From NCBI GenBank assembly GCA_902784865.1, contig CACZWL010000017.1:1-51687 (forward strand): a DNA stretch of 51,687 nt, written 5' to 3'. The position numbers were made by a program, and so were the translations under genes. Below, piece by piece: positions 1-51,687 of the stretch. Source of the DNA: an uncultured Bacteroidota bacterium. Lineage in GTDB: Bacteria; Bacteroidota; Bacteroidia; Bacteroidales; P3. Position 1 is the first letter of the stretch, and each line of letters opens with the position of its first letter. The notes below the pieces were generated by a model, which made no database searches, was not told the origin of the DNA, and saw nothing but the letters and a program-made list of their open reading frames with translations.

Positions 1-56
1 GCATCTTCTCACTGCCTCCTCTCGCTCTTTTACACTGTGTCTTTTTCTCATAATAA

Positions 57-90
57 AACCCCGAAAGTTTTTTGTCCAACTTTCGGGGTT
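57..90 (-). terminator. Rho-independent terminator of the 1621-116 operon
   Basis: A perfect 11-bp stem (57-67 with 80-90, aaccccgaaag / ctttcggggtt) encloses a 12-nt loop. Read on the minus strand it is followed by a short T run. It lies just beyond the last gene of the minus-strand accessory operon, so it most likely ends that transcript. Bases 1-56 hold nothing I can identify. Confidence 0.7.
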
Positions 91-115
91 CATTACATTG
101 ATGCGCCCTCTTGCA

Positions 116-460
116 TTACCAAAAATCGATATCTTCGACATCGTTGATTATTCCTATTAATGGTCGCCCTCCGATTTTCAGTTGCCGTAATAATGCGTTG
201 CCGTTCTCGAATTCTTCAAGCTTATCCTTGAATTCGGAATCCGTAAGGTATGCTTTGCTGTCGCGCTGCATAATGTAGTAGGTATTGCCGTTGTAGCGGA
301 AAGAAAGGTCATAGTATTGCACGGCGAATTCGTAGAAAAAAGACTCTTCATTGTATGTGCGATAACCGTGGTAGTCATTGCCAAACTCCGAAGGTGAAGG
401 CTGGAAAGCGGCATTGTATGGAAATCCTTCTAAATCTGGTTTAATATATTCTGCTTTCAT
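116..460 (-). CDS. hypothetical protein, 114 aa, last gene of accessory operon
   Basis: I do not recognise this family. The start at 460 (MKAEYIKPDL) is chosen because the longer frame reaching 607 runs through the upstream gene and its extra part looks non-coding. The protein is acidic and rich in aromatic residues (many Tyr and Phe in the middle), has no signal peptide and no membrane segment, and ends in an acidic tail (DVEDIDFW). It begins 8 nt after the stop of the 123-aa gene and probably shares its transcript. A small acidic protein directly after another small unknown gene could be an immunity or antidote partner, but that is inference from layout only. Confidence 0.6.
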   Translation of the reverse strand: MKAEYIKPDLEGFPYNAAFQPSPSEFGNDYHGYRTYNEESFFYEFAVQYYDLSFRYNGNTYYIMQRDSKAYLTDSEFKDKLEEFENGNALLRQLKIGGRPLIGIINDVEDIDFW

Positions 461-468
461 TGTATTGG

Positions 469-840
469 TTATTTGAGGTTTCTTATTCGATTGAGTAGGT
501 CGCGCATCTCTGGAGTCAAAGGGTGTCCTTGTTCTTCTTGTCCATTGCCTTTCCAATAATGGAAATGAGGTTTGATGCCATTGTGCTCGTTGGTATGGAT
601 TTCCCATATTTTCTTTCCGTCAGCGCCATATTTGGCAATGCTTTTCACATCTTTGCCGTCTTTACGGAATGCCACATAATATCTGTTAGGAGTGTGACTT
701 TCTTCGGGCAACTTGATGCCTTTTCGTCTATCCTTTTGTTCAAGAACAAGCGTGTTTTCGTCAATCTGGAATACAGTCGCGTATTTCCTTCCTGCCTCGC
801 TATTGAGGACTCCGCTTGAAAAAGCACCGTTACTTCCCAT
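469..840 (-). CDS. hypothetical protein, 123 aa, possible phage or toxin-type domain
   Basis: Cytosolic, basic protein with no signal peptide. A central block reads PNRYYVAFRKDGKDVKSIA, followed by a KIWEIHT strand and an HNGIKPHFHYW segment, then a C-terminal PLTPEMRDLLNRI helix. This layout reminds me of small C-terminal domains attached to phage head or polymorphic-toxin proteins, but I cannot name a family, so this stays a hint. The gene starts at 840 and overlaps the end of the DUF4417 gene by 11 nt, so translation is probably coupled. Neighbours on both sides are in the same operon. Confidence 0.65.
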   Translation of the reverse strand: MGSNGAFSSGVLNSEAGRKYATVFQIDENTLVLEQKDRRKGIKLPEESHTPNRYYVAFRKDGKDVKSIAKYGADGKKIWEIHTNEHNGIKPHFHYWKGNGQEEQGHPLTPEMRDLLNRIRNLK

Positions 841-1621
841 AGCTGAAAAGATTTGATTGGTTAGACATTAATATGGACTTGCGTATGCGCGGCTTCCTTG
901 GCAACCTTCGGAGCCTTTGTAGTCGTTCATTCGGGAAATAGACACTTATCGCTTCGTTTTCCTCCGGCATTTTATCTCCATATCGAATTATCAATCGTGG
1001 CTCAAGTCTTTGCAGCATCTCTTCGTATCCTTTCCGCCATAAATATCGTGAGAGATTGTGACCATAGATGGCAGTGCAGTTTACCGCAATAACAGAATGT
1101 TTTGGAATGCCGGAAAAACTATAATCGTAACTGTCAGGGAGCGACCACGTGACATTTGGAATGACGTTTATGCCATACGACTGCCATTCGGCGGTTAGCG
1201 TTCGGTTGCGCCATGCGTTGTAGTAACGCTCGTCATACGTCATATCGACATACTGTGAGAAGTCCGGACCTATAACTGATTCATACTGTCGCAATAGGGG
1301 TACATATTTGTTTCTGTCATTCCAAATGCATTTGAAAAGGCCGTCGTTGATGTAAAAATGTACCGTCCCGGAATGCTCATGTTTGCAGCGAGCTTCGTTG
1401 AACCCGACGAGTCGGGAGGGGACAGGGCCCTCATGCGACTCAATCGGCGGCATCTCAATTGCTGTGACGCGCTCACATGCAATATCAGTTATCGCCTGCG
1501 AGCGTCCAGTCGAGTGCGTTTCGAATTTGAAACAGTCAATCACCGACGAGGTACTTGTTAAAACGCCCGACAAACTTGAAAGTTGTTTGAGCAGTTGCTG
1601 AGAGTTAACAATAAATTTCAT
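830..1621 (-). CDS. DUF4417 protein with DnaN-like N-terminus
   Basis: Residues about 75-230 look like a DUF4417 domain (GFNEAR, VHFYINDGLF, GPDFSQYVDM, GINVIPNVTWS, IPKHSVIAVN), a family of unknown function common on mobile elements. The first 25-55 residues look instead like the start of the DNA polymerase III beta clamp: MKFIVNSQQLLKQL and a following VIDCFKFE match the Bacteroidetes DnaN opening in order and spacing. The C-terminus is a basic tail (RKPRIRKS). It leads a three-gene operon with a good promoter at 1672-1703. The DUF4417 call is fairly firm; the clamp relation is from memory of the family. It could be a deletion fusion or a designed sliding-clamp mimic. Confidence 0.75.
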   Translation of the reverse strand: MKFIVNSQQLLKQLSSLSGVLTSTSSVIDCFKFETHSTGRSQAITDIACERVTAIEMPPIESHEGPVPSRLVGFNEARCKHEHSGTVHFYINDGLFKCIWNDRNKYVPLLRQYESVIGPDFSQYVDMTYDERYYNAWRNRTLTAEWQSYGINVIPNVTWSLPDSYDYSFSGIPKHSVIAVNCTAIYGHNLSRYLWRKGYEEMLQRLEPRLIIRYGDKMPEENEAISVYFPNERLQRLRRLPRKPRIRKSILMSNQSNLFSYGK

Positions 1622-1671
1622 ATTGTTAATGATTTAATAATTACGATACAGCACTATGTTGTATCTGTTTG

Positions 1672-1703
1672 CAAAAATACAACTTTTTATAGGTTCTACC
1701 AAA
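1672..1703 (-). promoter_or_regulatory. Bacteroidetes-type promoter for the 1621-116 operon
   Basis: On the minus strand TTTGG (1699-1703) and TATTTTTG (1672-1679) are 19 bp apart, fitting the -33 TTTG / -7 TAnnTTTG pattern of Bacteroidetes sigma-ABfr. The start codon is about 50 nt downstream at 1621. Confidence 0.75.
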
Positions 1704-1732
1704 TAAAGATATTAACATTCAGGCTAATGGTT

Positions 1733-1776
1733 CGCGTGCGCGTACGCGCGATTGAAAAAGTGCGCGTACGCCCGCG
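1733..1776. repeat. paired CG palindromes upstream of the accessory promoter
   Basis: GCGCGTACGCGC (1738-1749) is a perfect palindrome. A second copy of its core, gcgcgtacgc, follows at 1762-1771, 24 bp further on. The pair sits just upstream of the -33 box of the operon that starts at 1621, in otherwise AT-rich sequence. This is the geometry of a two-site operator, but no regulator gene is visible nearby. Confidence 0.5.
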
Positions 1777-1857
1777 AGAAGTCTGTTGATAACTTTTCCT
1801 GTTTTTAACCATTAATCCCCAAGAGGGTACAAATAACCCACGAAGAAGGCATAAAGA

Positions 1858-1980
1858 ATGCAGGTGCAAAATGAGTAAATGCGCTAATGAATATTGGAAT
1901 GCGCTTTAAGAATGTGTAAATGTAGGAGTGCTTTAAAAAAATGCGTAAATGTGCTATTGTGGGAATGCGTTAGTGGGGAT
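1858..1980. repeat. degenerate aatgcgt/aatgtgt repeats
   Basis: Short units of the form gaatgcgctttaa, gaatgtgtaaatg, aatgcgtaaatgtg and ggaatgcgttagtg follow each other through this stretch, and one more pair (gaatgtgtgaatgcgttag) stands at 2614-2632. No gene is present here. The units look like a decayed simple repeat of about 7-15 bp. Confidence 0.5.
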
Positions 1981-2062
1981 ACACGAGACTTCGCCGTGGG
2001 GTGACGGCAATCTGGCTGACATGGGCGTTATAAAAATATTTTTCCAATTTCAAAAACAGTTG

Positions 2063-2070
2063 TACTTTTG
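2063..2070 (+). promoter_or_regulatory. -7 box upstream of the ATPase relic
   Basis: TACTTTTG fits TAnnTTTG and lies about 43 nt before the ATG at 2113. The -33 element is weak. It looks like the surviving promoter of the broken ATPase gene. Confidence 0.4.
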
Positions 2071-2112
2071 CATTTCGAAAAAATGGATGTATAACCACAA
2101 AATCGAAATGCA

Positions 2113-2461
2113 ATGACCATTGAAAGCCCGAAATATATTGAGCAGCTGATGAATGCACGTGACAATAGTCAGCGTGGATGTGGGTAACGTAATTGTCAAG
2201 CCACAGGGAGAGCCTCGACAGACTTTGGAAGTGGATTTTGTGGCTAACAAAGGGGGACGACGCTACTATGTCCAGTCGGCATACCAGATGCTATCAGATG
2301 AAAAAATGATACAGGAGAAGCGGTCCTTGCTGCATATTAACGACTCTTTCAAGAAGATTTTGCTCACGATGGACCACCAAAATATCAGACACGATGAAAA
2401 TGGTATTGTCACGATGGGCCTAATGCATTTTCTGTCCGACCAAAACAGCCTGGAGGCGTAA
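2113..2461 (+). pseudogene. internally deleted DUF4143-type AAA ATPase
   Basis: The ATG at 2113 opens a short frame, MTIESPKYIEQLMNARDN, that resembles the first residues of Bacteroidetes DUF4143 ATPases and stops at about 2187. In another frame from about 2165 the sequence reads VDVGNVIVK, LEVDFVANKG, YYVQSAYQM and a C-terminal HDENGIVTMGL, LSDQNSLEA, which is the nuclease-like C-terminal part of the same family. Full-length members are about 400 residues, so roughly three quarters of the gene, including the Walker motifs, is gone and the two ends are joined out of frame. The C-terminal match is strong; the N-terminal one is shorter and less certain. Confidence 0.7.
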
Positions 2462-2536
2462 GCTTGATGTGCGAACCCACCAAGAATGGGTCAACTTCAT
2501 TTAGAGAGACTGCCGACCCGTCGCCGTGGTGTGCCA

Positions 2537-2573
2537 TCGGCTGAGCTGACTGGTATGCCGTCAGCTCGGCTGA
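2537..2573. repeat. imperfect inverted repeat
   Basis: tcggctgagctgac (2537-2550) pairs with gtcagctcggctga (2560-2573) over 14 bp with two non-Watson-Crick positions and a 9-nt loop. There is no T run, so a terminator is unlikely. It lies in the gene-poor stretch 2462-2830. Confidence 0.45.
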
Positions 2574-2653
2574 CAACCATCGCCGAAGGATCACCGAAGA
2601 AACAATAAGCTTGAATGTGTGAATGCGTTAGTTTTATTTCAATAACAGGTATC

Positions 2654-2768
2654 TTATAATCCTTTGTTCCATAGAAGCTTGAAGATGTCGAGGACATACA
2701 GGCATTCTATGTCGTCGATGGTTCGGCTGAATTTGTCGAGGGATACGTGTATCCGATAAGTTGCCCGC
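2654..2768 (-). pseudogene. possible relic of a coding sequence
   Basis: One minus-strand frame reads YRIHVSLDKFSRTIDD, then IECLYVLDIFKLLWNKGL and a stop at 2654. It is plausible protein sequence with no start codon and no upstream continuation. I cannot name the family. The rest of 2462-2830 holds the inverted repeat above and no supported gene. Confidence 0.3.
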
Positions 2769-2830
2769 CCACGGCACGGTGGGGGTGCGGTGGGCGGGCG
2801 GTATGTGGGGCCGAGCGAAAGGGGTAGGGG

Positions 2831-4183
2831 TTACTCGGCGAAGTATTTGTAGAAGAGGGGTATGGTCTCGATGCCGCGGAAGAACTGCTCGAGGGGGTAG
2901 TTCTCGTTGGGGGCGTGGATGTCGTCGGTGGCGAGGCCGAAGCCCATGAGGATGCTCTTGAGGCCGAGTATTTTCTCGAAGCCTGCGATGATGGGGATGG
3001 AGCCGCCGCTGCGGGTAGGCACGGGCCGACGGCCGTAGGTGTCCTGCATGGCGCGCTCGGCGGCCTTGTAGGCTTTGAGTTCGAGCGGGGCTACGTAGGC
3101 GGCGCCGCCGTGGCAGGGGGTGACCTTGACGGTGACGTAGTCGGGTGCCACGCGCTCGAAGTATTCCTGGAACATCTTGGAGATCTTCTCGAAGTCCTGG
3201 TTGGCGACGAGGCGGGTGCTTATCTTGGCGTAGGCCTTGGAGGGGAGGACGGTTTTGGTGCCCTCGCCGGTGTGGCCGCCCCAGATGCCGCAGACGTCGA
3301 GGCAGGGGCGTATGCCGGTGCGCTCCTTGGTGGAGAAGCCGGCCTCGCCGTGGAGTGCGCGGACGCCAAGTTCCTTCTTGTAGCCAGCCTCGTCGAAGGG
3401 GGCCTGGGCCATGAGGGCGCGCTCCTCGTCGGAGAGGACGAGGACGTCGTCGTAGAAGCCGGGGATGGTGATGTGGCCGTTCGCGTCGTGGAGGTCGGCA
3501 ATCATCTTGCAGAGCACGTTGATGGGGTTGGCCACGGCGCCGCCGAAGAGGCCGGAGTGGAGGTCGTGGTTGGGGCCGGTGACTTCGACTTCCCAGTAGC
3601 ATAGGCCGCGGAGGCCGCTGGTGATGCTGGGCACGTCGGGGGCAATCATCGAGGTGTCGGAGACGAGGATGATGTCGGCCTTGAGCAGCTCTTTGTTTTT
3701 CTCGCAGAAGCCGTAGAGCGAGCCGGAGCCGATTTCCTCTTCGCCCTCGAGCATGAACTTGACGTTGCAGGGGAGGCTGCCGGTGCGAACCATGTATTCG
3801 AAGGCCTTGGCGTGCATGAAGGACTGGCCTTTGTCGTCGTCGGCGCCGCGGGCCCAGATGCGGCCGTCGATGACGACGGGATCGAAGGGCTGTGTGCGCC
3901 AGAGCTCAAGCGGAGCGACGGGCATGACGTCGTAGTGGCCATAGACGAGGACGGTGGGTTTGGCGGGGTCGATGATTTTCTCGCCATAGACGACGGGGTT
4001 GCCGTCGGTGGGCATGACCTCGGCGCGGTCGGCGCCGGCCTCGAGGAGCAGCTCGCGCCAGCGCTCGGCGCAGCGCACCATGTCGCCCTTGTGCTCCTGC
4101 TCGGAGCTGATGGAGGGGATGCGGATGAGGGAGAAGAGCTCGTCGAGGAAACGGTCGCGGTTTTGTTCGATGTATTGCTTCAT
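2831..4183 (-). CDS. M20 family dipeptidase
   Basis: Cytosolic zinc peptidase of the CNDP/DUG1-like M20 group that hydrolyses dipeptides such as Cys-Gly. At 450 aa it has the usual length. Visible active-site elements in order: GHYDV (His83, Asp85), ARGADDDKG with metal-bridging Asp116, EGEEEIGS with catalytic Glu149 and ligand Glu150, VSDTSM (Asp176), the dimerisation-domain NHDLHSG motif, and a C-terminal DDIHAPNEN supplying the last His. There is no signal peptide. It stands 46 nt after the DUF58 gene on the same strand. The substrate is inferred from family, not shown. Confidence 0.93.
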   Translation of the reverse strand: MKQYIEQNRDRFLDELFSLIRIPSISSEQEHKGDMVRCAERWRELLLEAGADRAEVMPTDGNPVVYGEKIIDPAKPTVLVYGHYDVMPVAPLELWRTQPFDPVVIDGRIWARGADDDKGQSFMHAKAFEYMVRTGSLPCNVKFMLEGEEEIGSGSLYGFCEKNKELLKADIILVSDTSMIAPDVPSITSGLRGLCYWEVEVTGPNHDLHSGLFGGAVANPINVLCKMIADLHDANGHITIPGFYDDVLVLSDEERALMAQAPFDEAGYKKELGVRALHGEAGFSTKERTGIRPCLDVCGIWGGHTGEGTKTVLPSKAYAKISTRLVANQDFEKISKMFQEYFERVAPDYVTVKVTPCHGGAAYVAPLELKAYKAAERAMQDTYGRRPVPTRSGGSIPIIAGFEKILGLKSILMGFGLATDDIHAPNENYPLEQFFRGIETIPLFYKYFAE

Positions 4184-4229
4184 ATTATATAATGTTTTTT
4201 GTTGATTATCTTCTCGTTAAGGTTTTGGT

Positions 4230-5156
4230 TCAAAGCTTTGCACGCCGGAGCAGGAAGGGCTGCAGCACTTGGTGGAAGCCCAGCTCGACGTCGACAGGCT
4301 GGTAGTCGATGCGGTACTGCAGGGCGCGCTGCTGAAGGTCGGCAAAGAGCCGGTGCATCTGCTGTCGGTAGGCGTCGGCGACGAGGTTGGGCTGCAGCCG
4401 CAGCTGCTGGCCGGATTCGAGGTCGACGAAGAGGTGCGGCCTGGCCGGGAGGTCGAGGTTGAGCTCGAGGTCGGCGTGGTAGGTGTGGAAAAGGATGACT
4501 TCGTGGTGGTTATGGCGGAGGTGGCGCAGGGCGTCGAAGAGGGGTTCCTGCTGGTCGTCGCGGATGAGGGCGTCGGTGAATATGACGACGAGCGAGCGCC
4601 GATGGAGCTGCTCGGCGATGAGGTGCAGGGGCTCGGCGATAGAGGTGGTGCGCTTGGGCAGGCCTCCGGCGTCGAGGGGCTGGAGGAGGCTGTCGAGGTG
4701 GGCGAGGAGGTGCTGCTGGTGGAGGCGCGAGGAGCGGACAGCGGTGGAGAGGTCGATCTGCGAGGAGAAGAGGGTGAGGCCGAAGGCGTCGCGCTGGCGG
4801 TGGAGCAGCTCCAACAGGACGGCCGCGGCGTAGGCGGCGAAGGTTATCTTGTTGGGTTTCAGCGGGTCGGCATGGCGCTCGAGGGGCAGGAGCATGGAGG
4901 ATGAGTGGTCGACGAGGATTTGGCAGCGGAGGTTGGTCTCGGCCTCGAACTGCTTGACGTATAGTCGGTCTGTGCGGCCGAAGAGGTGCCAGTCGATATT
5001 GCGTGTCGACTCGCCGGGGAGGTACTGCCGATAGTCGGAGAATTCGGCCGAAAAGCCATGGAACGGGCTGCGGTGGCGGCCCGAGATGAAGCCTTCGACG
5101 ACCTGGCGGGCGAAGAAGTCGAGGGCTTTGTAGCGGCTGATTTCGTTGAGTTGCAC
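4230..5156 (-). CDS. DUF58 domain protein
   Basis: Member of the DUF58 family, von Willebrand factor A-like proteins usually paired with a MoxR AAA ATPase. The DUF58 signature GESTRNIDWHLFGRTDRLYVK lies at about 48-68, followed by a partial MIDAS (DHSSS, 83-87) and a later FTDAL strand. No signal peptide or membrane span is seen, so it is a soluble member. The usual MoxR and Bat neighbours are absent here, and it lies between a peptidase and a dispersed repeat. Its role is unknown. Confidence 0.88.
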   Translation of the reverse strand: MQLNEISRYKALDFFARQVVEGFISGRHRSPFHGFSAEFSDYRQYLPGESTRNIDWHLFGRTDRLYVKQFEAETNLRCQILVDHSSSMLLPLERHADPLKPNKITFAAYAAAVLLELLHRQRDAFGLTLFSSQIDLSTAVRSSRLHQQHLLAHLDSLLQPLDAGGLPKRTTSIAEPLHLIAEQLHRRSLVVIFTDALIRDDQQEPLFDALRHLRHNHHEVILFHTYHADLELNLDLPARPHLFVDLESGQQLRLQPNLVADAYRQQMHRLFADLQQRALQYRIDYQPVDVELGFHQVLQPFLLRRAKL

Positions 5157-5211
5157 GGTCGGTGTCAGCTTGCTTCTTCACAACCGAATACCCGGAGGGG
5201 GGTATCCCTCG

Positions 5212-5343
5212 GGGTATCCGGCAGGCAACTGGTAGATGTCTGGTAGGTATCTAGTAGGTATCTGGTAGGTGAATACTTCGACTCTTTCCCATCATTTCCC
5301 ATCGATGGGAAAATCGGGGAACTTGTCATTTGGCGCGATTTGA
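5212..5343 (+). repeat. dispersed intergenic repeat, copy A (with tail)
   Basis: Four 11-bp units, the last ggtatctggta, run into ggtgaatacttcgactc, then tttcccatcat and the perfect palindrome TTTCCCATCGATGGGAAA, then a tail aacttgtcatttggcgcg. Copies C and D carry the same tail. It fills the gap between the DUF58 gene and the thioredoxin gene. Confidence 0.9.
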
Positions 5344-5369
5344 GCTACTTGATTTCTACCTGACTGGTT

Positions 5370-5684
5370 TCAGAGAAGAGCGTTCAGCTTCTCGGTGAGG
5401 GTCTCTTTGGCGACGAGGCCGACGGTCTTGTCGACGGGCTGACCGCCTTTGAAGAAGAGGACGGTGGGGACGCTGCGGATGCGGAAACGGGCGGCCAGCT
5501 CGGGGCACTCGTCGACATCGGCGGCTCCGACGACGGCGCGGCCTTCGAATTCGGCGGCGACTTCCTCAATCTTGGGAGCCAGCGCTTTGCAGGGACCACA
5601 CCAGGTGGCGCCGAAGTCAATCATGACGGGTTGGGAACCGGCGAGCAGTTCGTCGAAGTTCTGTTCGGTGACTTTGATTTCCAT
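5370..5684 (-). CDS. trxA: thioredoxin
   Basis: Small cytosolic disulfide reductase of 104 aa, the standard thioredoxin length. The redox motif WCGPC is at 28-32, the buried Asp equivalent is in the VMIDFGA strand, and cis-Pro73 follows in SVPT. No signal sequence is present, so it is the cytosolic form rather than a periplasmic TlpA type. It stands alone between dispersed repeat A and der. No TAnnTTTG box is obvious upstream. Confidence 0.95.
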   Translation of the reverse strand: MEIKVTEQNFDELLAGSQPVMIDFGATWCGPCKALAPKIEEVAAEFEGRAVVGAADVDECPELAARFRIRSVPTVLFFKGGQPVDKTVGLVAKETLTEKLNALL

Positions 5685-5759
5685 TGTTTTATCTTTTTAT
5701 TGTTGTTTATTGTTTTGAAATGTCTCTGAATCAAGCCGAGCAAATTCCATGCCAAAGCA

Positions 5760-7064
5760 CTATTTGGCACGGAAGTATATGGTCATCGGCACGCCGTGGA
5801 AGTCCCAGAGTTCGCGCATGCGGTTCTCGACGAAGCGCTTGTAGGGGTCGCGGACATACTGCGGCAGGTTGCAGAAGAAGACGAACTGGGGGTAGGGGGT
5901 TGGGAGTTGGGTGATGTATTTGATTTTGACCCACTTGCCTTTGACCGAGGGGGGCGGGTTCTGCTCCTTGACGATGGGCAGGAGGGTGTCGTTGAGTTCG
6001 GCGGTGGAGATGCGGCGCGAGCGGGCCTCGTAGACGGCGCGGGCGGTCTCGAGGACCTTGAAGATGCGCTGCTTGTTGATGACGGAGGTGAAGATGATGG
6101 GCACATCGTCGAAGGGGGCGATGCGCGAACGGATCAGCTCCTCGAAGTCGCGGTGCGTGTTGTGGTCTTTCTCGACGAGGTCCCACTTGTTGACGACGAT
6201 GACGACGCCCTTGTTGTTGCGCTGGACGAGCGAGAAGATGTTGAGGTCCTGCTGCTCAAGGCCTTGCGAGGCATCGAGCATGAGGATGCAGACGTCGGCG
6301 GCCTCGATGGAGCGGACGGAGCGGAGGACGGAGTAGAACTCGAGGTTCTCGGACACCTTGCTCTTGCGGCGGAGGCCGGCGGTGTCGACGAAGTTGAAGT
6401 CGAACCCGAAGAGGTTGTAGCGGCTGTAGACAGAGTCGCGCGTGGTGCCGGCGATGGGGGTGACGACGGAGCGGTGCTCGCCGGTTATCATATTGATAAA
6501 GGAGGACTTGCCGACGTTTGGGCGGCCGACGATGGCGATACGCGGCAGGCCGTCCTCGGGGTCGGGGTCGCCGACGGGAAAGTCGTGGACCAGCGCGTCG
6601 AGGAGCTCGCCGGTGCCGCTGCCGGTGATGGAGGCGATGGGGTAGGGGTCGCCGAGGCCGAGGGCGTAGAACTCGCCGAGGGCATCCATCTGGGCGGGAT
6701 TGTCGACCTTGTTGACGACGAGCAGCACGGGCTTGGGCTGGCGGCGCAGCATGTCGGCCACATCCTCGTCCATGGGGGTGAGGCCGTCGCGGGCGTCGAC
6801 GAGGAAGAGGATGGTGTCGGCCTCGTCGATGGCCAGGCTGACCTGCCGGCGGATTTCCGTCTCGAACTGGTCGTCAGAGCCGATGACGTAGCCGCCGGTG
6901 TCGATGACCGAGAAGTGGCGCCCGTTCCAGTCGGAATGGCCGTACTGGCGATCGCGGGTGACGCCTGCCGTGGGGTCGACAATGGCGTCGCGGGTCTGCG
7001 TGAGGCGGTTGAAGAGGGTTGATTTGCCGACATTGGGGCGGCCGACAAGGGCGACGATATTCAT
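5760..7064 (-). CDS. der: ribosome-assembly GTPase Der (EngA)
   Basis: Double GTPase needed for 50S subunit maturation. Two complete G domains are visible: GRPNVGKST (8-16), DTGG, NKVD, then GRPNVGKSS (180-188), DTAG (227-230) and NKWD (292-295). The C-terminal KH-like domain follows and ends in YFRAK. At 434 aa it has the family length. It begins 41 nt after the DUF5723 gene on the same strand. Nothing is unusual. Confidence 0.97.
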
Positions 7065-7104
7065 AGGACTCTAGGTATCAGTGGGTTGGATGGCGGTTAA
7101 GCGT

Positions 7105-8610
7105 TTATTCTTCGTTGGGCGTCAGGATGGGGGCCACGGGATCGAAGCCGGAGACTTTCTTCTTACCGCCCTTGCCGATGAGGAGGTTGCAGCCGAACTT
7201 GATGTTGCAAGCCTTCGACTCGACGAGGCGGATGGAGGAGATATAGTCGGCCATCACATAAGTCTGCATCGCGCCTCCCAGCGACAGGATGACACCGGCA
7301 CCGGGGTTGAAGGCGTCGAGGTGCTTGCCGTCGTAGACGACGGAGGAACCGGCGACCACCTCGAGCCAGTTGAAGAGGTTGACCGAGACGGAGAGCGTGG
7401 TGTTGAAGCGGAAGGTGTTGGAGAAGGACTTCTCGAAGCCGTCGATGATGCTGCCGGTGGAGAAGAGGCCGCGGTCGAGCTGGCCGTGGAAGAGCAGGCC
7501 GGCGCGGAAGAGGTGGGCGAAGGAGTAGGAGGCACCCAGGTTGAAGGTGGTGGGGATGGGGAACCAGTAGCCGTTGGTGTCGTTGACAAAGCGCGGTTTC
7601 ATGCCGTCGATACGCTCCTTAAGGTAGTCAGAGATAGAATCCATATAGAATTGGCCGTCGTTGAGCACGGTGTTGATGTTGACACCGTCGAAATAGATCT
7701 CACCCTGTCCGTTTTCGGGCACGAAGGCATAGGTGTTCTTGGTCCAGTGTATACCTTTGGTGATGTTGTTGACGGCAAGCGAGATCGAGAGGGGGCCGAG
7801 GTCCCAGCGGGCTCCGACGTCGAAAGCCAGACCGCTGTTGGCCAGAAGGTTGTTGAGGATGTCTTCGGGTCCGTTGAAGAGGAACTTGCCTTGTGACGTG
7901 TCGTAGGGAACGACGGCAGAACCCTGCAACTCGTAGTAGGCACGGACTGTCATGCGGTCGAGGTCTTCGTCGGAGTGGAGGGTGAGGTGAGTCTTGTCGG
8001 TCTGAATGTTGAGGACACCGGAGAGGAGCTTGGCGTGGACACCGACGGTGAGGTTCAGCTTGTCGATATGGAAGGCGGCACCCACAGAGGACTCGATATA
8101 GGACTGGAGGTTGAAGATGTCACCATTGAGGAGCTTGACCTCAGGGTGCGGCACTCCATCGTCGCCGATGTTGCCTTCGAGCAGGGCATTGACCGTGGAG
8201 ATGGGCAGGCCTATGGAGAAACCGTTGCAAAGGCGGAGGTTGAGATTCAGATAGAGGTGCTTGATTTTCAATCCGAAACCCAACAGCTGCACATTGGCGC
8301 CCATGCGGAACTGGTTGTCCTCGCTGAGGGTGTGGAGGATAGAGTCGACGTTGATTATGGTGGTCTTCGAAGCCTTGTCGTAGCGCAGCACGTCGTTGAG
8401 CGCCAGGGGCATACCAAACTGGAAATCGACGCCGGGAAGCATCAGGTAGAAGGTATTCTTGGCCGGATGGAAGGCCGGGTTGAGCAGGTTGCTCTGCGGC
8501 GTACGGATAGTGTGGTAGAAGAGGTTGTTGGTCTCGTCGAACTGGGCGTTGGCCGTTCCCGTCGCGAGGACAAGGGCGGCGGTCAATATGATGGATTTAA
8601 GCTTTCTCAT
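7105..8610 (-). CDS. DUF5723 family outer-membrane protein
   Basis: A 501-aa exported protein with a signal peptide cleaved after TANA (residue 22). The mature part has alternating amphipathic strands ending in aromatic residues, as in outer-membrane beta barrels, and the pattern (QSNLLNPAFHP near the start) is that of the Bacteroidetes DUF5723 family. No enzymatic motif is seen. It follows the lipoprotein gene by 27 nt and likely forms a two-gene envelope operon with it. The function is unknown; a surface or transport role is an inference. Confidence 0.82.
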   Translation of the reverse strand: MRKLKSIILTAALVLATGTANAQFDETNNLFYHTIRTPQSNLLNPAFHPAKNTFYLMLPGVDFQFGMPLALNDVLRYDKASKTTIINVDSILHTLSEDNQFRMGANVQLLGFGLKIKHLYLNLNLRLCNGFSIGLPISTVNALLEGNIGDDGVPHPEVKLLNGDIFNLQSYIESSVGAAFHIDKLNLTVGVHAKLLSGVLNIQTDKTHLTLHSDEDLDRMTVRAYYELQGSAVVPYDTSQGKFLFNGPEDILNNLLANSGLAFDVGARWDLGPLSISLAVNNITKGIHWTKNTYAFVPENGQGEIYFDGVNINTVLNDGQFYMDSISDYLKERIDGMKPRFVNDTNGYWFPIPTTFNLGASYSFAHLFRAGLLFHGQLDRGLFSTGSIIDGFEKSFSNTFRFNTTLSVSVNLFNWLEVVAGSSVVYDGKHLDAFNPGAGVILSLGGAMQTYVMADYISSIRLVESKACNIKFGCNLLIGKGGKKKVSGFDPVAPILTPNEE

Positions 8611-8637
8611 AGATCGATAGGTATTCTGTTCTTATCC

Positions 8638-10038
8638 TTATTTTCCGAAACTGGGCAATTCAAAGCCGTGGTCGAATGACACTTTGGGATGAATCTGCAA
8701 GTACAACTTCAAGCGAAGGAAGTCGTTGCGCGAGAGGACTACGTGGCGCTGCTGGGCCGTGCCGAAGCGGAATGAAACCCTTATCTTTCGTGCTTGCTTC
8801 AGCATATTGACCTCGTCGTTCGATATGGTGGCAATAAGTCGCGACAGGACCGGAGACTCAACCATGCAGACCTCGGAACCTGGTTCGGTAGGCACAATGT
8901 TTGGGGCATTGATAGCAGTGTCGCCGGGCTCCTTGTCCAACTTGATGTCGAACAGAGGGCTCTCGTCCTCGGCAAGGAAGGTAGCGTTGAGCATAAACTC
9001 CAACGGGATGCCATTGGTGCAGGCAAAGATGATGCGGGCATCGTTGATGTCGGCCTCGAGGTCTTCCGAGATCGAGCTGATTAAAGAGTCGAGATTAGCC
9101 CTACTTCCATCAACGTCGAGGTCATAGGAAAAATGGAGATGGTTGACACGCAGGTTGAACGGAACGGCAACATCAAGCGCGCCCGAGTAGTCGAAGCGGG
9201 TCATGCGCAGACTGTCCAGCGCCTCGACGAAGTGGACATTCTGTATGTTGGAAGAGACTATTTCAGACGAAGCATTGAGGCGCATACGGAAAGTGGTGAT
9301 GAGCCTCTTCGGGAATGCATTGATGATGGGGGCAACATCGATGCTGTCGAAATGTTCTTGTGCTCCTGTGGTGATGTCACTAATGACAATGGGATTGGAC
9401 GAGAAGTCTAAAAAGTCTTGTGTATTGCCATCATAGTCAACATACTTCACAATAAGGCTGTCGAAAGTCGCATTGACATATTCGTTGAACATGTCCTTGA
9501 TACTCTCACTTGCGTAATGGCCTTTGACTGCAGCGCTCAAATTGAGCCAGAGATGCGAGATGGATATCGAATCGCGATATTCCACAATCTTCTGGATGTC
9601 GGCATTGTCGAAGATATCTATATCGATAGTGTCGCGGAATATGGTGTCTATAGAATACCATACGGGATCGGCATCCTTCGAACCCAGCAGGGCAGGGGAG
9701 GGCCGCGAAGCTGAGCGCGGGGTTGCGTACACACCTTGCAAGCTCAGCGGGACAATAGACCCTTCGGTCTCCGCATGGTAGCGCACCGTCAGCAGGTTGG
9801 TCGTCGTGTCGAGATAGCCTGTGTAGTCGGAGCTCAAGCGCGAGATGATATCGTTGAAATTCAACTCTCCATAGGCGATCGGAAATCCATAGTATGGGTC
9901 TATTTCGCCTTGTACCCGGAACGGATTCTTAAAAATCTCCAAATCGTCGTCCTTGATACACGACGTAACAGCAGCCGTCAGCATCAGCGCAGCCGCCACT
10001 ATCGGCATCTTCTTCTTCAGTCGGTAAGTCTTTTTCAT
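8638..10038 (-). CDS. hypothetical lipoprotein
   Basis: Exported lipoprotein of 466 aa: a basic, hydrophobic N-terminus leads to a lipobox ending at Cys27 (AVTSC). The residues after Cys (IKDDD) include the acidic run associated with surface lipoproteins in Bacteroidetes, so outer-surface display is possible. The rest is a beta-rich protein of no family I know. It is the first gene of the unit 10038-7105, with a promoter -7 box at 10084-10091. A weak alternative start is Met11. Confidence 0.8.
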   Translation of the reverse strand: MKKTYRLKKKMPIVAAALMLTAAVTSCIKDDDLEIFKNPFRVQGEIDPYYGFPIAYGELNFNDIISRLSSDYTGYLDTTTNLLTVRYHAETEGSIVPLSLQGVYATPRSASRPSPALLGSKDADPVWYSIDTIFRDTIDIDIFDNADIQKIVEYRDSISISHLWLNLSAAVKGHYASESIKDMFNEYVNATFDSLIVKYVDYDGNTQDFLDFSSNPIVISDITTGAQEHFDSIDVAPIINAFPKRLITTFRMRLNASSEIVSSNIQNVHFVEALDSLRMTRFDYSGALDVAVPFNLRVNHLHFSYDLDVDGSRANLDSLISSISEDLEADINDARIIFACTNGIPLEFMLNATFLAEDESPLFDIKLDKEPGDTAINAPNIVPTEPGSEVCMVESPVLSRLIATISNDEVNMLKQARKIRVSFRFGTAQQRHVVLSRNDFLRLKLYLQIHPKVSFDHGFELPSFGK

Positions 10039-10083
10039 TCTATATCAATTTTTTATATATAATCAATACTATATAGCGGTCTG

Positions 10084-10091
10084 CAAAGGTA
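10084..10091 (-). promoter_or_regulatory. -7 box for the lipoprotein/DUF5723 operon
   Basis: On the minus strand the sequence reads TACCTTTG, matching TAnnTTTG, 46 nt before the start at 10038. The -33 element is not clear. Confidence 0.55.
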
Positions 10092-10123
10092 CGAATTTTT
10101 TTTCGATTTGCAGCATCTTTTTG

Positions 10124-10897
10124 CTAATCGCATAGGATATAGAGGTCCTCGCGGGGGTTCAGAAACAGCACCGGCGTCGACCGCCCGAGGAGCCTCCGCT
10201 CCGGCAGCGGCATCAGCCAGTCCAGCAGGTCGCGGTCGCGCGCATCCGTCGTCCGCGCTATCAGCACATCGGGATCCAGCTGCTCCACGGCAGCCATATC
10301 CACATTGCCACCCTTGCGCAACACCACCGTCGCATAGCTGACATCGAGCGGCTTGAACAGCTTATCGGCAAAGCGCAGATTGTTGGCCAGCTGGCTGCGG
10401 AAGCCCCCGTCGCGATAGTCGCGGTGCGCTATCGTCACCCTGCAGCCTACAAACCGCGTCAGGTACGACGCCCACAGCAGCTTCTCCTTACCCTCGCGGC
10501 GGTAAGTGAACGTCAGCGCCACCTCGCCACCTCGCGGCAGCAACGATACACCCTTCGGCACACAGAGATAGGCCACCTTGCAGTCGCGGAACTCGCGCAG
10601 CAGACGCGCCGGATAACTCAAGCTCCCCCTCCGCACCGAAGCATCCACCGCCACCAGCGCCAGTATCCCGTTGAAAGCCGTCGCCAGCCCCTCTATCGCC
10701 GTGTGCCACTCGCCCACCAGGCTCGCATACGGCACCCCGCTCTCCTCCAGCCACCGCTCATCGCCGCGCTCCTTGGACACATGCAGCAGCATCAACCCCT
10801 TGTGGTTCAGCCGCTCCGCGAAATGGCGCCCCCACGGAAGCAGCACCGACACATCCTGCGCCGACTCCACACACATTATCACAAACTGGTCCTTCAT
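10124..10897 (-). CDS. universal-stress-like protein, hypothetical
   Basis: Soluble 257-aa protein. The fold suggested by alternating strands and helices (MCVESAQDV near the start; a second half beginning around VALTFTYRREGKEKLLWASYL) resembles tandem UspA-like domains, but no ATP-binding G-2x-G-9x-G motif is clear, so the assignment is weak. It lies 9 nt downstream of the large T9SS gene and shares its unusual G-ending codon choice. It may be co-transcribed with that gene. Confidence 0.6.
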   Translation of the reverse strand: MKDQFVIMCVESAQDVSVLLPWGRHFAERLNHKGLMLLHVSKERGDERWLEESGVPYASLVGEWHTAIEGLATAFNGILALVAVDASVRRGSLSYPARLLREFRDCKVAYLCVPKGVSLLPRGGEVALTFTYRREGKEKLLWASYLTRFVGCRVTIAHRDYRDGGFRSQLANNLRFADKLFKPLDVSYATVVLRKGGNVDMAAVEQLDPDVLIARTTDARDRDLLDWLMPLPERRLLGRSTPVLFLNPREDLYILCD

Positions 10898-10906
10898 CGC
10901 GCTGTC

Positions 10907-13900
10907 CTACCTGATTAACGTGATATCTCCCTTGAAATCATTCTCCTCGCCATTGTGGCACTTAATATGGCAGGTATACGTATACACCCCCGGCAGACAC
11001 TGCTTGTTGCGGTACACCCCGTCCCACTGGCACCCCCCTGCCTCCTGGCACCTGAACACACACTCTCCCCAGCGGTTGAACAACGCAAAATCCAACTCCG
11101 AAAGCACCGTATTCGTCAAATCAAGCACATCGTTCACCCCATCGCCATTCGGCGTAAACGCATTGGGAATCACAAAATCCGGCGCCCCGCAGCTCACAGC
11201 CTTGGCCCTGATGCGCACCGTGGCCGTAGCCTCGCAGCCGCCCGACCTTGCAGTGACCACATACACTGTCAGCGTATCCTCAGGCACCACCTCCGTCGTC
11301 CGGCTGCTCCGACTCGCAATCTCGCCGCCACCCGTCCAGCGGTAACTGGCTCCCGCCACCTCGCCAGCCGTCAGCGTCACAGCCTCCCCCAGGACGATAT
11401 CATACCTGTCCGCCCACGCCGCAAAACCATCCAGACTGCGGTTCCTCACCACCCTCGTCGTATCGGCAAACGGACAACCCTCGTCGTTCGCCAGCTCCAG
11501 CACATAGACACCCTCGCACAAACCAGTCAGCAACGTATCGACCGACACACCCTCGCCCCCAACCACATGCACCCACGCCTCGCAGCTGTCCCCGCAGAGC
11601 TCCGCCTCCACCTCCTTCGTATACGTAGGCTCCGCCTTCGTCGGCACTCGCGCCCAGCCCGACACATCGCAACCGTAGCCCCGCGCATGATACATCACCA
11701 CCACACCCTCCGGCAAACCACCGTACACCAGCGTGTCGCCAACCACCGTCGGCGCACCCTGCGGCAACCCGCCGACCGTCACCGTCACCGTCACCGAATC
11801 CAGATCCACACCCTCTCCCAGCACCACCCGGGCGCTGCCGTCCCTGTCTCCGTGGCACCGCGGCCCTGTCACCATCAGCGTATCCACAAGTCGGTACGCC
11901 GTCACATCAAACGTATCCAGCTCCGCACATCCCGGAGCTGACACCCGCAGCACATACTGACCCGTCTCCCGCACCCACGGATTCGCAATCGTACCGTCAC
12001 TCACCCCCCCCGTCAACCACTCATACGTCACACCCAACCGCGGCTGCAACCCAATCTGCACACCACGCTCCGCACACGACGTCAACTCCTCAAATCGGCC
12101 TCCGCCACCGACAACATGCAGCACATGGCGCTGCGTATCAGCCTCCGTACACCCACCAGGCATCAGCGCCACAAGCATCACCTCATACCTGCCACCCTCC
12201 GCATACGTATGCGTCGGATTGCGCTCCGTCGACCGCCCCCCGTCGCCGAAATCCCACACAAACGCTTCTCCTCGCCCAGTATTCTTGAACCTCACCGTAT
12301 ACGGCGCACAACCCGCCACCGGCGGCACAAACTCCGCCACCGGAAAATCATCCGTCACATTGAACCGGAACAACGCATTATTGCAATTCGTCGACCCGTT
12401 CACCTCGCTCCACGCACCAGCTGTCACCGGAAAATCGCCAAAACCGCCACACGACGCACACACCGACTGGTACAGCGTCGCCAGCTTGTCGAACCGCGAC
12501 GTCCCACCGTCCACATGATCGCCGCCCCCGCGGAAATTATTGTCCGCACCGCGATGCGGCTCGCCGAAAAACGTCGCATACTCCAGATGCTGGCAGTTCT
12601 CGTCGACCGACAGAATATAGAAATCCTGCCCGTCCGTAGAATCACACCACGCACCCGCCGTCGTCTCCATCCCCGTCGTTCCCAGCGTACCCCACCGCAC
12701 ACTGCCGTAACCCACAAAATCACGCCCCCACCCCGCAGCATACACCCGGTTGCACACATCCGCAGCAAAAGCCGTCGGCGACAGATTGATCCTCCCAGGC
12801 GTGCCGAACAACGTACTCCACTCTCGCCCGCTCAAATCCGGCAACAACCGCATCAGCAACATACCACTGTTCATCACACCATAACCCGCATTATACATGA
12901 AATAGCCATCCCCCGTCGGCTCCGTCTGCCCGAACACAAACACCTCGTCCCGTCGACCCGCACGCACAAAATACAACTGGTCGTACCCCCCCAACCCAAC
13001 ATACGTCATCCCCATCAGACGCTCCCCACCATGCGAAACCTTACCCACAAAACCATCCGCACCACCGCCCCCATACGCCACCTGCCACGCCGAATCCGTC
13101 ACCGGAAAATCCACACTGTTCGTACCACCGCACACCAACAGATTATAATCCCCGTCCACATCCACCGAATACACAGCATCATCCCCGCTGCCGCCAAGAT
13201 ACGTACTCCACAACAAATTGCGCAGATTATAGTCCAGCTTGAACACCACACCGTCCTGGCCGCCACCGCTCACAGCCTGCAGGCACCCCCCCGTCGTCGG
13301 AAAATCAGCCGACATCGTCGTCGAACCCACATACACATTGTTCAAATCATCCGTCACAATCTCACCCCTCGCACCGTCGCCGTAATTGTAATACAGCGAA
13401 TCGTTCCCCTGCATCAGCACACCATACCCGTTATTATAATACCCCTTGAAATTCAAACCGTCATTACCCGTACCCCCCACCAGCGTCGACGCCTCCAGCC
13501 GCTGCCCGTCAGCACTCAGCCGGCACACAAAAATATCACTCCCGTTCGGATACCCAATCGTCGACGACTCATAACTCAGACCACTCCCACCCCTGAACAC
13601 CTCCCCATACGCACCCTCCGTCGTCGGAAAATCGGACGAACCCGTCGTACCGAACACCAGCAACTCATCAAACCCGTTCACATACAGACTGTGCGGCATA
13701 TCCGCCGCCCCACCGCCCAGATACGTCGCAAACAAACGCTGCTCACCCGTCGAGTCGAACTTGAACACACCCACATCCACACCCCCGCCAGGCACCTCCT
13801 GATACGCGCCCGTCGACACAGGATAACCCACATTGAACACCAAACCCGCCGTATACGCATTCTTCTCCGAATCATACGTCGCCGTCGTACCCCAATTGTC

Positions 13901-14659
13901 CGCCGTCGAACCCGTATACGTCGAAAAAATCAACATCGGATCCACCACCAGCTCTCGCCCGCGGTCATACTCACCGACCTCAACCCACGCCCTGCGGCCC
14001 TTCACACGCCACCGGCTCGCCACCTCGACCTCCTCACCCTCAACCACCTGATACGCATACGGACGCAACTCCGTCACATCGCGCACCGTCGTACTGACCA
14101 CCAGACTCCCACTCCCGTCAACCCGCAACCCGTCAACACCCTCATACTCAACCACCACCACACCCGCATCAGCACCCGCCGCAACAACAAAATTATACTT
14201 CAACGCACCCTCCTCGCCATACACCTCCAAATCCACACCCTCATACAAACCCCTGTACCTCACCACACCAAACGAACGCACCCCGGAACGCCAACGACCC
14301 GCATCCTTGCCCAGAAAAAAATTACTATACCCACCCAGCAAACCCTCCCCCTCCGGACGCACATCGCCACCACCCACAAACACCATCCGGTACGCATGAT
14401 AACCCACCGGCCCCACACCCACAGCCGGATGACCCAACTCGCCCCGCAACGCCACAGTCACACGCCCGCACTCCGCAAACACAGCACCACCCGCAACCTG
14501 CGCCTCATAGCAAACACGGCTGTCCCACTGACCCGCATTCTCGACAAACGACACCCGCCGGCCACGCTCCACACCCTCGCGCCCCGCACCCAGGCACACC
14601 CCGAAAAAACTCATCAAAAAAATGAAAACCAGAACTTTATATGACAACATATACTTCAT
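10907..14659 (-). CDS. T9SS type B secreted protein with SBBP repeats and PKD domain
   Basis: Large exported protein of 1250 aa. It has a signal peptide (1-25), an N-terminal FVENAGQWD domain typical of SBBP-repeat proteins, beta-propeller SBBP repeats (about 250-760, with recurring STYLGG and DFPTT units), a PKD domain near 790-860 (YTVRFKNTGRGEAFVWDFGD), and a type B sorting domain in the last 90 residues (PNAFTPNGDGVND). Type IX secretion would export it through the outer membrane. Codons end mostly in G or T, whereas neighbouring genes strongly prefer C. It is followed by the Usp-like gene and preceded by a tandem repeat. Confidence 0.93.
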   Translation of the reverse strand: MKYMLSYKVLVFIFLMSFFGVCLGAGREGVERGRRVSFVENAGQWDSRVCYEAQVAGGAVFAECGRVTVALRGELGHPAVGVGPVGYHAYRMVFVGGGDVRPEGEGLLGGYSNFFLGKDAGRWRSGVRSFGVVRYRGLYEGVDLEVYGEEGALKYNFVVAAGADAGVVVVEYEGVDGLRVDGSGSLVVSTTVRDVTELRPYAYQVVEGEEVEVASRWRVKGRRAWVEVGEYDRGRELVVDPMLIFSTYTGSTADNWGTTATYDSEKNAYTAGLVFNVGYPVSTGAYQEVPGGGVDVGVFKFDSTGEQRLFATYLGGGAADMPHSLYVNGFDELLVFGTTGSSDFPTTEGAYGEVFRGGSGLSYESSTIGYPNGSDIFVCRLSADGQRLEASTLVGGTGNDGLNFKGYYNNGYGVLMQGNDSLYYNYGDGARGEIVTDDLNNVYVGSTTMSADFPTTGGCLQAVSGGGQDGVVFKLDYNLRNLLWSTYLGGSGDDAVYSVDVDGDYNLLVCGGTNSVDFPVTDSAWQVAYGGGGADGFVGKVSHGGERLMGMTYVGLGGYDQLYFVRAGRRDEVFVFGQTEPTGDGYFMYNAGYGVMNSGMLLMRLLPDLSGREWSTLFGTPGRINLSPTAFAADVCNRVYAAGWGRDFVGYGSVRWGTLGTTGMETTAGAWCDSTDGQDFYILSVDENCQHLEYATFFGEPHRGADNNFRGGGDHVDGGTSRFDKLATLYQSVCASCGGFGDFPVTAGAWSEVNGSTNCNNALFRFNVTDDFPVAEFVPPVAGCAPYTVRFKNTGRGEAFVWDFGDGGRSTERNPTHTYAEGGRYEVMLVALMPGGCTEADTQRHVLHVVGGGGRFEELTSCAERGVQIGLQPRLGVTYEWLTGGVSDGTIANPWVRETGQYVLRVSAPGCAELDTFDVTAYRLVDTLMVTGPRCHGDRDGSARVVLGEGVDLDSVTVTVTVGGLPQGAPTVVGDTLVYGGLPEGVVVMYHARGYGCDVSGWARVPTKAEPTYTKEVEAELCGDSCEAWVHVVGGEGVSVDTLLTGLCEGVYVLELANDEGCPFADTTRVVRNRSLDGFAAWADRYDIVLGEAVTLTAGEVAGASYRWTGGGEIASRSSRTTEVVPEDTLTVYVVTARSGGCEATATVRIRAKAVSCGAPDFVIPNAFTPNGDGVNDVLDLTNTVLSELDFALFNRWGECVFRCQEAGGCQWDGVYRNKQCLPGVYTYTCHIKCHNGEENDFKGDITLIR

Positions 14660-14681
14660 AACATACTACTTATTACAACTG

Positions 14682-14689
14682 CAAATATA
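14682..14689 (-). promoter_or_regulatory. -7 box for the T9SS protein gene
   Basis: Minus-strand TATATTTG (TAnnTTTG) lies 23 nt before the start at 14659. The -33 region would fall at the edge of the tandem repeat 14697-14800. Confidence 0.55.
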
Positions 14690-14696
14690 CGAAAAA

Positions 14697-14800
14697 AAAT
14701 AAAAACACCAACCCCACCGCAAAAAAAAACACCAACCCCACCGCAAAAAAACATCACACCCAACCGCAAAAAAACATCACACCCCACCGCAAAAAACACC
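14697..14800. repeat. tandem repeat of about 23-24 bp
   Basis: Four to five head-to-tail units of the form a(5-9)cacc or a(7)catcac followed by (a)ccccaccgc. Units are 24, 23 and 23 bp long, with A-tract length and a few bases varying. In transcript sense for the downstream gene they read GCGGTGGGGTTGGTG plus a T-tract. The array lies directly upstream of the T9SS gene promoter. Confidence 0.85.
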
Positions 14801-14810
14801 ACCCGCCCGA

Positions 14811-14910
14811 TAGGTATCTGGCAGGTATCTTGTTCGACTCTGGTAGGTATCTGGTAGGTGAATACTTCGACTGTTTCCCATCATTACCCCCCCCCCATGG
14901 GAAATGATGG
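14811..14910 (+). repeat. dispersed intergenic repeat, copy B (no tail)
   Basis: 11-bp units ggtatctggca, ggtatcttgtt, cgactctggta and ggtatctggta, then ggtgaatacttcgactg and tttcccatcatt. The central palindrome is damaged by a run of ten C (14886-14896 region) before atgggaaatgatgg. It has no conserved tail. The ttgttcgactctggta variant is shared with copy E. Confidence 0.85.
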
Positions 14911-14918
14911 ATACTTTT

Positions 14919-16400
14919 TCAGCGACGACGGTAAAGGGCAATGCGCGACACTGTCGGGTCGATAGTCCCAACAAGCTGATAATGAGACAGCGTGGCGCTG
15001 TCGATAGAGGTCTCGGGCGTCTCGCCGCCATAGCCCGCCACCATCCAGGGCGGCAGCGTGGGCGCGGCGAGGGGACTGTGCACGTCTTTCCAGTCGGGCG
15101 GGAAGATGATGCGGTTCATCTGCACAATGCCGTTGCACGGCAGGACGTGGTAGTCGTCGTAGCGATTGAGGATGAGGTTGTAGTTCCAGATGCTGTCGCG
15201 CTCGGCCTCGGGGACTTGGGTGAAGAGCGCGGCCGTCTGCTCAAGGCGCTGACGGTCAGACTTCTGGCGGCTGGGCATAGCCACATCTTTGCACCTCATG
15301 TAAATGCGCGACAAGGCCCTCGGGGCCTCCAGTTGCATGTCTTTGCCCACGGGCATCAGCATTACCAACGCAAAACCAACCACAAAGGAGCGTTTGCCAC
15401 CGACAGCCAGCAGCAGCACCAGGAAGGGCATCAGGACGATATAGTAATGCTCGAAGTAATTGGGGCCAAACAGTATGGTTTCCAGCAACATGGCGGGCAC
15501 GATTGCCCACATCGCAGCGCGCTGCCCCGAGCGCCAGAGCATGACACACAGCGCAACGGTCAGCACAAGCAATATGGTGCGCGGCAACTCGGTGAAGATA
15601 CTGGTAACGAGCGACATGACGCTGCCGGTATACTCGGCGTTGACTTGGAAGTAGGCATGCCAGAAGTCGGCCAGAACATGGTTGTTCATCAGCCAAAAGA
15701 GCACTGGCACCGCCAAAACGGTAGCCGAAAAGAACATCCATGCGGCCGTAAAAACCTGTACCACATCTCTCTTGGATATCAGCCACATACAATATCCCGT
15801 CATTAAACCGCCGACAATGGCCACCGCATCGTTCAGGCGGATGAGTGCCACCGCCGCAAAGAGCATGCCGAGGATGAACGGGAAGATAGGTACACGCGAA
15901 CTCTCGGTCGGCGCATGGCGTTGCATACCTCTGATCGTCAGATAGATGGCAAGCGTCAGGAACGGCAACATCCACTCCTCGCACATATTGCCCTCGCAGA
16001 GGAACATCGAGTAGGGGAGCAGCGCGACGAGCACAGCCACCATCGAGCGCAACCCCGAGGCGAAGAGGCGAGCCGTCTTGTACAACAGCCAAAGCGTCAG
16101 TGAGTTGAACACCCACTGCAGCAGGAATACACCCGTGCGGCCGCCGATGAGCATGCCGAGGGCGTTGATGAGGTAGAGCAGGGGACCTTTGTTGTCGAAG
16201 AGGTCGCGGTAGGGCATGCGCCCATGCAGTATCCCGAGACCCATTTCCTGAAAGATGGCACTGTCGTAGCCGCCGTGGTAGTAGAGCGGCGACGTGGAGG
16301 TCGACATCAGGAGCAAAAGCGGAAGTGCCAGTAACGGAAACACCACTGGACACCAGCGACTTTCGCAGAACTGATTAATCCTTTGCTTCAACCCGTTCAT
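14919..16400 (-). CDS. multi-spanning membrane glycosyltransferase (GT39/ArnT-like)
   Basis: Integral inner-membrane protein of 493 aa with about ten hydrophobic segments. The first loop has HGGYDSAIFQEMG and YRDLFDNKGP, the acidic loop pattern of GT-C glycosyltransferases of the dolichyl-phosphate mannosyltransferase type, with catalytic Asp candidates. A soluble C-terminal region follows from about 380. The start at 16400 (MNGLKQRIN) overlaps the prfB stop by 4 nt (ATGA), so translation is coupled; the longer frame to 16805 runs antiparallel-free through prfB and is not credible. The acceptor is unknown. Confidence 0.82.
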   Translation of the reverse strand: MNGLKQRINQFCESRWCPVVFPLLALPLLLLMSTSTSPLYYHGGYDSAIFQEMGLGILHGRMPYRDLFDNKGPLLYLINALGMLIGGRTGVFLLQWVFNSLTLWLLYKTARLFASGLRSMVAVLVALLPYSMFLCEGNMCEEWMLPFLTLAIYLTIRGMQRHAPTESSRVPIFPFILGMLFAAVALIRLNDAVAIVGGLMTGYCMWLISKRDVVQVFTAAWMFFSATVLAVPVLFWLMNNHVLADFWHAYFQVNAEYTGSVMSLVTSIFTELPRTILLVLTVALCVMLWRSGQRAAMWAIVPAMLLETILFGPNYFEHYYIVLMPFLVLLLAVGGKRSFVVGFALVMLMPVGKDMQLEAPRALSRIYMRCKDVAMPSRQKSDRQRLEQTAALFTQVPEAERDSIWNYNLILNRYDDYHVLPCNGIVQMNRIIFPPDWKDVHSPLAAPTLPPWMVAGYGGETPETSIDSATLSHYQLVGTIDPTVSRIALYRRR

Positions 16401-17506
16401 TGCCCACCGAATTCCATAAGATAGGCCTTGATGAAGTCGTCGAGCTTGCCGTCGAGCACACCGCCCACGTCCGAAGTCTGGCAACCGGTGCGATGGTCTT
16501 TGACACGGCGGTCGTCCATGACGTAACTCCTTATCTGCGAGCCCCATTCGATTTTCTTCTGCGAGGCCTTGATTTTGTCTTTCTCCTCCATGCGGTGCTT
16601 CAGTTCGCGGTCGTAGAGCTGCGAGCGCAGCAGGCGCATGGCGTTCTCCTTGTTCTTGGGCTGGTCGCGCGTCTCGGTGTTCTCGATGAGGATTTCCTCC
16701 TCGACGCCGGTATACGGGTCTTTGTACTGGTAGCGCAGGCGCACGCCACTCTCCACCTTGTTCACATTCTGCCCTCCGGCACCGCCGCTGCGGAAGGTGT
16801 CCCACGAGAGTTTCGACATATCAACCACCACTTCAATCGAATCGTCTACAAGCGGTGTGACACTGACACTTGTGAAGCTGGTCATGCGCTTTCCTTGGGC
16901 ATTGAACGGGCTGACGCGCACCAGGCGGTGGACACCCGTTTCGGACTTGAGGTAGCCGTAGGCAAAATCACCCTCAATCTGTAGGGTGCAGCTTTTGATG
17001 CCGGCACCCTCGCCGTCGAGCGAGTTGGAGATAACGACCTTATAGCCATGCGTTTCCGCATAGCGGATATACATGCGCATGAGCATCTCGGCCCAATCCT
17101 GCGCCTCCACGCCGCCGGCACCGGCATTGATGGAGAGCACGGCATCGAGGCGGTCGCTGTCGCTGCGCAGCATGTTCTTGAATTCCAGCTCCTCCACCTT
17201 CTTCTGCGTGAGGGCGATTTGGGCGAGGAGTTCCTCCTCGGTGGCGTCGCCGGCGTCGAAGAACTCGCCCATCACCTCGAGGTCGCCGCAGGCGGCGTCC
17301 ACCTCGTTATAGGCTGTCACCCAGCTTTTTCGGGCGTTGATGCCCTTCACCACCTTCTGCGCCTCCTTGGGGTCGTTCCAGAAGTCGGGGGCTTCGGTCT
17401 TCTTCTCCTCCTCGGCCACCCAAGCGGTAGTGGCGTCGATGTCGAGGAATTTCTTGAGCGCGTCCTTGCGCTGGATAAGGTCTTTTATCTGTTCCTGGTT
17501 GGTCAT
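16397..17506 (-). CDS. prfB: peptide chain release factor 2
   Basis: Terminates translation at UGA and UAA. With the start at 17506 (MTNQEQ) it is 369 aa, the usual length; the eight extra residues of a longer frame to 17530 lie in the terminator of the SRP RNA and are rejected. The stop-codon recognition tripeptide SPF is at 199-201 and the catalytic GGQ at 244-246. The region where many bacteria have the autoregulatory +1 frameshift (here KKFLDID, 18-24) is in one open frame, so that control is absent. It lies downstream of ffs and overlaps the glycosyltransferase gene. Confidence 0.96.
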   Translation of the reverse strand: MTNQEQIKDLIQRKDALKKFLDIDATTAWVAEEEKKTEAPDFWNDPKEAQKVVKGINARKSWVTAYNEVDAACGDLEVMGEFFDAGDATEEELLAQIALTQKKVEELEFKNMLRSDSDRLDAVLSINAGAGGVEAQDWAEMLMRMYIRYAETHGYKVVISNSLDGEGAGIKSCTLQIEGDFAYGYLKSETGVHRLVRVSPFNAQGKRMTSFTSVSVTPLVDDSIEVVVDMSKLSWDTFRSGGAGGQNVNKVESGVRLRYQYKDPYTGVEEEILIENTETRDQPKNKENAMRLLRSQLYDRELKHRMEEKDKIKASQKKIEWGSQIRSYVMDDRRVKDHRTGCQTSDVGGVLDGKLDDFIKAYLMEFGGQ

Positions 17507-17524
17507 AACGTGCAAAATAAAAAA

Positions 17525-17620
17525 GGGCAAGCTGATTATATCGCACCGCTACAACCAAACACCCTTGCTGTATTCCTACCCTGGGGGATTCAATGGGAGC
17601 TGGTCGTATAAGACTTGCCC
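17525..17620 (-). ncRNA. ffs: signal recognition particle RNA, small bacterial type
   Basis: The 96-nt minus-strand segment closes on itself: GGGCAAG at the 5' end pairs with CTTGCCC at the 3' end. Its centre reads CCAGGGTAGGAATACAGCAAGGG, that is the domain IV form CAGG, a GTA/TAC stem with GGAA tetraloop, and AGCA, which is the Ffh-binding core. A T run (rc of 17513-17524) follows directly as terminator. A well-formed promoter stands at 17654-17685. The RNA guides membrane-protein targeting with Ffh and FtsY, neither of which is in the window. Confidence 0.85.
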
Positions 17621-17653
17621 AAATCTCTGTTTTCTTATCTCAAAAACGGAGTG

Positions 17654-17685
17654 CAAAAATACTACATTTTCGCGACATGACCAAA
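17654..17685 (-). promoter_or_regulatory. promoter of ffs
   Basis: Minus-strand TTTGG (17681-17685), 19 bp, TATTTTTG (17654-17661). This is one of the best matches to the Bacteroidetes consensus in the window. The mature RNA end is about 34 nt downstream of the -7 box, so a short 5' leader is expected. Confidence 0.75.
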
Positions 17686-17775
17686 TTTATTTTGTAAAAT
17701 GCTATAAAACAGGAAATAATATCTTGTGCAGAATAAATGGCATCTATGCATTAGGTGGTTCAGAATTCTATAATA

Positions 17776-17999
17776 TCAGCAGTTATGGGTGAGTTGTGAG
17801 AACTCCGGCAAGGTGAGCACTTCGACTTTGGGGTAGGTTATCTGTTTCAGCACGTAGTAGTGGCGGTCGTTGGAAACAAGAAACCTGGCACCGGCTGCGA
17901 TGGCACAGTCGACAAATCAAAAGAGGTCCAAACATGGTGGTAGGGGCTTCTGGGAGGGATTACTTGGATAAGACAATTGGTGTCGAGAACAATTCTCAT
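17776..17999 (-). pseudogene. deleted PIN-domain toxin
   Basis: The start at 17999 opens MRIVLDTNCLIQ, then SPYHHVWTSFD, the beginning of a PIN-family toxin with its first catalytic Asp. From about 17916 a different frame reads FVDCAIAAGARFLVSNDRH and then YPKVEVLTLPEF, the end of the same family including its later acidic residues. About 60-70 central codons are missing and the two parts are out of frame. The toxin would be an Mg-dependent RNase; this copy cannot work. Its ATG overlaps the antitoxin stop by 4 nt (17996-17999), the usual toxin-antitoxin arrangement. Confidence 0.85.
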
Positions 18000-18214
18000 G
18001 AGAGGCGGTGCAAATCCATGGAATTGATTTCATCAAGACGTTGCTGGTCCAGCACTCCGTTGTCCCACAGCTCGTTCAGACGGTCGTTCATGCGTTTGGC
18101 GTAGTGTTCGTATAGAACCTGATACAACTCCGTAAGTCCGCGTTTACTGCGGTTTACAGAGAACATTTGCAGCATGTGTACCTGCATGTCGTTGAATGTA
18201 GTGGTGGCTTCCAT
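17996..18214 (-). CDS. antitoxin of a PIN-type toxin-antitoxin pair
   Basis: A 72-aa protein (MEATTTFNDMQVHMLQMF, then LTELYQVLYEHYAKRMNDRLNELWDNGVL) resembling the small antitoxins paired with PIN toxins in Bacteroidetes. The start at 18214 is preferred over 18262 because the longer frame begins inside the promoter -7 box (18240-18247). It is intact, whereas the toxin downstream is deleted, so it is now an orphan. It may still bind DNA or neutralise related toxins elsewhere; this is inference. Confidence 0.78.
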   Translation of the reverse strand: MEATTTFNDMQVHMLQMFSVNRSKRGLTELYQVLYEHYAKRMNDRLNELWDNGVLDQQRLDEINSMDLHRLS

Positions 18215-18239
18215 ATTGTCGTTGATGAATTTGATTTTG

Positions 18240-18247
18240 CAAAAATA
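18240..18247 (-). promoter_or_regulatory. -7 box for the antitoxin gene
   Basis: Minus-strand TATTTTTG (TAnnTTTG) lies 26 nt before the start codon at 18214. The -33 element is not clear. Confidence 0.5.
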
Positions 18248-18281
18248 CGAACTTTTTTCCACATGGGGAAAAAATATTTTG

Positions 18282-20747
18282 CTAGTAGGGGTCGACGTCG
18301 TAGTGGATGGAGACGGCGGAGAGGCCTTCCTGCTTGGCGAGGTCGTCGCCGATTTGGAGGATGACGCGCTTGGCGTCGGCGATGGGTTCGGTACGCTCGA
18401 AGCGGAGGGTCAACACCTTGAGATACAGCGCGCGGACACGGCTCACCAATGGGTATTCGGGACCCATGACGCGGCCGGGGAAGGTGGCACGCAACTGTGC
18501 GGCCATCCAGTCAGCAGCCTCGTCGAGCACCTCGGCGTCGCGGTGCTTGAGGGTAATCTCTATCAGGCGGTGGTAGGGCGGATAGCGGAAGACGCGCCGC
18601 TCCTGTATCTGCTCGTCGTAGAGGGCTTGGTAGTCGTTGTCTACCACGTTGACAATCACCTGGTGGTGAGGGTTGTAGGTCTGTATAATAACCCTTCCGC
18701 CTTCGCCGTGGCGGCCGGCGCGTCCGCTGACCTGGGTCATCTGCTGGAAGGCGCGCTCGAAAGAGCGGAACGACGGGTAGTTGATAATATTGTCGGCATT
18801 GACGATACCGACGACGCTTACATGCTCGAAATCAAGCCCCTTGGTGACCATCTGGGTGCCGACGAGGATGTCGATACGGCGGTGCTCGAAGTCGGAGAGG
18901 AGCTCGAGGTATTGGTTCTTTTGCAGTGTGCTGTCAAGGTCCATGCGCGCTACTCGGGCATCGGGGAAGAGTATCTGGAGGTCTTCCTCGATACGCTCGG
19001 TGCCGATGCCGACCATCTTGAGGTGGGTGGAGTGGCAGTGGGGGCACTCGGCGGGCACGGGGATGGAGTAGCCGCAGTAGTGGCAGCGGAGCGAGCCCGT
19101 GGCCTTGTGGTAGACAAGCGACACGTCGCAGTGGATGCACTGGGGCACCTGGTGACAGTCGTCGCACTCCAGCCGCAAGGAGAAGCCGCGGCGGTTCTGG
19201 AACAGAATGGCTTGTTTGCCAGCCTTCAAGGCGCTGCCGACGGCGTCAAGCAGGGCGTGGGAGAAGTGGCCTTTGACTCGCCCGGAGCGGTGCTCCTCCT
19301 TCATATCGACCACCTCGACGCGCGGCAGGCTGAATCCGCCATAGCGCTGACGCATCACGGCCAGGCCGTATTTGCCGCTCTGGGCATTGTAATAGGTTTC
19401 CACCGAGGGAGTTGCGCTGCCGAGCACCACCTGTGCGCCCCACATCTGGGCCAGCACGATGGCCGAGTCGCGGGCGTGGTAGCGCGGCGCGGGGTCATAC
19501 TGCTTGTAGGAGGGATCATGTTCCTCATCCACAATGATTAATCCCAGGTCGGAGAAGGGGAGGAACGTGGCACTGCGGGCGCCGAGGAGCACCTGGTAGC
19601 GCCCTTCGCCGGTAGCCTTGGTGCGCTGCCACACCTCGGTGCGCTGACTGGCGCTGAAGCGCGAATGGTACACTCCTACCTTGTCGCCGAAATAGCGCCG
19701 CAGGCGGTTGATCAGCTGCGCCGTGAGGGCTATCTCGGGCAGCAGGAATAGCGCTTGCCGCCCCTCCTGCACCACTTTGTGTATCAGCTTGATATACACC
19801 TCGGTCTTGCCCGAGGAGGTGACGCCGTGGAGGAGCGAGACGGGGTGCGGAGCCGAGGTCAGGTAGTCGTAGGCCGCCTGCTGTTCGGCGTTGAGCTGTA
19901 TGGTGTCTGGCGAGAGGAGCTGGCTCTGGTCGTAGTGCTCCAGACGGCTTTCGATGCGCTCTTCGACCACAAGGACACCGTTCTTGATGAGCGTCTGCAG
20001 CGGCGAGCCCTGCGGCAGGTCGCGCTTGGGCACCGCTTCGCGGCCGAAATGCGACAGCTGCATGTACTGCATCAGCAGCTCCACCTGCTTCACTCGGCGC
20101 TTACCCTCGAGGGCGTCGAACAGCTCACGCTGCGCTTTGTCCGACTCGTAGCCCTCGGCAAGACTGACGTAGGCGACCTTGCGCGGAGCATAGCGGTTGC
20201 GGAGCTCTTCGTCCATCACAACCACCTGGCGTTCAATAAGTCCACGGACTATGGGCATTATCTTCTGCACACCGATGGCGCGGCTGATGTCGACTAGTCG
20301 CATGACGGAATAGTCGGAGAGGAGCTGGACAATCTGCAACTCGTATTTAGAGAGCGAGGAGAGGTCGCCGGAGAAGTCGGGATGGATGGCCAGGGCCGAC
20401 TCGCTGGCCAGCTTGAGGCCGGCAGGCATGGCCACAGCCATCACGTCGCCGGGGGTGCACATGTAGTACCGTGCCAGCCACTCCCAATGCTCCATCTGGC
20501 GCTCGGTGGCGACAGGTTCTATATCGAGGACGGCGACTATATACTTGCATTTCCACTGCGGAGCCTCCTGGTGTATGCGGCGCACAAGGGCCGAATAGAG
20601 CTTGGCACTCTTGGCACCGAACTGCACCACAACACGGGCACCGACGTTCACGGCGCCGTTATACTCCTGTGGAACCCTGTAGGTAAAGGTGCCGGGCAAG
20701 TGCAACGGCAACAGGACATCGACATAGTATATCTGGGTGTCGGTCAG
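18282..20747 (-). CDS. priA: primosomal protein N' (replication restart helicase)
   Basis: 3'-5' superfamily 2 helicase that restarts stalled forks. Walker A GVTSSGKT is at about 308-315, DEEH at 407-410, followed by an eight-Cys zinc-binding insert (CDDC, CIHC, CHYC, CPHC) and GRAGRHG-type motif VI. The first ATG-like start in frame (TTG at 20711) cuts into the conserved N-terminal YVDVLLPLHLPG segment, which reads on upstream to a CTG at 20747. I therefore place the start there, giving 821 aa. That CTG overlaps the terC stop (CTGA), which fits coupled translation. No ATG or GTG is available in this frame. Confidence 0.9.
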   Translation of the reverse strand: MTDTQIYYVDVLLPLHLPGTFTYRVPQEYNGAVNVGARVVVQFGAKSAKLYSALVRRIHQEAPQWKCKYIVAVLDIEPVATERQMEHWEWLARYYMCTPGDVMAVAMPAGLKLASESALAIHPDFSGDLSSLSKYELQIVQLLSDYSVMRLVDISRAIGVQKIMPIVRGLIERQVVVMDEELRNRYAPRKVAYVSLAEGYESDKAQRELFDALEGKRRVKQVELLMQYMQLSHFGREAVPKRDLPQGSPLQTLIKNGVLVVEERIESRLEHYDQSQLLSPDTIQLNAEQQAAYDYLTSAPHPVSLLHGVTSSGKTEVYIKLIHKVVQEGRQALFLLPEIALTAQLINRLRRYFGDKVGVYHSRFSASQRTEVWQRTKATGEGRYQVLLGARSATFLPFSDLGLIIVDEEHDPSYKQYDPAPRYHARDSAIVLAQMWGAQVVLGSATPSVETYYNAQSGKYGLAVMRQRYGGFSLPRVEVVDMKEEHRSGRVKGHFSHALLDAVGSALKAGKQAILFQNRRGFSLRLECDDCHQVPQCIHCDVSLVYHKATGSLRCHYCGYSIPVPAECPHCHSTHLKMVGIGTERIEEDLQILFPDARVARMDLDSTLQKNQYLELLSDFEHRRIDILVGTQMVTKGLDFEHVSVVGIVNADNIINYPSFRSFERAFQQMTQVSGRAGRHGEGGRVIIQTYNPHHQVIVNVVDNDYQALYDEQIQERRVFRYPPYHRLIEITLKHRDAEVLDEAADWMAAQLRATFPGRVMGPEYPLVSRVRALYLKVLTLRFERTEPIADAKRVILQIGDDLAKQEGLSAVSIHYDVDPY

Positions 20748-21703
20748 GCTTTCTTCTTTATTACCGTGGAGAGTAAAATACTGACTACCAGGATACCGAG
20801 GATGACGGCGAGGGATGCCATGGTGGGAATGTGCCAGCCGAAGAACTCGCCGCCAATCATCTTCAACCCGATGAAGCAGAGCAGGGCGCCGAGGCCGTAG
20901 TGGAGCAGCCAGAAGCGGTCGGCCACGTCGCTCAGCAGGAAGAAGAGCGAGCGCAGACCCATGATGGCGAAGATATTGGAGGTATAGACGATGACGGGGT
21001 TCTGGGTGACAGAGAAGACGGCGGGGATAGAGTCGACGGCGAAGATGATGTCGCTGAACTCAATCACCAGCAGCACAAGGAAGAGGGGCGTCATCTTGCC
21101 GGCGTGGAAGAAGTCGTGGCCGTGGCTCTCGGTGGTCACGGGGAACCACTTCGAGGCAAAGCGCACCACGGGGTGGTTGGCGGTGTCGATATGCTCGTCG
21201 CCCTTGCTGCGGAACATCTTGATACCGCTGTAGATAAGTATCACGCCGAACACTGCCAGCAACCAGGCGAACTTGGTCACCAGCGCGCCGAGGGCGAAGA
21301 TGAAGATGAAGCGCATCACGATGGCACCGAAGATACCCCAGAAGAGAACGCGGTGGTAGTACTCCTTCTTGATGCCGAAGGAGACAAAGATCATAATCAT
21401 CACGAAGATGTTGTCGATTGAGAGGCTCTCCTCGAGGAAATAACCGGCGAGGAACTCCTGCGTCATCTCCGAGCGGTAGGCCGCAAGGTCGGTGCCAGCG
21501 TCGGCCGGCGGTATCATCCAGTCACCGAAGAAGTAGACCAGCACGGCAAAAGCCATGGCCATGCCCACCCAGATGGCCGTCCAGATGGCCGCTTCCTTGA
21601 CGCCCACGACGTGGTCCTTTTTATGGAACACAAAGAGGTCCAGCACAAGCATCACTACCACGAAGAGCATAAACAACGAAAAAAACAGTCCGTTCATATA
21701 CAA
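20744..21703 (-). CDS. TerC family integral membrane protein
   Basis: Inner-membrane protein of 319 aa with about nine spans, of the TerC/Alx group linked to metal (manganese) handling and tellurite resistance. The paired acidic signatures are present: SLSIDNIFV near 95 and EFSDIIFAVDSIPA near 215. Met1 or Met3 could be the start. It overlaps the priA start by 4 nt. No manganese riboswitch is visible in the 44-nt gap to the divergent chromate transporter gene. The precise substrate is not shown. Confidence 0.92.
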   Translation of the reverse strand: MYMNGLFFSLFMLFVVVMLVLDLFVFHKKDHVVGVKEAAIWTAIWVGMAMAFAVLVYFFGDWMIPPADAGTDLAAYRSEMTQEFLAGYFLEESLSIDNIFVMIMIFVSFGIKKEYYHRVLFWGIFGAIVMRFIFIFALGALVTKFAWLLAVFGVILIYSGIKMFRSKGDEHIDTANHPVVRFASKWFPVTTESHGHDFFHAGKMTPLFLVLLVIEFSDIIFAVDSIPAVFSVTQNPVIVYTSNIFAIMGLRSLFFLLSDVADRFWLLHYGLGALLCFIGLKMIGGEFFGWHIPTMASLAVILGILVVSILLSTVIKKKA

Positions 21704-21747
21704 TAATCTTTTTAATTATAAGTTATTAAACACTAACAACGCAGATC

Positions 21748-22302
21748 ATGGTAAAATATTGCGAACTGTTCATAACTTTTTTGAAGGTGGGGACCTTCAC
21801 CATCGGCGGAGGCTACGCCATGATACCGCTGATGCAACACGAAGTGGTGGAACGGCGGCGATGGATGGACGCGGAGACCTTCCTCGACGTGCTGTCGCTC
21901 TCGCAGGCCATGCCCGGGGTCTTCGCCGTCAACATGGCCACCCAGGTGGGCTACCGTCTGCGCGGCGTGCGGGGCAGCGCGGCGGCCATAGCAGGCAACG
22001 TGCTGATGCCGATTGCCCTCGTCCTGCTGATAGCCATATTCTTCCGCCGCTTCAAAGAGGTGCCTGCCGTCGAGCAGGTGTTCATGGGCCTGCGCCCCGC
22101 CGTGGCGGCACTGATAGCCGCACCCGTATTCACCTTGGCACGCTCGGCACGCATCGGCTGGAGCAACTGCTGGATACCCCTGGCGGCGGCGCTCCTCATC
22201 TGGCTCCTCGGCGTCAGCCCCATCATCGTCGTCCTCGCCGCCGCTGCCGCCGGATGGCTATGGGGACGAGCGGAGAACAGAAACCTGAAAACCAAGCGAT
22301 AA
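21748..22302 (+). CDS. chromate transporter, first half-size subunit
   Basis: Member of the CHR family in its short, single-domain form (184 aa). The signature GTFTIGGGYAMIPL (about 15-28) and SQAMPGVFAVN (about 51-61) are present, followed by four to five membrane spans. Short CHR proteins work as pairs, and its partner begins 2 nt after its stop. The family exports chromate in characterised cases; the role here is inferred. It is divergent from terC. Confidence 0.9.
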   Translation: MVKYCELFITFLKVGTFTIGGGYAMIPLMQHEVVERRRWMDAETFLDVLSLSQAMPGVFAVNMATQVGYRLRGVRGSAAAIAGNVLMPIALVLLIAIFFRRFKEVPAVEQVFMGLRPAVAALIAAPVFTLARSARIGWSNCWIPLAAALLIWLLGVSPIIVVLAAAAAGWLWGRAENRNLKTKR

Positions 22303-22304
22303 CC

Positions 22305-22880
22305 ATGATTTTCTGGAAACTCTTCTATACCTTCCTGATTATCGGGGCCTTCACCTTCGGCGGAGGCTACTCCATGGTGGCACTGATACAGGACCAAGTC
22401 GTCACCCACCACGGATGGCTGACAGCGCAGGAATTCACCGACATACTGGCCATCAGCCAGATGACCCCCGGCCCCATCGGCATCAACACCGCGACCTATG
22501 CAGGCTACACCGCCGTAGCCAACGCAGGCTACCCGGCGTGGCTCGCCGCCGCAGGATCGCTCCTGGCATCGCTGGCAGTGGTGGCAGTGCCCGTGGCGCT
22601 CATGCTCCTCGTCTGCCGCTACCTGTCGCGCTACATGGACCACCCTCGAGTGGCAGCCATGCTGCGCGTGCTCAGGCTGACGGTGGTGGGCCTCATAGCG
22701 GCAGCCGCCCTCTCGCTGCTCACCGCCGAGAGCTTCGGCCAAACCGGATTGAACCGCCAGTTCATCGTATCCCTCGCCATCTTCGCCGCCGTATTCGTCG
22801 CCACCCTGCGGCGCAAAGCCAGCCCGCTGACACTGCTCGCCCTCTCCGGCCTCGCCGGATGGGTAGCCTACGGGCTGTAG
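22305..22880 (+). CDS. chromate transporter, second half-size subunit
   Basis: 191-aa partner of the preceding gene, with the same features: GAFTFGGGYSMVALI and SQMTPGPIGIN. The start at 22305 (MIFWKLFY) is set by family alignment; a much longer frame extends upstream only because it shadows the first subunit. Together the two genes form the two-gene CHR module seen in many anaerobes. Dispersed repeat C follows 5 nt after the stop. Confidence 0.9.
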   Translation: MIFWKLFYTFLIIGAFTFGGGYSMVALIQDQVVTHHGWLTAQEFTDILAISQMTPGPIGINTATYAGYTAVANAGYPAWLAAAGSLLASLAVVAVPVALMLLVCRYLSRYMDHPRVAAMLRVLRLTVVGLIAAAALSLLTAESFGQTGLNRQFIVSLAIFAAVFVATLRRKASPLTLLALSGLAGWVAYGL

Positions 22881-22885
22881 TCGAC

Positions 22886-22995
22886 AGGTATCTGGTAGGT
22901 GTCTGGTAGGTATCTGGTAGGTGAATACTTCGACTCTTTCCCATCATTTCCCATCGATGGGAAAATCGAGGAACTTGTCATTTGGCGCGATTTGA
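22886..22995 (+). repeat. dispersed intergenic repeat, copy C (with tail)
   Basis: Three 11-bp units (ggtatctggta, ggtgtctggta, ggtatctggta), ggtgaatacttcgactc, the palindrome TTTCCCATCGATGGGAAA, and the tail aacttgtcatttggcgcg. It lies between the chromate transporter and the argS promoter. Confidence 0.9.
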
Positions 22996-23077
22996 ACACA
23001 TTTCGATACAAAACACTGGAAATCAACAAAAAGAAGAAGCAACTGAAAAAAGTTCGGAATTATCGGGGAAAAATTCG

Positions 23078-23085
23078 TATCTTTG
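23078..23085 (+). promoter_or_regulatory. -7 box for argS
   Basis: TATCTTTG (TAnnTTTG) lies 32 nt before the ATG at 23118. A weak -33 (gttcgg, 23052-23057) is 20 bp upstream. Confidence 0.6.
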
Positions 23086-23117
23086 CATTTTATTTTGGTT
23101 ACATATAATTATATTAC

Positions 23118-24896
23118 ATGACTATCACTGACGCTCTTACACAGGCTGTTGCCAACGCGCTGAAAACGCTCTACGGCATAGAACAGGAGGCCTCAACCCT
23201 CCAGCTGCAGGAAACCCGCAAGGAATTCGCTGGCGACTACACCATCGTCGTCTTCCCCTACGTCAAGCAGGCCCGCAAGGCCCCCGAGGCCGTGGCCGCC
23301 GAACTGGGAGAAGAGGTCAAGAAAAACCTCGCCGGGGTGAAAGGCTACAACGTGGTGAAAGGTTTCCTCAACTTCGAAATCGCTGACCAGTACTGGCTGC
23401 GCTTCGTCTGCGAAAAGGCAGGGGAGACGCGCTACGGGCTGGTGCAGGCCGAGGCCGGAGCGGCTCCAGTGGTGGTTGAATACAGCAGCCCCAACACCAA
23501 CAAACCGTTGCACTTAGGCCACATCCGCAACAACCTGCTGGGCTGGTCGGTAAGCCGCCTGCTGGAGGCCACGGGCGCCAACGTGAAGAAGGTGAACCTG
23601 GTGAACGACCGCGGCATCCACATCTGCAAGAGCATGCTGGCCTGGCAACGCTACGGCGGCGAGACACCCGAAAGCAGCGGCATGAAGGGCGACCACCTGG
23701 TGGGCAAATACTACGTGGAATTCGACAAACACTACAAAGAAGAAGTCAAACAGCTGATGGAGAGTGGGGTAGAGGAGGAGCAGGCCAAGCGCGAAGCCCC
23801 CATTATGGTCGAGGCCCAGGCCATGCTCAAGCGCTGGGAAGAGGGCGACAAGGAAGTGCGCGCGCTGTGGGAGACGATGAACGGCTGGGTATACAAAGGC
23901 TTCGACGAGACCTACGAGCGCCTCGGCGTCGGCTTCGACAAGATATACTACGAATCGAACACCTACCTGCTCGGCAAAGAGCTGGTGCAGAAAGGCCTGG
24001 ACATGGGCGTGCTCTTCCGCAAGGAGGACGGCTCCGTGTGGTGCGACCTCACGGCCGACGGCCTCGACCAAAAGCTGCTCCTGCGCCGCGACGGCACGAG
24101 CGTCTACATGACCCAGGACCTCGGCACCGCGCTGCTGCGCCACAAAGACTTCGGCGCCGAAAGACTCATCTATGTCGTTGGAAACGAGCAGGATTACCAC
24201 TTCAAGGTGCTCAAACTCATCCTCGGCAAACTGGGCTTTGAATGGGCCGACAAGGTTTACCACCTGAGCTACGGCATGGTCGAGCTGCCCAGCGGCAAGA
24301 TGAAAAGCCGCGAGGGCACGGTAGTCGACGCCGACGACCTGATCGACGAGATGGAGAAGACCGCCGAGGAGATGAGCCGCGAGCGTGGCAAGAACGACGA
24401 ACTGAGCGCCGAAGAGCAGAAACACCTGTACCACATACTGGCCCTCGGCGCCCTCAAATACTTCATCCTCAAGGTCGACCCCACCAAAAACATGCTCTTC
24501 AACCCGGCCGAAAGCATCGACTTCAACGGCAACACCGGCCCCTTCATCCAGTACACCCACGCACGCATACGCTCCATCGTACGCAAAGCCGGCGAATGCA
24601 GCCTGCCCGAGCTCGCCGAATGCCAGCTCAACGAGAAGGAGAGGGGAGTGGTCAAGATACTGCACGCCCTGCCCGAGACCCTACAGCAGGCCGCTGCAGC
24701 CCACAGCCCGGCCATGGTGGCCAACTACGCCTTCGACCTGGCCAAGGCCTACAACAGCTTCTACCAGGACACTCCCATCCTCAAGGAGGAGTGCGTGGGA
24801 CAGAAGCAGTGGCGCTTGGCACTGTGCAATTTCGTGGCCAACACGCTGAAAAACACCATGGACATTCTCGGCATTGAGGTGCCGGAACGCATGTAA
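23118..24896 (+). CDS. argS: arginyl-tRNA synthetase
   Basis: Class I synthetase charging tRNA-Arg. HIGH-type motif HLGH at 132-135 in NKPLHLGHIRNN, KMSK-type motif KMKS at 394-397, N-terminal ArgRS-specific Add1 domain (1-100), and the C-terminal anticodon-binding DALR domain with QYTHARIRSI. At 592 aa it has family length. A tRNA-Arg gene also lies in this window (39127). The acyl-ACP thioesterase gene follows after 11 nt. Confidence 0.97.
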   Translation: MTITDALTQAVANALKTLYGIEQEASTLQLQETRKEFAGDYTIVVFPYVKQARKAPEAVAAELGEEVKKNLAGVKGYNVVKGFLNFEIADQYWLRFVCEKAGETRYGLVQAEAGAAPVVVEYSSPNTNKPLHLGHIRNNLLGWSVSRLLEATGANVKKVNLVNDRGIHICKSMLAWQRYGGETPESSGMKGDHLVGKYYVEFDKHYKEEVKQLMESGVEEEQAKREAPIMVEAQAMLKRWEEGDKEVRALWETMNGWVYKGFDETYERLGVGFDKIYYESNTYLLGKELVQKGLDMGVLFRKEDGSVWCDLTADGLDQKLLLRRDGTSVYMTQDLGTALLRHKDFGAERLIYVVGNEQDYHFKVLKLILGKLGFEWADKVYHLSYGMVELPSGKMKSREGTVVDADDLIDEMEKTAEEMSRERGKNDELSAEEQKHLYHILALGALKYFILKVDPTKNMLFNPAESIDFNGNTGPFIQYTHARIRSIVRKAGECSLPELAECQLNEKERGVVKILHALPETLQQAAAAHSPAMVANYAFDLAKAYNSFYQDTPILKEECVGQKQWRLALCNFVANTLKNTMDILGIEVPERM

Positions 24897-24907
24897 GAGT
24901 CTGCGCC

Positions 24908-25642
24908 ATGAAAGTGTTTTCAAAGAGAATCGAGGTACCCGACTACCTCTGCGACCGCGACGACCGCCTGCATACATGGGCTGCCATCCGGCTCTGCCAA
25001 GAGGTGTCGGAACTGCACAGCAAAGCCACCGCTATCGGATACGAGGACATGCGTCGGAAGAATATGATATGGATTATATCGCGCGCGTACTATATAATAT
25101 ATAAACGCGCACACGCCTCCGAAAAGATTATGTTAAATACATGGTCTAGGGGCAACGACGGCCTGTTTGCATTCCGCGACTACAGCATGGAGGGAGAAGA
25201 AGGTGAGGTGCTGATGACAGGAACCAGCTACTGGCCACTGATCGACTTCACCTCGCACAAGCCCATACGGCTGAACGACACGCTGGCCACCTACGAATAC
25301 GACAGCCGGAACGCGACGGAACGTGCCAAGGTGGACCGATTGAAAATGCCAGACATGACCGCTGCCGACAGCCGTATGGAAATTTCGGCAAGGTATTCGA
25401 TGATAGATCATGTTGGCCACGTGAATAACTCGGAATACGTCAAGCTGATATTCGACAGCCTGATGCAGACAGACTTCGACTTGGACAAACCATTCAGCCT
25501 GGAAATCAACTACAACCACGAGACGCAACCCGACGACACGCTGTCAGTCTTGCGTAAACAGGACAACGATGCACACTGGTTCCAAATATCGAATTCTCGA
25601 GGACTTAGCGTAACAGCCAGAGTATCACGCACAAATAACTAA
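24908..25642 (+). CDS. acyl-ACP thioesterase
   Basis: Double hot-dog thioesterase of the FatA/FatB-like bacterial family (244 aa), releasing fatty acids from acyl carrier protein. The C-terminal half carries the DHVGHVNNSEYVKLIFDSL segment (about 168-186) that contains the catalytic Asn/His region, and the N-terminal half has the WIISRAYYIIYKR strand. It is cytosolic. It is probably co-transcribed with argS and is followed by a strong terminator. Confidence 0.88.
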   Translation: MKVFSKRIEVPDYLCDRDDRLHTWAAIRLCQEVSELHSKATAIGYEDMRRKNMIWIISRAYYIIYKRAHASEKIMLNTWSRGNDGLFAFRDYSMEGEEGEVLMTGTSYWPLIDFTSHKPIRLNDTLATYEYDSRNATERAKVDRLKMPDMTAADSRMEISARYSMIDHVGHVNNSEYVKLIFDSLMQTDFDLDKPFSLEINYNHETQPDDTLSVLRKQDNDAHWFQISNSRGLSVTARVSRTNN

Positions 25643-25678
25643 TATCCGAGTTATGTTAAATAGAACTTGGTGAAATAC

Positions 25679-25709
25679 GGGGAAGACTCCTATGAGTCTT
25701 CCCCTTTTT
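25679..25709 (+). terminator. Rho-independent terminator
   Basis: Perfect 11-bp stem (ggggaagactc 25679-25689 with gagtcttcccc 25694-25704), 4-nt loop, and TTTTT. It ends the argS/thioesterase transcript between two convergent units. Bases 25710-25805 hold no feature I can name. Confidence 0.92.
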
Positions 25710-25805
25710 CTTTGTGGATTACAGCGAGTTAAGCGGTGCAACTCTGCAATTCTGCAGCGGGTTCGGCAGTGCAATATTATCGACTTCTCTGCGGAGGCCT
25801 GTGTG

Positions 25806-27689
25806 TTACTGATGGGTTGCGGCGGCTATGAGGGCCTGTTTGTCGATGTGGCAGTCGCGCTTCAGTTGCGCCACCGGGCCGTGGACGACGAAACTGTCTG
25901 GGATTGCCAGGACGGTCACCGACGGGACCATTGCCGGATGGCGGTCGGCCAGGTATGCCCTGACGGCCTCGCCGAAGCCGCCGATGCGGGCTCCGTCCTC
26001 GATGGTGACGATGCGGCGGTAGCCTGCGGCAGCTATGGTGTCGAGCAATCCTGTGTCGAGGGGTTTGGCAAAGCGCATGTCGTAGACGGCAGCCGAGATG
26101 CCTTGGGCGGTGAGTTCGTCGGCGGCTGTCAATGCATCGCCCACCGGATGGCCGAGGGCGACGAAGGCCACGTCGGTGCCCTGGCGGAGCTGGCGCCCCT
26201 TCCCTATCTCGACAGGCTCGAATGGGCACTGCCAGTCGGCATGGACACTGGCGCCACGCGGATAGCGTATGACGATGGGACCGTTGCCTGGCAGCTGGGC
26301 GGTGTACATCATGCGGCGCAGCTCATGGTCGTCGCTGGGGGCGCAGATGGTAAGTCCCGGAACGGGAATCAGCGACGAGAGGTCGAAGACGCCATGGTGC
26401 GTGGGTCCGTCGTCGCCGACGAGGCCTGCCCTGTCGAGGCAGATGAGGACGGGAAGTCCCTGAAGTGCAACGTCATGGATTATCTGGTCGTAGGCACGTT
26501 GGGCAAAGGAGCTGTAGATGTTGCAGAACGGCACCATGCCTTGTGCGGCGAGGCCAGCGGCGAAGGTGACGGCGTGCTGCTCGGCGATGCCTACGTCGAA
26601 GACGCGGTCGGGCATGACCTCCTGCATGAGGTTGAGCGACGAGCCGGTGAGCATGGCCGGCGTGATGCCGACGATGGCTGGGTTCTGTTTGGCAAGCTCG
26701 ATGATGGTGTGGCCAAAAACATCCTGGTATTTAAGCGGTTGTCCCTGCTGCGAGGAGGTTATCTGACAGCCAGTCTGTGCGTCGTATTTGCCGGGGGCAT
26801 GGTAGGCTATGGGGTTCTGCTCGGCCTGCTGGAGTCCCCTACCCTTGCGGGTGACGACATGGAGCAGGAGGGGTCCGCCGATGGTCTTGAGGCGCGATAG
26901 GATGTCGATCAGTGCCGGCAGGTCGTGTCCGTCGACGGGTCCGAAGTAGCGTATGCCGAGGGCCTCGAAGAGGTTGGGGTTGCCGAGGGCTACGGTCTTG
27001 GCCACGTGGGTGAGGCGCTGGAAGAAGGACTGCGAGCGCTGGCGGAGGCCGCGGCCAGTGTCGAGGCGTTGCCAGACATGCTCCTTGAGGCGGTTGTAGC
27101 GCCGCGAGGAGGTGATGCGGGTGAGGCTCTGGTTGAGGCCGCCGACGGCACGGTCGATAGAGATGCCGTTGTCGTTGAGGATAACGATGATATTGGCTTT
27201 GGAGAGGCCGACGTTGTTGAGGGCTTCGAAGGCTTCGCCGCCTGTCATGGAGCCGTCGCCGATGACGGCTATGTGCTTGCGCTCGGTGTTGCCCTGTAGG
27301 CGCGAGGCGACAGCCATGCCGAGGGCTGCGGAGATGGAGGTGGAGCTGTGGCCTGTGCCGAAGGCGTCGTAGGGGCTTTCGGCCATCTTGGGAAAGCCGC
27401 TGAGGCCGCCATAGGTGCGGATAGAGGTGAAGTCGTCGCGGCGGCCGGTAAGGATTTTGTGGGCGTAGGCCTGGTGGCCGACGTCCCAGATGAGCTTGTC
27501 GTCGGGGGTGTTGAAGATGTAGTGGAGAGCGACGGTGAGTTCGACGGTGCCGAGGCTCGAGGCCAGGTGGCCGGGGTGTGTGGAGAGCGTGTCGATGATG
27601 TAGGTGCGCACCTGGTCGGCAATGGCCTGAAGGTCATTGGGTTTGGCACACCTGAGGTCGGCGGGACTGTTGATATCGCTGAGGTTCAT
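25806..27689 (-). CDS. dxs: 1-deoxy-D-xylulose-5-phosphate synthase
   Basis: Thiamine-diphosphate enzyme that condenses pyruvate and glyceraldehyde-3-phosphate, first step of the MEP isoprenoid pathway. N-terminal ThDP-binding motif GDGSMTGGEAFEALNN lies near 150-165, the pyrimidine-binding domain has FAGGLAAQG-like sequence (FAAGLAAQGMVPFCNIYSSF), and a C-terminal transketolase domain follows. At 627 aa it has normal length. Its start overlaps the stop of the upstream secreted-protein gene by 4 nt (ATGA). Confidence 0.97.
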   Translation of the reverse strand: MNLSDINSPADLRCAKPNDLQAIADQVRTYIIDTLSTHPGHLASSLGTVELTVALHYIFNTPDDKLIWDVGHQAYAHKILTGRRDDFTSIRTYGGLSGFPKMAESPYDAFGTGHSSTSISAALGMAVASRLQGNTERKHIAVIGDGSMTGGEAFEALNNVGLSKANIIVILNDNGISIDRAVGGLNQSLTRITSSRRYNRLKEHVWQRLDTGRGLRQRSQSFFQRLTHVAKTVALGNPNLFEALGIRYFGPVDGHDLPALIDILSRLKTIGGPLLLHVVTRKGRGLQQAEQNPIAYHAPGKYDAQTGCQITSSQQGQPLKYQDVFGHTIIELAKQNPAIVGITPAMLTGSSLNLMQEVMPDRVFDVGIAEQHAVTFAAGLAAQGMVPFCNIYSSFAQRAYDQIIHDVALQGLPVLICLDRAGLVGDDGPTHHGVFDLSSLIPVPGLTICAPSDDHELRRMMYTAQLPGNGPIVIRYPRGASVHADWQCPFEPVEIGKGRQLRQGTDVAFVALGHPVGDALTAADELTAQGISAAVYDMRFAKPLDTGLLDTIAAAGYRRIVTIEDGARIGGFGEAVRAYLADRHPAMVPSVTVLAIPDSFVVHGPVAQLKRDCHIDKQALIAAATHQ

Positions 27690-28678
27690 TGGGAGTCTCT
27701 TTGTGAGTCGTACTTATAGGATGGTGCGGGCTTGACGATGGGCGCAAATTCCTTGTTGAGCTTCTTGTCGGCGAGGCGTCCCTGGACTCCTTTGCGGAGT
27801 TCCCACTTGCCGTCGACGAAGGCGTAGGCGATCTCGGTGCCCGAGGGGACGTAGTACTGGAAAAGGCCCTCCATGCCAGGGACTTGGGGCTCGATTTCGT
27901 CGAATATTATCATGCGTTCCTGATGCTCGCGGGTCTTCTCGACGGTGCGGTAGCGGTTGGTGCCCTTGACCTTTTCGCGCTTGCGCTCAACCTCTTGGAC
28001 GAACTGCGTCTCGTAGGAGAGGTTGACCATGGCCTCGTTGGCGTACTCGAGGACTATGCGGCGGAGGTTGCGTTCGCGGCGGAAGAGCGGCGCACCGAAC
28101 TGCAGGCGGCCGCCGCGGATGGATACCGGCTCGATGATTTTGCGCTCGGTGAGGTTGTCCACGCCGTTCCACCCGAGGAGGGTGTAGTAGGTGCGGTCGT
28201 TGGTGGCAACCTGTATAATATCCTGATAGACAGCGCCGAGCCATTGGTCGGGCGTGAGTACGGACTCCTCGCGGTTGAGGATTTCGTCGGACTTGTCGTT
28301 GAGGATGACGTGGACGAATTCCTCTTCCTTCTCGTCGTAGTAGTGGGCCACGCCGAAGCACTCGAACTCGCCGTTGTCGCGGATGACGGCCCAGGTGAAG
28401 AGGCGGAGGCGGCCGTCGGGCGAAGTGAGGACGGAGGCGTAGTCGGGCAGATGCCATTGCCAGCGCTCGGAGTCGTCCTCGTCGAGGGCTGTGGTGAGCA
28501 CCTGGATGGCCTCTTCCGAGGCGAGGTAACGCTCGTTGTCGGTGGGGGCCGAGACAATCTTCTCGACGAGCGCCGAGAGGCGCTGCTGGTGGGCGGCCAT
28601 GCGGGCCTTGTCCTGGCCGAAAACCAAGCAGGGCAAAGCGGCAGCGAGCAGTAGGATGATGGGTCTTTTGGCTTGCAT
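27686..28678 (-). CDS. hypothetical secreted protein coupled to dxs
   Basis: 330-aa protein with a signal peptide (MQAKRPIILLLAAALPCLVFGQ, cleavage near residue 21). The mature part is polar and charged, with a clear strand-rich region (LRLFTWAVIRDNGEFECFGVAHYY) and a basic KREKVKGTNRYRTVEKTREHQ stretch. I do not recognise the family. Its stop overlaps the dxs start by 4 nt, so the two are translated together, although a periplasmic protein and an isoprenoid enzyme have no obvious shared task. Confidence 0.78.
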   Translation of the reverse strand: MQAKRPIILLLAAALPCLVFGQDKARMAAHQQRLSALVEKIVSAPTDNERYLASEEAIQVLTTALDEDDSERWQWHLPDYASVLTSPDGRLRLFTWAVIRDNGEFECFGVAHYYDEKEEEFVHVILNDKSDEILNREESVLTPDQWLGAVYQDIIQVATNDRTYYTLLGWNGVDNLTERKIIEPVSIRGGRLQFGAPLFRRERNLRRIVLEYANEAMVNLSYETQFVQEVERKREKVKGTNRYRTVEKTREHQERMIIFDEIEPQVPGMEGLFQYYVPSGTEIAYAFVDGKWELRKGVQGRLADKKLNKEFAPIVKPAPSYKYDSQRDSQ

Positions 28679-28770
28679 ACGGTATATTTAACGTACCAAT
28701 TATAATAATATTGTGGAGAGGGTGCAAAAAATCCGTCGGCAGGGTCGCCGGCGGTGTCGGTCGGACGGCA

Positions 28771-28879
28771 GGCATCTGGTAGGTATCTGGTAGGTATCTG
28801 GTAGGTGAATACTTCGACTCTTTCCCATCATTTCCCTTCGATGGGAAAATCGGGGTACTTGTCATTTGGCGCGATTTGA
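28771..28879 (+). repeat. dispersed intergenic repeat, copy D (with tail)
   Basis: Three 11-bp units (ggcatctggta, then ggtatctggta twice), ggtgaatacttcgactc, then tttcccatcatttcccttcgatgggaaa, where one base breaks the palindrome, and the tail acttgtcatttggcgcgat. It lies in the divergent gap 28679-28992, which otherwise holds only the promoter below. Confidence 0.9.
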
Positions 28880-28960
28880 AGAGGTTGACACATAACACGA
28901 ACACAACCAGCGTTTTAAAAACAACAGCGTTTTTTATGGGGCAGATTGAGTTTTTTTTGC

Positions 28961-28968
28961 TATCTTTG
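28961..28968 (+). promoter_or_regulatory. -7 box for the GroES-like gene
   Basis: TATCTTTG (TAnnTTTG) lies 24 nt before the ATG at 28993. The -33 position falls in a T-rich stretch without a clear TTTG. Confidence 0.5.
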
Positions 28969-28992
28969 CAGTTTGATTATTTACGACCGAGT

Positions 28993-29352
28993 ATGGCTAA
29001 CGGAAACATAGACAGACTGATAGTGATAGGCGACCGGGTGCTGATCGACCCGTCGGCACCGGCACGCAAGACGAAGAGCGGGCTGCTGCTGCCGGCCGGC
29101 TACCAGGAGAAGGAAGAGGTGCAGAGCGGCTACATCCTCAAGGTGGGCCCCGGTTACCCCATCCCCTCCGGCGACGACCACGAGGCGTGGAACCCCACCG
29201 AGCGCGAGGCACGCTACATACCGCTGCAGGTACGCCCTGGCGACATGGCCATCTTCCTGCTCAAGAACGCAGTGGAAATCAAGTACGAAGGCAGCAAATA
29301 TTACATCGTCCCCCAAGGAGGCATCCTGATGGTGGAACGCGACGAATTCTAA
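28993..29352 (+). CDS. GroES-like co-chaperone family protein
   Basis: 119-aa protein with the beta-barrel of the GroES family (VIGDRVLIDP near the start, SGLLLPAGYQEKEEVQSGYILKVGPG, and PGDMAIFLLKNAVEIKYEG near the end). It is longer than true GroES (about 90-95 aa) because of an insert about PIPSGDDHEAWNPTEREARYI. No groL follows, so it is likely a stand-alone paralogue. The start at 28993 fits the promoter; a longer frame from 28876 runs through repeat D. alaS begins 10 nt downstream. Confidence 0.85.
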   Translation: MANGNIDRLIVIGDRVLIDPSAPARKTKSGLLLPAGYQEKEEVQSGYILKVGPGYPIPSGDDHEAWNPTEREARYIPLQVRPGDMAIFLLKNAVEIKYEGSKYYIVPQGGILMVERDEF

Positions 29353-29362
29353 AATCAAGAAT

Positions 29363-31966
29363 ATGACTAGCAACGAGATACGCAAGGCTTTTTTAAGCTA
29401 TTTTGAGAGCAAGCAGCACCACATCGTGCCCTCGGCGCCGATGGTGGTCAAGGGCGACCCGACCCTGATGTTCACCAACGCCGGCATGAACCAGTTCAAG
29501 GACATCTTCCTCGGCAACGCACCGGTGCAACACCCCAGGGTCGCCGACTCGCAGAAGTGCCTGCGCGTCAGCGGCAAGCACAACGACCTCGAAGAGGTGG
29601 GCCACGACACCTACCACCACACCATGTTCGAGATGCTGGGCAACTGGTCCTTCGGCGACTACTTCAAGAAAGAGGCCATCGCCTACGGATGGGAGTTCCT
29701 CACCGAGGTGATGAAGATCAACAAAGACTGGCTCTACGTCACCGTCTTCGGCGGCGACGAAAAGGAAGGCCTGGCCATGGACACCGAGGCCTACGACTTC
29801 TGGAAGCAACACATATCAGAGGAGCGCATCCTGAAGGGGTCGAAAAAGGACAACTTCTGGGAAATGGGCGACCAAGGCCCCTGCGGCCCCTGCTCCGAGA
29901 TACACGTCGACATTCGCCCCGACGAGGAGAAGGCTAAGGTGCCGGGTAAAGAGCTGGTAAACAAGGACAACCCGCAGGTCATAGAGATATGGAACCTCGT
30001 CTTCATGCAGTTCAACCGCAAAGCCGACGGCAGCTTGGAACCCTTGGCAGCCAAGCACATAGACACTGGCATGGGCTTCGAGCGCCTCTGCATGGTGATG
30101 CAAGGCAAGCGCTCGAACTACGACACCGATGTCTTCCAGCCTCTGATACAGGAACTTGCCACGAAGAGCGGCAAGCCCTACGGACAGAACGAGGAGGCCG
30201 ACATCGCCATGCGCGTCTGCGCCGACCACCTGCGCGCCGTCAGCTTCAGCATCGCCGACGGACAGCTGCCCTCCAACGTGAAGGCTGGCTACGTGATCCG
30301 CCGCATCCTGCGCCGCGCCGTGCGCTACGGCTACACCTTCCTCGGCTTCACCGAGCCGTTCCTCAACGCGCTGGTACCCACGCTGGTAGGCCAGATGGGG
30401 CACCAGTTCCCCGAACTGCAGAAACAGCAGGAACTCATACAGCGCATCATTCTCGAAGAGGAACAGGCCTTCCTGCGCACCCTGGCCGGTGGCATCAAGC
30501 GCTTCAACGACTATGTAGGCAGTGGCACCGCCGCCGCCACCAAGACCATCGACGGCGCCTTCGCCTTCGAACTCTTCGACACCTACGGCTTCCCCATCGA
30601 CCTCACCCAGCTGATGGCCACCGAGCAAGGCTGGAGCGTCGACATGGAGGGGTTCCAGCGCGGCCTCGCCGAACAGAAGGAGCGTTCGCGCGGCGCCGCC
30701 AAAGTGGAGAGCGACGACTGGGTGGAACTGATGCCCGGCGTCGAGCAGGAATTCGTCGGCTACGACACGCTGGAGGCCGACGTGCGCATAACCCGCTACC
30801 GCCACGTAAAGGCCAAAGACCGTGAGTTTTACCAACTGGTCTTCGACCGCACCCCCTTCTACGGCGAGAGCGGCGGCCAGGCCGGCGACCGCGGCGCCGT
30901 ATGTTGCAACAGTGTTGCAACCACAATCCTCAACACCAAGAAAGAGAACGGCTTGACGGTGCATATCGTCGAGCAGCTGCCCGCCGACCTCAAGGCCACC
31001 TTCCACGCCTCCGTCGACGCCGAAGCCCGCCAGGCCACGGCCTGCAACCACACGGCCACCCACCTGATGCACCACGCTCTGCGCCAAGTGCTTGGCGAAC
31101 ATGTGGAGCAGAAAGGCTCGAGCGTGGATGCCGAGCGCCTGCGCTTCGACTTCAGCCACTTCAGCAAGCTCTCGCCCGAAGAGATACGCGAGGTCGAGCA
31201 GCGCGTCAACAAGATGATACGCGCGTGTGTACCGCTCGAGGAGCACCGCCAGATGCCCATCGCCGAAGCGCAGAAGATGGGCGCCATGGCCCTCTTCGGC
31301 GAAAAATACGGCGACCACGTGCGCGTGGTGAAATACGGCCCCAGCGTCGAATTCTGCGGCGGCACCCACGTGGCCAACACCGGCCAGATAGGTTCATTCC
31401 GCATCGTCAGCGAAGGCGCCATCGCCGCCGGCATGCGCCGCATCGAAGCCGTCACCGCCCAGGCCGCCACCGACTATGCCGACCGCCAGCAGGAGCAGCT
31501 GATGTCGCTGGCCGACATGTTCAAGGGTACCAAGGACCTAGCCTCGTCAATCGCCAAGCTGCAAGAGGACAACGCCGCGCTGAAATCGGCCGTCGAAGCC
31601 CTTCAGCGCGAGAAAGCCGCCAACGCCGTCAAAGGCCTGGCTTCCAAGCTCGAAGCCTCCCCCACCCTCGTCGAACGCTACGACAGCGACGTCAACGCGC
31701 TAAAGGACGCCCTAATCGCCCTGCGCGCCGAGCGCCCCGACATGGCCGTGGTGCTGGGCAGCGTCACCGACGGTAAGCCCGCCCTGCTCATCGTGCTGGG
31801 ACAGAACCGCGTCGACGTCGGCCTCAACGCCGGCCAGATGGTGCGCACCCTCGGCAAGGAAATTCAGGGCGGCGGCGGCGGACAGCCCCACTTCGCCACC
31901 GCCGGCGGCAAGAACCCCGACGGACTTGACCGCGCCCTCGCCCTCGCCAAAGAGATGCTGAAATAA
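29363..31966 (+). CDS. alaS: alanyl-tRNA synthetase
   Basis: Class II synthetase of 867 aa. The N-terminal aminoacylation domain includes [15 protein letters not shown] and [23 protein letters not shown]. The editing domain has the zinc-binding HTATHLMHH near 560 and CGGTH near 663, and the C-terminal C-Ala domain ends with a DHHA1-type [14 protein letters not shown] segment. Everything needed is present. The last 143 nt face the open frame of the broken kinase gene on the other strand. Confidence 0.97.
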
Positions 31967-32664
31967 CCACCCACAAAATAGAAAGCCTGGACAGCGGAAA
32001 CAGCAGCTTGCGGAACGCCGCTACGCTCTGCGGTCTGCGGGCGGGGTCCTTGCGCGTGGCCCTGCTTACCGCCAGCGGATAGCGGCGCGGAAGCAGCCTC
32101 TCCGTCAGCCGCCCGAGGGCGTAGATGTCGGCGCGGTGGTCGGCCAATCCCCCACCCTCCTGCTCGGGGGGCCGCGAAGCCCAGCGTACCGCTGGCCTGC
32201 TTGAAGGCCGCATACTGTGGACCGTCGCTCAGGCCGAAGTCGATCAGCTTCACACGCCCGTCGGGCATCACCATGATATTCGACGGCTTCAGGTCGTGGT
32301 GATAGATTCCATGGCGGTGGCAATAGTCGACGGCATCCAGCAACCGGTCCAGCACCTCCCTGGTGCACCGGACGCCAAGCGGATCGCCCTCCACCCATTC
32401 CATCACGATGCAGTTGCCGAAAGGCTCCACCGCCTCCAGGCTCTCCACACGCACAATATTCGGATGGTCGAGGCTTACGCCCACGCTGTATTCCTTGTAG
32501 AGCCACTCCTCGTAGATCGGATTGCCACGCAGTTCCTCTCTCAGGGCCTTCAGCACATACCAGCGGCCGTAGCGCCGCGCGCGGTAGGGCACATGACTCT
32601 CCCCTCGGCATATCTCCTCCACGGCGGAGAAGAACGCCTCCGTGATGCCGCTGCCGCCCGACAC
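31824..32664 (-). pseudogene. frameshifted serine/threonine protein kinase
   Basis: Hanks-type kinase starting at a GTG (32664). Residues in order: Lys39 (YVLKAL), HHDLKPSN (122-129, HRD variant), DFG (142-144). After SGTLGFAAP the frame is lost. In the next frame the sequence continues as EQEGG, then [17 protein letters not shown] and [10 protein letters not shown], exactly the APE and later lobes. Removing one base from a run of six G (32166-32171, plus strand) restores the frame. The restored frame then runs 143 nt into the 3' end of alaS on the opposite strand, so its own end is probably lost. No glycine-rich loop is clear at the N-terminus. Confidence 0.82.
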
Positions 32665-32689
32665 CAGTCCCGAAGCCTACCCATCATAT

Positions 32690-34234
32690 CGTTGCCGAAT
32701 ATGCGTTTTACAACTGTTCATCAGCGACAAGCATATCTCTTACCGGCAATGCACTCCATACACTCAACAGGTACGTGTTTTACAACTGCAACGGTGTTGA
32801 GACCATAAACTATAATCTCGATAGCGCACAAGCAGTTAGCTGTGCCAACCTTTTCAAAATCACAAACGAGAACCTTGTCATCAACATTGGCCCATCCGTA
32901 AGATACTTTAATCCCAATCTTTTTTTGTCAAGCGCGACAGCTTATAGAGTCCAGGCTCCTATTATCTCACATGCTTATAATCCTCCAACGATAATTCTTG
33001 CTACAAATGAGATCTATAACGGATTAAACAGATACAAAATATATGTGCCATGCAGCAGATACGCCGCTTACCAGAGTGCTCCCCACTGGAATTATATAGA
33101 TTTACAAGCCATACTGCCAGAGTTGAATGTAGTCAGTTCTGACCCTGCAAAGGGCAGCGTCAGCATAACACACGCAATGGACTCCTGTGACGACAGTGCA
33201 ACATTTATAGCCACGCCCAACAGCGGCTACCGCTTCGTGCGCTGGCAGGACAACAATACGCAGAACCCGCGCACCGTCACCGGCAACGCCAACTACACCG
33301 CCACCTTCGAGGCCATACCCGCCACGCAGTACACCATCACCGTCAACAGCAACAACAGCGCTTGGGGCACCGTCAGCGGTGGCGGCACCTACAACAGCGG
33401 TGCCACAGTTACATTGACCGCCACGCCCAACAGCGACTACCGCTTCGTGCGCTGGCAGGACAACAACACGCAGAACCCGCGCACAGTGACCGTCACCGGC
33501 AACGCCAACTACACCGCCACCTTCGAGGCCAACAGCACTCCCGGCACCGGCGAGGTCGACGAAAACTGCATCATCACCTCGTTCACTTACAGCATGGATG
33601 TCGACGGCGAGATAACGTGTTGGGGAGTTTACGACTACAACCAGGACAACCGTACATGGGGAATTCATGGCAATCTCGGCTATAATGGCACCAAGAGCTT
33701 TGGCATTGAAAATGCCGCTAATGCTGACGACTGGCTCATCACACCGCTCATCATCATCCCTGGCAACTACACCGTGAGCTGGAAAGCAAAAGCTTACGAC
33801 TCCGGCTATCCCGAAACCTATCAAGTACTCTCAGGAGGCGCCGGAGCGACAACACTGTTCAGCGAAACACTGTCGAGCACTGACTATGTAGACCGCTCTG
33901 CCAGCTTCAGTGTTACCCAGGGCGACACAATAGAGATCTATTTCCGCTACGTCAGCAACGACATGTACGCTTTCTTCATCGACAACATCTTCATCTCGCG
34001 CAACACCACGGGTATAAGCAATGCTGACCGCGACGGCATCGTCGTCACCACGCTTGGCTCCACGATCAATGTGGAAGGCGCCGCAGGCTAGGCCGTCACC
34101 GTCACCGACATCATGGGTCGCACCGTGCACCACAGCACCGCCGGCACCATGCTTCGCGTCGACCTGCCTGCCGCGGGCGTCTACTTCGTCCGCGTCGGCG
34201 AGCGTACGGCACGTAAAGTCGTGGCCGTCAGATA
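32690..34234 (+). pseudogene. truncated LRR/InlB-repeat adhesin with T9SS type A sorting domain
   Basis: The 5' end is missing: the frame opens directly in BspA-like leucine-rich repeats (AFYNCSSATSISLTGNAL, 32703 onward) with no signal peptide. Then come a typical LRR end (IYVPCSRYAAYQSAP), two divergent InlB B-repeats (33211 and 33420), a choice-of-anchor/cleaved-adhesin domain (about 33570-34000), and a type A sorting domain. In the sorting domain a TAG at 34092 stands where a Gln codon (CAG) is expected; the same frame continues as AVTVTDIMGRTVHH to RKVVAVR and stops at 34232-34234. The longest open part is 32775-34091. It was a surface or secreted protein; this copy looks dead. Confidence 0.82.
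33211..33531 (+). repeat. two near-identical InlB B-repeat coding units
   Basis: About 100 bp at 33211-33309 recurs at 33420-33531, coding for ATPNSxYRFVRWQDNNTQNP and the following NYTATFEA. The second has a 6-bp insertion (extra VT). DNA identity is very high, which suggests recent duplication or gene conversion. Confidence 0.85.
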
Positions 34235-34267
34235 GTCTCAACCGCCACTAATGGTTTTTTTCATCGG

Positions 34268-34306
34268 CGTGGTGCCCCCTACACACAGGGGCACCACGCC
34301 CCTTTT
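34268..34306 (+). terminator. Rho-independent terminator
   Basis: Perfect 11-bp stem (cgtggtgcccc 34268-34278 with ggggcaccacg 34288-34298), 9-nt loop, then ccccTTTT. It follows the adhesin pseudogene by about 34 nt. A further small hairpin (gccgg/ccggc, about 34395-34412) lies in the same gap; nothing else is seen before the tgt promoter. Confidence 0.8.
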
Positions 34307-34450
34307 ATGCTGCCCCATGCAGCACCTTTGCAGCGCTCCAGCAGCAGGGTGGCGGCGGGGAATTGTCAATAGGTGTCAAAATGGCCGTTTTCGCCGGTTT
34401 TAACCCGGCAAAACTGCAAGTAGGCGGCTTCGGCGTGCCCGGCGACACTT

Positions 34451-34485
34451 TTTTTGCACACAATCGAAAAAAAAGCGTATCTTTG
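34451..34485 (+). promoter_or_regulatory. promoter of tgt
   Basis: TTTTTG (34451-34456), 21 bp, TATCTTTG (34478-34485). Good match to the Bacteroidetes consensus, about 90 nt before the chosen ATG at 34575. Confidence 0.7.
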
Positions 34486-34574
34486 CATTTGCCAACTACC
34501 GCACGGACGGCCTCCGCGCGCAGTTGCATATATTTGTAAGACAAGGAGTTAACGAAACAACATACGCAACCTCA

Positions 34575-35701
<1,127 letters not shown>

Positions 35702-35705
<4 letters not shown>

Positions 35706-36568
35706 ACAGATTCCTGAAATCGGCGGCGATCACCCTCCTGATGGCGTGCGCAGTGATGGTAGCCATGGGCCTTGCGGTCAACCAGATACCGCTGAAGAAC
35801 GTGTACACCTTCAAATACAACTACATGGAGCAGAACTGCAGCTCCATCAAGACGTTGCTGATGGGGCACTCGCAATTCGAGTGGGGCCTCAACCCCCACG
35901 CCTTTGGCGACAGCACGTTCAACCTGGCCATGAGCGGTAGGGTCATCTACTACGACGAGGCGCTGCTGAAGCGCTACATGCCACGCATGGAGAACCTCAA
36001 GACCGTCATCCTGGCACTGCACTACTCGCTGGTAGGCTTCGACGGATTCTACGGCGACGACAAAGACCGCGCCGCCTTCATCTACCACTACTACCGCGAC
36101 ATGCACATCCCCTACCCCAAATACTTCTACCACTACATACCCTACCACTACAAGGAGCTGGAAAACGACGGTGTGCCCAAAGACGTGGACGAACTGGGAT
36201 ACAGGAAGATGACCAAGGAATTCCAGGGTGCCGACAGCTGGTGGGCGCACAACCAATGGGGGCAGGAGATGACATGCGCCTCGCTTGCCGAGATCGCCAA
36301 GCTGTGCCAGCAGCATGGCGTGAGGCTGATAGTGGTCACCCCGCCCAGCGCGCAGGCCTTCCTGAACATGACCACCGAAAGCGGCATGCGTACACTGGAA
36401 GAGACCGTGGCGATGGTGCAGCAGGACTACCCGTTGGAATACCACAACTACATAGAAGACAGCGCATTCCGCGAGCACAAGCTTTACTACGACGCCACCC
36501 ACCTCAACCACACCGGCGCCACCCTCTTTGCCGAGCGCCTCATCAAGGACTTCGGCATCGAGCGCTAG
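35702..36568 (+). CDS. hypothetical membrane-anchored SGNH-like protein
   Basis: 288 aa starting at 35702 (MNRFLKSAAITLLMAC), overlapping the tgt stop (ATGA). One N-terminal hydrophobic segment (about 7-27) acts as signal or anchor, so the bulk is periplasmic. LLMGHSQFEWGLNPHAFGDS (about 53-72) resembles block I of DltD/SGNH-type proteins with the catalytic Ser, and a late YYDATHLNHTGA (about 263-274) gives the Asp-His pair of block V. The chain between is rich in Tyr and His. Envelope-polymer acyl transfer or hydrolysis is a reasonable guess, not proven. Confidence 0.72.
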
Positions 36569-36630
36569 GGGTGTTGATTTCTTGTTGATATTTTCATCGG
36601 CTTTTGCACTTGCACGCCCAATGTTTTGAG

Positions 36631-36638
36631 TATTTTTG
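36631..36638 (+). promoter_or_regulatory. -7 box for the glycosyltransferase gene
   Basis: TATTTTTG (TAnnTTTG) lies 23 nt before the ATG at 36662, with a TTG at 36610-36612 about 18 bp upstream. Confidence 0.5.
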
Positions 36639-36661
36639 TACATTAAAATTCAAGTGCATAG

Positions 36662-37816
36662 ATGTTTGATTTTTCTACATTTCTCACTGATAGCTACGCA
36701 GTTGCGCTCGCTGCCCTCATGGTGGTGGCTCTGGTTGTTTTGTGTCTGTACTACGGGCTTTACCACTTCCGCGTGGGCCGTTGGCAGCTGAAACCCAAAA
36801 CCACGGGCATGCCGACGGGCGAGCCGCCCGTGTCGGTCGTGCTGACCGCCCGCAACGACGCCAACTGGCTGAAAGAGAACCTGGTATACCTTCTGGAACA
36901 AGACTATCCCAACTTCGAGGTCGTCGTGGTCGACTACCTGAGCCAGGACGACACCCAGTTCGTCCTCAAGCTGCTCAAAGACTACTACCCCCACCTGAAA
37001 GTCGTCCCCTTCAAGGAGGACGTCAACCTCTTCCAAGGCAAGAAATACCCCCTCTCCATCGGCATCAAGTCGGCCAAGAACGACATACTGCTGCTGGCCG
37101 ACCCCGACTGCACGCCTAACAACATGCAGTGGCTGCGCGGCATGGTCAAGGGCTACGCCGCCTCCGGCACACAGATTGTGCTGGGCTACTGCGGGTTGAA
37201 GCGCACCAAGACCCTCCTTGGCGTCATGCAGCAGTACGACAACCTGGCATACAGCACCCACTACCTGGGCAGCGCCCTGCTGGGGCACCCCTACACCGGC
37301 ACGGGCCGCAACCTGAGCTACCGCCGCCAGTTCTTCTTCCGCCAGGGCGCCTTCATCCGCCACTACAACGTGGCCGCCGGAAGCGACGACCTCTTCGTCT
37401 ACCAAAACGCTGACAAACAGAACACTGCCATCAGCATCACCCCCGACGCCCTGCTCACGACCGAGCCGCAGAAGACCTTCGCCCAGTGGCACCACCTGCG
37501 GCTGGAGCGCGTGGCCACGCGCAACTGGCACTCCGTCGCCAGCCGCCTCTCCGAGGACATACTGCCGCTGGCCAACATCGTCTTCTACGCCGCAGCCGTC
37601 ATGCTGCTGGCGCGCGCAGGCTCCCCCTGGGGCGTGGCACTGATAGCGCTGCTGCTCAAATGGGCTTGGCAAATCGTCGCCATGGCGCAGCCCGCCAGGC
37701 GTTTCGACGCCGGCCTCGTGTACCTCGCCGCTCCGCTTCTTGAAATTTATTTTATCATCGCAAATACTATTTTGATACTTATTCCGTTACCCAATAACAG
37801 GAAATTCAAAAAATAA
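36662..37816 (+). CDS. family 2 glycosyltransferase, membrane-bound
   Basis: 384 aa with one N-terminal span (about 12-32), a GT-A domain and three C-terminal hydrophobic segments (from about 295). PVSVVLTARNDANWL opens the GT2 fold, DP-D (LLLADPDCTP, about 137-146) is the metal-binding DXD-like site, and GTGRNLSYRR with AAGSDDLFV follow. The active site faces the cytosol with a membrane-linked product, as in processive or undecaprenyl-linked GT2 enzymes. The sigma-factor gene begins directly after its stop. Confidence 0.88.
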   Translation: MFDFSTFLTDSYAVALAALMVVALVVLCLYYGLYHFRVGRWQLKPKTTGMPTGEPPVSVVLTARNDANWLKENLVYLLEQDYPNFEVVVVDYLSQDDTQFVLKLLKDYYPHLKVVPFKEDVNLFQGKKYPLSIGIKSAKNDILLLADPDCTPNNMQWLRGMVKGYAASGTQIVLGYCGLKRTKTLLGVMQQYDNLAYSTHYLGSALLGHPYTGTGRNLSYRRQFFFRQGAFIRHYNVAAGSDDLFVYQNADKQNTAISITPDALLTTEPQKTFAQWHHLRLERVATRNWHSVASRLSEDILPLANIVFYAAAVMLLARAGSPWGVALIALLLKWAWQIVAMAQPARRFDAGLVYLAAPLLEIYFIIANTILILIPLPNNRKFKK

Positions 37817-38422
37817 GTGGAGCCGAACACACCATCCGACCGACTACAGCTTGACTATCAGCTTGTTTGCGATGCCCGGGAACGTGGCAGCCGCAAAGCC
37901 TATGCCGACCTCATGGCCTCCTACCGCGAGCCGCTCTACCTGCTGCTGCTCCGCATGACCCGCAACACCACCACGGCCGACGACCTCACCGTCGAGACCT
38001 TCAGCAAAGCCTTCCTCCAGCTCCACCGCTACGCCCCCACGGGCTCCTTCTCTTCCTGGCTCTTCTCCATCGGGGTCAACACCTACATCGACTACCTGCG
38101 CAAGCGGCGCCTCGACACCATACCCCTCTCCGACCTCTCCCACAACAGCGCCGGCGACTTCGTCGAATACCAGCTCCCCTCCGGACAGCCCAACCCCGAA
38201 GAAACCATGATACGCATGCAGCGCGACGAGTCGCTGAAACAGATTGTCTCTCAGCTCAAAGAGCCCTACCGCCGCATCATCGAGATGCGCTTCTACGAAG
38301 ACCTCTCCTACGAGGAAATCGCCGAGCGGCTGAAGATACCCCTGGGCACCGTCAAGGTGCGCCTCTCCCGCGCCAAAGCGCTCCTTTCCTCCATCATAGC
38401 GAAGAAAGGCGACGATTTATGA
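37817..38422 (+). CDS. ECF-type RNA polymerase sigma factor
   Basis: 201 aa starting with GTG immediately after the glycosyltransferase stop. Region 2 (about 25-95: LYLLLLRMTRNTTTADDLTVETFSKAFLQLHRY, then FSSWLFSIGVNTYIDYLRKRR) and region 4 (about 140-195: EPYRRIIEMRFYEDLSYEEIAERLKIPLGTVKVRLSRAK, the -35 reading helix-turn-helix) are present, and the length is that of a group IV sigma factor. No anti-sigma gene follows; the next gene is a GNAT enzyme, so regulation is unclear. Confidence 0.93.
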   Translation: MEPNTPSDRLQLDYQLVCDARERGSRKAYADLMASYREPLYLLLLRMTRNTTTADDLTVETFSKAFLQLHRYAPTGSFSSWLFSIGVNTYIDYLRKRRLDTIPLSDLSHNSAGDFVEYQLPSGQPNPEETMIRMQRDESLKQIVSQLKEPYRRIIEMRFYEDLSYEEIAERLKIPLGTVKVRLSRAKALLSSIIAKKGDDL

Positions 38423-38444
38423 ACCAAACACATTAATATAATAA

Positions 38445-38978
38445 ATGATAACATTCACAACCCTTGCTGAAAGCGACCATTCGCATTTCGCACAAAAACT
38501 CTTCGAAGAGGCATTCCCCGAGCAGGAACGCCCCCCTTTCAGTAGTCTCCGGCAGCGCGATGCCGGCAAATTCCATTTCCTTGTAGCCGAAAACGGCGAC
38601 CAGCCCGTCGGCATCCTCTCCTACTGGAACTTCCAGGACCTCATCTACATAGAGCATTTCGCCATCGCCCCCGAGCTGCGCAACCAGGGCATCGGCAAAG
38701 CCACATTCCTCTACTTCCTGTCGCAACAGACCAACCAAGTGGTCCTCGAGGTCGAGACCCCGCACAGCGAAGAGTCGGAGCACCGCATCGAATTCTACGC
38801 CTCCATGGGCCTCTTCCGCAACCCGCAGCCCTACACCCAGCCACCCTACCGCCAGGGCGGGCAGGAAGTCGACATGATCATCATGTCGAAATACGAACTC
38901 GACGACGACGAATTTTCCGAAATCCGCAACATCCTATACTCCGAAGTCTACCATTCCGGCAGCGTCGGCAACGAGTAG
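38445..38978 (+). CDS. GNAT family N-acetyltransferase
   Basis: 177-aa acyl-CoA-dependent acetyltransferase. The acetyl-CoA-binding motif A reads IEHFAIAPELRNQGIGKATFLYF (about 68-90), with the R/Q-x-x-G-x-G/A loop, and motif B is the EFYASMGLFRN turn (about 115-125). The C-terminus is acidic. The substrate is unknown. It is 22 nt downstream of the sigma-factor gene and probably in the same transcript. Confidence 0.88.
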   Translation: MITFTTLAESDHSHFAQKLFEEAFPEQERPPFSSLRQRDAGKFHFLVAENGDQPVGILSYWNFQDLIYIEHFAIAPELRNQGIGKATFLYFLSQQTNQVVLEVETPHSEESEHRIEFYASMGLFRNPQPYTQPPYRQGGQEVDMIIMSKYELDDDEFSEIRNILYSEVYHSGSVGNE

Positions 38979-39055
38979 CCTCAAAAAAAATACACAGTGC
39001 AACCGGCTAGCATTCAGACGGTTTTGACTTTTTCACCAAAAAAAACAAAAAAAAA

Positions 39056-39087
39056 TTTGGTCAGTATCTGAAAAGTTAGTACTTTTG
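39056..39087 (+). promoter_or_regulatory. promoter of the tRNA-Arg gene
   Basis: TTTGG (39056-39060), then TACTTTTG (39080-39087), with 20 bp between TTTG and TAnnTTTG. Close fit to the Bacteroidetes consensus, 39 nt before the tRNA. The preceding stretch 38979-39055 is A-rich and holds nothing else. Confidence 0.75.
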
Positions 39088-39126
39088 CACCCGATTTCAA
39101 GAGAAAAACAACGACGAAATCCAGAT

Positions 39127-39200
39127 GGCTCCGTAGCTCAACTGAATAGAGCATCTGACTACGGATCAGAAGGTTACAGGTTTGAATCCTGTCGGAGTCA
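39127..39200 (+). tRNA. tRNA-Arg(ACG)
   Basis: 74-nt cloverleaf: acceptor stem GGCTCCG with CGGAGTC (one G-T pair), anticodon stem CTGA/TCAG around loop CTACGGA giving anticodon ACG (read as ICG for CGN arginine codons), and T arm with GGTTTGAATCC. CCA is not encoded. It is followed at once by a terminator. Confidence 0.96.
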
Positions 39201-39205
39201 CAGAA

Positions 39206-39231
39206 GGAGAGGCTAGCCTCTCCTTTTTTTT
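39206..39231 (+). terminator. terminator of the tRNA-Arg transcript
   Basis: Stem ggagaggc / gcctctcc (39206-39213 with 39216-39223) with a minimal TA loop, extended by eight T. Confidence 0.9.
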
Positions 39232-39287
39232 ATTTCCGCCGCGCGCACCCGCATGCCTCCTCCCCTACCCTACGCCACCCTTCCCGC

Positions 39288-39368
39288 TTTTTCCCATCGA
39301 TGGGAAATGATGGGAAAGAGTCGAACTATTCACCTACCAGATACCTACCAGAGTCGAACAAGATACCC
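39288..39368 (-). repeat. dispersed intergenic repeat, copy E (no tail)
   Basis: On the minus strand: ggtatcttgtt, cgactctggta, ggtatctggta, ggtgaatagttcgactc, tttcccatcatttcccatcgatgggaa. It shares the ttgttcgactctggta variant with copy B and, like it, lacks the tail. It lies between the tRNA-Arg terminator and the next promoter. Confidence 0.88.
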
Positions 39369-39453
39369 TCCGGCTGCCTGACCTCCACCCCTCATGGCGG
39401 TCGGGCGGCGCAAATATTTTTATATATAAAACATATATATCCGCGGAAAATCG

Positions 39454-39461
39454 TATATTTG
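39454..39461 (+). promoter_or_regulatory. -7 box for the phosphoesterase operon
   Basis: TATATTTG (TAnnTTTG). The ATG at 39465 would fall before the expected transcription start, which is why the ATG at 39507 is used for the gene. Confidence 0.55.
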
Positions 39462-39506
39462 CACATGGAAACAACAAGCCGCCAGACCTATAACATACTG
39501 ATATAC

Positions 39507-41033
39507 ATGCATATCAAAACCACACACACTGCCAAAATCGGCGCAACATGGGACGCCGCAGCGCTGCGGGGCACACTCTGCGCCGCCGACAACGTCGTCC
39601 TGGTGGCCCACATGAACGCCGACGGCGACGCCGTGGGCTCGGTGACGGGCGCCTACAGCCTGCTGGCCCTCCACACCGGCAAGACACCCACCCCCCTGCT
39701 GCCCGACGGCTGCCCCGAGGACTACCTCTGGCTTCCCAACACCGACCTGATACTCAGCGGCAAAGACAACCCCGACCAGTGCGCCGACGCCATCGCCAAG
39801 GCCGACCTCATCATCTGCATGGACCTCAACCAGATGGAACGCACGGGCCGCCTTGCCGACCAGCTGAAAGCCGCCTCGGCCAAGAAGATACTCATCGACC
39901 ACCACGAGAACCCCGCGCAGGACGCATTCGACATCATCGTCTCCGACCCCGACATCTCGTCGACCTGCGAACTGGCATTCTGGCTCTTCCGCGACCTCTT
40001 CGGCCCGCAGCCCTTCCCCGCCGATGCCGCCACCAGCCTCTTCACCGGCATGTGCACCGACACCGGCACCTTCGCCTACTCCAACCGCGACGCCAGCCTC
40101 TACCTCGCCGCCGCCGAACTCTCGCAGTGCGGCATCGACCCCATGGACATCAACCGCCGCATCAAGAACACCTTCACCCCCAACCGCCTGCGCTTCTTCG
40201 GCCACGCCATGAGCCAACTGCTCACGGTCTACCCCGACCGGCAGGTCGCCCTGCTGCCCCTGCGCGAGAGCGACATGGCGGCCTACGGCGTCGAGAGCCA
40301 CGAGCTGACCGGCCTTGTCAACGAAGTCATGAAACTGCGCGACACCGACTGCGCCGTCCTCATCCGCGAGGAGGGCGACCACGTGCGCCTCTCCCTCCGC
40401 TCCAAGCAGCGCTACGACGTCAACCTGCTGGCCCACGAACTCTTCGGCGGCGGCGGCCACCAGCGCGCCGCAGGCGCCACCAGCACCCTCCCCTTCGCCG
40501 ACACCGTCAAGAAGGTGAAACACAAACTAGGCCTCGCCATGCTCGCCGCAGCCTGCGCCATCACCTTCTCGGCCTGCCGCGACGTACCCGTCGTCGAACA
40601 GCAAGCCTACCGCGGCGACACCCTCAAGGAAAGCCTTATCGACGCCAACCGCCACATAGCCCGCAGCGAAGAGGTGCAGATAGACAACTACATAGCCCGT
40701 CGGCAGTGGACCATGCAGCGGCTCCCCTCCGGCGTACGCGTCATGCGCACCGAAGCCGGCAGCGGCGGCGCCGTCGACTACGAGGACACGGTCGCCATCA
40801 CCTACCGCCTCGAAGCCCTCTCCGGACAAGTGGTCTACAGCCACGTCGCCGACACCGTCGTCGCCGGCAAGCTGCAGCCCACCCGCGGCCTCGACGCCGC
40901 CCTCCGCACGCTGCACCGCGGCGACCGCGCCACCGTCATCGTCCCCTCCGAGCAGGCCTACGGCGTCCTCGGCGACGGCAACCGCGTCTCCAGCCGCATG
41001 GTACTGATCTACGACATCAAAATAAATCAATAA
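39507..41033 (+). CDS. NrnA-like DHH phosphoesterase fused in frame to FKBP lipoprotein
   Basis: One open frame of 508 aa. Residues 1-336 are a DHH/DHHA1 enzyme of the oligoribonuclease / pAp-phosphatase type: NADGDAVGS (37-45), DHH (131-133), GGGGHQRAAG (314-323). At about 337 the family normally ends, yet the frame runs on into KHKLGLAMLAAACAITFSAC, a lipoprotein signal peptide, and an FKBP-type prolyl isomerase domain (about 385-508). No stop separates the two. An in-frame GTG at 40515 could start the lipoprotein alone. As a single chain it would be half cytosolic and half exported. Confidence 0.85.
   Translation: MHIKTTHTAKIGATWDAAALRGTLCAADNVVLVAHMNADGDAVGSVTGAYSLLALHTGKTPTPLLPDGCPEDYLWLPNTDLILSGKDNPDQCADAIAKADLIICMDLNQMERTGRLADQLKAASAKKILIDHHENPAQDAFDIIVSDPDISSTCELAFWLFRDLFGPQPFPADAATSLFTGMCTDTGTFAYSNRDASLYLAAAELSQCGIDPMDINRRIKNTFTPNRLRFFGHAMSQLLTVYPDRQVALLPLRESDMAAYGVESHELTGLVNEVMKLRDTDCAVLIREEGDHVRLSLRSKQRYDVNLLAHELFGGGGHQRAAGATSTLPFADTVKKVKHKLGLAMLAAACAITFSACRDVPVVEQQAYRGDTLKESLIDANRHIARSEEVQIDNYIARRQWTMQRLPSGVRVMRTEAGSGGAVDYEDTVAITYRLEALSGQVVYSHVADTVVAGKLQPTRGLDAALRTLHRGDRATVIVPSEQAYGVLGDGNRVSSRMVLIYDIKINQ
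40515..41033 (+). CDS. FKBP-type peptidyl-prolyl isomerase lipoprotein (GldI-like), probable internal start
   Basis: Alternative reading of the second half of the frame above: GTG at 40515 gives a 172-aa lipoprotein with lipobox FSAC (Cys21), then a FKBP domain (GDTLKESLIDANRHIARSEE linker; VRVMRTEAGSGG, AYGVLGDGNRVSSRMVLIYDI). FKBP lipoproteins with this layout include GldI, associated with gliding and type IX secretion in Bacteroidetes; that tie is an inference. The next gene is a second FKBP lipoprotein, so the two likely act together on envelope protein folding. Confidence 0.65.
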   Translation: MKHKLGLAMLAAACAITFSACRDVPVVEQQAYRGDTLKESLIDANRHIARSEEVQIDNYIARRQWTMQRLPSGVRVMRTEAGSGGAVDYEDTVAITYRLEALSGQVVYSHVADTVVAGKLQPTRGLDAALRTLHRGDRATVIVPSEQAYGVLGDGNRVSSRMVLIYDIKINQ

Positions 41034-41055
41034 ACAACAACAAATAACAACAAAA

Positions 41056-41973
41056 ATGAAAAGACAAGTAAAAATTGCCACGCTCCTAGTGGCGGGAATG
41101 ACAATCCTGAGCGCCTGCAACAACGGCGGCATGTCGGGCTTCAAGACCACCGACGGCGGCCTGCACTACCGCTTCGACAAGCAGAACAAAGACGGCCAGC
41201 AGGTCCAGGAAGGCGACGTGCTCGTGGGCGAGATGACCCTGAAATTCGACACCACCGTGCTCGCCAGCACCAACGGCCATGCCGAACGCATACTGCAAGC
41301 CTCGCCCAGCTTCGGCGGCGGCCTCTACGAAGGCCTCCTCATGATGCACGTCGGCGACCAGGCCACCTTCGCCGTCGAAGCCGACTCGCTGGCCAAATTC
41401 GTCCAGCCCGACCAGATGCCCCAGGGCTACGAGAAAGGCAAAGGCATGAAATTCTACTACGAAGTCAACCTCCAGGAAATCATCACCAAAGAGGAACTCG
41501 AGCAGGAACGCGCCAACTTCATGGCCCAGGCCCAGCAGCGCCAGGCCGAGGAACCTAACGACATAGCCAACTACGTGAAAGAGAACAACATCAACGCCCG
41601 CCCCAACGCCGACGGCCTCTACGTCATCGTCAAGAAGAAAGGCAACGGACCTAAAGTCGCCACCGGCAAAGAAGTCGCCGTCAACTACACCGGCCGCCTC
41701 CTCGATGGCACCATCTTCGACTCCAGCGTCGAGAGCGACGCCCGCACCGGCGAAATCTACGACGCCCGCCGCAACTACGAACCCCTCACCTACGTCCAGG
41801 GTCGCGGCCAGCTCATCCGCGGCTGGGAGCAAGGCGTGGAAGGACAGCCTGCCGGCTCGCAGCTCCAGCTCATCATCCCCTCCGCCCTCGGCTACGGCCC
41901 CCGTGGCGCCGGCGAGAAGATACCCCCCTACACACCCCTCGTCTTCGACATCGAGATTGTCAGCGTGAAATAA
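41056..41973 (+). CDS. FKBP-type peptidyl-prolyl isomerase lipoprotein
   Basis: 305-aa lipoprotein with lipobox LSAC (Cys21). A degenerate N-terminal FKBP-like domain (about 50-140, GDVLVGEMTLKFDTT) is followed by a charged linker helix (EELEQERANFMAQAQQRQ) and a complete C-terminal FKBP domain (about 205-305: VAVNYTGRLLDGTIFDSS, VQGRGQLIRGWEQGVEG, IPSALGYGPRGAGEKIPPYTPLVFDIEI). The active-site aromatic residues are present, so it should be an active isomerase in the periplasm. Start is 22 nt after the preceding gene. Confidence 0.93.
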   Translation: MKRQVKIATLLVAGMTILSACNNGGMSGFKTTDGGLHYRFDKQNKDGQQVQEGDVLVGEMTLKFDTTVLASTNGHAERILQASPSFGGGLYEGLLMMHVGDQATFAVEADSLAKFVQPDQMPQGYEKGKGMKFYYEVNLQEIITKEELEQERANFMAQAQQRQAEEPNDIANYVKENNINARPNADGLYVIVKKKGNGPKVATGKEVAVNYTGRLLDGTIFDSSVESDARTGEIYDARRNYEPLTYVQGRGQLIRGWEQGVEGQPAGSQLQLIIPSALGYGPRGAGEKIPPYTPLVFDIEIVSVK

Positions 41974-41984
41974 ACCCCATCGAC

Positions 41985-42542
41985 ATGAAAAACATAGTCA
42001 TATTTGGAGCCCCCGGCGCCGGAAAAGGCACCCAGAGCGACTATATCGTAGACCGCTACAACCTCAACCACATATCCACCGGCGACCTGCTGCGCAAGGA
42101 GATAGCCGACCAGACCCCGCTCGGCATCCGCATCAAAAGCCTCATGGACGACGGCCAGCTGGTGAGCGACGACATCGTCATCGAGATGATGGACAAAGCC
42201 ATCGCCGCCGACACCCGCGGCATACTCTTCGACGGCTTCCCCCGCACCGTGGCACAGGCACAGGCCCTCGACAAACTGCTGGCCAAGCACAGCCGCGAGG
42301 TGACCTGCATGGTCGACCTCGAGGTGCCGAGCGACGAGCTGATGCGCCGCCTCCTCGAGCGCGCCAAGATACAAGGCCGCTCCGACGACAACGAGACGAC
42401 CATCGCCCACCGCCTGGAGGAATACCGGACAAAGACCCTCCCCGTGGCCGAATACTACGCCGCACAGGGCAAGAAAATCGTCATCGACGGCCTCGGATCG
42501 GTGGAAGACATCGCCCACCGCATCCGCCAAGCCATCGGCTGA
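41985..42542 (+). CDS. adk: adenylate kinase
   Basis: Converts AMP and ATP to two ADP. 185 aa: Walker A GAPGAGKGT (8-16), the AMP-binding STGDLLR, and FDGFPRT. The LID is the short type (RAKIQGRSDDNE), which is shorter than the E. coli zinc-less LID and common in Bacteroidetes. In related genomes adk is usually next to obgE; here a restriction-modification island lies between them. A strong hairpin follows its stop. Confidence 0.96.
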   Translation: MKNIVIFGAPGAGKGTQSDYIVDRYNLNHISTGDLLRKEIADQTPLGIRIKSLMDDGQLVSDDIVIEMMDKAIAADTRGILFDGFPRTVAQAQALDKLLAKHSREVTCMVDLEVPSDELMRRLLERAKIQGRSDDNETTIAHRLEEYRTKTLPVAEYYAAQGKKIVIDGLGSVEDIAHRIRQAIG

Positions 42543-42555
42543 CACACCACACCCC

Positions 42556-42587
42556 AACTGCCCGCGCCGGAAACGGCCCGGGCAGTT
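42556..42587 (+). terminator. hairpin between adk and the DpnII-type island
   Basis: 9-bp stem aactgcccg (42556-42564) / cgggcagtt (42579-42587), with further pairing inside. There is no T run, so it is either a weak terminator or a boundary structure at the island edge. Confidence 0.5.
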
Positions 42588-42609
42588 CTAAAGAAATGAA
42601 CATAAACGC

Positions 42610-42960
42610 ATGGAAAGGAGTTTGACTAATCGTAACACCTACGACTTCATCGAAAATGAATGCCGCCTCAACCATGAGTTATGGAAAGAGTATGGCCTTG
42701 GCATCCAATCGCATACGACAGATTCCGATTTTTGGGAGTCTTTGTCTGACCATTTGGATTGTTTCCGTGTCTGTGCCGAATGCGGAAGGCCTATGATTGA
42801 AGGATTTCTTATTGAAGATGGTGATTGTTATTGCTCGGACAATTGTTTACACAAACACATTTCAGAAGAAGAATACCTGAAACTTTACGATGACAGAGAT
42901 GGCGGTACGTACTGGACAGTTTGGTATGAAGATTCAATGACATATAAGCAGAAAGATTAA
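42610..42960 (+). CDS. hypothetical zinc-ribbon-like protein, first gene of the R-M island
   Basis: 116 aa, acidic and rich in Cys, AT-richer than the genome average. Cys55-x2-Cys58 and Cys75-x3-Cys79 (with Cys51, Cys73 and two His nearby) suggest a zinc ribbon or treble clef. The C-terminus (LYDDRDGGTYWTVWYED) is acidic and aromatic. It is not a helix-turn-helix control protein. Its stop overlaps the next start (TAATG), so it is part of the island operon. I do not know its family; a control or accessory role is inferred only from position. Confidence 0.72.
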   Translation: MERSLTNRNTYDFIENECRLNHELWKEYGLGIQSHTTDSDFWESLSDHLDCFRVCAECGRPMIEGFLIEDGDCYCSDNCLHKHISEEEYLKLYDDRDGGTYWTVWYEDSMTYKQKD

Positions 42961-43874
42961 TGATGAAAGCAAAACCATTTATCAAATGGGTTGGAGGAAA
43001 AGGTCAACTCATCGAACAGCTGGAAGCCCTGCTACCAGCTGACTTTGACGAATGGGAGAATGTTACGTACATCGAGCCTTTCGTCGGTGGTGGAGCCATG
43101 CTTTTTCATATGCTCCAAAAACACCCAAATATCAAGACAGCTGTCATAAACGACATAAATGAAGACTTGACAACGTGCTATCAGGTTGTCCGAGACAAAC
43201 CGGCCGAGCTAATAGGCGCCCTTACTGAGATACAAGAAGAATACCATTCCCTGTGCTCAGAAGACCTTCGTCGGCAGTTCTTTATGCTGATGAGAAATGA
43301 GTTTAATACGAAAGCTCTTGACCCTATAAGAAACACTACGCTCTTCTTTTTTTTAAACAGAACTTGCTTCAATGGCTTATATCGGGTTAATAAATCCGGA
43401 TTGTTCAACGTTCCTTTTGGAAAGTATGAAACACCTACGATTTGCGACCCCGATACCATCTACGCTGACAGCGCTGTATTGCAAAATGTAGCGGTAATGA
43501 CCGGAGATTACCAACAGACATTCGAAAAAGCACACGGAAAGACCCTGTTCTATTTCGACCCTCCCTATCGCCCGTTGAGCAACACGTCTTCTTTTAACGA
43601 CTACTCAAAAGAAGCCTTTAACGATATGGCACAAAAGCGGCTAAAACTGTTCTGCGACCGTATTGAAAAGGCAGGATATTCTTTCATGCTCAGCAACTCC
43701 GATTGTTTCAACACGCCCTTACAGGACCGCTTTTTTGAAGACTTGTACCTTGATTATACTATTGACAGGGTATGGGCGTCAAGAAGTGTAAACGCCAATC
43801 CGAAGAAAAGAGGAAAGCTGCAGGAGATACTTGTTCGTAATTACACTGAAACAAAAATTCATTTTAACAGATGA
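42960..43874 (+). CDS. dpnM: DpnII-type adenine methyltransferase M1 (Dam family)
   Basis: 304-aa alpha-class N6-adenine methyltransferase. PFIKWVGGKGQL (6-17) is the AdoMet-binding start, EPFVGGGAMLF (39-49) motif I, and DPPY (200-203) the catalytic motif IV. The family methylates GATC in double-stranded DNA and protects the host from the DpnII/MboI-type nuclease encoded next. It starts at 42960 or 42963. Its stop overlaps the nuclease start by 4 nt. GATC specificity is inferred from family resemblance. Confidence 0.9.
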   Translation: MMKAKPFIKWVGGKGQLIEQLEALLPADFDEWENVTYIEPFVGGGAMLFHMLQKHPNIKTAVINDINEDLTTCYQVVRDKPAELIGALTEIQEEYHSLCSEDLRRQFFMLMRNEFNTKALDPIRNTTLFFFLNRTCFNGLYRVNKSGLFNVPFGKYETPTICDPDTIYADSAVLQNVAVMTGDYQQTFEKAHGKTLFYFDPPYRPLSNTSSFNDYSKEAFNDMAQKRLKLFCDRIEKAGYSFMLSNSDCFNTPLQDRFFEDLYLDYTIDRVWASRSVNANPKKRGKLQEILVRNYTETKIHFNR

Positions 43875-44695
43875 ACACGAATTTCAATCTATTTATGTCT
43901 CAATTAAAAGAGACTAATGCAACCCTCGATTTTTATTGTGATTTCAAAAAAATCTCAAAAAATGTAGAAGAAATCGCAATAAGTCTGAATATGCTTAATT
44001 ATTTAATTGGTAAAGAGGATTTAAAGGCTGCCGTAGAAGCACTGTGGCGAAGAGACTGGCGGGTCTTTGATACCTTGCACATCTTGATAGCAGTACGCAA
44101 AAAAGACAAAAAGAAATTTTTCGACAAGACAGGTCAATTTCATACGATACAATCCCTTTTCCAAAGTGTAGATGGTGTGATGGAGTTCCTTGAGGAAACT
44201 GGATTGTCCGAAATCTTCAGAAATAAGAAAATAACCAATCTTGAGGACTACGTGTTTGGTGTTGAGACAGGACTTGATACAAACGCCCGAAAAAACAGAA
44301 GTGGGAAACTTACGGAATTATTAGTTGCACGCATTTTCACAAACGCAGGTCTTGAGTACCGGGAGCAAGTATCTTCTCTCGAGTTTCCTCCAGTTTCATC
44401 CGCGCTTGGTGTCGATCAGAAAGTATTTGATTTTGCGGTAACAAAGAACGGTGTAACTTATTTGATAGAAGTGAATTTCTATTCTGATGGTGGTTCAAAA
44501 CTAAACGAAGTCGCACGCTCATACACAGAACTTGCTCCTAAAATCAATAACTTACAGAAATATGAATTTGTCTGGATTACTGATGGCATAGGATGGAACA
44601 AAGCACGTAACAAACTACAAGAAGCATTCACCACAATACCCAAAGTATACAATCTAACCACTATATCGGATTTTATAGCCATATTTGACGAGTAA
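43871..44695 (+). CDS. dpnB: type II restriction endonuclease, DpnII/MboI family
   Basis: 274-aa nuclease. Asp187 in VFDFAV and the LIEVNFY strand with Glu200 and Asn202 form a variant PD-(D/E)xK site, followed by the family-specific YSDGGSKLNEVARSY. It should cut GATC 5' of G. It lies between two methyltransferases and overlaps both neighbours at start and stop codons (ATGA, TAATG). Base composition is low in GC, unlike adk and obgE. Confidence 0.88.
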   Translation: MNTNFNLFMSQLKETNATLDFYCDFKKISKNVEEIAISLNMLNYLIGKEDLKAAVEALWRRDWRVFDTLHILIAVRKKDKKKFFDKTGQFHTIQSLFQSVDGVMEFLEETGLSEIFRNKKITNLEDYVFGVETGLDTNARKNRSGKLTELLVARIFTNAGLEYREQVSSLEFPPVSSALGVDQKVFDFAVTKNGVTYLIEVNFYSDGGSKLNEVARSYTELAPKINNLQKYEFVWITDGIGWNKARNKLQEAFTTIPKVYNLTTISDFIAIFDE

Positions 44696-45528
44696 TGATT
44701 CCGGCGTACTTATCTAAGTCTAACGATTTCTCGCTTTTCCACGGCGATTGCATGGAAATCATCAACAGTTTGCACGACTGTTCTTTCCAGACAATTTTTG
44801 CCGACCCCCCTTATTTTCTAAGTAATGGCGGAATAAGCATACAAAGCGGGAAAGTTGTCTGTGTGGATAAAGGGGACTGGGACAAAGGTGGCACACCAGA
44901 ACACATATACGCCTTCAATAAGCAATGGTTGTCTTTATGTCGAAAAAAACTCAAAGACGACGGTACAATATGGATTACAGGTACCTATCACAACATAAAT
45001 ACCGTAGCCACATGTCTTGCGGAGTTAGGCTATAAATTACTCAACATGATAACGTGGGCAAAGACAAATCCACCGCCAAACATTAGCTGCAAATACTTCA
45101 CCTACTCCACCGAGTTTATCATTTGGGCGCGAAAGCATGAGAAACAAACTCATTTTTTTGACTACGAAACCATGAAATATATCAATGGCAACAAACAAAT
45201 GCGTGATGTGTGGAACCTGCCATCAATCGCACAATGGGAGAAGTCGTGCGGCAAGCATCCCACACAAAAACCCTTGGCTTTACTTTCTCGCATTATTTTA
45301 GCCTCTACTAAACGAGATGACTGGATTCTCGACCCTTTTGCCGGTAGCAGCACAACAGGCATTGCCGCCAATTTACTGGGAAGAAAATTTGTGGGAATTG
45401 AAAAAGAACAGCAATTCACAGACCAAAGCATAAGAAGAAGATTAGAAATCGACGACCCTAGAATAGCGGAAAAATACCGAATGAAAATCAATGACATAAA
45501 AATCTTGGAACTTAATAGGATGATATGA
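44695..45528 (+). CDS. dpnA: second methyltransferase of the DpnII-type system (DpnA-like)
   Basis: 277-aa beta-class methyltransferase. DPPY comes first (37-40, [12 protein letters not shown]), the target-recognition region is in the middle, and the AdoMet-binding [11 protein letters not shown] (about 218-228) follows, the order of the beta class. DpnA-type enzymes also methylate single-stranded DNA and in Streptococcus pneumoniae protect incoming transforming DNA; that role here is inference. It is last in the operon, and its stop overlaps the obgE start (ATGA). Confidence 0.88.
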
Positions 45529-46520
45529 CCAGCAACTTTGTAGACTATGTGAAGATACTTGTACGCTCGGGCAAGGGGGGCGCGGGGAGCGCGCACTTGC
45601 TACGGGTGAAGTACAACGCCAAGGCGGGTCCCGACGGCGGCGACGGCGGCCGCGGCGGCCACGTGATTCTGCGTGGCACCACGCAGCGGTGGACCCTGCT
45701 GCACCTGAAATACACCAAGCACGTCTTCGCCGAGAACGGGCAGAACGGCGGCGAGAACCTGCGCACGGGGCGTACGGGAGCCGACGAGGTGCTGGAGGTG
45801 CCGCTGGGCTGCGTCTGCCGCGACGCGGAGACGGGCGAGGTGCTCGGCGAGGTGACCGAGGAGGGGCAGGAGCTGATCATCGCCAAGGGCGGCCGCGGCG
45901 GCCTGGGCAACGACCACTTCAAGAGCGCCACCAACCAGACGCCGCGCTATGCGCAGCCCGGCGAGCCCGCCGTGGAGCGCTGGGTCATCATCGAGCTGAA
46001 GGTGCTTGCCGATGTGGGCCTTGTGGGGTTCCCCAACGCGGGCAAGTCGACTTTCCTCAGCACCGTCAGCGCTGCACGCCCGGAGATTGCCGACTATCCG
46101 TTCACTACGCTGGTGCCCAACTTGGGCATCGTGAAGCACCGCGACGACCATTCGTTCTGCATCGCCGACATCCCGGGCATCATCGAGGGTGCCGCCGAGG
46201 GAAAGGGGCTGGGGCTGAGGTTTTTGCGACATATCGAGCGCAACTCGATACTGCTGTTCATGGTGAGCTGCGAGCAGCTGGAGATCGACAAGGAGTACCA
46301 GGTGCTGCTCGGCGAGCTGCGCAAGTACAATCCAGAACTGCTTGACAAGCAGCGCATTCTGGCTGTCACCAAGTGCGACATCATCGACGACGTGATGCAG
46401 CGCCAGTTGAAGGAGCACCTGCCCAAGGGCATCGACTGCATCTTCATCAGCGCCGTGACAGGGCAGAATATACAAGAGTTGAAAGATATGATATTCAATA
46501 AATTGACCACAAATGCTTGA
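45525..46520 (+). CDS. obgE: Obg family GTPase
   Basis: 331 aa. Glycine-rich N-terminal Obg fold ([28 protein letters not shown]), then a G domain with [21 protein letters not shown] and TKCD. The C-terminal OCT domain of longer members is absent, as usual in this phylum. It assists 50S assembly and stress responses. The start is at 45525, overlapping the island's last stop, so its translation may now depend in part on the R-M operon. Confidence 0.96.
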
Positions 46521-47109
46521 AGTTCTTAATCAACTGGATACGGAGTGTTTCCTCTGGATCAACCGCCACCATTGCACGGCGCTCGACTGGGTTTTCTGGA
46601 CGCTCAGCCAGCACTGGTTCTGGGTGGTGGCCATCGTGGCGGCCCTGGGAGCCATGACGCTGCGCCGCGAGTCGCGCCGGTGGTGGCTTGTTGGCATCGG
46701 CATCGCCCTCTGTTTCCTCCTGGCCGACCGCGGCTCGGTAGTCCTCTTCAAGGACACGGTCTGCCGCCTGCGGCCTTGCCATGTGCTTGAGGATGTGCGC
46801 ATGTTCCGCACGCACTGCGGGGGGCAGTACGGCTTCGTCTCGTCGCATGCCGCCAACGCTTTTGCCCTGGTGGCATTCTTCTGGATGCGCTACCGCCGGT
46901 GGGAGGGGCGCTCGCGCCGCCGCGCGCTGCTGGCGCCGGCGGTGATGCTGCTGTGGGCGCTGGCCACCTGCTACAGCCGCGCCTACCTCGGCAAGCACTA
47001 CCCCGGCGACCTGCTCGGCGGCGCCCTGTTCGGCACCCTGGTGGGCCTGCTGGTGCACCTGATTGTCAGCACGTTTGAAAAAAAGTTTCAAAAAAATGAA
47101 ACAAAATGA
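46513..47109 (+). CDS. PAP2 family phosphatase
   Basis: 198 aa, five to six membrane spans. Phosphatase motifs are KDTVCRLRP (about 78-86), SSHAANAF (about 114-121) and [12 protein letters not shown] (about 155-166), the three conserved PAP2 blocks with catalytic His. It likely dephosphorylates a lipid pyrophosphate such as undecaprenyl pyrophosphate. It overlaps the end of obgE by 8 nt. Confidence 0.9.
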
Positions 47110-47181
47110 AATGCTTTACGTTTATAATGACGTGCTTGCTTATTTCTATCTTTATGGTAGAAAAAGAAAATGTGTTATTGG

Positions 47182-47216
47182 AGCGCCTGTCCAACTCTTG
47201 GGCGGGCGCTTGTTTT
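47182..47216 (+). terminator. probable terminator after the obgE/PAP2 transcript
   Basis: 11-bp stem agcgcctgtcc / gggcgggcgct with two G-T pairs (47182-47192, 47200-47210), followed by tgttttc. Confidence 0.55.
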
Positions 47217-47264
47217 CAATGCTGAAAACCAGGCACTTCCCCACCCCGCAGCCAGTCGCCGGAT

Positions 47265-47325
47265 AAAGAACAGACAAAGAACAGACAAAGAACAGTCCTA
47301 GCAGATACCTAGAGAATACCCACCA
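47265..47325. repeat. short 11-bp tandem repeat plus decayed repeat trace
   Basis: aaagaacagac occurs twice in tandem with a third partial unit (47265-47295). Directly after it, on the minus strand, ggtattctctaggtatctgct resembles decayed units of the dispersed repeat. The rest of the gap 47110-47341 has only the terminator above. Confidence 0.4.
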
Positions 47326-47341
47326 AAGACCCATCATCCGC

Positions 47342-47869
47342 ATGACAATCATCGACATTCTGCTGGCCATCCCCCTGGCATGGCTCATCTACAAAGGCTG
47401 GCGCCGCGGCCTGATACGCGAGGCGGCCACGCTGGCTGGCGTCGTCGCCGGCATCTGGGCCGCGGTCCACCTCTCGCAGTGGGTGGCCGAACTCATTGGC
47501 CTCGAGGGCGAAAGCGCCATCCTCATCGCCTTCTTCATCACCTTCGTCGGCGCCATGGTGCTGGCCTACCTGCTTGGGCGCAGCATCGAGGGACTGATGA
47601 AGGCCGCCAAGCTGAGCCTCGTCAACCACCTGGCCGGGGCCCTGCTCGGCATGGCCAAGGCACTCTGCATCCTCGCCGTCGTCCTCAACGGTCTCGTCAT
47701 GCTCGACAAGGGCGAGGTCATCCTCAGCCCCGAGACCAAGGAGCGCAGCATCCTCTACCGCCCCGTCTACGCCACGGGCAACCGCCTTATGGCCTCGCTC
47801 AAAGACTTCATCGCCGAGCACGGCCGCCAGGCCCGCGACCTCATCGGCACCAAAAACGACCCGCAATGA
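47342..47869 (+). CDS. CvpA family membrane protein
   Basis: 175 aa with four membrane spans at about 5-22, 26-45, 60-80 and 100-120, then a cytosolic tail with an amphipathic helix. The GWRRGLIREA loop after the first span is the CvpA signature. The family is linked to colicin V production and envelope homeostasis, with no known enzymatic role. Its stop overlaps the dus start by 4 nt. Confidence 0.88.
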   Translation: MTIIDILLAIPLAWLIYKGWRRGLIREAATLAGVVAGIWAAVHLSQWVAELIGLEGESAILIAFFITFVGAMVLAYLLGRSIEGLMKAAKLSLVNHLAGALLGMAKALCILAVVLNGLVMLDKGEVILSPETKERSILYRPVYATGNRLMASLKDFIAEHGRQARDLIGTKNDPQ

Positions 47870-48810
47870 TACTGGCACCCATGCAAGGGCTCACCGAGGC
47901 CATGTTCCGCCGCGTCTACGAGCGCTGCTTCCCAGGCGCCATAGCCCTCGCCGTGTCGCCCTTCCTCTCGCTGACCCACAACATAGCCAGCGCCCGCGGC
48001 GGCATCAGCCGCGAGATACTCGAGGACGTGCTTCCCGAGAACAACCTCGGCGCCATGCCCGTCGTCCCCCAGATCCTCGGCAAGGAGGCCGACGAATTCA
48101 TAGCCCTCGCCGACGCGCTGGCCGACCTCGGATACAGCGAAATCAACTGGAACATGGGGTGCCCCGTGCGCAAAGTCGTCGGCAAACGCCGCGGCAGCGG
48201 CCTCCTGCCCCACCCCGACCTCGTCCGCGCCGTACTCGACGCCGTCGTGCCGCGCATCCCCACAGCCCTCAGCGTCAAAGTGCGCCTCGGCCTCAAAGAC
48301 AGCAGCGAACTCCAGACCCTCATCCCCATCCTCAACGACTACCCCCTCGCCTCCGTCACCATACACCCCCGCCTCGGGCGGCAGCAGTACACCGGCGTGC
48401 CCGACCTCGACGCCTTCGCCGACGCGCTGCCGCGCATCAACCACCCCGTCGTCTACAACGGCGACATCACCACCGCCGACCACGCCGACGCCATACGGCG
48501 GCGCTTCCCCTCGGTGGCCGACATCATGATAGGCCGCGGCATACTCTACTCGCCCACCCTGCCCCTCGACATCGCCGACCCCGGCCGCGACCGCGCCGCC
48601 GACAGGCACCTCGTCCGCCACTTCATACGCGAGCTCATCGCCGAAATCCACTCCGTCTACCCCTCCGAACAATCGCAACTCCGCAAAACGAAAGAATACT
48701 GGTGCCTGCTGTGGAAGTCGCTACCCATCAGCGAATTGCAGGCTCGCCAAGTCCTCCGGCAGGAGAAACTAACAGATGTTGATAACTTGATTGGCACCCT
48801 CCTGCAATAA
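47866..48810 (+). CDS. dus: tRNA-dihydrouridine synthase
   Basis: 314-aa FMN-dependent enzyme reducing uridine in tRNA D loops. APMQGLTEAMFRR opens the TIM barrel (FMN site), NWNMGCPVRKVVG holds the catalytic Cys99, and the barrel strands VKVRLG, VTIHPRLGRQQYTG and VYNGDI with MIGRGIL follow. The start at 47866 (ATGA overlap with cvpA) is supported by alignment. A long extension to 47380 in the same frame is antiparallel to nothing real and is rejected. Confidence 0.93.
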   Translation: MILAPMQGLTEAMFRRVYERCFPGAIALAVSPFLSLTHNIASARGGISREILEDVLPENNLGAMPVVPQILGKEADEFIALADALADLGYSEINWNMGCPVRKVVGKRRGSGLLPHPDLVRAVLDAVVPRIPTALSVKVRLGLKDSSELQTLIPILNDYPLASVTIHPRLGRQQYTGVPDLDAFADALPRINHPVVYNGDITTADHADAIRRRFPSVADIMIGRGILYSPTLPLDIADPGRDRAADRHLVRHFIRELIAEIHSVYPSEQSQLRKTKEYWCLLWKSLPISELQARQVLRQEKLTDVDNLIGTLLQ

Positions 48811-48839
48811 AAAACACAATTTCGCGTAATATATCATAA

Positions 48840-49742
48840 ATGAAACATACCCGCACATACACCCTCCTCGCCCTGCTGACGCTCGCCGCCGCCTGCCGCC
48901 AGCAACAGCCCGACGGCAACGTGAGCGACAGCGTCCGGCTCGAACTCCTCGACCGCGGCATCGACCGCAACCCCGACGACGCCAAGCTCCTCGCCTCGCG
49001 CGCGCAACTCCTCTTCAACCTCGGCCGCGTCAAAGAAGCCGCCTACGACATCAACCGCTCGCTGCAAATCGACCCCGACAACCTGCCCAACCTGCTCCTC
49101 AAAAGCGACATATTCTTCGCCAACGGCAACATCGAAGAAAGCTTCCGCTCACTCGAAGCCGCCGAACGCATCGCCCCCGACAACCTCGACGTCATCCTCA
49201 AACTCGGCGAAATCACCTTCTACGGCCGCGACTACGACCGCTCGCTCCGCTACCTATCCTCCGTCACCGAACGCGAACCCAACAACCGCGCCGCCCTCTT
49301 CATGAAAGGCTTCATCTACATCGAAAAAGGCGACACCGCCAACGCCGTCATACTCCTGCGCCAGGTCACCGACAAATTCCCCGACTACGCACCCGCCTTC
49401 GAAACCCTCGGCGTGCTCTATGCCAACCGCCTCAACCCCCTCGCCGCCGAATACCTCGGCACCGCACTCCAGCTCGACCCCAACAACACCAACGTCATCT
49501 ACAACCTCGCCAAATACCACCAAGACCTCGGCAACTACGAAACCGCCGAAAGCCTCTACAGACAACTCCTCGCCCTCAACCCAAACAGCGCCGACGCATG
49601 GCACAACCTCGGCTGGATACAAATGGTGCACCACGGCGACAACACCCTCGCCGCACAATACTTCGACAGCGCACTGGCCATAGACCCCGCCATGCAAAAC
49701 GCACTCACCAACCGCCAGCTGGCCCTCGAACAAACAAAATAA
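48840..49742 (+). CDS. tetratricopeptide-repeat lipoprotein
   Basis: 300 aa. Lipobox AAAC (Cys19), then about seven TPR units spaced by 34 residues, each with the pattern Leu/Ile-x2-A/G...A-x-(A)-x4, such as AEYLGTALQLDPNNTNVIYNLA and AESLYRQLLALNPNSADAWHNLG. Such proteins serve as adaptors for protein complexes in the envelope. No partner is evident. It ends 34 nt before pyrB. Confidence 0.88.
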   Translation: MKHTRTYTLLALLTLAAACRQQQPDGNVSDSVRLELLDRGIDRNPDDAKLLASRAQLLFNLGRVKEAAYDINRSLQIDPDNLPNLLLKSDIFFANGNIEESFRSLEAAERIAPDNLDVILKLGEITFYGRDYDRSLRYLSSVTEREPNNRAALFMKGFIYIEKGDTANAVILLRQVTDKFPDYAPAFETLGVLYANRLNPLAAEYLGTALQLDPNNTNVIYNLAKYHQDLGNYETAESLYRQLLALNPNSADAWHNLGWIQMVHHGDNTLAAQYFDSALAIDPAMQNALTNRQLALEQTK

Positions 49743-49776
49743 ACAACCAGAATACCAACATATCAATTATAATATT

Positions 49777-50694
49777 ATGAGCACATTAAAAGGACGCAAC
49801 CTCATCTCCATCACCGACTTCTCCAAACAGGAGTACATCGAAGTGCTGGACATCGCCGAAGGATTCGAGCAGAATCCCAAACAGAAAATCCTTAGCGACA
49901 AGGTGGTCGCCACGCTCTTCTTCGAGCCCTCCACCCGCACACGCCTCAGCTTCGAGAGCGCTGCCAACCAACTCGGCGCACGCATCATCGGCTTCTCCGA
50001 CCCCGGCGGCACCAGCGTCCAGAAAGGCGAGTCGCTCCACGACACCATCGTCATGGTCGCCTCCTACAGCGACCTCATCGTCATGCGCAACCCCAAAGAA
50101 GGCTCCGCACGCTACGCCTCCGAAGTCTCCAGCGTCCCACTCATCAACGCCGGCGACGGCGCCAACCAGCACCCCACACAGTGCATGCTCGACCTCTACT
50201 CCATCCGTAAAACCCAAGGCACACTCGAGAACCTCAACATAGCCATGGTCGGCGACCTCAAATACGGCCGCACAGTCCACTCCCTCGTCCAAGCCATGTG
50301 CAACTTCAACGCCACCTTCCACCTCGTCTCCCCCGTCGAACTCAAACTACCCTCCTCCGTCAAGATGAGCATCAAAAACGCAGGCCTCAAATACTACCAG
50401 TACACCGACCTCCGCGACGTCATACCCACCGCCGACATCATCTACATGACACGCGTCCAGCGCGAACGCTTCCCCGACCCCATGGAATACGAGCGCGTCA
50501 AAGACTCCTGCATCCTCACCGCCTCCATGCTTGAAGGCTGCAAACCCAACATGCGCATCCTTCACCCACTGCCCCGCGTCAACGAAATCACCACCGACGT
50601 CGACTCCACCCCCTACGCCTACTACTTCCAGCAGGCACAAAACGGCGTCTACGTCCGCCAGGCCCTCATGGCTGCAATCCTCGGTGTCAAATAA
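49777..50694 (+). CDS. pyrB: aspartate carbamoyltransferase, catalytic subunit
   Basis: 305 aa. Carbamoyl-phosphate binding loop STRTR (52-56) in FEPSTRTRLSFE, GDGANQHPTQ (about 128-137), and the aspartate-binding C-terminal domain with HPLPRVNEI. It commits carbamoyl phosphate to pyrimidine synthesis. The regulatory chain is encoded immediately downstream, so the allosteric holoenzyme (2 trimers and 3 dimers) is expected. Confidence 0.96.
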   Translation: MSTLKGRNLISITDFSKQEYIEVLDIAEGFEQNPKQKILSDKVVATLFFEPSTRTRLSFESAANQLGARIIGFSDPGGTSVQKGESLHDTIVMVASYSDLIVMRNPKEGSARYASEVSSVPLINAGDGANQHPTQCMLDLYSIRKTQGTLENLNIAMVGDLKYGRTVHSLVQAMCNFNATFHLVSPVELKLPSSVKMSIKNAGLKYYQYTDLRDVIPTADIIYMTRVQRERFPDPMEYERVKDSCILTASMLEGCKPNMRILHPLPRVNEITTDVDSTPYAYYFQQAQNGVYVRQALMAAILGVK

Positions 50695-50713
50695 CCTTTA
50701 AACCCGGAAAACA

Positions 50714-51175
50714 ATGGAAAACAAAAAAGAAATGGTAGTGTCAGCCATCGAAAACGGCACCGTCATCGACCACCTCCCCACCGAAAGCGTCTACCAAGTC
50801 ATTCGCATCCTCGGCCTCGAGCGATACACCGACGAAGTGCTCATCGGAAACCACCTCAACAGTGGCAAACTCGGCCGCAAAGGCATCATAAAAATCAAAA
50901 ACAAGCACTTCAACAAAGAGGAGATCAGCAAGATAGCACTCGTCGCCCCCTACGCCTCCATCATCGACATCGAAGACTACAAGGTGGCCTCCAAATTCAA
51001 CGCTGAAATACCCGACCACGTCGAAAACTTCGTCCGCTGCGCCAACCCCAAGTGCATCACCAACGCCGAAGTCGTCCCCACACGCTTCGACGTCGTCGAC
51101 AAAGAGAACCTCAAGCTGCGCTGCCACTACTGCGAGAAGTTCACCACCAAGGAGACCCTCAAATTCAGCGAATAG
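50714..51175 (+). CDS. pyrI: aspartate carbamoyltransferase, regulatory subunit
   Basis: 153 aa. N-terminal nucleotide-binding domain (VIDHLPTE near 18-24) and C-terminal zinc domain with Cys109, Cys114, Cys137 and Cys140, at the same positions as in E. coli. It carries the feedback site for CTP and ATP. It starts 19 nt after pyrB. Confidence 0.96.
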   Translation: MENKKEMVVSAIENGTVIDHLPTESVYQVIRILGLERYTDEVLIGNHLNSGKLGRKGIIKIKNKHFNKEEISKIALVAPYASIIDIEDYKVASKFNAEIPDHVENFVRCANPKCITNAEVVPTRFDVVDKENLKLRCHYCEKFTTKETLKFSE

Positions 51176-51177
51176 CC

Positions 51178-51555
51178 ATGCGGCGCTACTTCCTGATACT
51201 TGCAGCCCTCACGGTCGTCGTGGCGCTGGCCTTCATCTGGCTCATGCCCGGCCTGCCCACCGGCGCGGTACTCCTGCTGACGGGCTACTTCTGCATCGTG
51301 ACCGCCGTCCAACACTGGCTCGTCACCGGCAGCATGCGCAAGGATGCCCGCCGTTTCGTGCAGCTATTCCTCGCCATCACCGTCGCTTCGCTCTTCCTCC
51401 ACATGGTAGTGCTCGTAGCCTACCTCCTCACCACCCCCCAGCACGCCAGGCTCTTCACCATGGCCTTCGCCATCACCTTCCCCATCTACCTCATCTTCGA
51501 GACCACAGCACTCGTCATGCACATCAACCGCGAGAAGCGCAACAGGCAGCAATAA
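51178..51555 (+). CDS. hypothetical four-span membrane protein
   Basis: 125 aa, start two bases after the pyrI stop. Four hydrophobic segments at about 5-22, 26-45, 59-83 and 90-110 with a positive C-terminus (NREKRNRQQ). Short loops leave no room for an enzyme. It resembles small Bacteroidetes membrane proteins of unknown role. It is co-directional with pyrBI. Confidence 0.75.
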   Translation: MRRYFLILAALTVVVALAFIWLMPGLPTGAVLLLTGYFCIVTAVQHWLVTGSMRKDARRFVQLFLAITVASLFLHMVVLVAYLLTTPQHARLFTMAFAITFPIYLIFETTALVMHINREKRNRQQ

Positions 51556-51594
51556 CGACAATGCTCCTATAACAGAACAGGGCCGACAGTGAAG

Positions 51595-51687
51595 TGACCC
51601 CAAAAAGTTGGACGGATTAATAAAATCAGTTAATTTGTCTGCAGAAATGAGTTCGGTATTGTACCGGACTCATTTTTAGTTTCAGTT
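51595..51687 (+). mobile_element. one end of an IS3-family-like element (runs off the window)
   Basis: tgaccccaaaaagttggac (51595-51613) matches the style of terminal repeats of IS3/IS150-group elements as I know them. It is followed at 51645-51675 by a 14-bp hairpin (one G-T pair, 3-nt loop), of the kind such elements carry near their end against read-in transcription. No transposase is in the window. The call rests on remembered terminal sequences. Confidence 0.55.

What the first reader, a model, noticed from the sequence alone, without database searches (positions are those of the whole stretch)
5212..39368. Dispersed intergenic repeat family with five copies in 52 kb
Five gaps (near 5212, 14811, 22886, 28771 and 39288) hold the same element of about 80-130 bp in both orientations: 11-bp units, ggtgaatacttcgactc, tttcccatcat, then the palindrome TTTCCCATCGATGGGAAA, exact in three copies (A, C, E). 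Copies sit only between genes, and neither protein nor transposase is near. The density suggests hundreds of copies per genome, like REP or MITE families, or a regulatory or structural site. I do not know it from the literature.
Basis: seen in the sequence. Interest (0 to 1): 0.8.

Follow-up and report, generated by a model that had tools for sequence, protein, structure and literature searches.

The report
Intergenic repeats rewritten in each species
A gut bacterium carries a short repeated DNA element between its genes that its sister species keep at many of the same places but spell differently throughout each genome, so something appears to rewrite the copies together.

Summary
In detail: five copies, both orientations, exact palindrome in three, all between predicted genes. 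The genome has about 72-79 copies, not hundreds. The palindrome is not the core. The element is compound: a left array of 11-bp units, a conserved linker (TA[C/G]TTCG[A/G]C) and a right array of 10-bp units, palindromic in only two of four species. Four of 120 genus genomes held carry the family. Their spellings ('dialects') differ, yet many copies lie at the same intergenic place in the same orientation. Where both flanks could be compared, a copy was present at 19 of 20 own sites and 0 of 16 control gaps. Own and G001 copies are no more alike at orthologous places (0.626) than elsewhere (0.624); own copies among themselves are 0.916 alike, flanks 84% identical. This is concerted evolution at inherited sites; G001-G115 is an exception. 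No RAYT gene sits beside a copy and no terminal inverted repeats were found. Two own copies look like dialect hybrids. Best reading: a non-autonomous, homogenised recognition element for an unidentified trans-acting factor. Factor and mechanism are inferred.

The parts
5213..5344 (+). Copy A: left 11-bp units 5213-5274, linker 5275-5284, right 10-bp units with palindrome 5285-5321, tail 5322-5344
   Evidence: orthologous place occupied in G115 (L283, same orientation, both flanks); G001 L196 has a degenerate array without linker there
14812..14919 (+). Copy B: left units 14812-14863, linker 14864-14873, right units with a broken palindrome 14874-14919
22887..22996 (+). Copy C: left units 22887-22926, linker 22927-22936, right units with exact palindrome 22937-22973, tail to 22996
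28771..28880 (+). Copy D: left units 28771-28810, linker 28811-28820, right units with palindrome (1 mismatch) 28821-28857, tail to 28880
39281..39379 (-). Copy E, reverse strand: left units 39379-39328, linker 39327-39318, right units with exact palindrome 39317-39281
   Evidence: (I1-I4); G115 L295 projected to the same place from one flank

Best explanation
A family of non-coding, non-autonomous recognition elements. Each has two tandem arrays with units near one helical turn (11 bp and 10 bp), joined by a conserved linker, so that units lie on one face of the DNA. A trans-acting DNA-binding factor reads the units. The elements arose or spread in the ancestor of a small clade and are inherited at many sites. 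Copies in one genome are repeatedly overwritten by other copies (gene conversion, or targeted insertion of a fresh copy into an old one), so the spelling shifts for the whole genome at once while the places stay. The better preserved units next to the linker and two hybrid copies suggest that rewriting starts at the linker and moves outward. Shown: architecture, dialects, shared places and orientation, loss of the orthology signal inside the element for most species pairs, outward decline in conservation. Inferred: the factor, its binding, the copying step and its direction.
For: 11-bp (left) and 10-bp (right) periods in all four species. 4 of 120 genus genomes carry the family, with differing spellings. 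Shared places: own-G001 22 of 74 own copies (19 same orientation), own-G023 9 (9), own-G115 4 (4). Both flanks found in one locus: copy present at 11 of 12, 5 of 5 and 3 of 3 own sites, against 0 of 12, 0 of 3 and 0 of 1 control gaps. 41-bp core identity within own 0.916; own-G001 0.626 orthologous and 0.624 elsewhere; own-G023 0.740 and 0.745; G001-G023 0.524 and 0.548; own-G001 flanks 83.6%. Agreement per left unit in own falls 1.00, 0.97, 0.88, 0.68, 0.44 away from the linker. Own L054 and L066 carry distal TAGGGG units of the G001/G115 type beside own-type proximal units (2 of 74). The three carriers on the ychF tree form one clade, 100/100. 0 of 203 copies lie wholly inside a predicted gene.
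Against: No candidate factor was found: no RVT_1 in G000, G001 or G115, no Y1 transposase beside copies; the only mobile-DNA family recurring near copies is Y1_Tnp itself. G001 and G115 left cores are close (orthologous 0.798, elsewhere 0.755, within G001 0.820, within G115 0.795), so those two barely differ on the left and keep some orthology signal. Outward decline could be stronger selection at the core. Conversion is not directly seen. 52 of 74 own copies have no G001 copy at the projected place (41 of them had no flank match in the G001 stretches fetched), so gain and loss also matter. On the ychF tree G001 pairs with G023 (97/93), while own resembles G023 and G001 resembles G115 in spelling, so dialect does not simply follow descent.
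Confidence: 0.5

Rival explanations
1. Recognition tags that work like DNA-uptake sequences or self-marks: a receptor or chromosome protein reads them, and biased uptake or selection makes all copies follow its changing specificity.
For: Differing species spellings around a conserved core at inherited places, as described for DUS dialects with a conserved core (PMC3630211, passages); both orientations; palindromes in two dialects.
Against: Some 72-97 copies of about 100 bp per genome in the three best-counted species, against thousands of roughly 10-base DUS that also lie in genes; 0 of 203 copies wholly inside predicted genes. Competence genes were not tested.
Confidence: 0.2
2. RNA-level element: the transcript of the region (terminator, processing or translation control) is what is selected.
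For: In gaps between co-directional genes the element runs against transcription 79 times and with it 30 times (p=3e-6; shared sites count more than once). Palindrome followed by T-rich sequence in many own and G001 copies. Slight excess between convergent genes over four species: 45 of 189 against 57 of 340 background gaps of at least 100 bp, the two sets overlapping. Pairing better than permuted in G001 (outer 13, inner 5 of 1000 permutations reach it) and in the own inner stem (22 of 1000).
Against: No long stem in G023 (0 of 34) or G115 (0 of 16). Own outer stem is no better paired than permuted (0.453 against 0.468), and the other effects are small (0.796 against 0.784; 0.734 against 0.699; 0.723 against 0.693). 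At Rfam's gathering cut-offs the window matches only SRP RNA and a tRNA.
Confidence: 0.15
3. An ordinary REP or MITE family that burst separately in each species; shared places are insertion hot spots.
For: Dispersed, intergenic, in both orientations, subfamilies with shared tails; many own copies are not shared with G001.
Against: Same orientation in 32 of 35 shared pairs; flank homology runs up to the element in several aligned loci; 0 of 16 control gaps hold a copy; no RAYT beside copies; no TIR found. In the interval before ychF 3 of 30 species have the element; of the other 27, 16 have only 26-32 bases from a motif near the upstream gene's end to the ychF start and six have 7-bp arrays.
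Confidence: 0.1
4. Neutral short tandem repeats that expand by slippage.
For: Short-period intergenic arrays of 7-11 bp are frequent in the ychF neighbourhoods read from 30 species.
Against: Slippage at one site cannot give the same linker and unit spelling at more than 70 sites, nor a second 10-bp array on the same side.
Confidence: 0.05

Closest known systems
BrickBuilt MITE of Porphyromonas gingivalis (PMC4596501)
   Same: Bacteroidales; intergenic; tandem units inside a dispersed element with conserved parts at the sides
   Different: 23-nt units, 19 copies, leader and tail of up to about 300 nt, TIRs like those of IS5-family elements. Here 11- and 10-bp units, more copies, no TIR found; the BrickBuilt TIR core was found near 0 of 74 own copies
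REP/RAYT palindromes (GTAG- and CGTC-tagged, PMC3733652)
   Same: Small, dispersed, extragenic, palindromic in two dialects
   Different: No tetranucleotide tag abutting the palindrome, no RAYT beside copies, palindrome missing in two species
TAACTGA heptamer arrays (PMC4679880) and cyanobacterial STRR repeats (the latter recalled)
   Same: Dispersed intergenic short tandem arrays, also in some Bacteroidetes
   Different: 7-bp units; no second array, linker or concerted change at shared sites in the abstract and passages I saw
DNA uptake sequence dialects of Neisseriaceae (PMC3630211)
   Same: Species dialects around a conserved core
   Different: Short single motifs in thousands of copies, also inside genes
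pMV158-type rolling-circle origin (PMC9943647)
   Different: A plasmid origin with its nick site in a hairpin loop, the repeats lying 84 bp from it. The likeness of TACTTCGAC to the pMV158 nick sequence is recalled, not tested; no initiator gene was sought

Membership tests
REP/RAYT | palindrome of 20-40 bp in many extragenic copies | tested here: inconclusive
   Perfect stem of at least 8 bp in 42 of 74 own and 34 of 79 G001 copies, 0 of 34 G023, 0 of 16 G115
REP/RAYT | GTAG or CGTC tag at one end of the palindrome | tested here: not met
   By eye on the own copies: palindrome bordered by CGACTC on the left and mostly GGATAC-, GGTTAC- or GGAAC-like letters on the right; GTAG recurs within the 11-bp units, away from the palindrome
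REP/RAYT | RAYT gene flanked by copies | tested here: not met
   20 Y1_Tnp matches in G000, G001, G023, G115 and G072: linker motif within 1.5 kb in 3, within 900 bp in 0
MITE | terminal inverted repeats | tested here: not met
   Longest inverted match between left 80 and right +60 to +140: mean 5.73, shuffled 5.93, n=74
MITE | target-site duplication | not tested
   Ends fade; no precise empty site compared
DUS dialects | species dialect of a repeated motif with conserved core | tested here: met
   G001 and G115 are close on the left side
DUS dialects | hundreds to thousands of short copies, also in genes | tested here: not met
   72-79 copies in own; 0 of 203 wholly inside predicted genes over four species
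pMV158-type origin | 11-bp tandem repeats | tested here: met
   lag-11 autocorrelation 0.51-0.70 in four species
pMV158-type origin | HUH Rep initiator that binds them | not tested
RT-driven element (DGR, retron, group II) | reverse transcriptase in the genome | tested here: not met
   RVT_1: 0 in G000, G001 and G115, 2 in G023

The most novel reading that the evidence does not exclude
A genus-wide class of paired 11-bp/10-bp recognition arrays whose letter code drifts in each species together with an unknown reader protein, in the way DNA-uptake dialects do, and which marks or organises the chromosome at inherited intergenic sites. The congener G072 has an 11-mer family of different spelling (ACCGTACATGC) with 171+154 pattern matches, overlapping ones included, and a more distant Bacteroidales MAG has ACCTACTAATC 11-mers, which fits a wider class.
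Probability: 0.25. Interest if true: 0.88.

Novelty: new variant of a known kind. Interest (0 to 1): 0.68.

Why it matters
Dispersed bacterial repeats are usually seen as copies that jump to new places and then decay. Here many places are kept and the letters are replaced throughout each genome. That makes a direct test possible: four sister species with differing dialects at shared loci, plus 116 genus genomes in which the pattern found no such family, should allow the gene that reads or rewrites the elements to be found.

Tried and rejected
RAYT/REP: Y1_Tnp genes exist but are not beside copies. Stems of at least 6 bp were listed on at least one side of all 20 Y1 loci of the array-bearing genomes (no chance control was run), with a clearly matching pair on both sides in about eight. 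Reverse transcriptase: no RVT_1 match in three of the four species. Hairpin RNA as the family's defining feature: palindrome missing in two species and small pairing effects. My first impression of strong compensatory change in single copies did not hold for the own outer stem. Phage or plasmid origin: no exact match in viral contigs to three dialect patterns, own, G023 and G001 (the G115 dialect was not searched), no match to copy C in plasmids or phages. Own-dialect pattern in GTDB contigs: none (that tool may leave out near genomes). Recurrent neighbouring gene family: eight clusters with at least three members in one species were printed; one is Y1_Tnp (three own entries, two of them the same gene fetched twice, and two in G001), none of the others looks like a mobiliser. 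Replication-strand bias could not be separated from gene strand. Literature: the ten searches listed no title or abstract start describing this element; the library holds only open-licence papers.
Full report
What is there. The window is one contig (C17) of a 2.40-Mb, 43-contig genome. A Bacteroidales small SRP RNA and four uncultured Bacteroidales MAG contigs as nearest named ychF relatives (83-90% identity, two of them titled as deer or sheep) place it in that order; the organism itself is not named. The genome has 72 copies of the left part with up to three mismatches, with none for the reversed control pattern, and 79 exact matches to a looser pattern. Genes came from my own dicodon predictor, not from an annotation; gene names used here (ychF, DPM1, kamE, atoD) are my reading of the translations, not the result of a search. 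All five window copies lie between predicted genes. Over four species 0 of 203 copies lie wholly inside a predicted gene. In the earlier own-only tally one of 74 copies (L077) was flagged as inside a predicted ORF under a 20-base tolerance, and nine copies, L077 among them, overlap an ORF end by 3-62 bases of their nominal span; the largest, L055, is an evident over-extension of the start.

Architecture. I fetched the 72 places (74 copies in my later set). The element reads: about four 11-bp units, the last running into a linker, then 10-bp units. In own spelling: (GGTAGGTATCT)n GGTAGGTGAAT A[C/G]TTCGACTC (TTTCCCATCA)n, the last often mirrored to make TTTCCCATCGATGGGAAA. Autocorrelation peaks at lag 11 on the left (0.70, 0.56, 0.64, 0.51 in own, G001, G023, G115) and lag 10 on the right (0.48, 0.46, 0.45, 0.49). 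Column agreement per left unit in own is 1.00, 0.97, 0.88, 0.68, 0.44 going outward. The palindrome is a dialect feature: a perfect stem of at least 8 bp in 42 of 74 own and 34 of 79 G001 copies, 0 of 34 in G023, 0 of 16 in G115.

Distribution. The hairpin pattern (TTTCCC..TTTCCC..GGGAAA, up to one mismatch) finds G001 and a single G006 contig-end copy among 58 congeners tested. The linker-centred pattern over 120 genus genomes finds 79 matches in own, 33 in G001, 97 in G023 and 16 in G115; seven other genomes have one match each. Six of these show no array on inspection; the seventh (G099) starts a contig and cannot be judged on its left. The reversed control rings once in six genomes. A G001-specific pattern gives 87 copies there. 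Many of the genomes are incomplete. The linker spellings are: own TAGGTGAATASTTCGAC, G001 TAGGGTAATAGTTCGGC, G023 TAGGTATTTACTTCGAC, G115 TAGGGGAATACTTCG[A/G]C. On a ychF tree of 30 species, own, G001 and G023 form one clade with support 100/100 (G115 was not on that tree).

Same places, different letters. I analysed 60 G001 stretches (79 copies), 25 G023 loci (34 copies of about 97) and 16 G115 stretches (16 copies). Own copies with a copy at the projected orthologous place: 22 of 74 in G001 (19 same orientation, 3 opposite), 9 in G023 (all same), 4 in G115 (all same). Two pairs of own copies project to one partner copy, and several rest on one flank only. The stretches were chosen because they hold copies, so I ran a control: 75 own intergenic gaps of at least 100 bp without a copy. 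Where both flanks fell in one fetched locus, a copy was there for 11 of 12 (G001), 5 of 5 (G023) and 3 of 3 (G115) element sites, and for 0 of 12, 0 of 3 and 0 of 1 control gaps. With flank hits on either side counted, controls gave 5 of 35, 5 of 14 and 0 of 4, against 22 of 33, 9 of 13 and 4 of 5 for element sites. The one both-flank exception, window copy A against G001, shows a degenerate array without linker at that place, while G115 has a full copy there. In several aligned loci homology runs up to the element on both sides, for example kamE-atoD, DPM1-ychF and L094/L289; in others (such as L079/L193 and L105/L141) the flank alignment is poor.

At these shared places the element mostly keeps no trace of common descent. 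Core identity own-G001 is 0.626 at 19 orthologous places and 0.624 elsewhere; own-G023 0.740 (9) against 0.745; own-G115 0.659 (4) against 0.676; G001-G023 0.524 (8) against 0.548; G023-G115 0.573 (2) against 0.582. Within species it is 0.916 (own), 0.820 (G001), 0.881 (G023), 0.795 (G115); flanks are 78-85% identical for the five pairs computed. That is the signature of concerted evolution. G001-G115 is the exception: 0.798 (7) against 0.755, close to their within-species values, so these two dialects are much alike on the left and differ mainly in the right array.

Transitional copies. Two of 74 own copies (L054, L066) carry distal units spelled as in G001/G115 (GGTAGGGGAAC, TAGGGGTTC) next to own-type proximal units; the reverse, own- or G023-type units in G001 or G115 by the pattern used, was seen in 0 of 79 and 0 of 16. 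L054 also has a right arm close to the G001 spelling. Tail modules move as well: at L061/L173 and L101/L160 the own copy carries a tail with a CGATTTGAACA-like end where G001 has ATACTTTT or TTACTTTT.

What it is not. Y1_Tnp matches number 2, 7, 6, 4 and 1 in G000, G001, G023, G115 and G072; of these 20 loci three have a linker motif within 1.5 kb and none within 900 bp. No terminal inverted repeats were found. RVT_1 gives no match in three of the four species. At gathering cut-offs the window matches no Rfam family but SRP RNA and tRNA. No match in plasmids or phages to copy C, nor in viral contigs to three of the four dialects.

Orientation. Between co-directional genes the element is antiparallel to transcription 79 times and parallel 30 times (p=3e-6). 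Shared sites are counted in each species, so the effective number is smaller; own alone is 27 against 11, G001 34 against 10, G023 12 against 3, G115 6 against 6. This may reflect selection at the RNA level or a replication-strand bias; I could not separate the two.

Wider class. The congener G072 carries a different 11-bp family, ACCGTACATGC, with 171+154 pattern matches that include overlapping matches in one array, and none in the three other genomes searched. Other congeners have 7-, 9- or 10-bp arrays in the intervals read around ychF. A more distant Bacteroidales MAG (L373, ychF 74% identical) has ACCTACTAATC 11-mers, close to own ACCTACCAGAT on the reverse strand. The viral-contig pattern search was built on ACCTAC, so its four hits do not independently confirm that motif.

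Judgement. The most economical account is a family of recognition elements kept at inherited places and homogenised within each genome by a sequence-specific process. The trans-acting factor is inferred. I rate a homogenised, copy-and-replace element at 0.5, an uptake- or self-tag system at 0.2, an RNA element at 0.15, ordinary bursts into hot spots at 0.1. Papers seen: PMC4596501 (outline, passages, section 5), PMC4679880 (outline with abstract, passages), PMC3630211, PMC3733652 and PMC9943647 (passages); the others in search listings only.

Noticed in passing
L051:1379-2009 and L052:1300-2300 (own genome, contig C5): Two RAYT-like Y1_Tnp genes flanked on both sides by unrelated palindromes (GCAGGGGTTTCAACCCCTGC; CCGTGGGC..GCCCACGG with GCCCCTACGGGGC), which look like a separate REP/RAYT system.
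   Followed up: partly
L311-L335 (G072): A congener has its own dispersed family of 11-bp arrays (ACCGTACATGC, first unit often ACCGTACTTCA) with 325 pattern matches, overlapping ones included.
   Followed up: partly
L203, L206, L208, L212, L217, L219 upstream of ychF: Six congeners without the element carry 7-bp tandem arrays of differing spelling in the interval before ychF.
   Followed up: no
L373:1264-1319; L440: 11-bp arrays beginning ACCTAC in a more distant Bacteroidales MAG and, found with a pattern built on ACCTAC, in four IMG/VR contigs (L440 has seven units), similar to the reverse strand of the own units.
   Followed up: partly
Dialect likeness (own with G023, G001 with G115) does not follow the ychF tree, which pairs G001 with G023; G115 was not on that tree.
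   Followed up: no
L111 (G006, contig end): A single G001-type hairpin sits at the end of one contig of an incomplete MAG: contamination or a real extra carrier.
   Followed up: no
window 14677-14816: A 22-24-bp tandem array (AAAAACACCAACCCCACCGCA) lies directly left of copy B (D2).
   Followed up: no
window 10907-14659: Long open frames on both strands (1250 aa on -, 842 aa on +) with a repeated CACCGGAAAATC-like motif; the + frame has no Pfam match.
   Followed up: no
L053, L057, L062, L069, L080, L096, L101 and others: A tail module with GGCGCGATTTGAACA or a close variant occurs on a subset of own copies; in a few (L059:9051, L071:424, L253) similar letters stand in place of the usual right array.
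   Followed up: no
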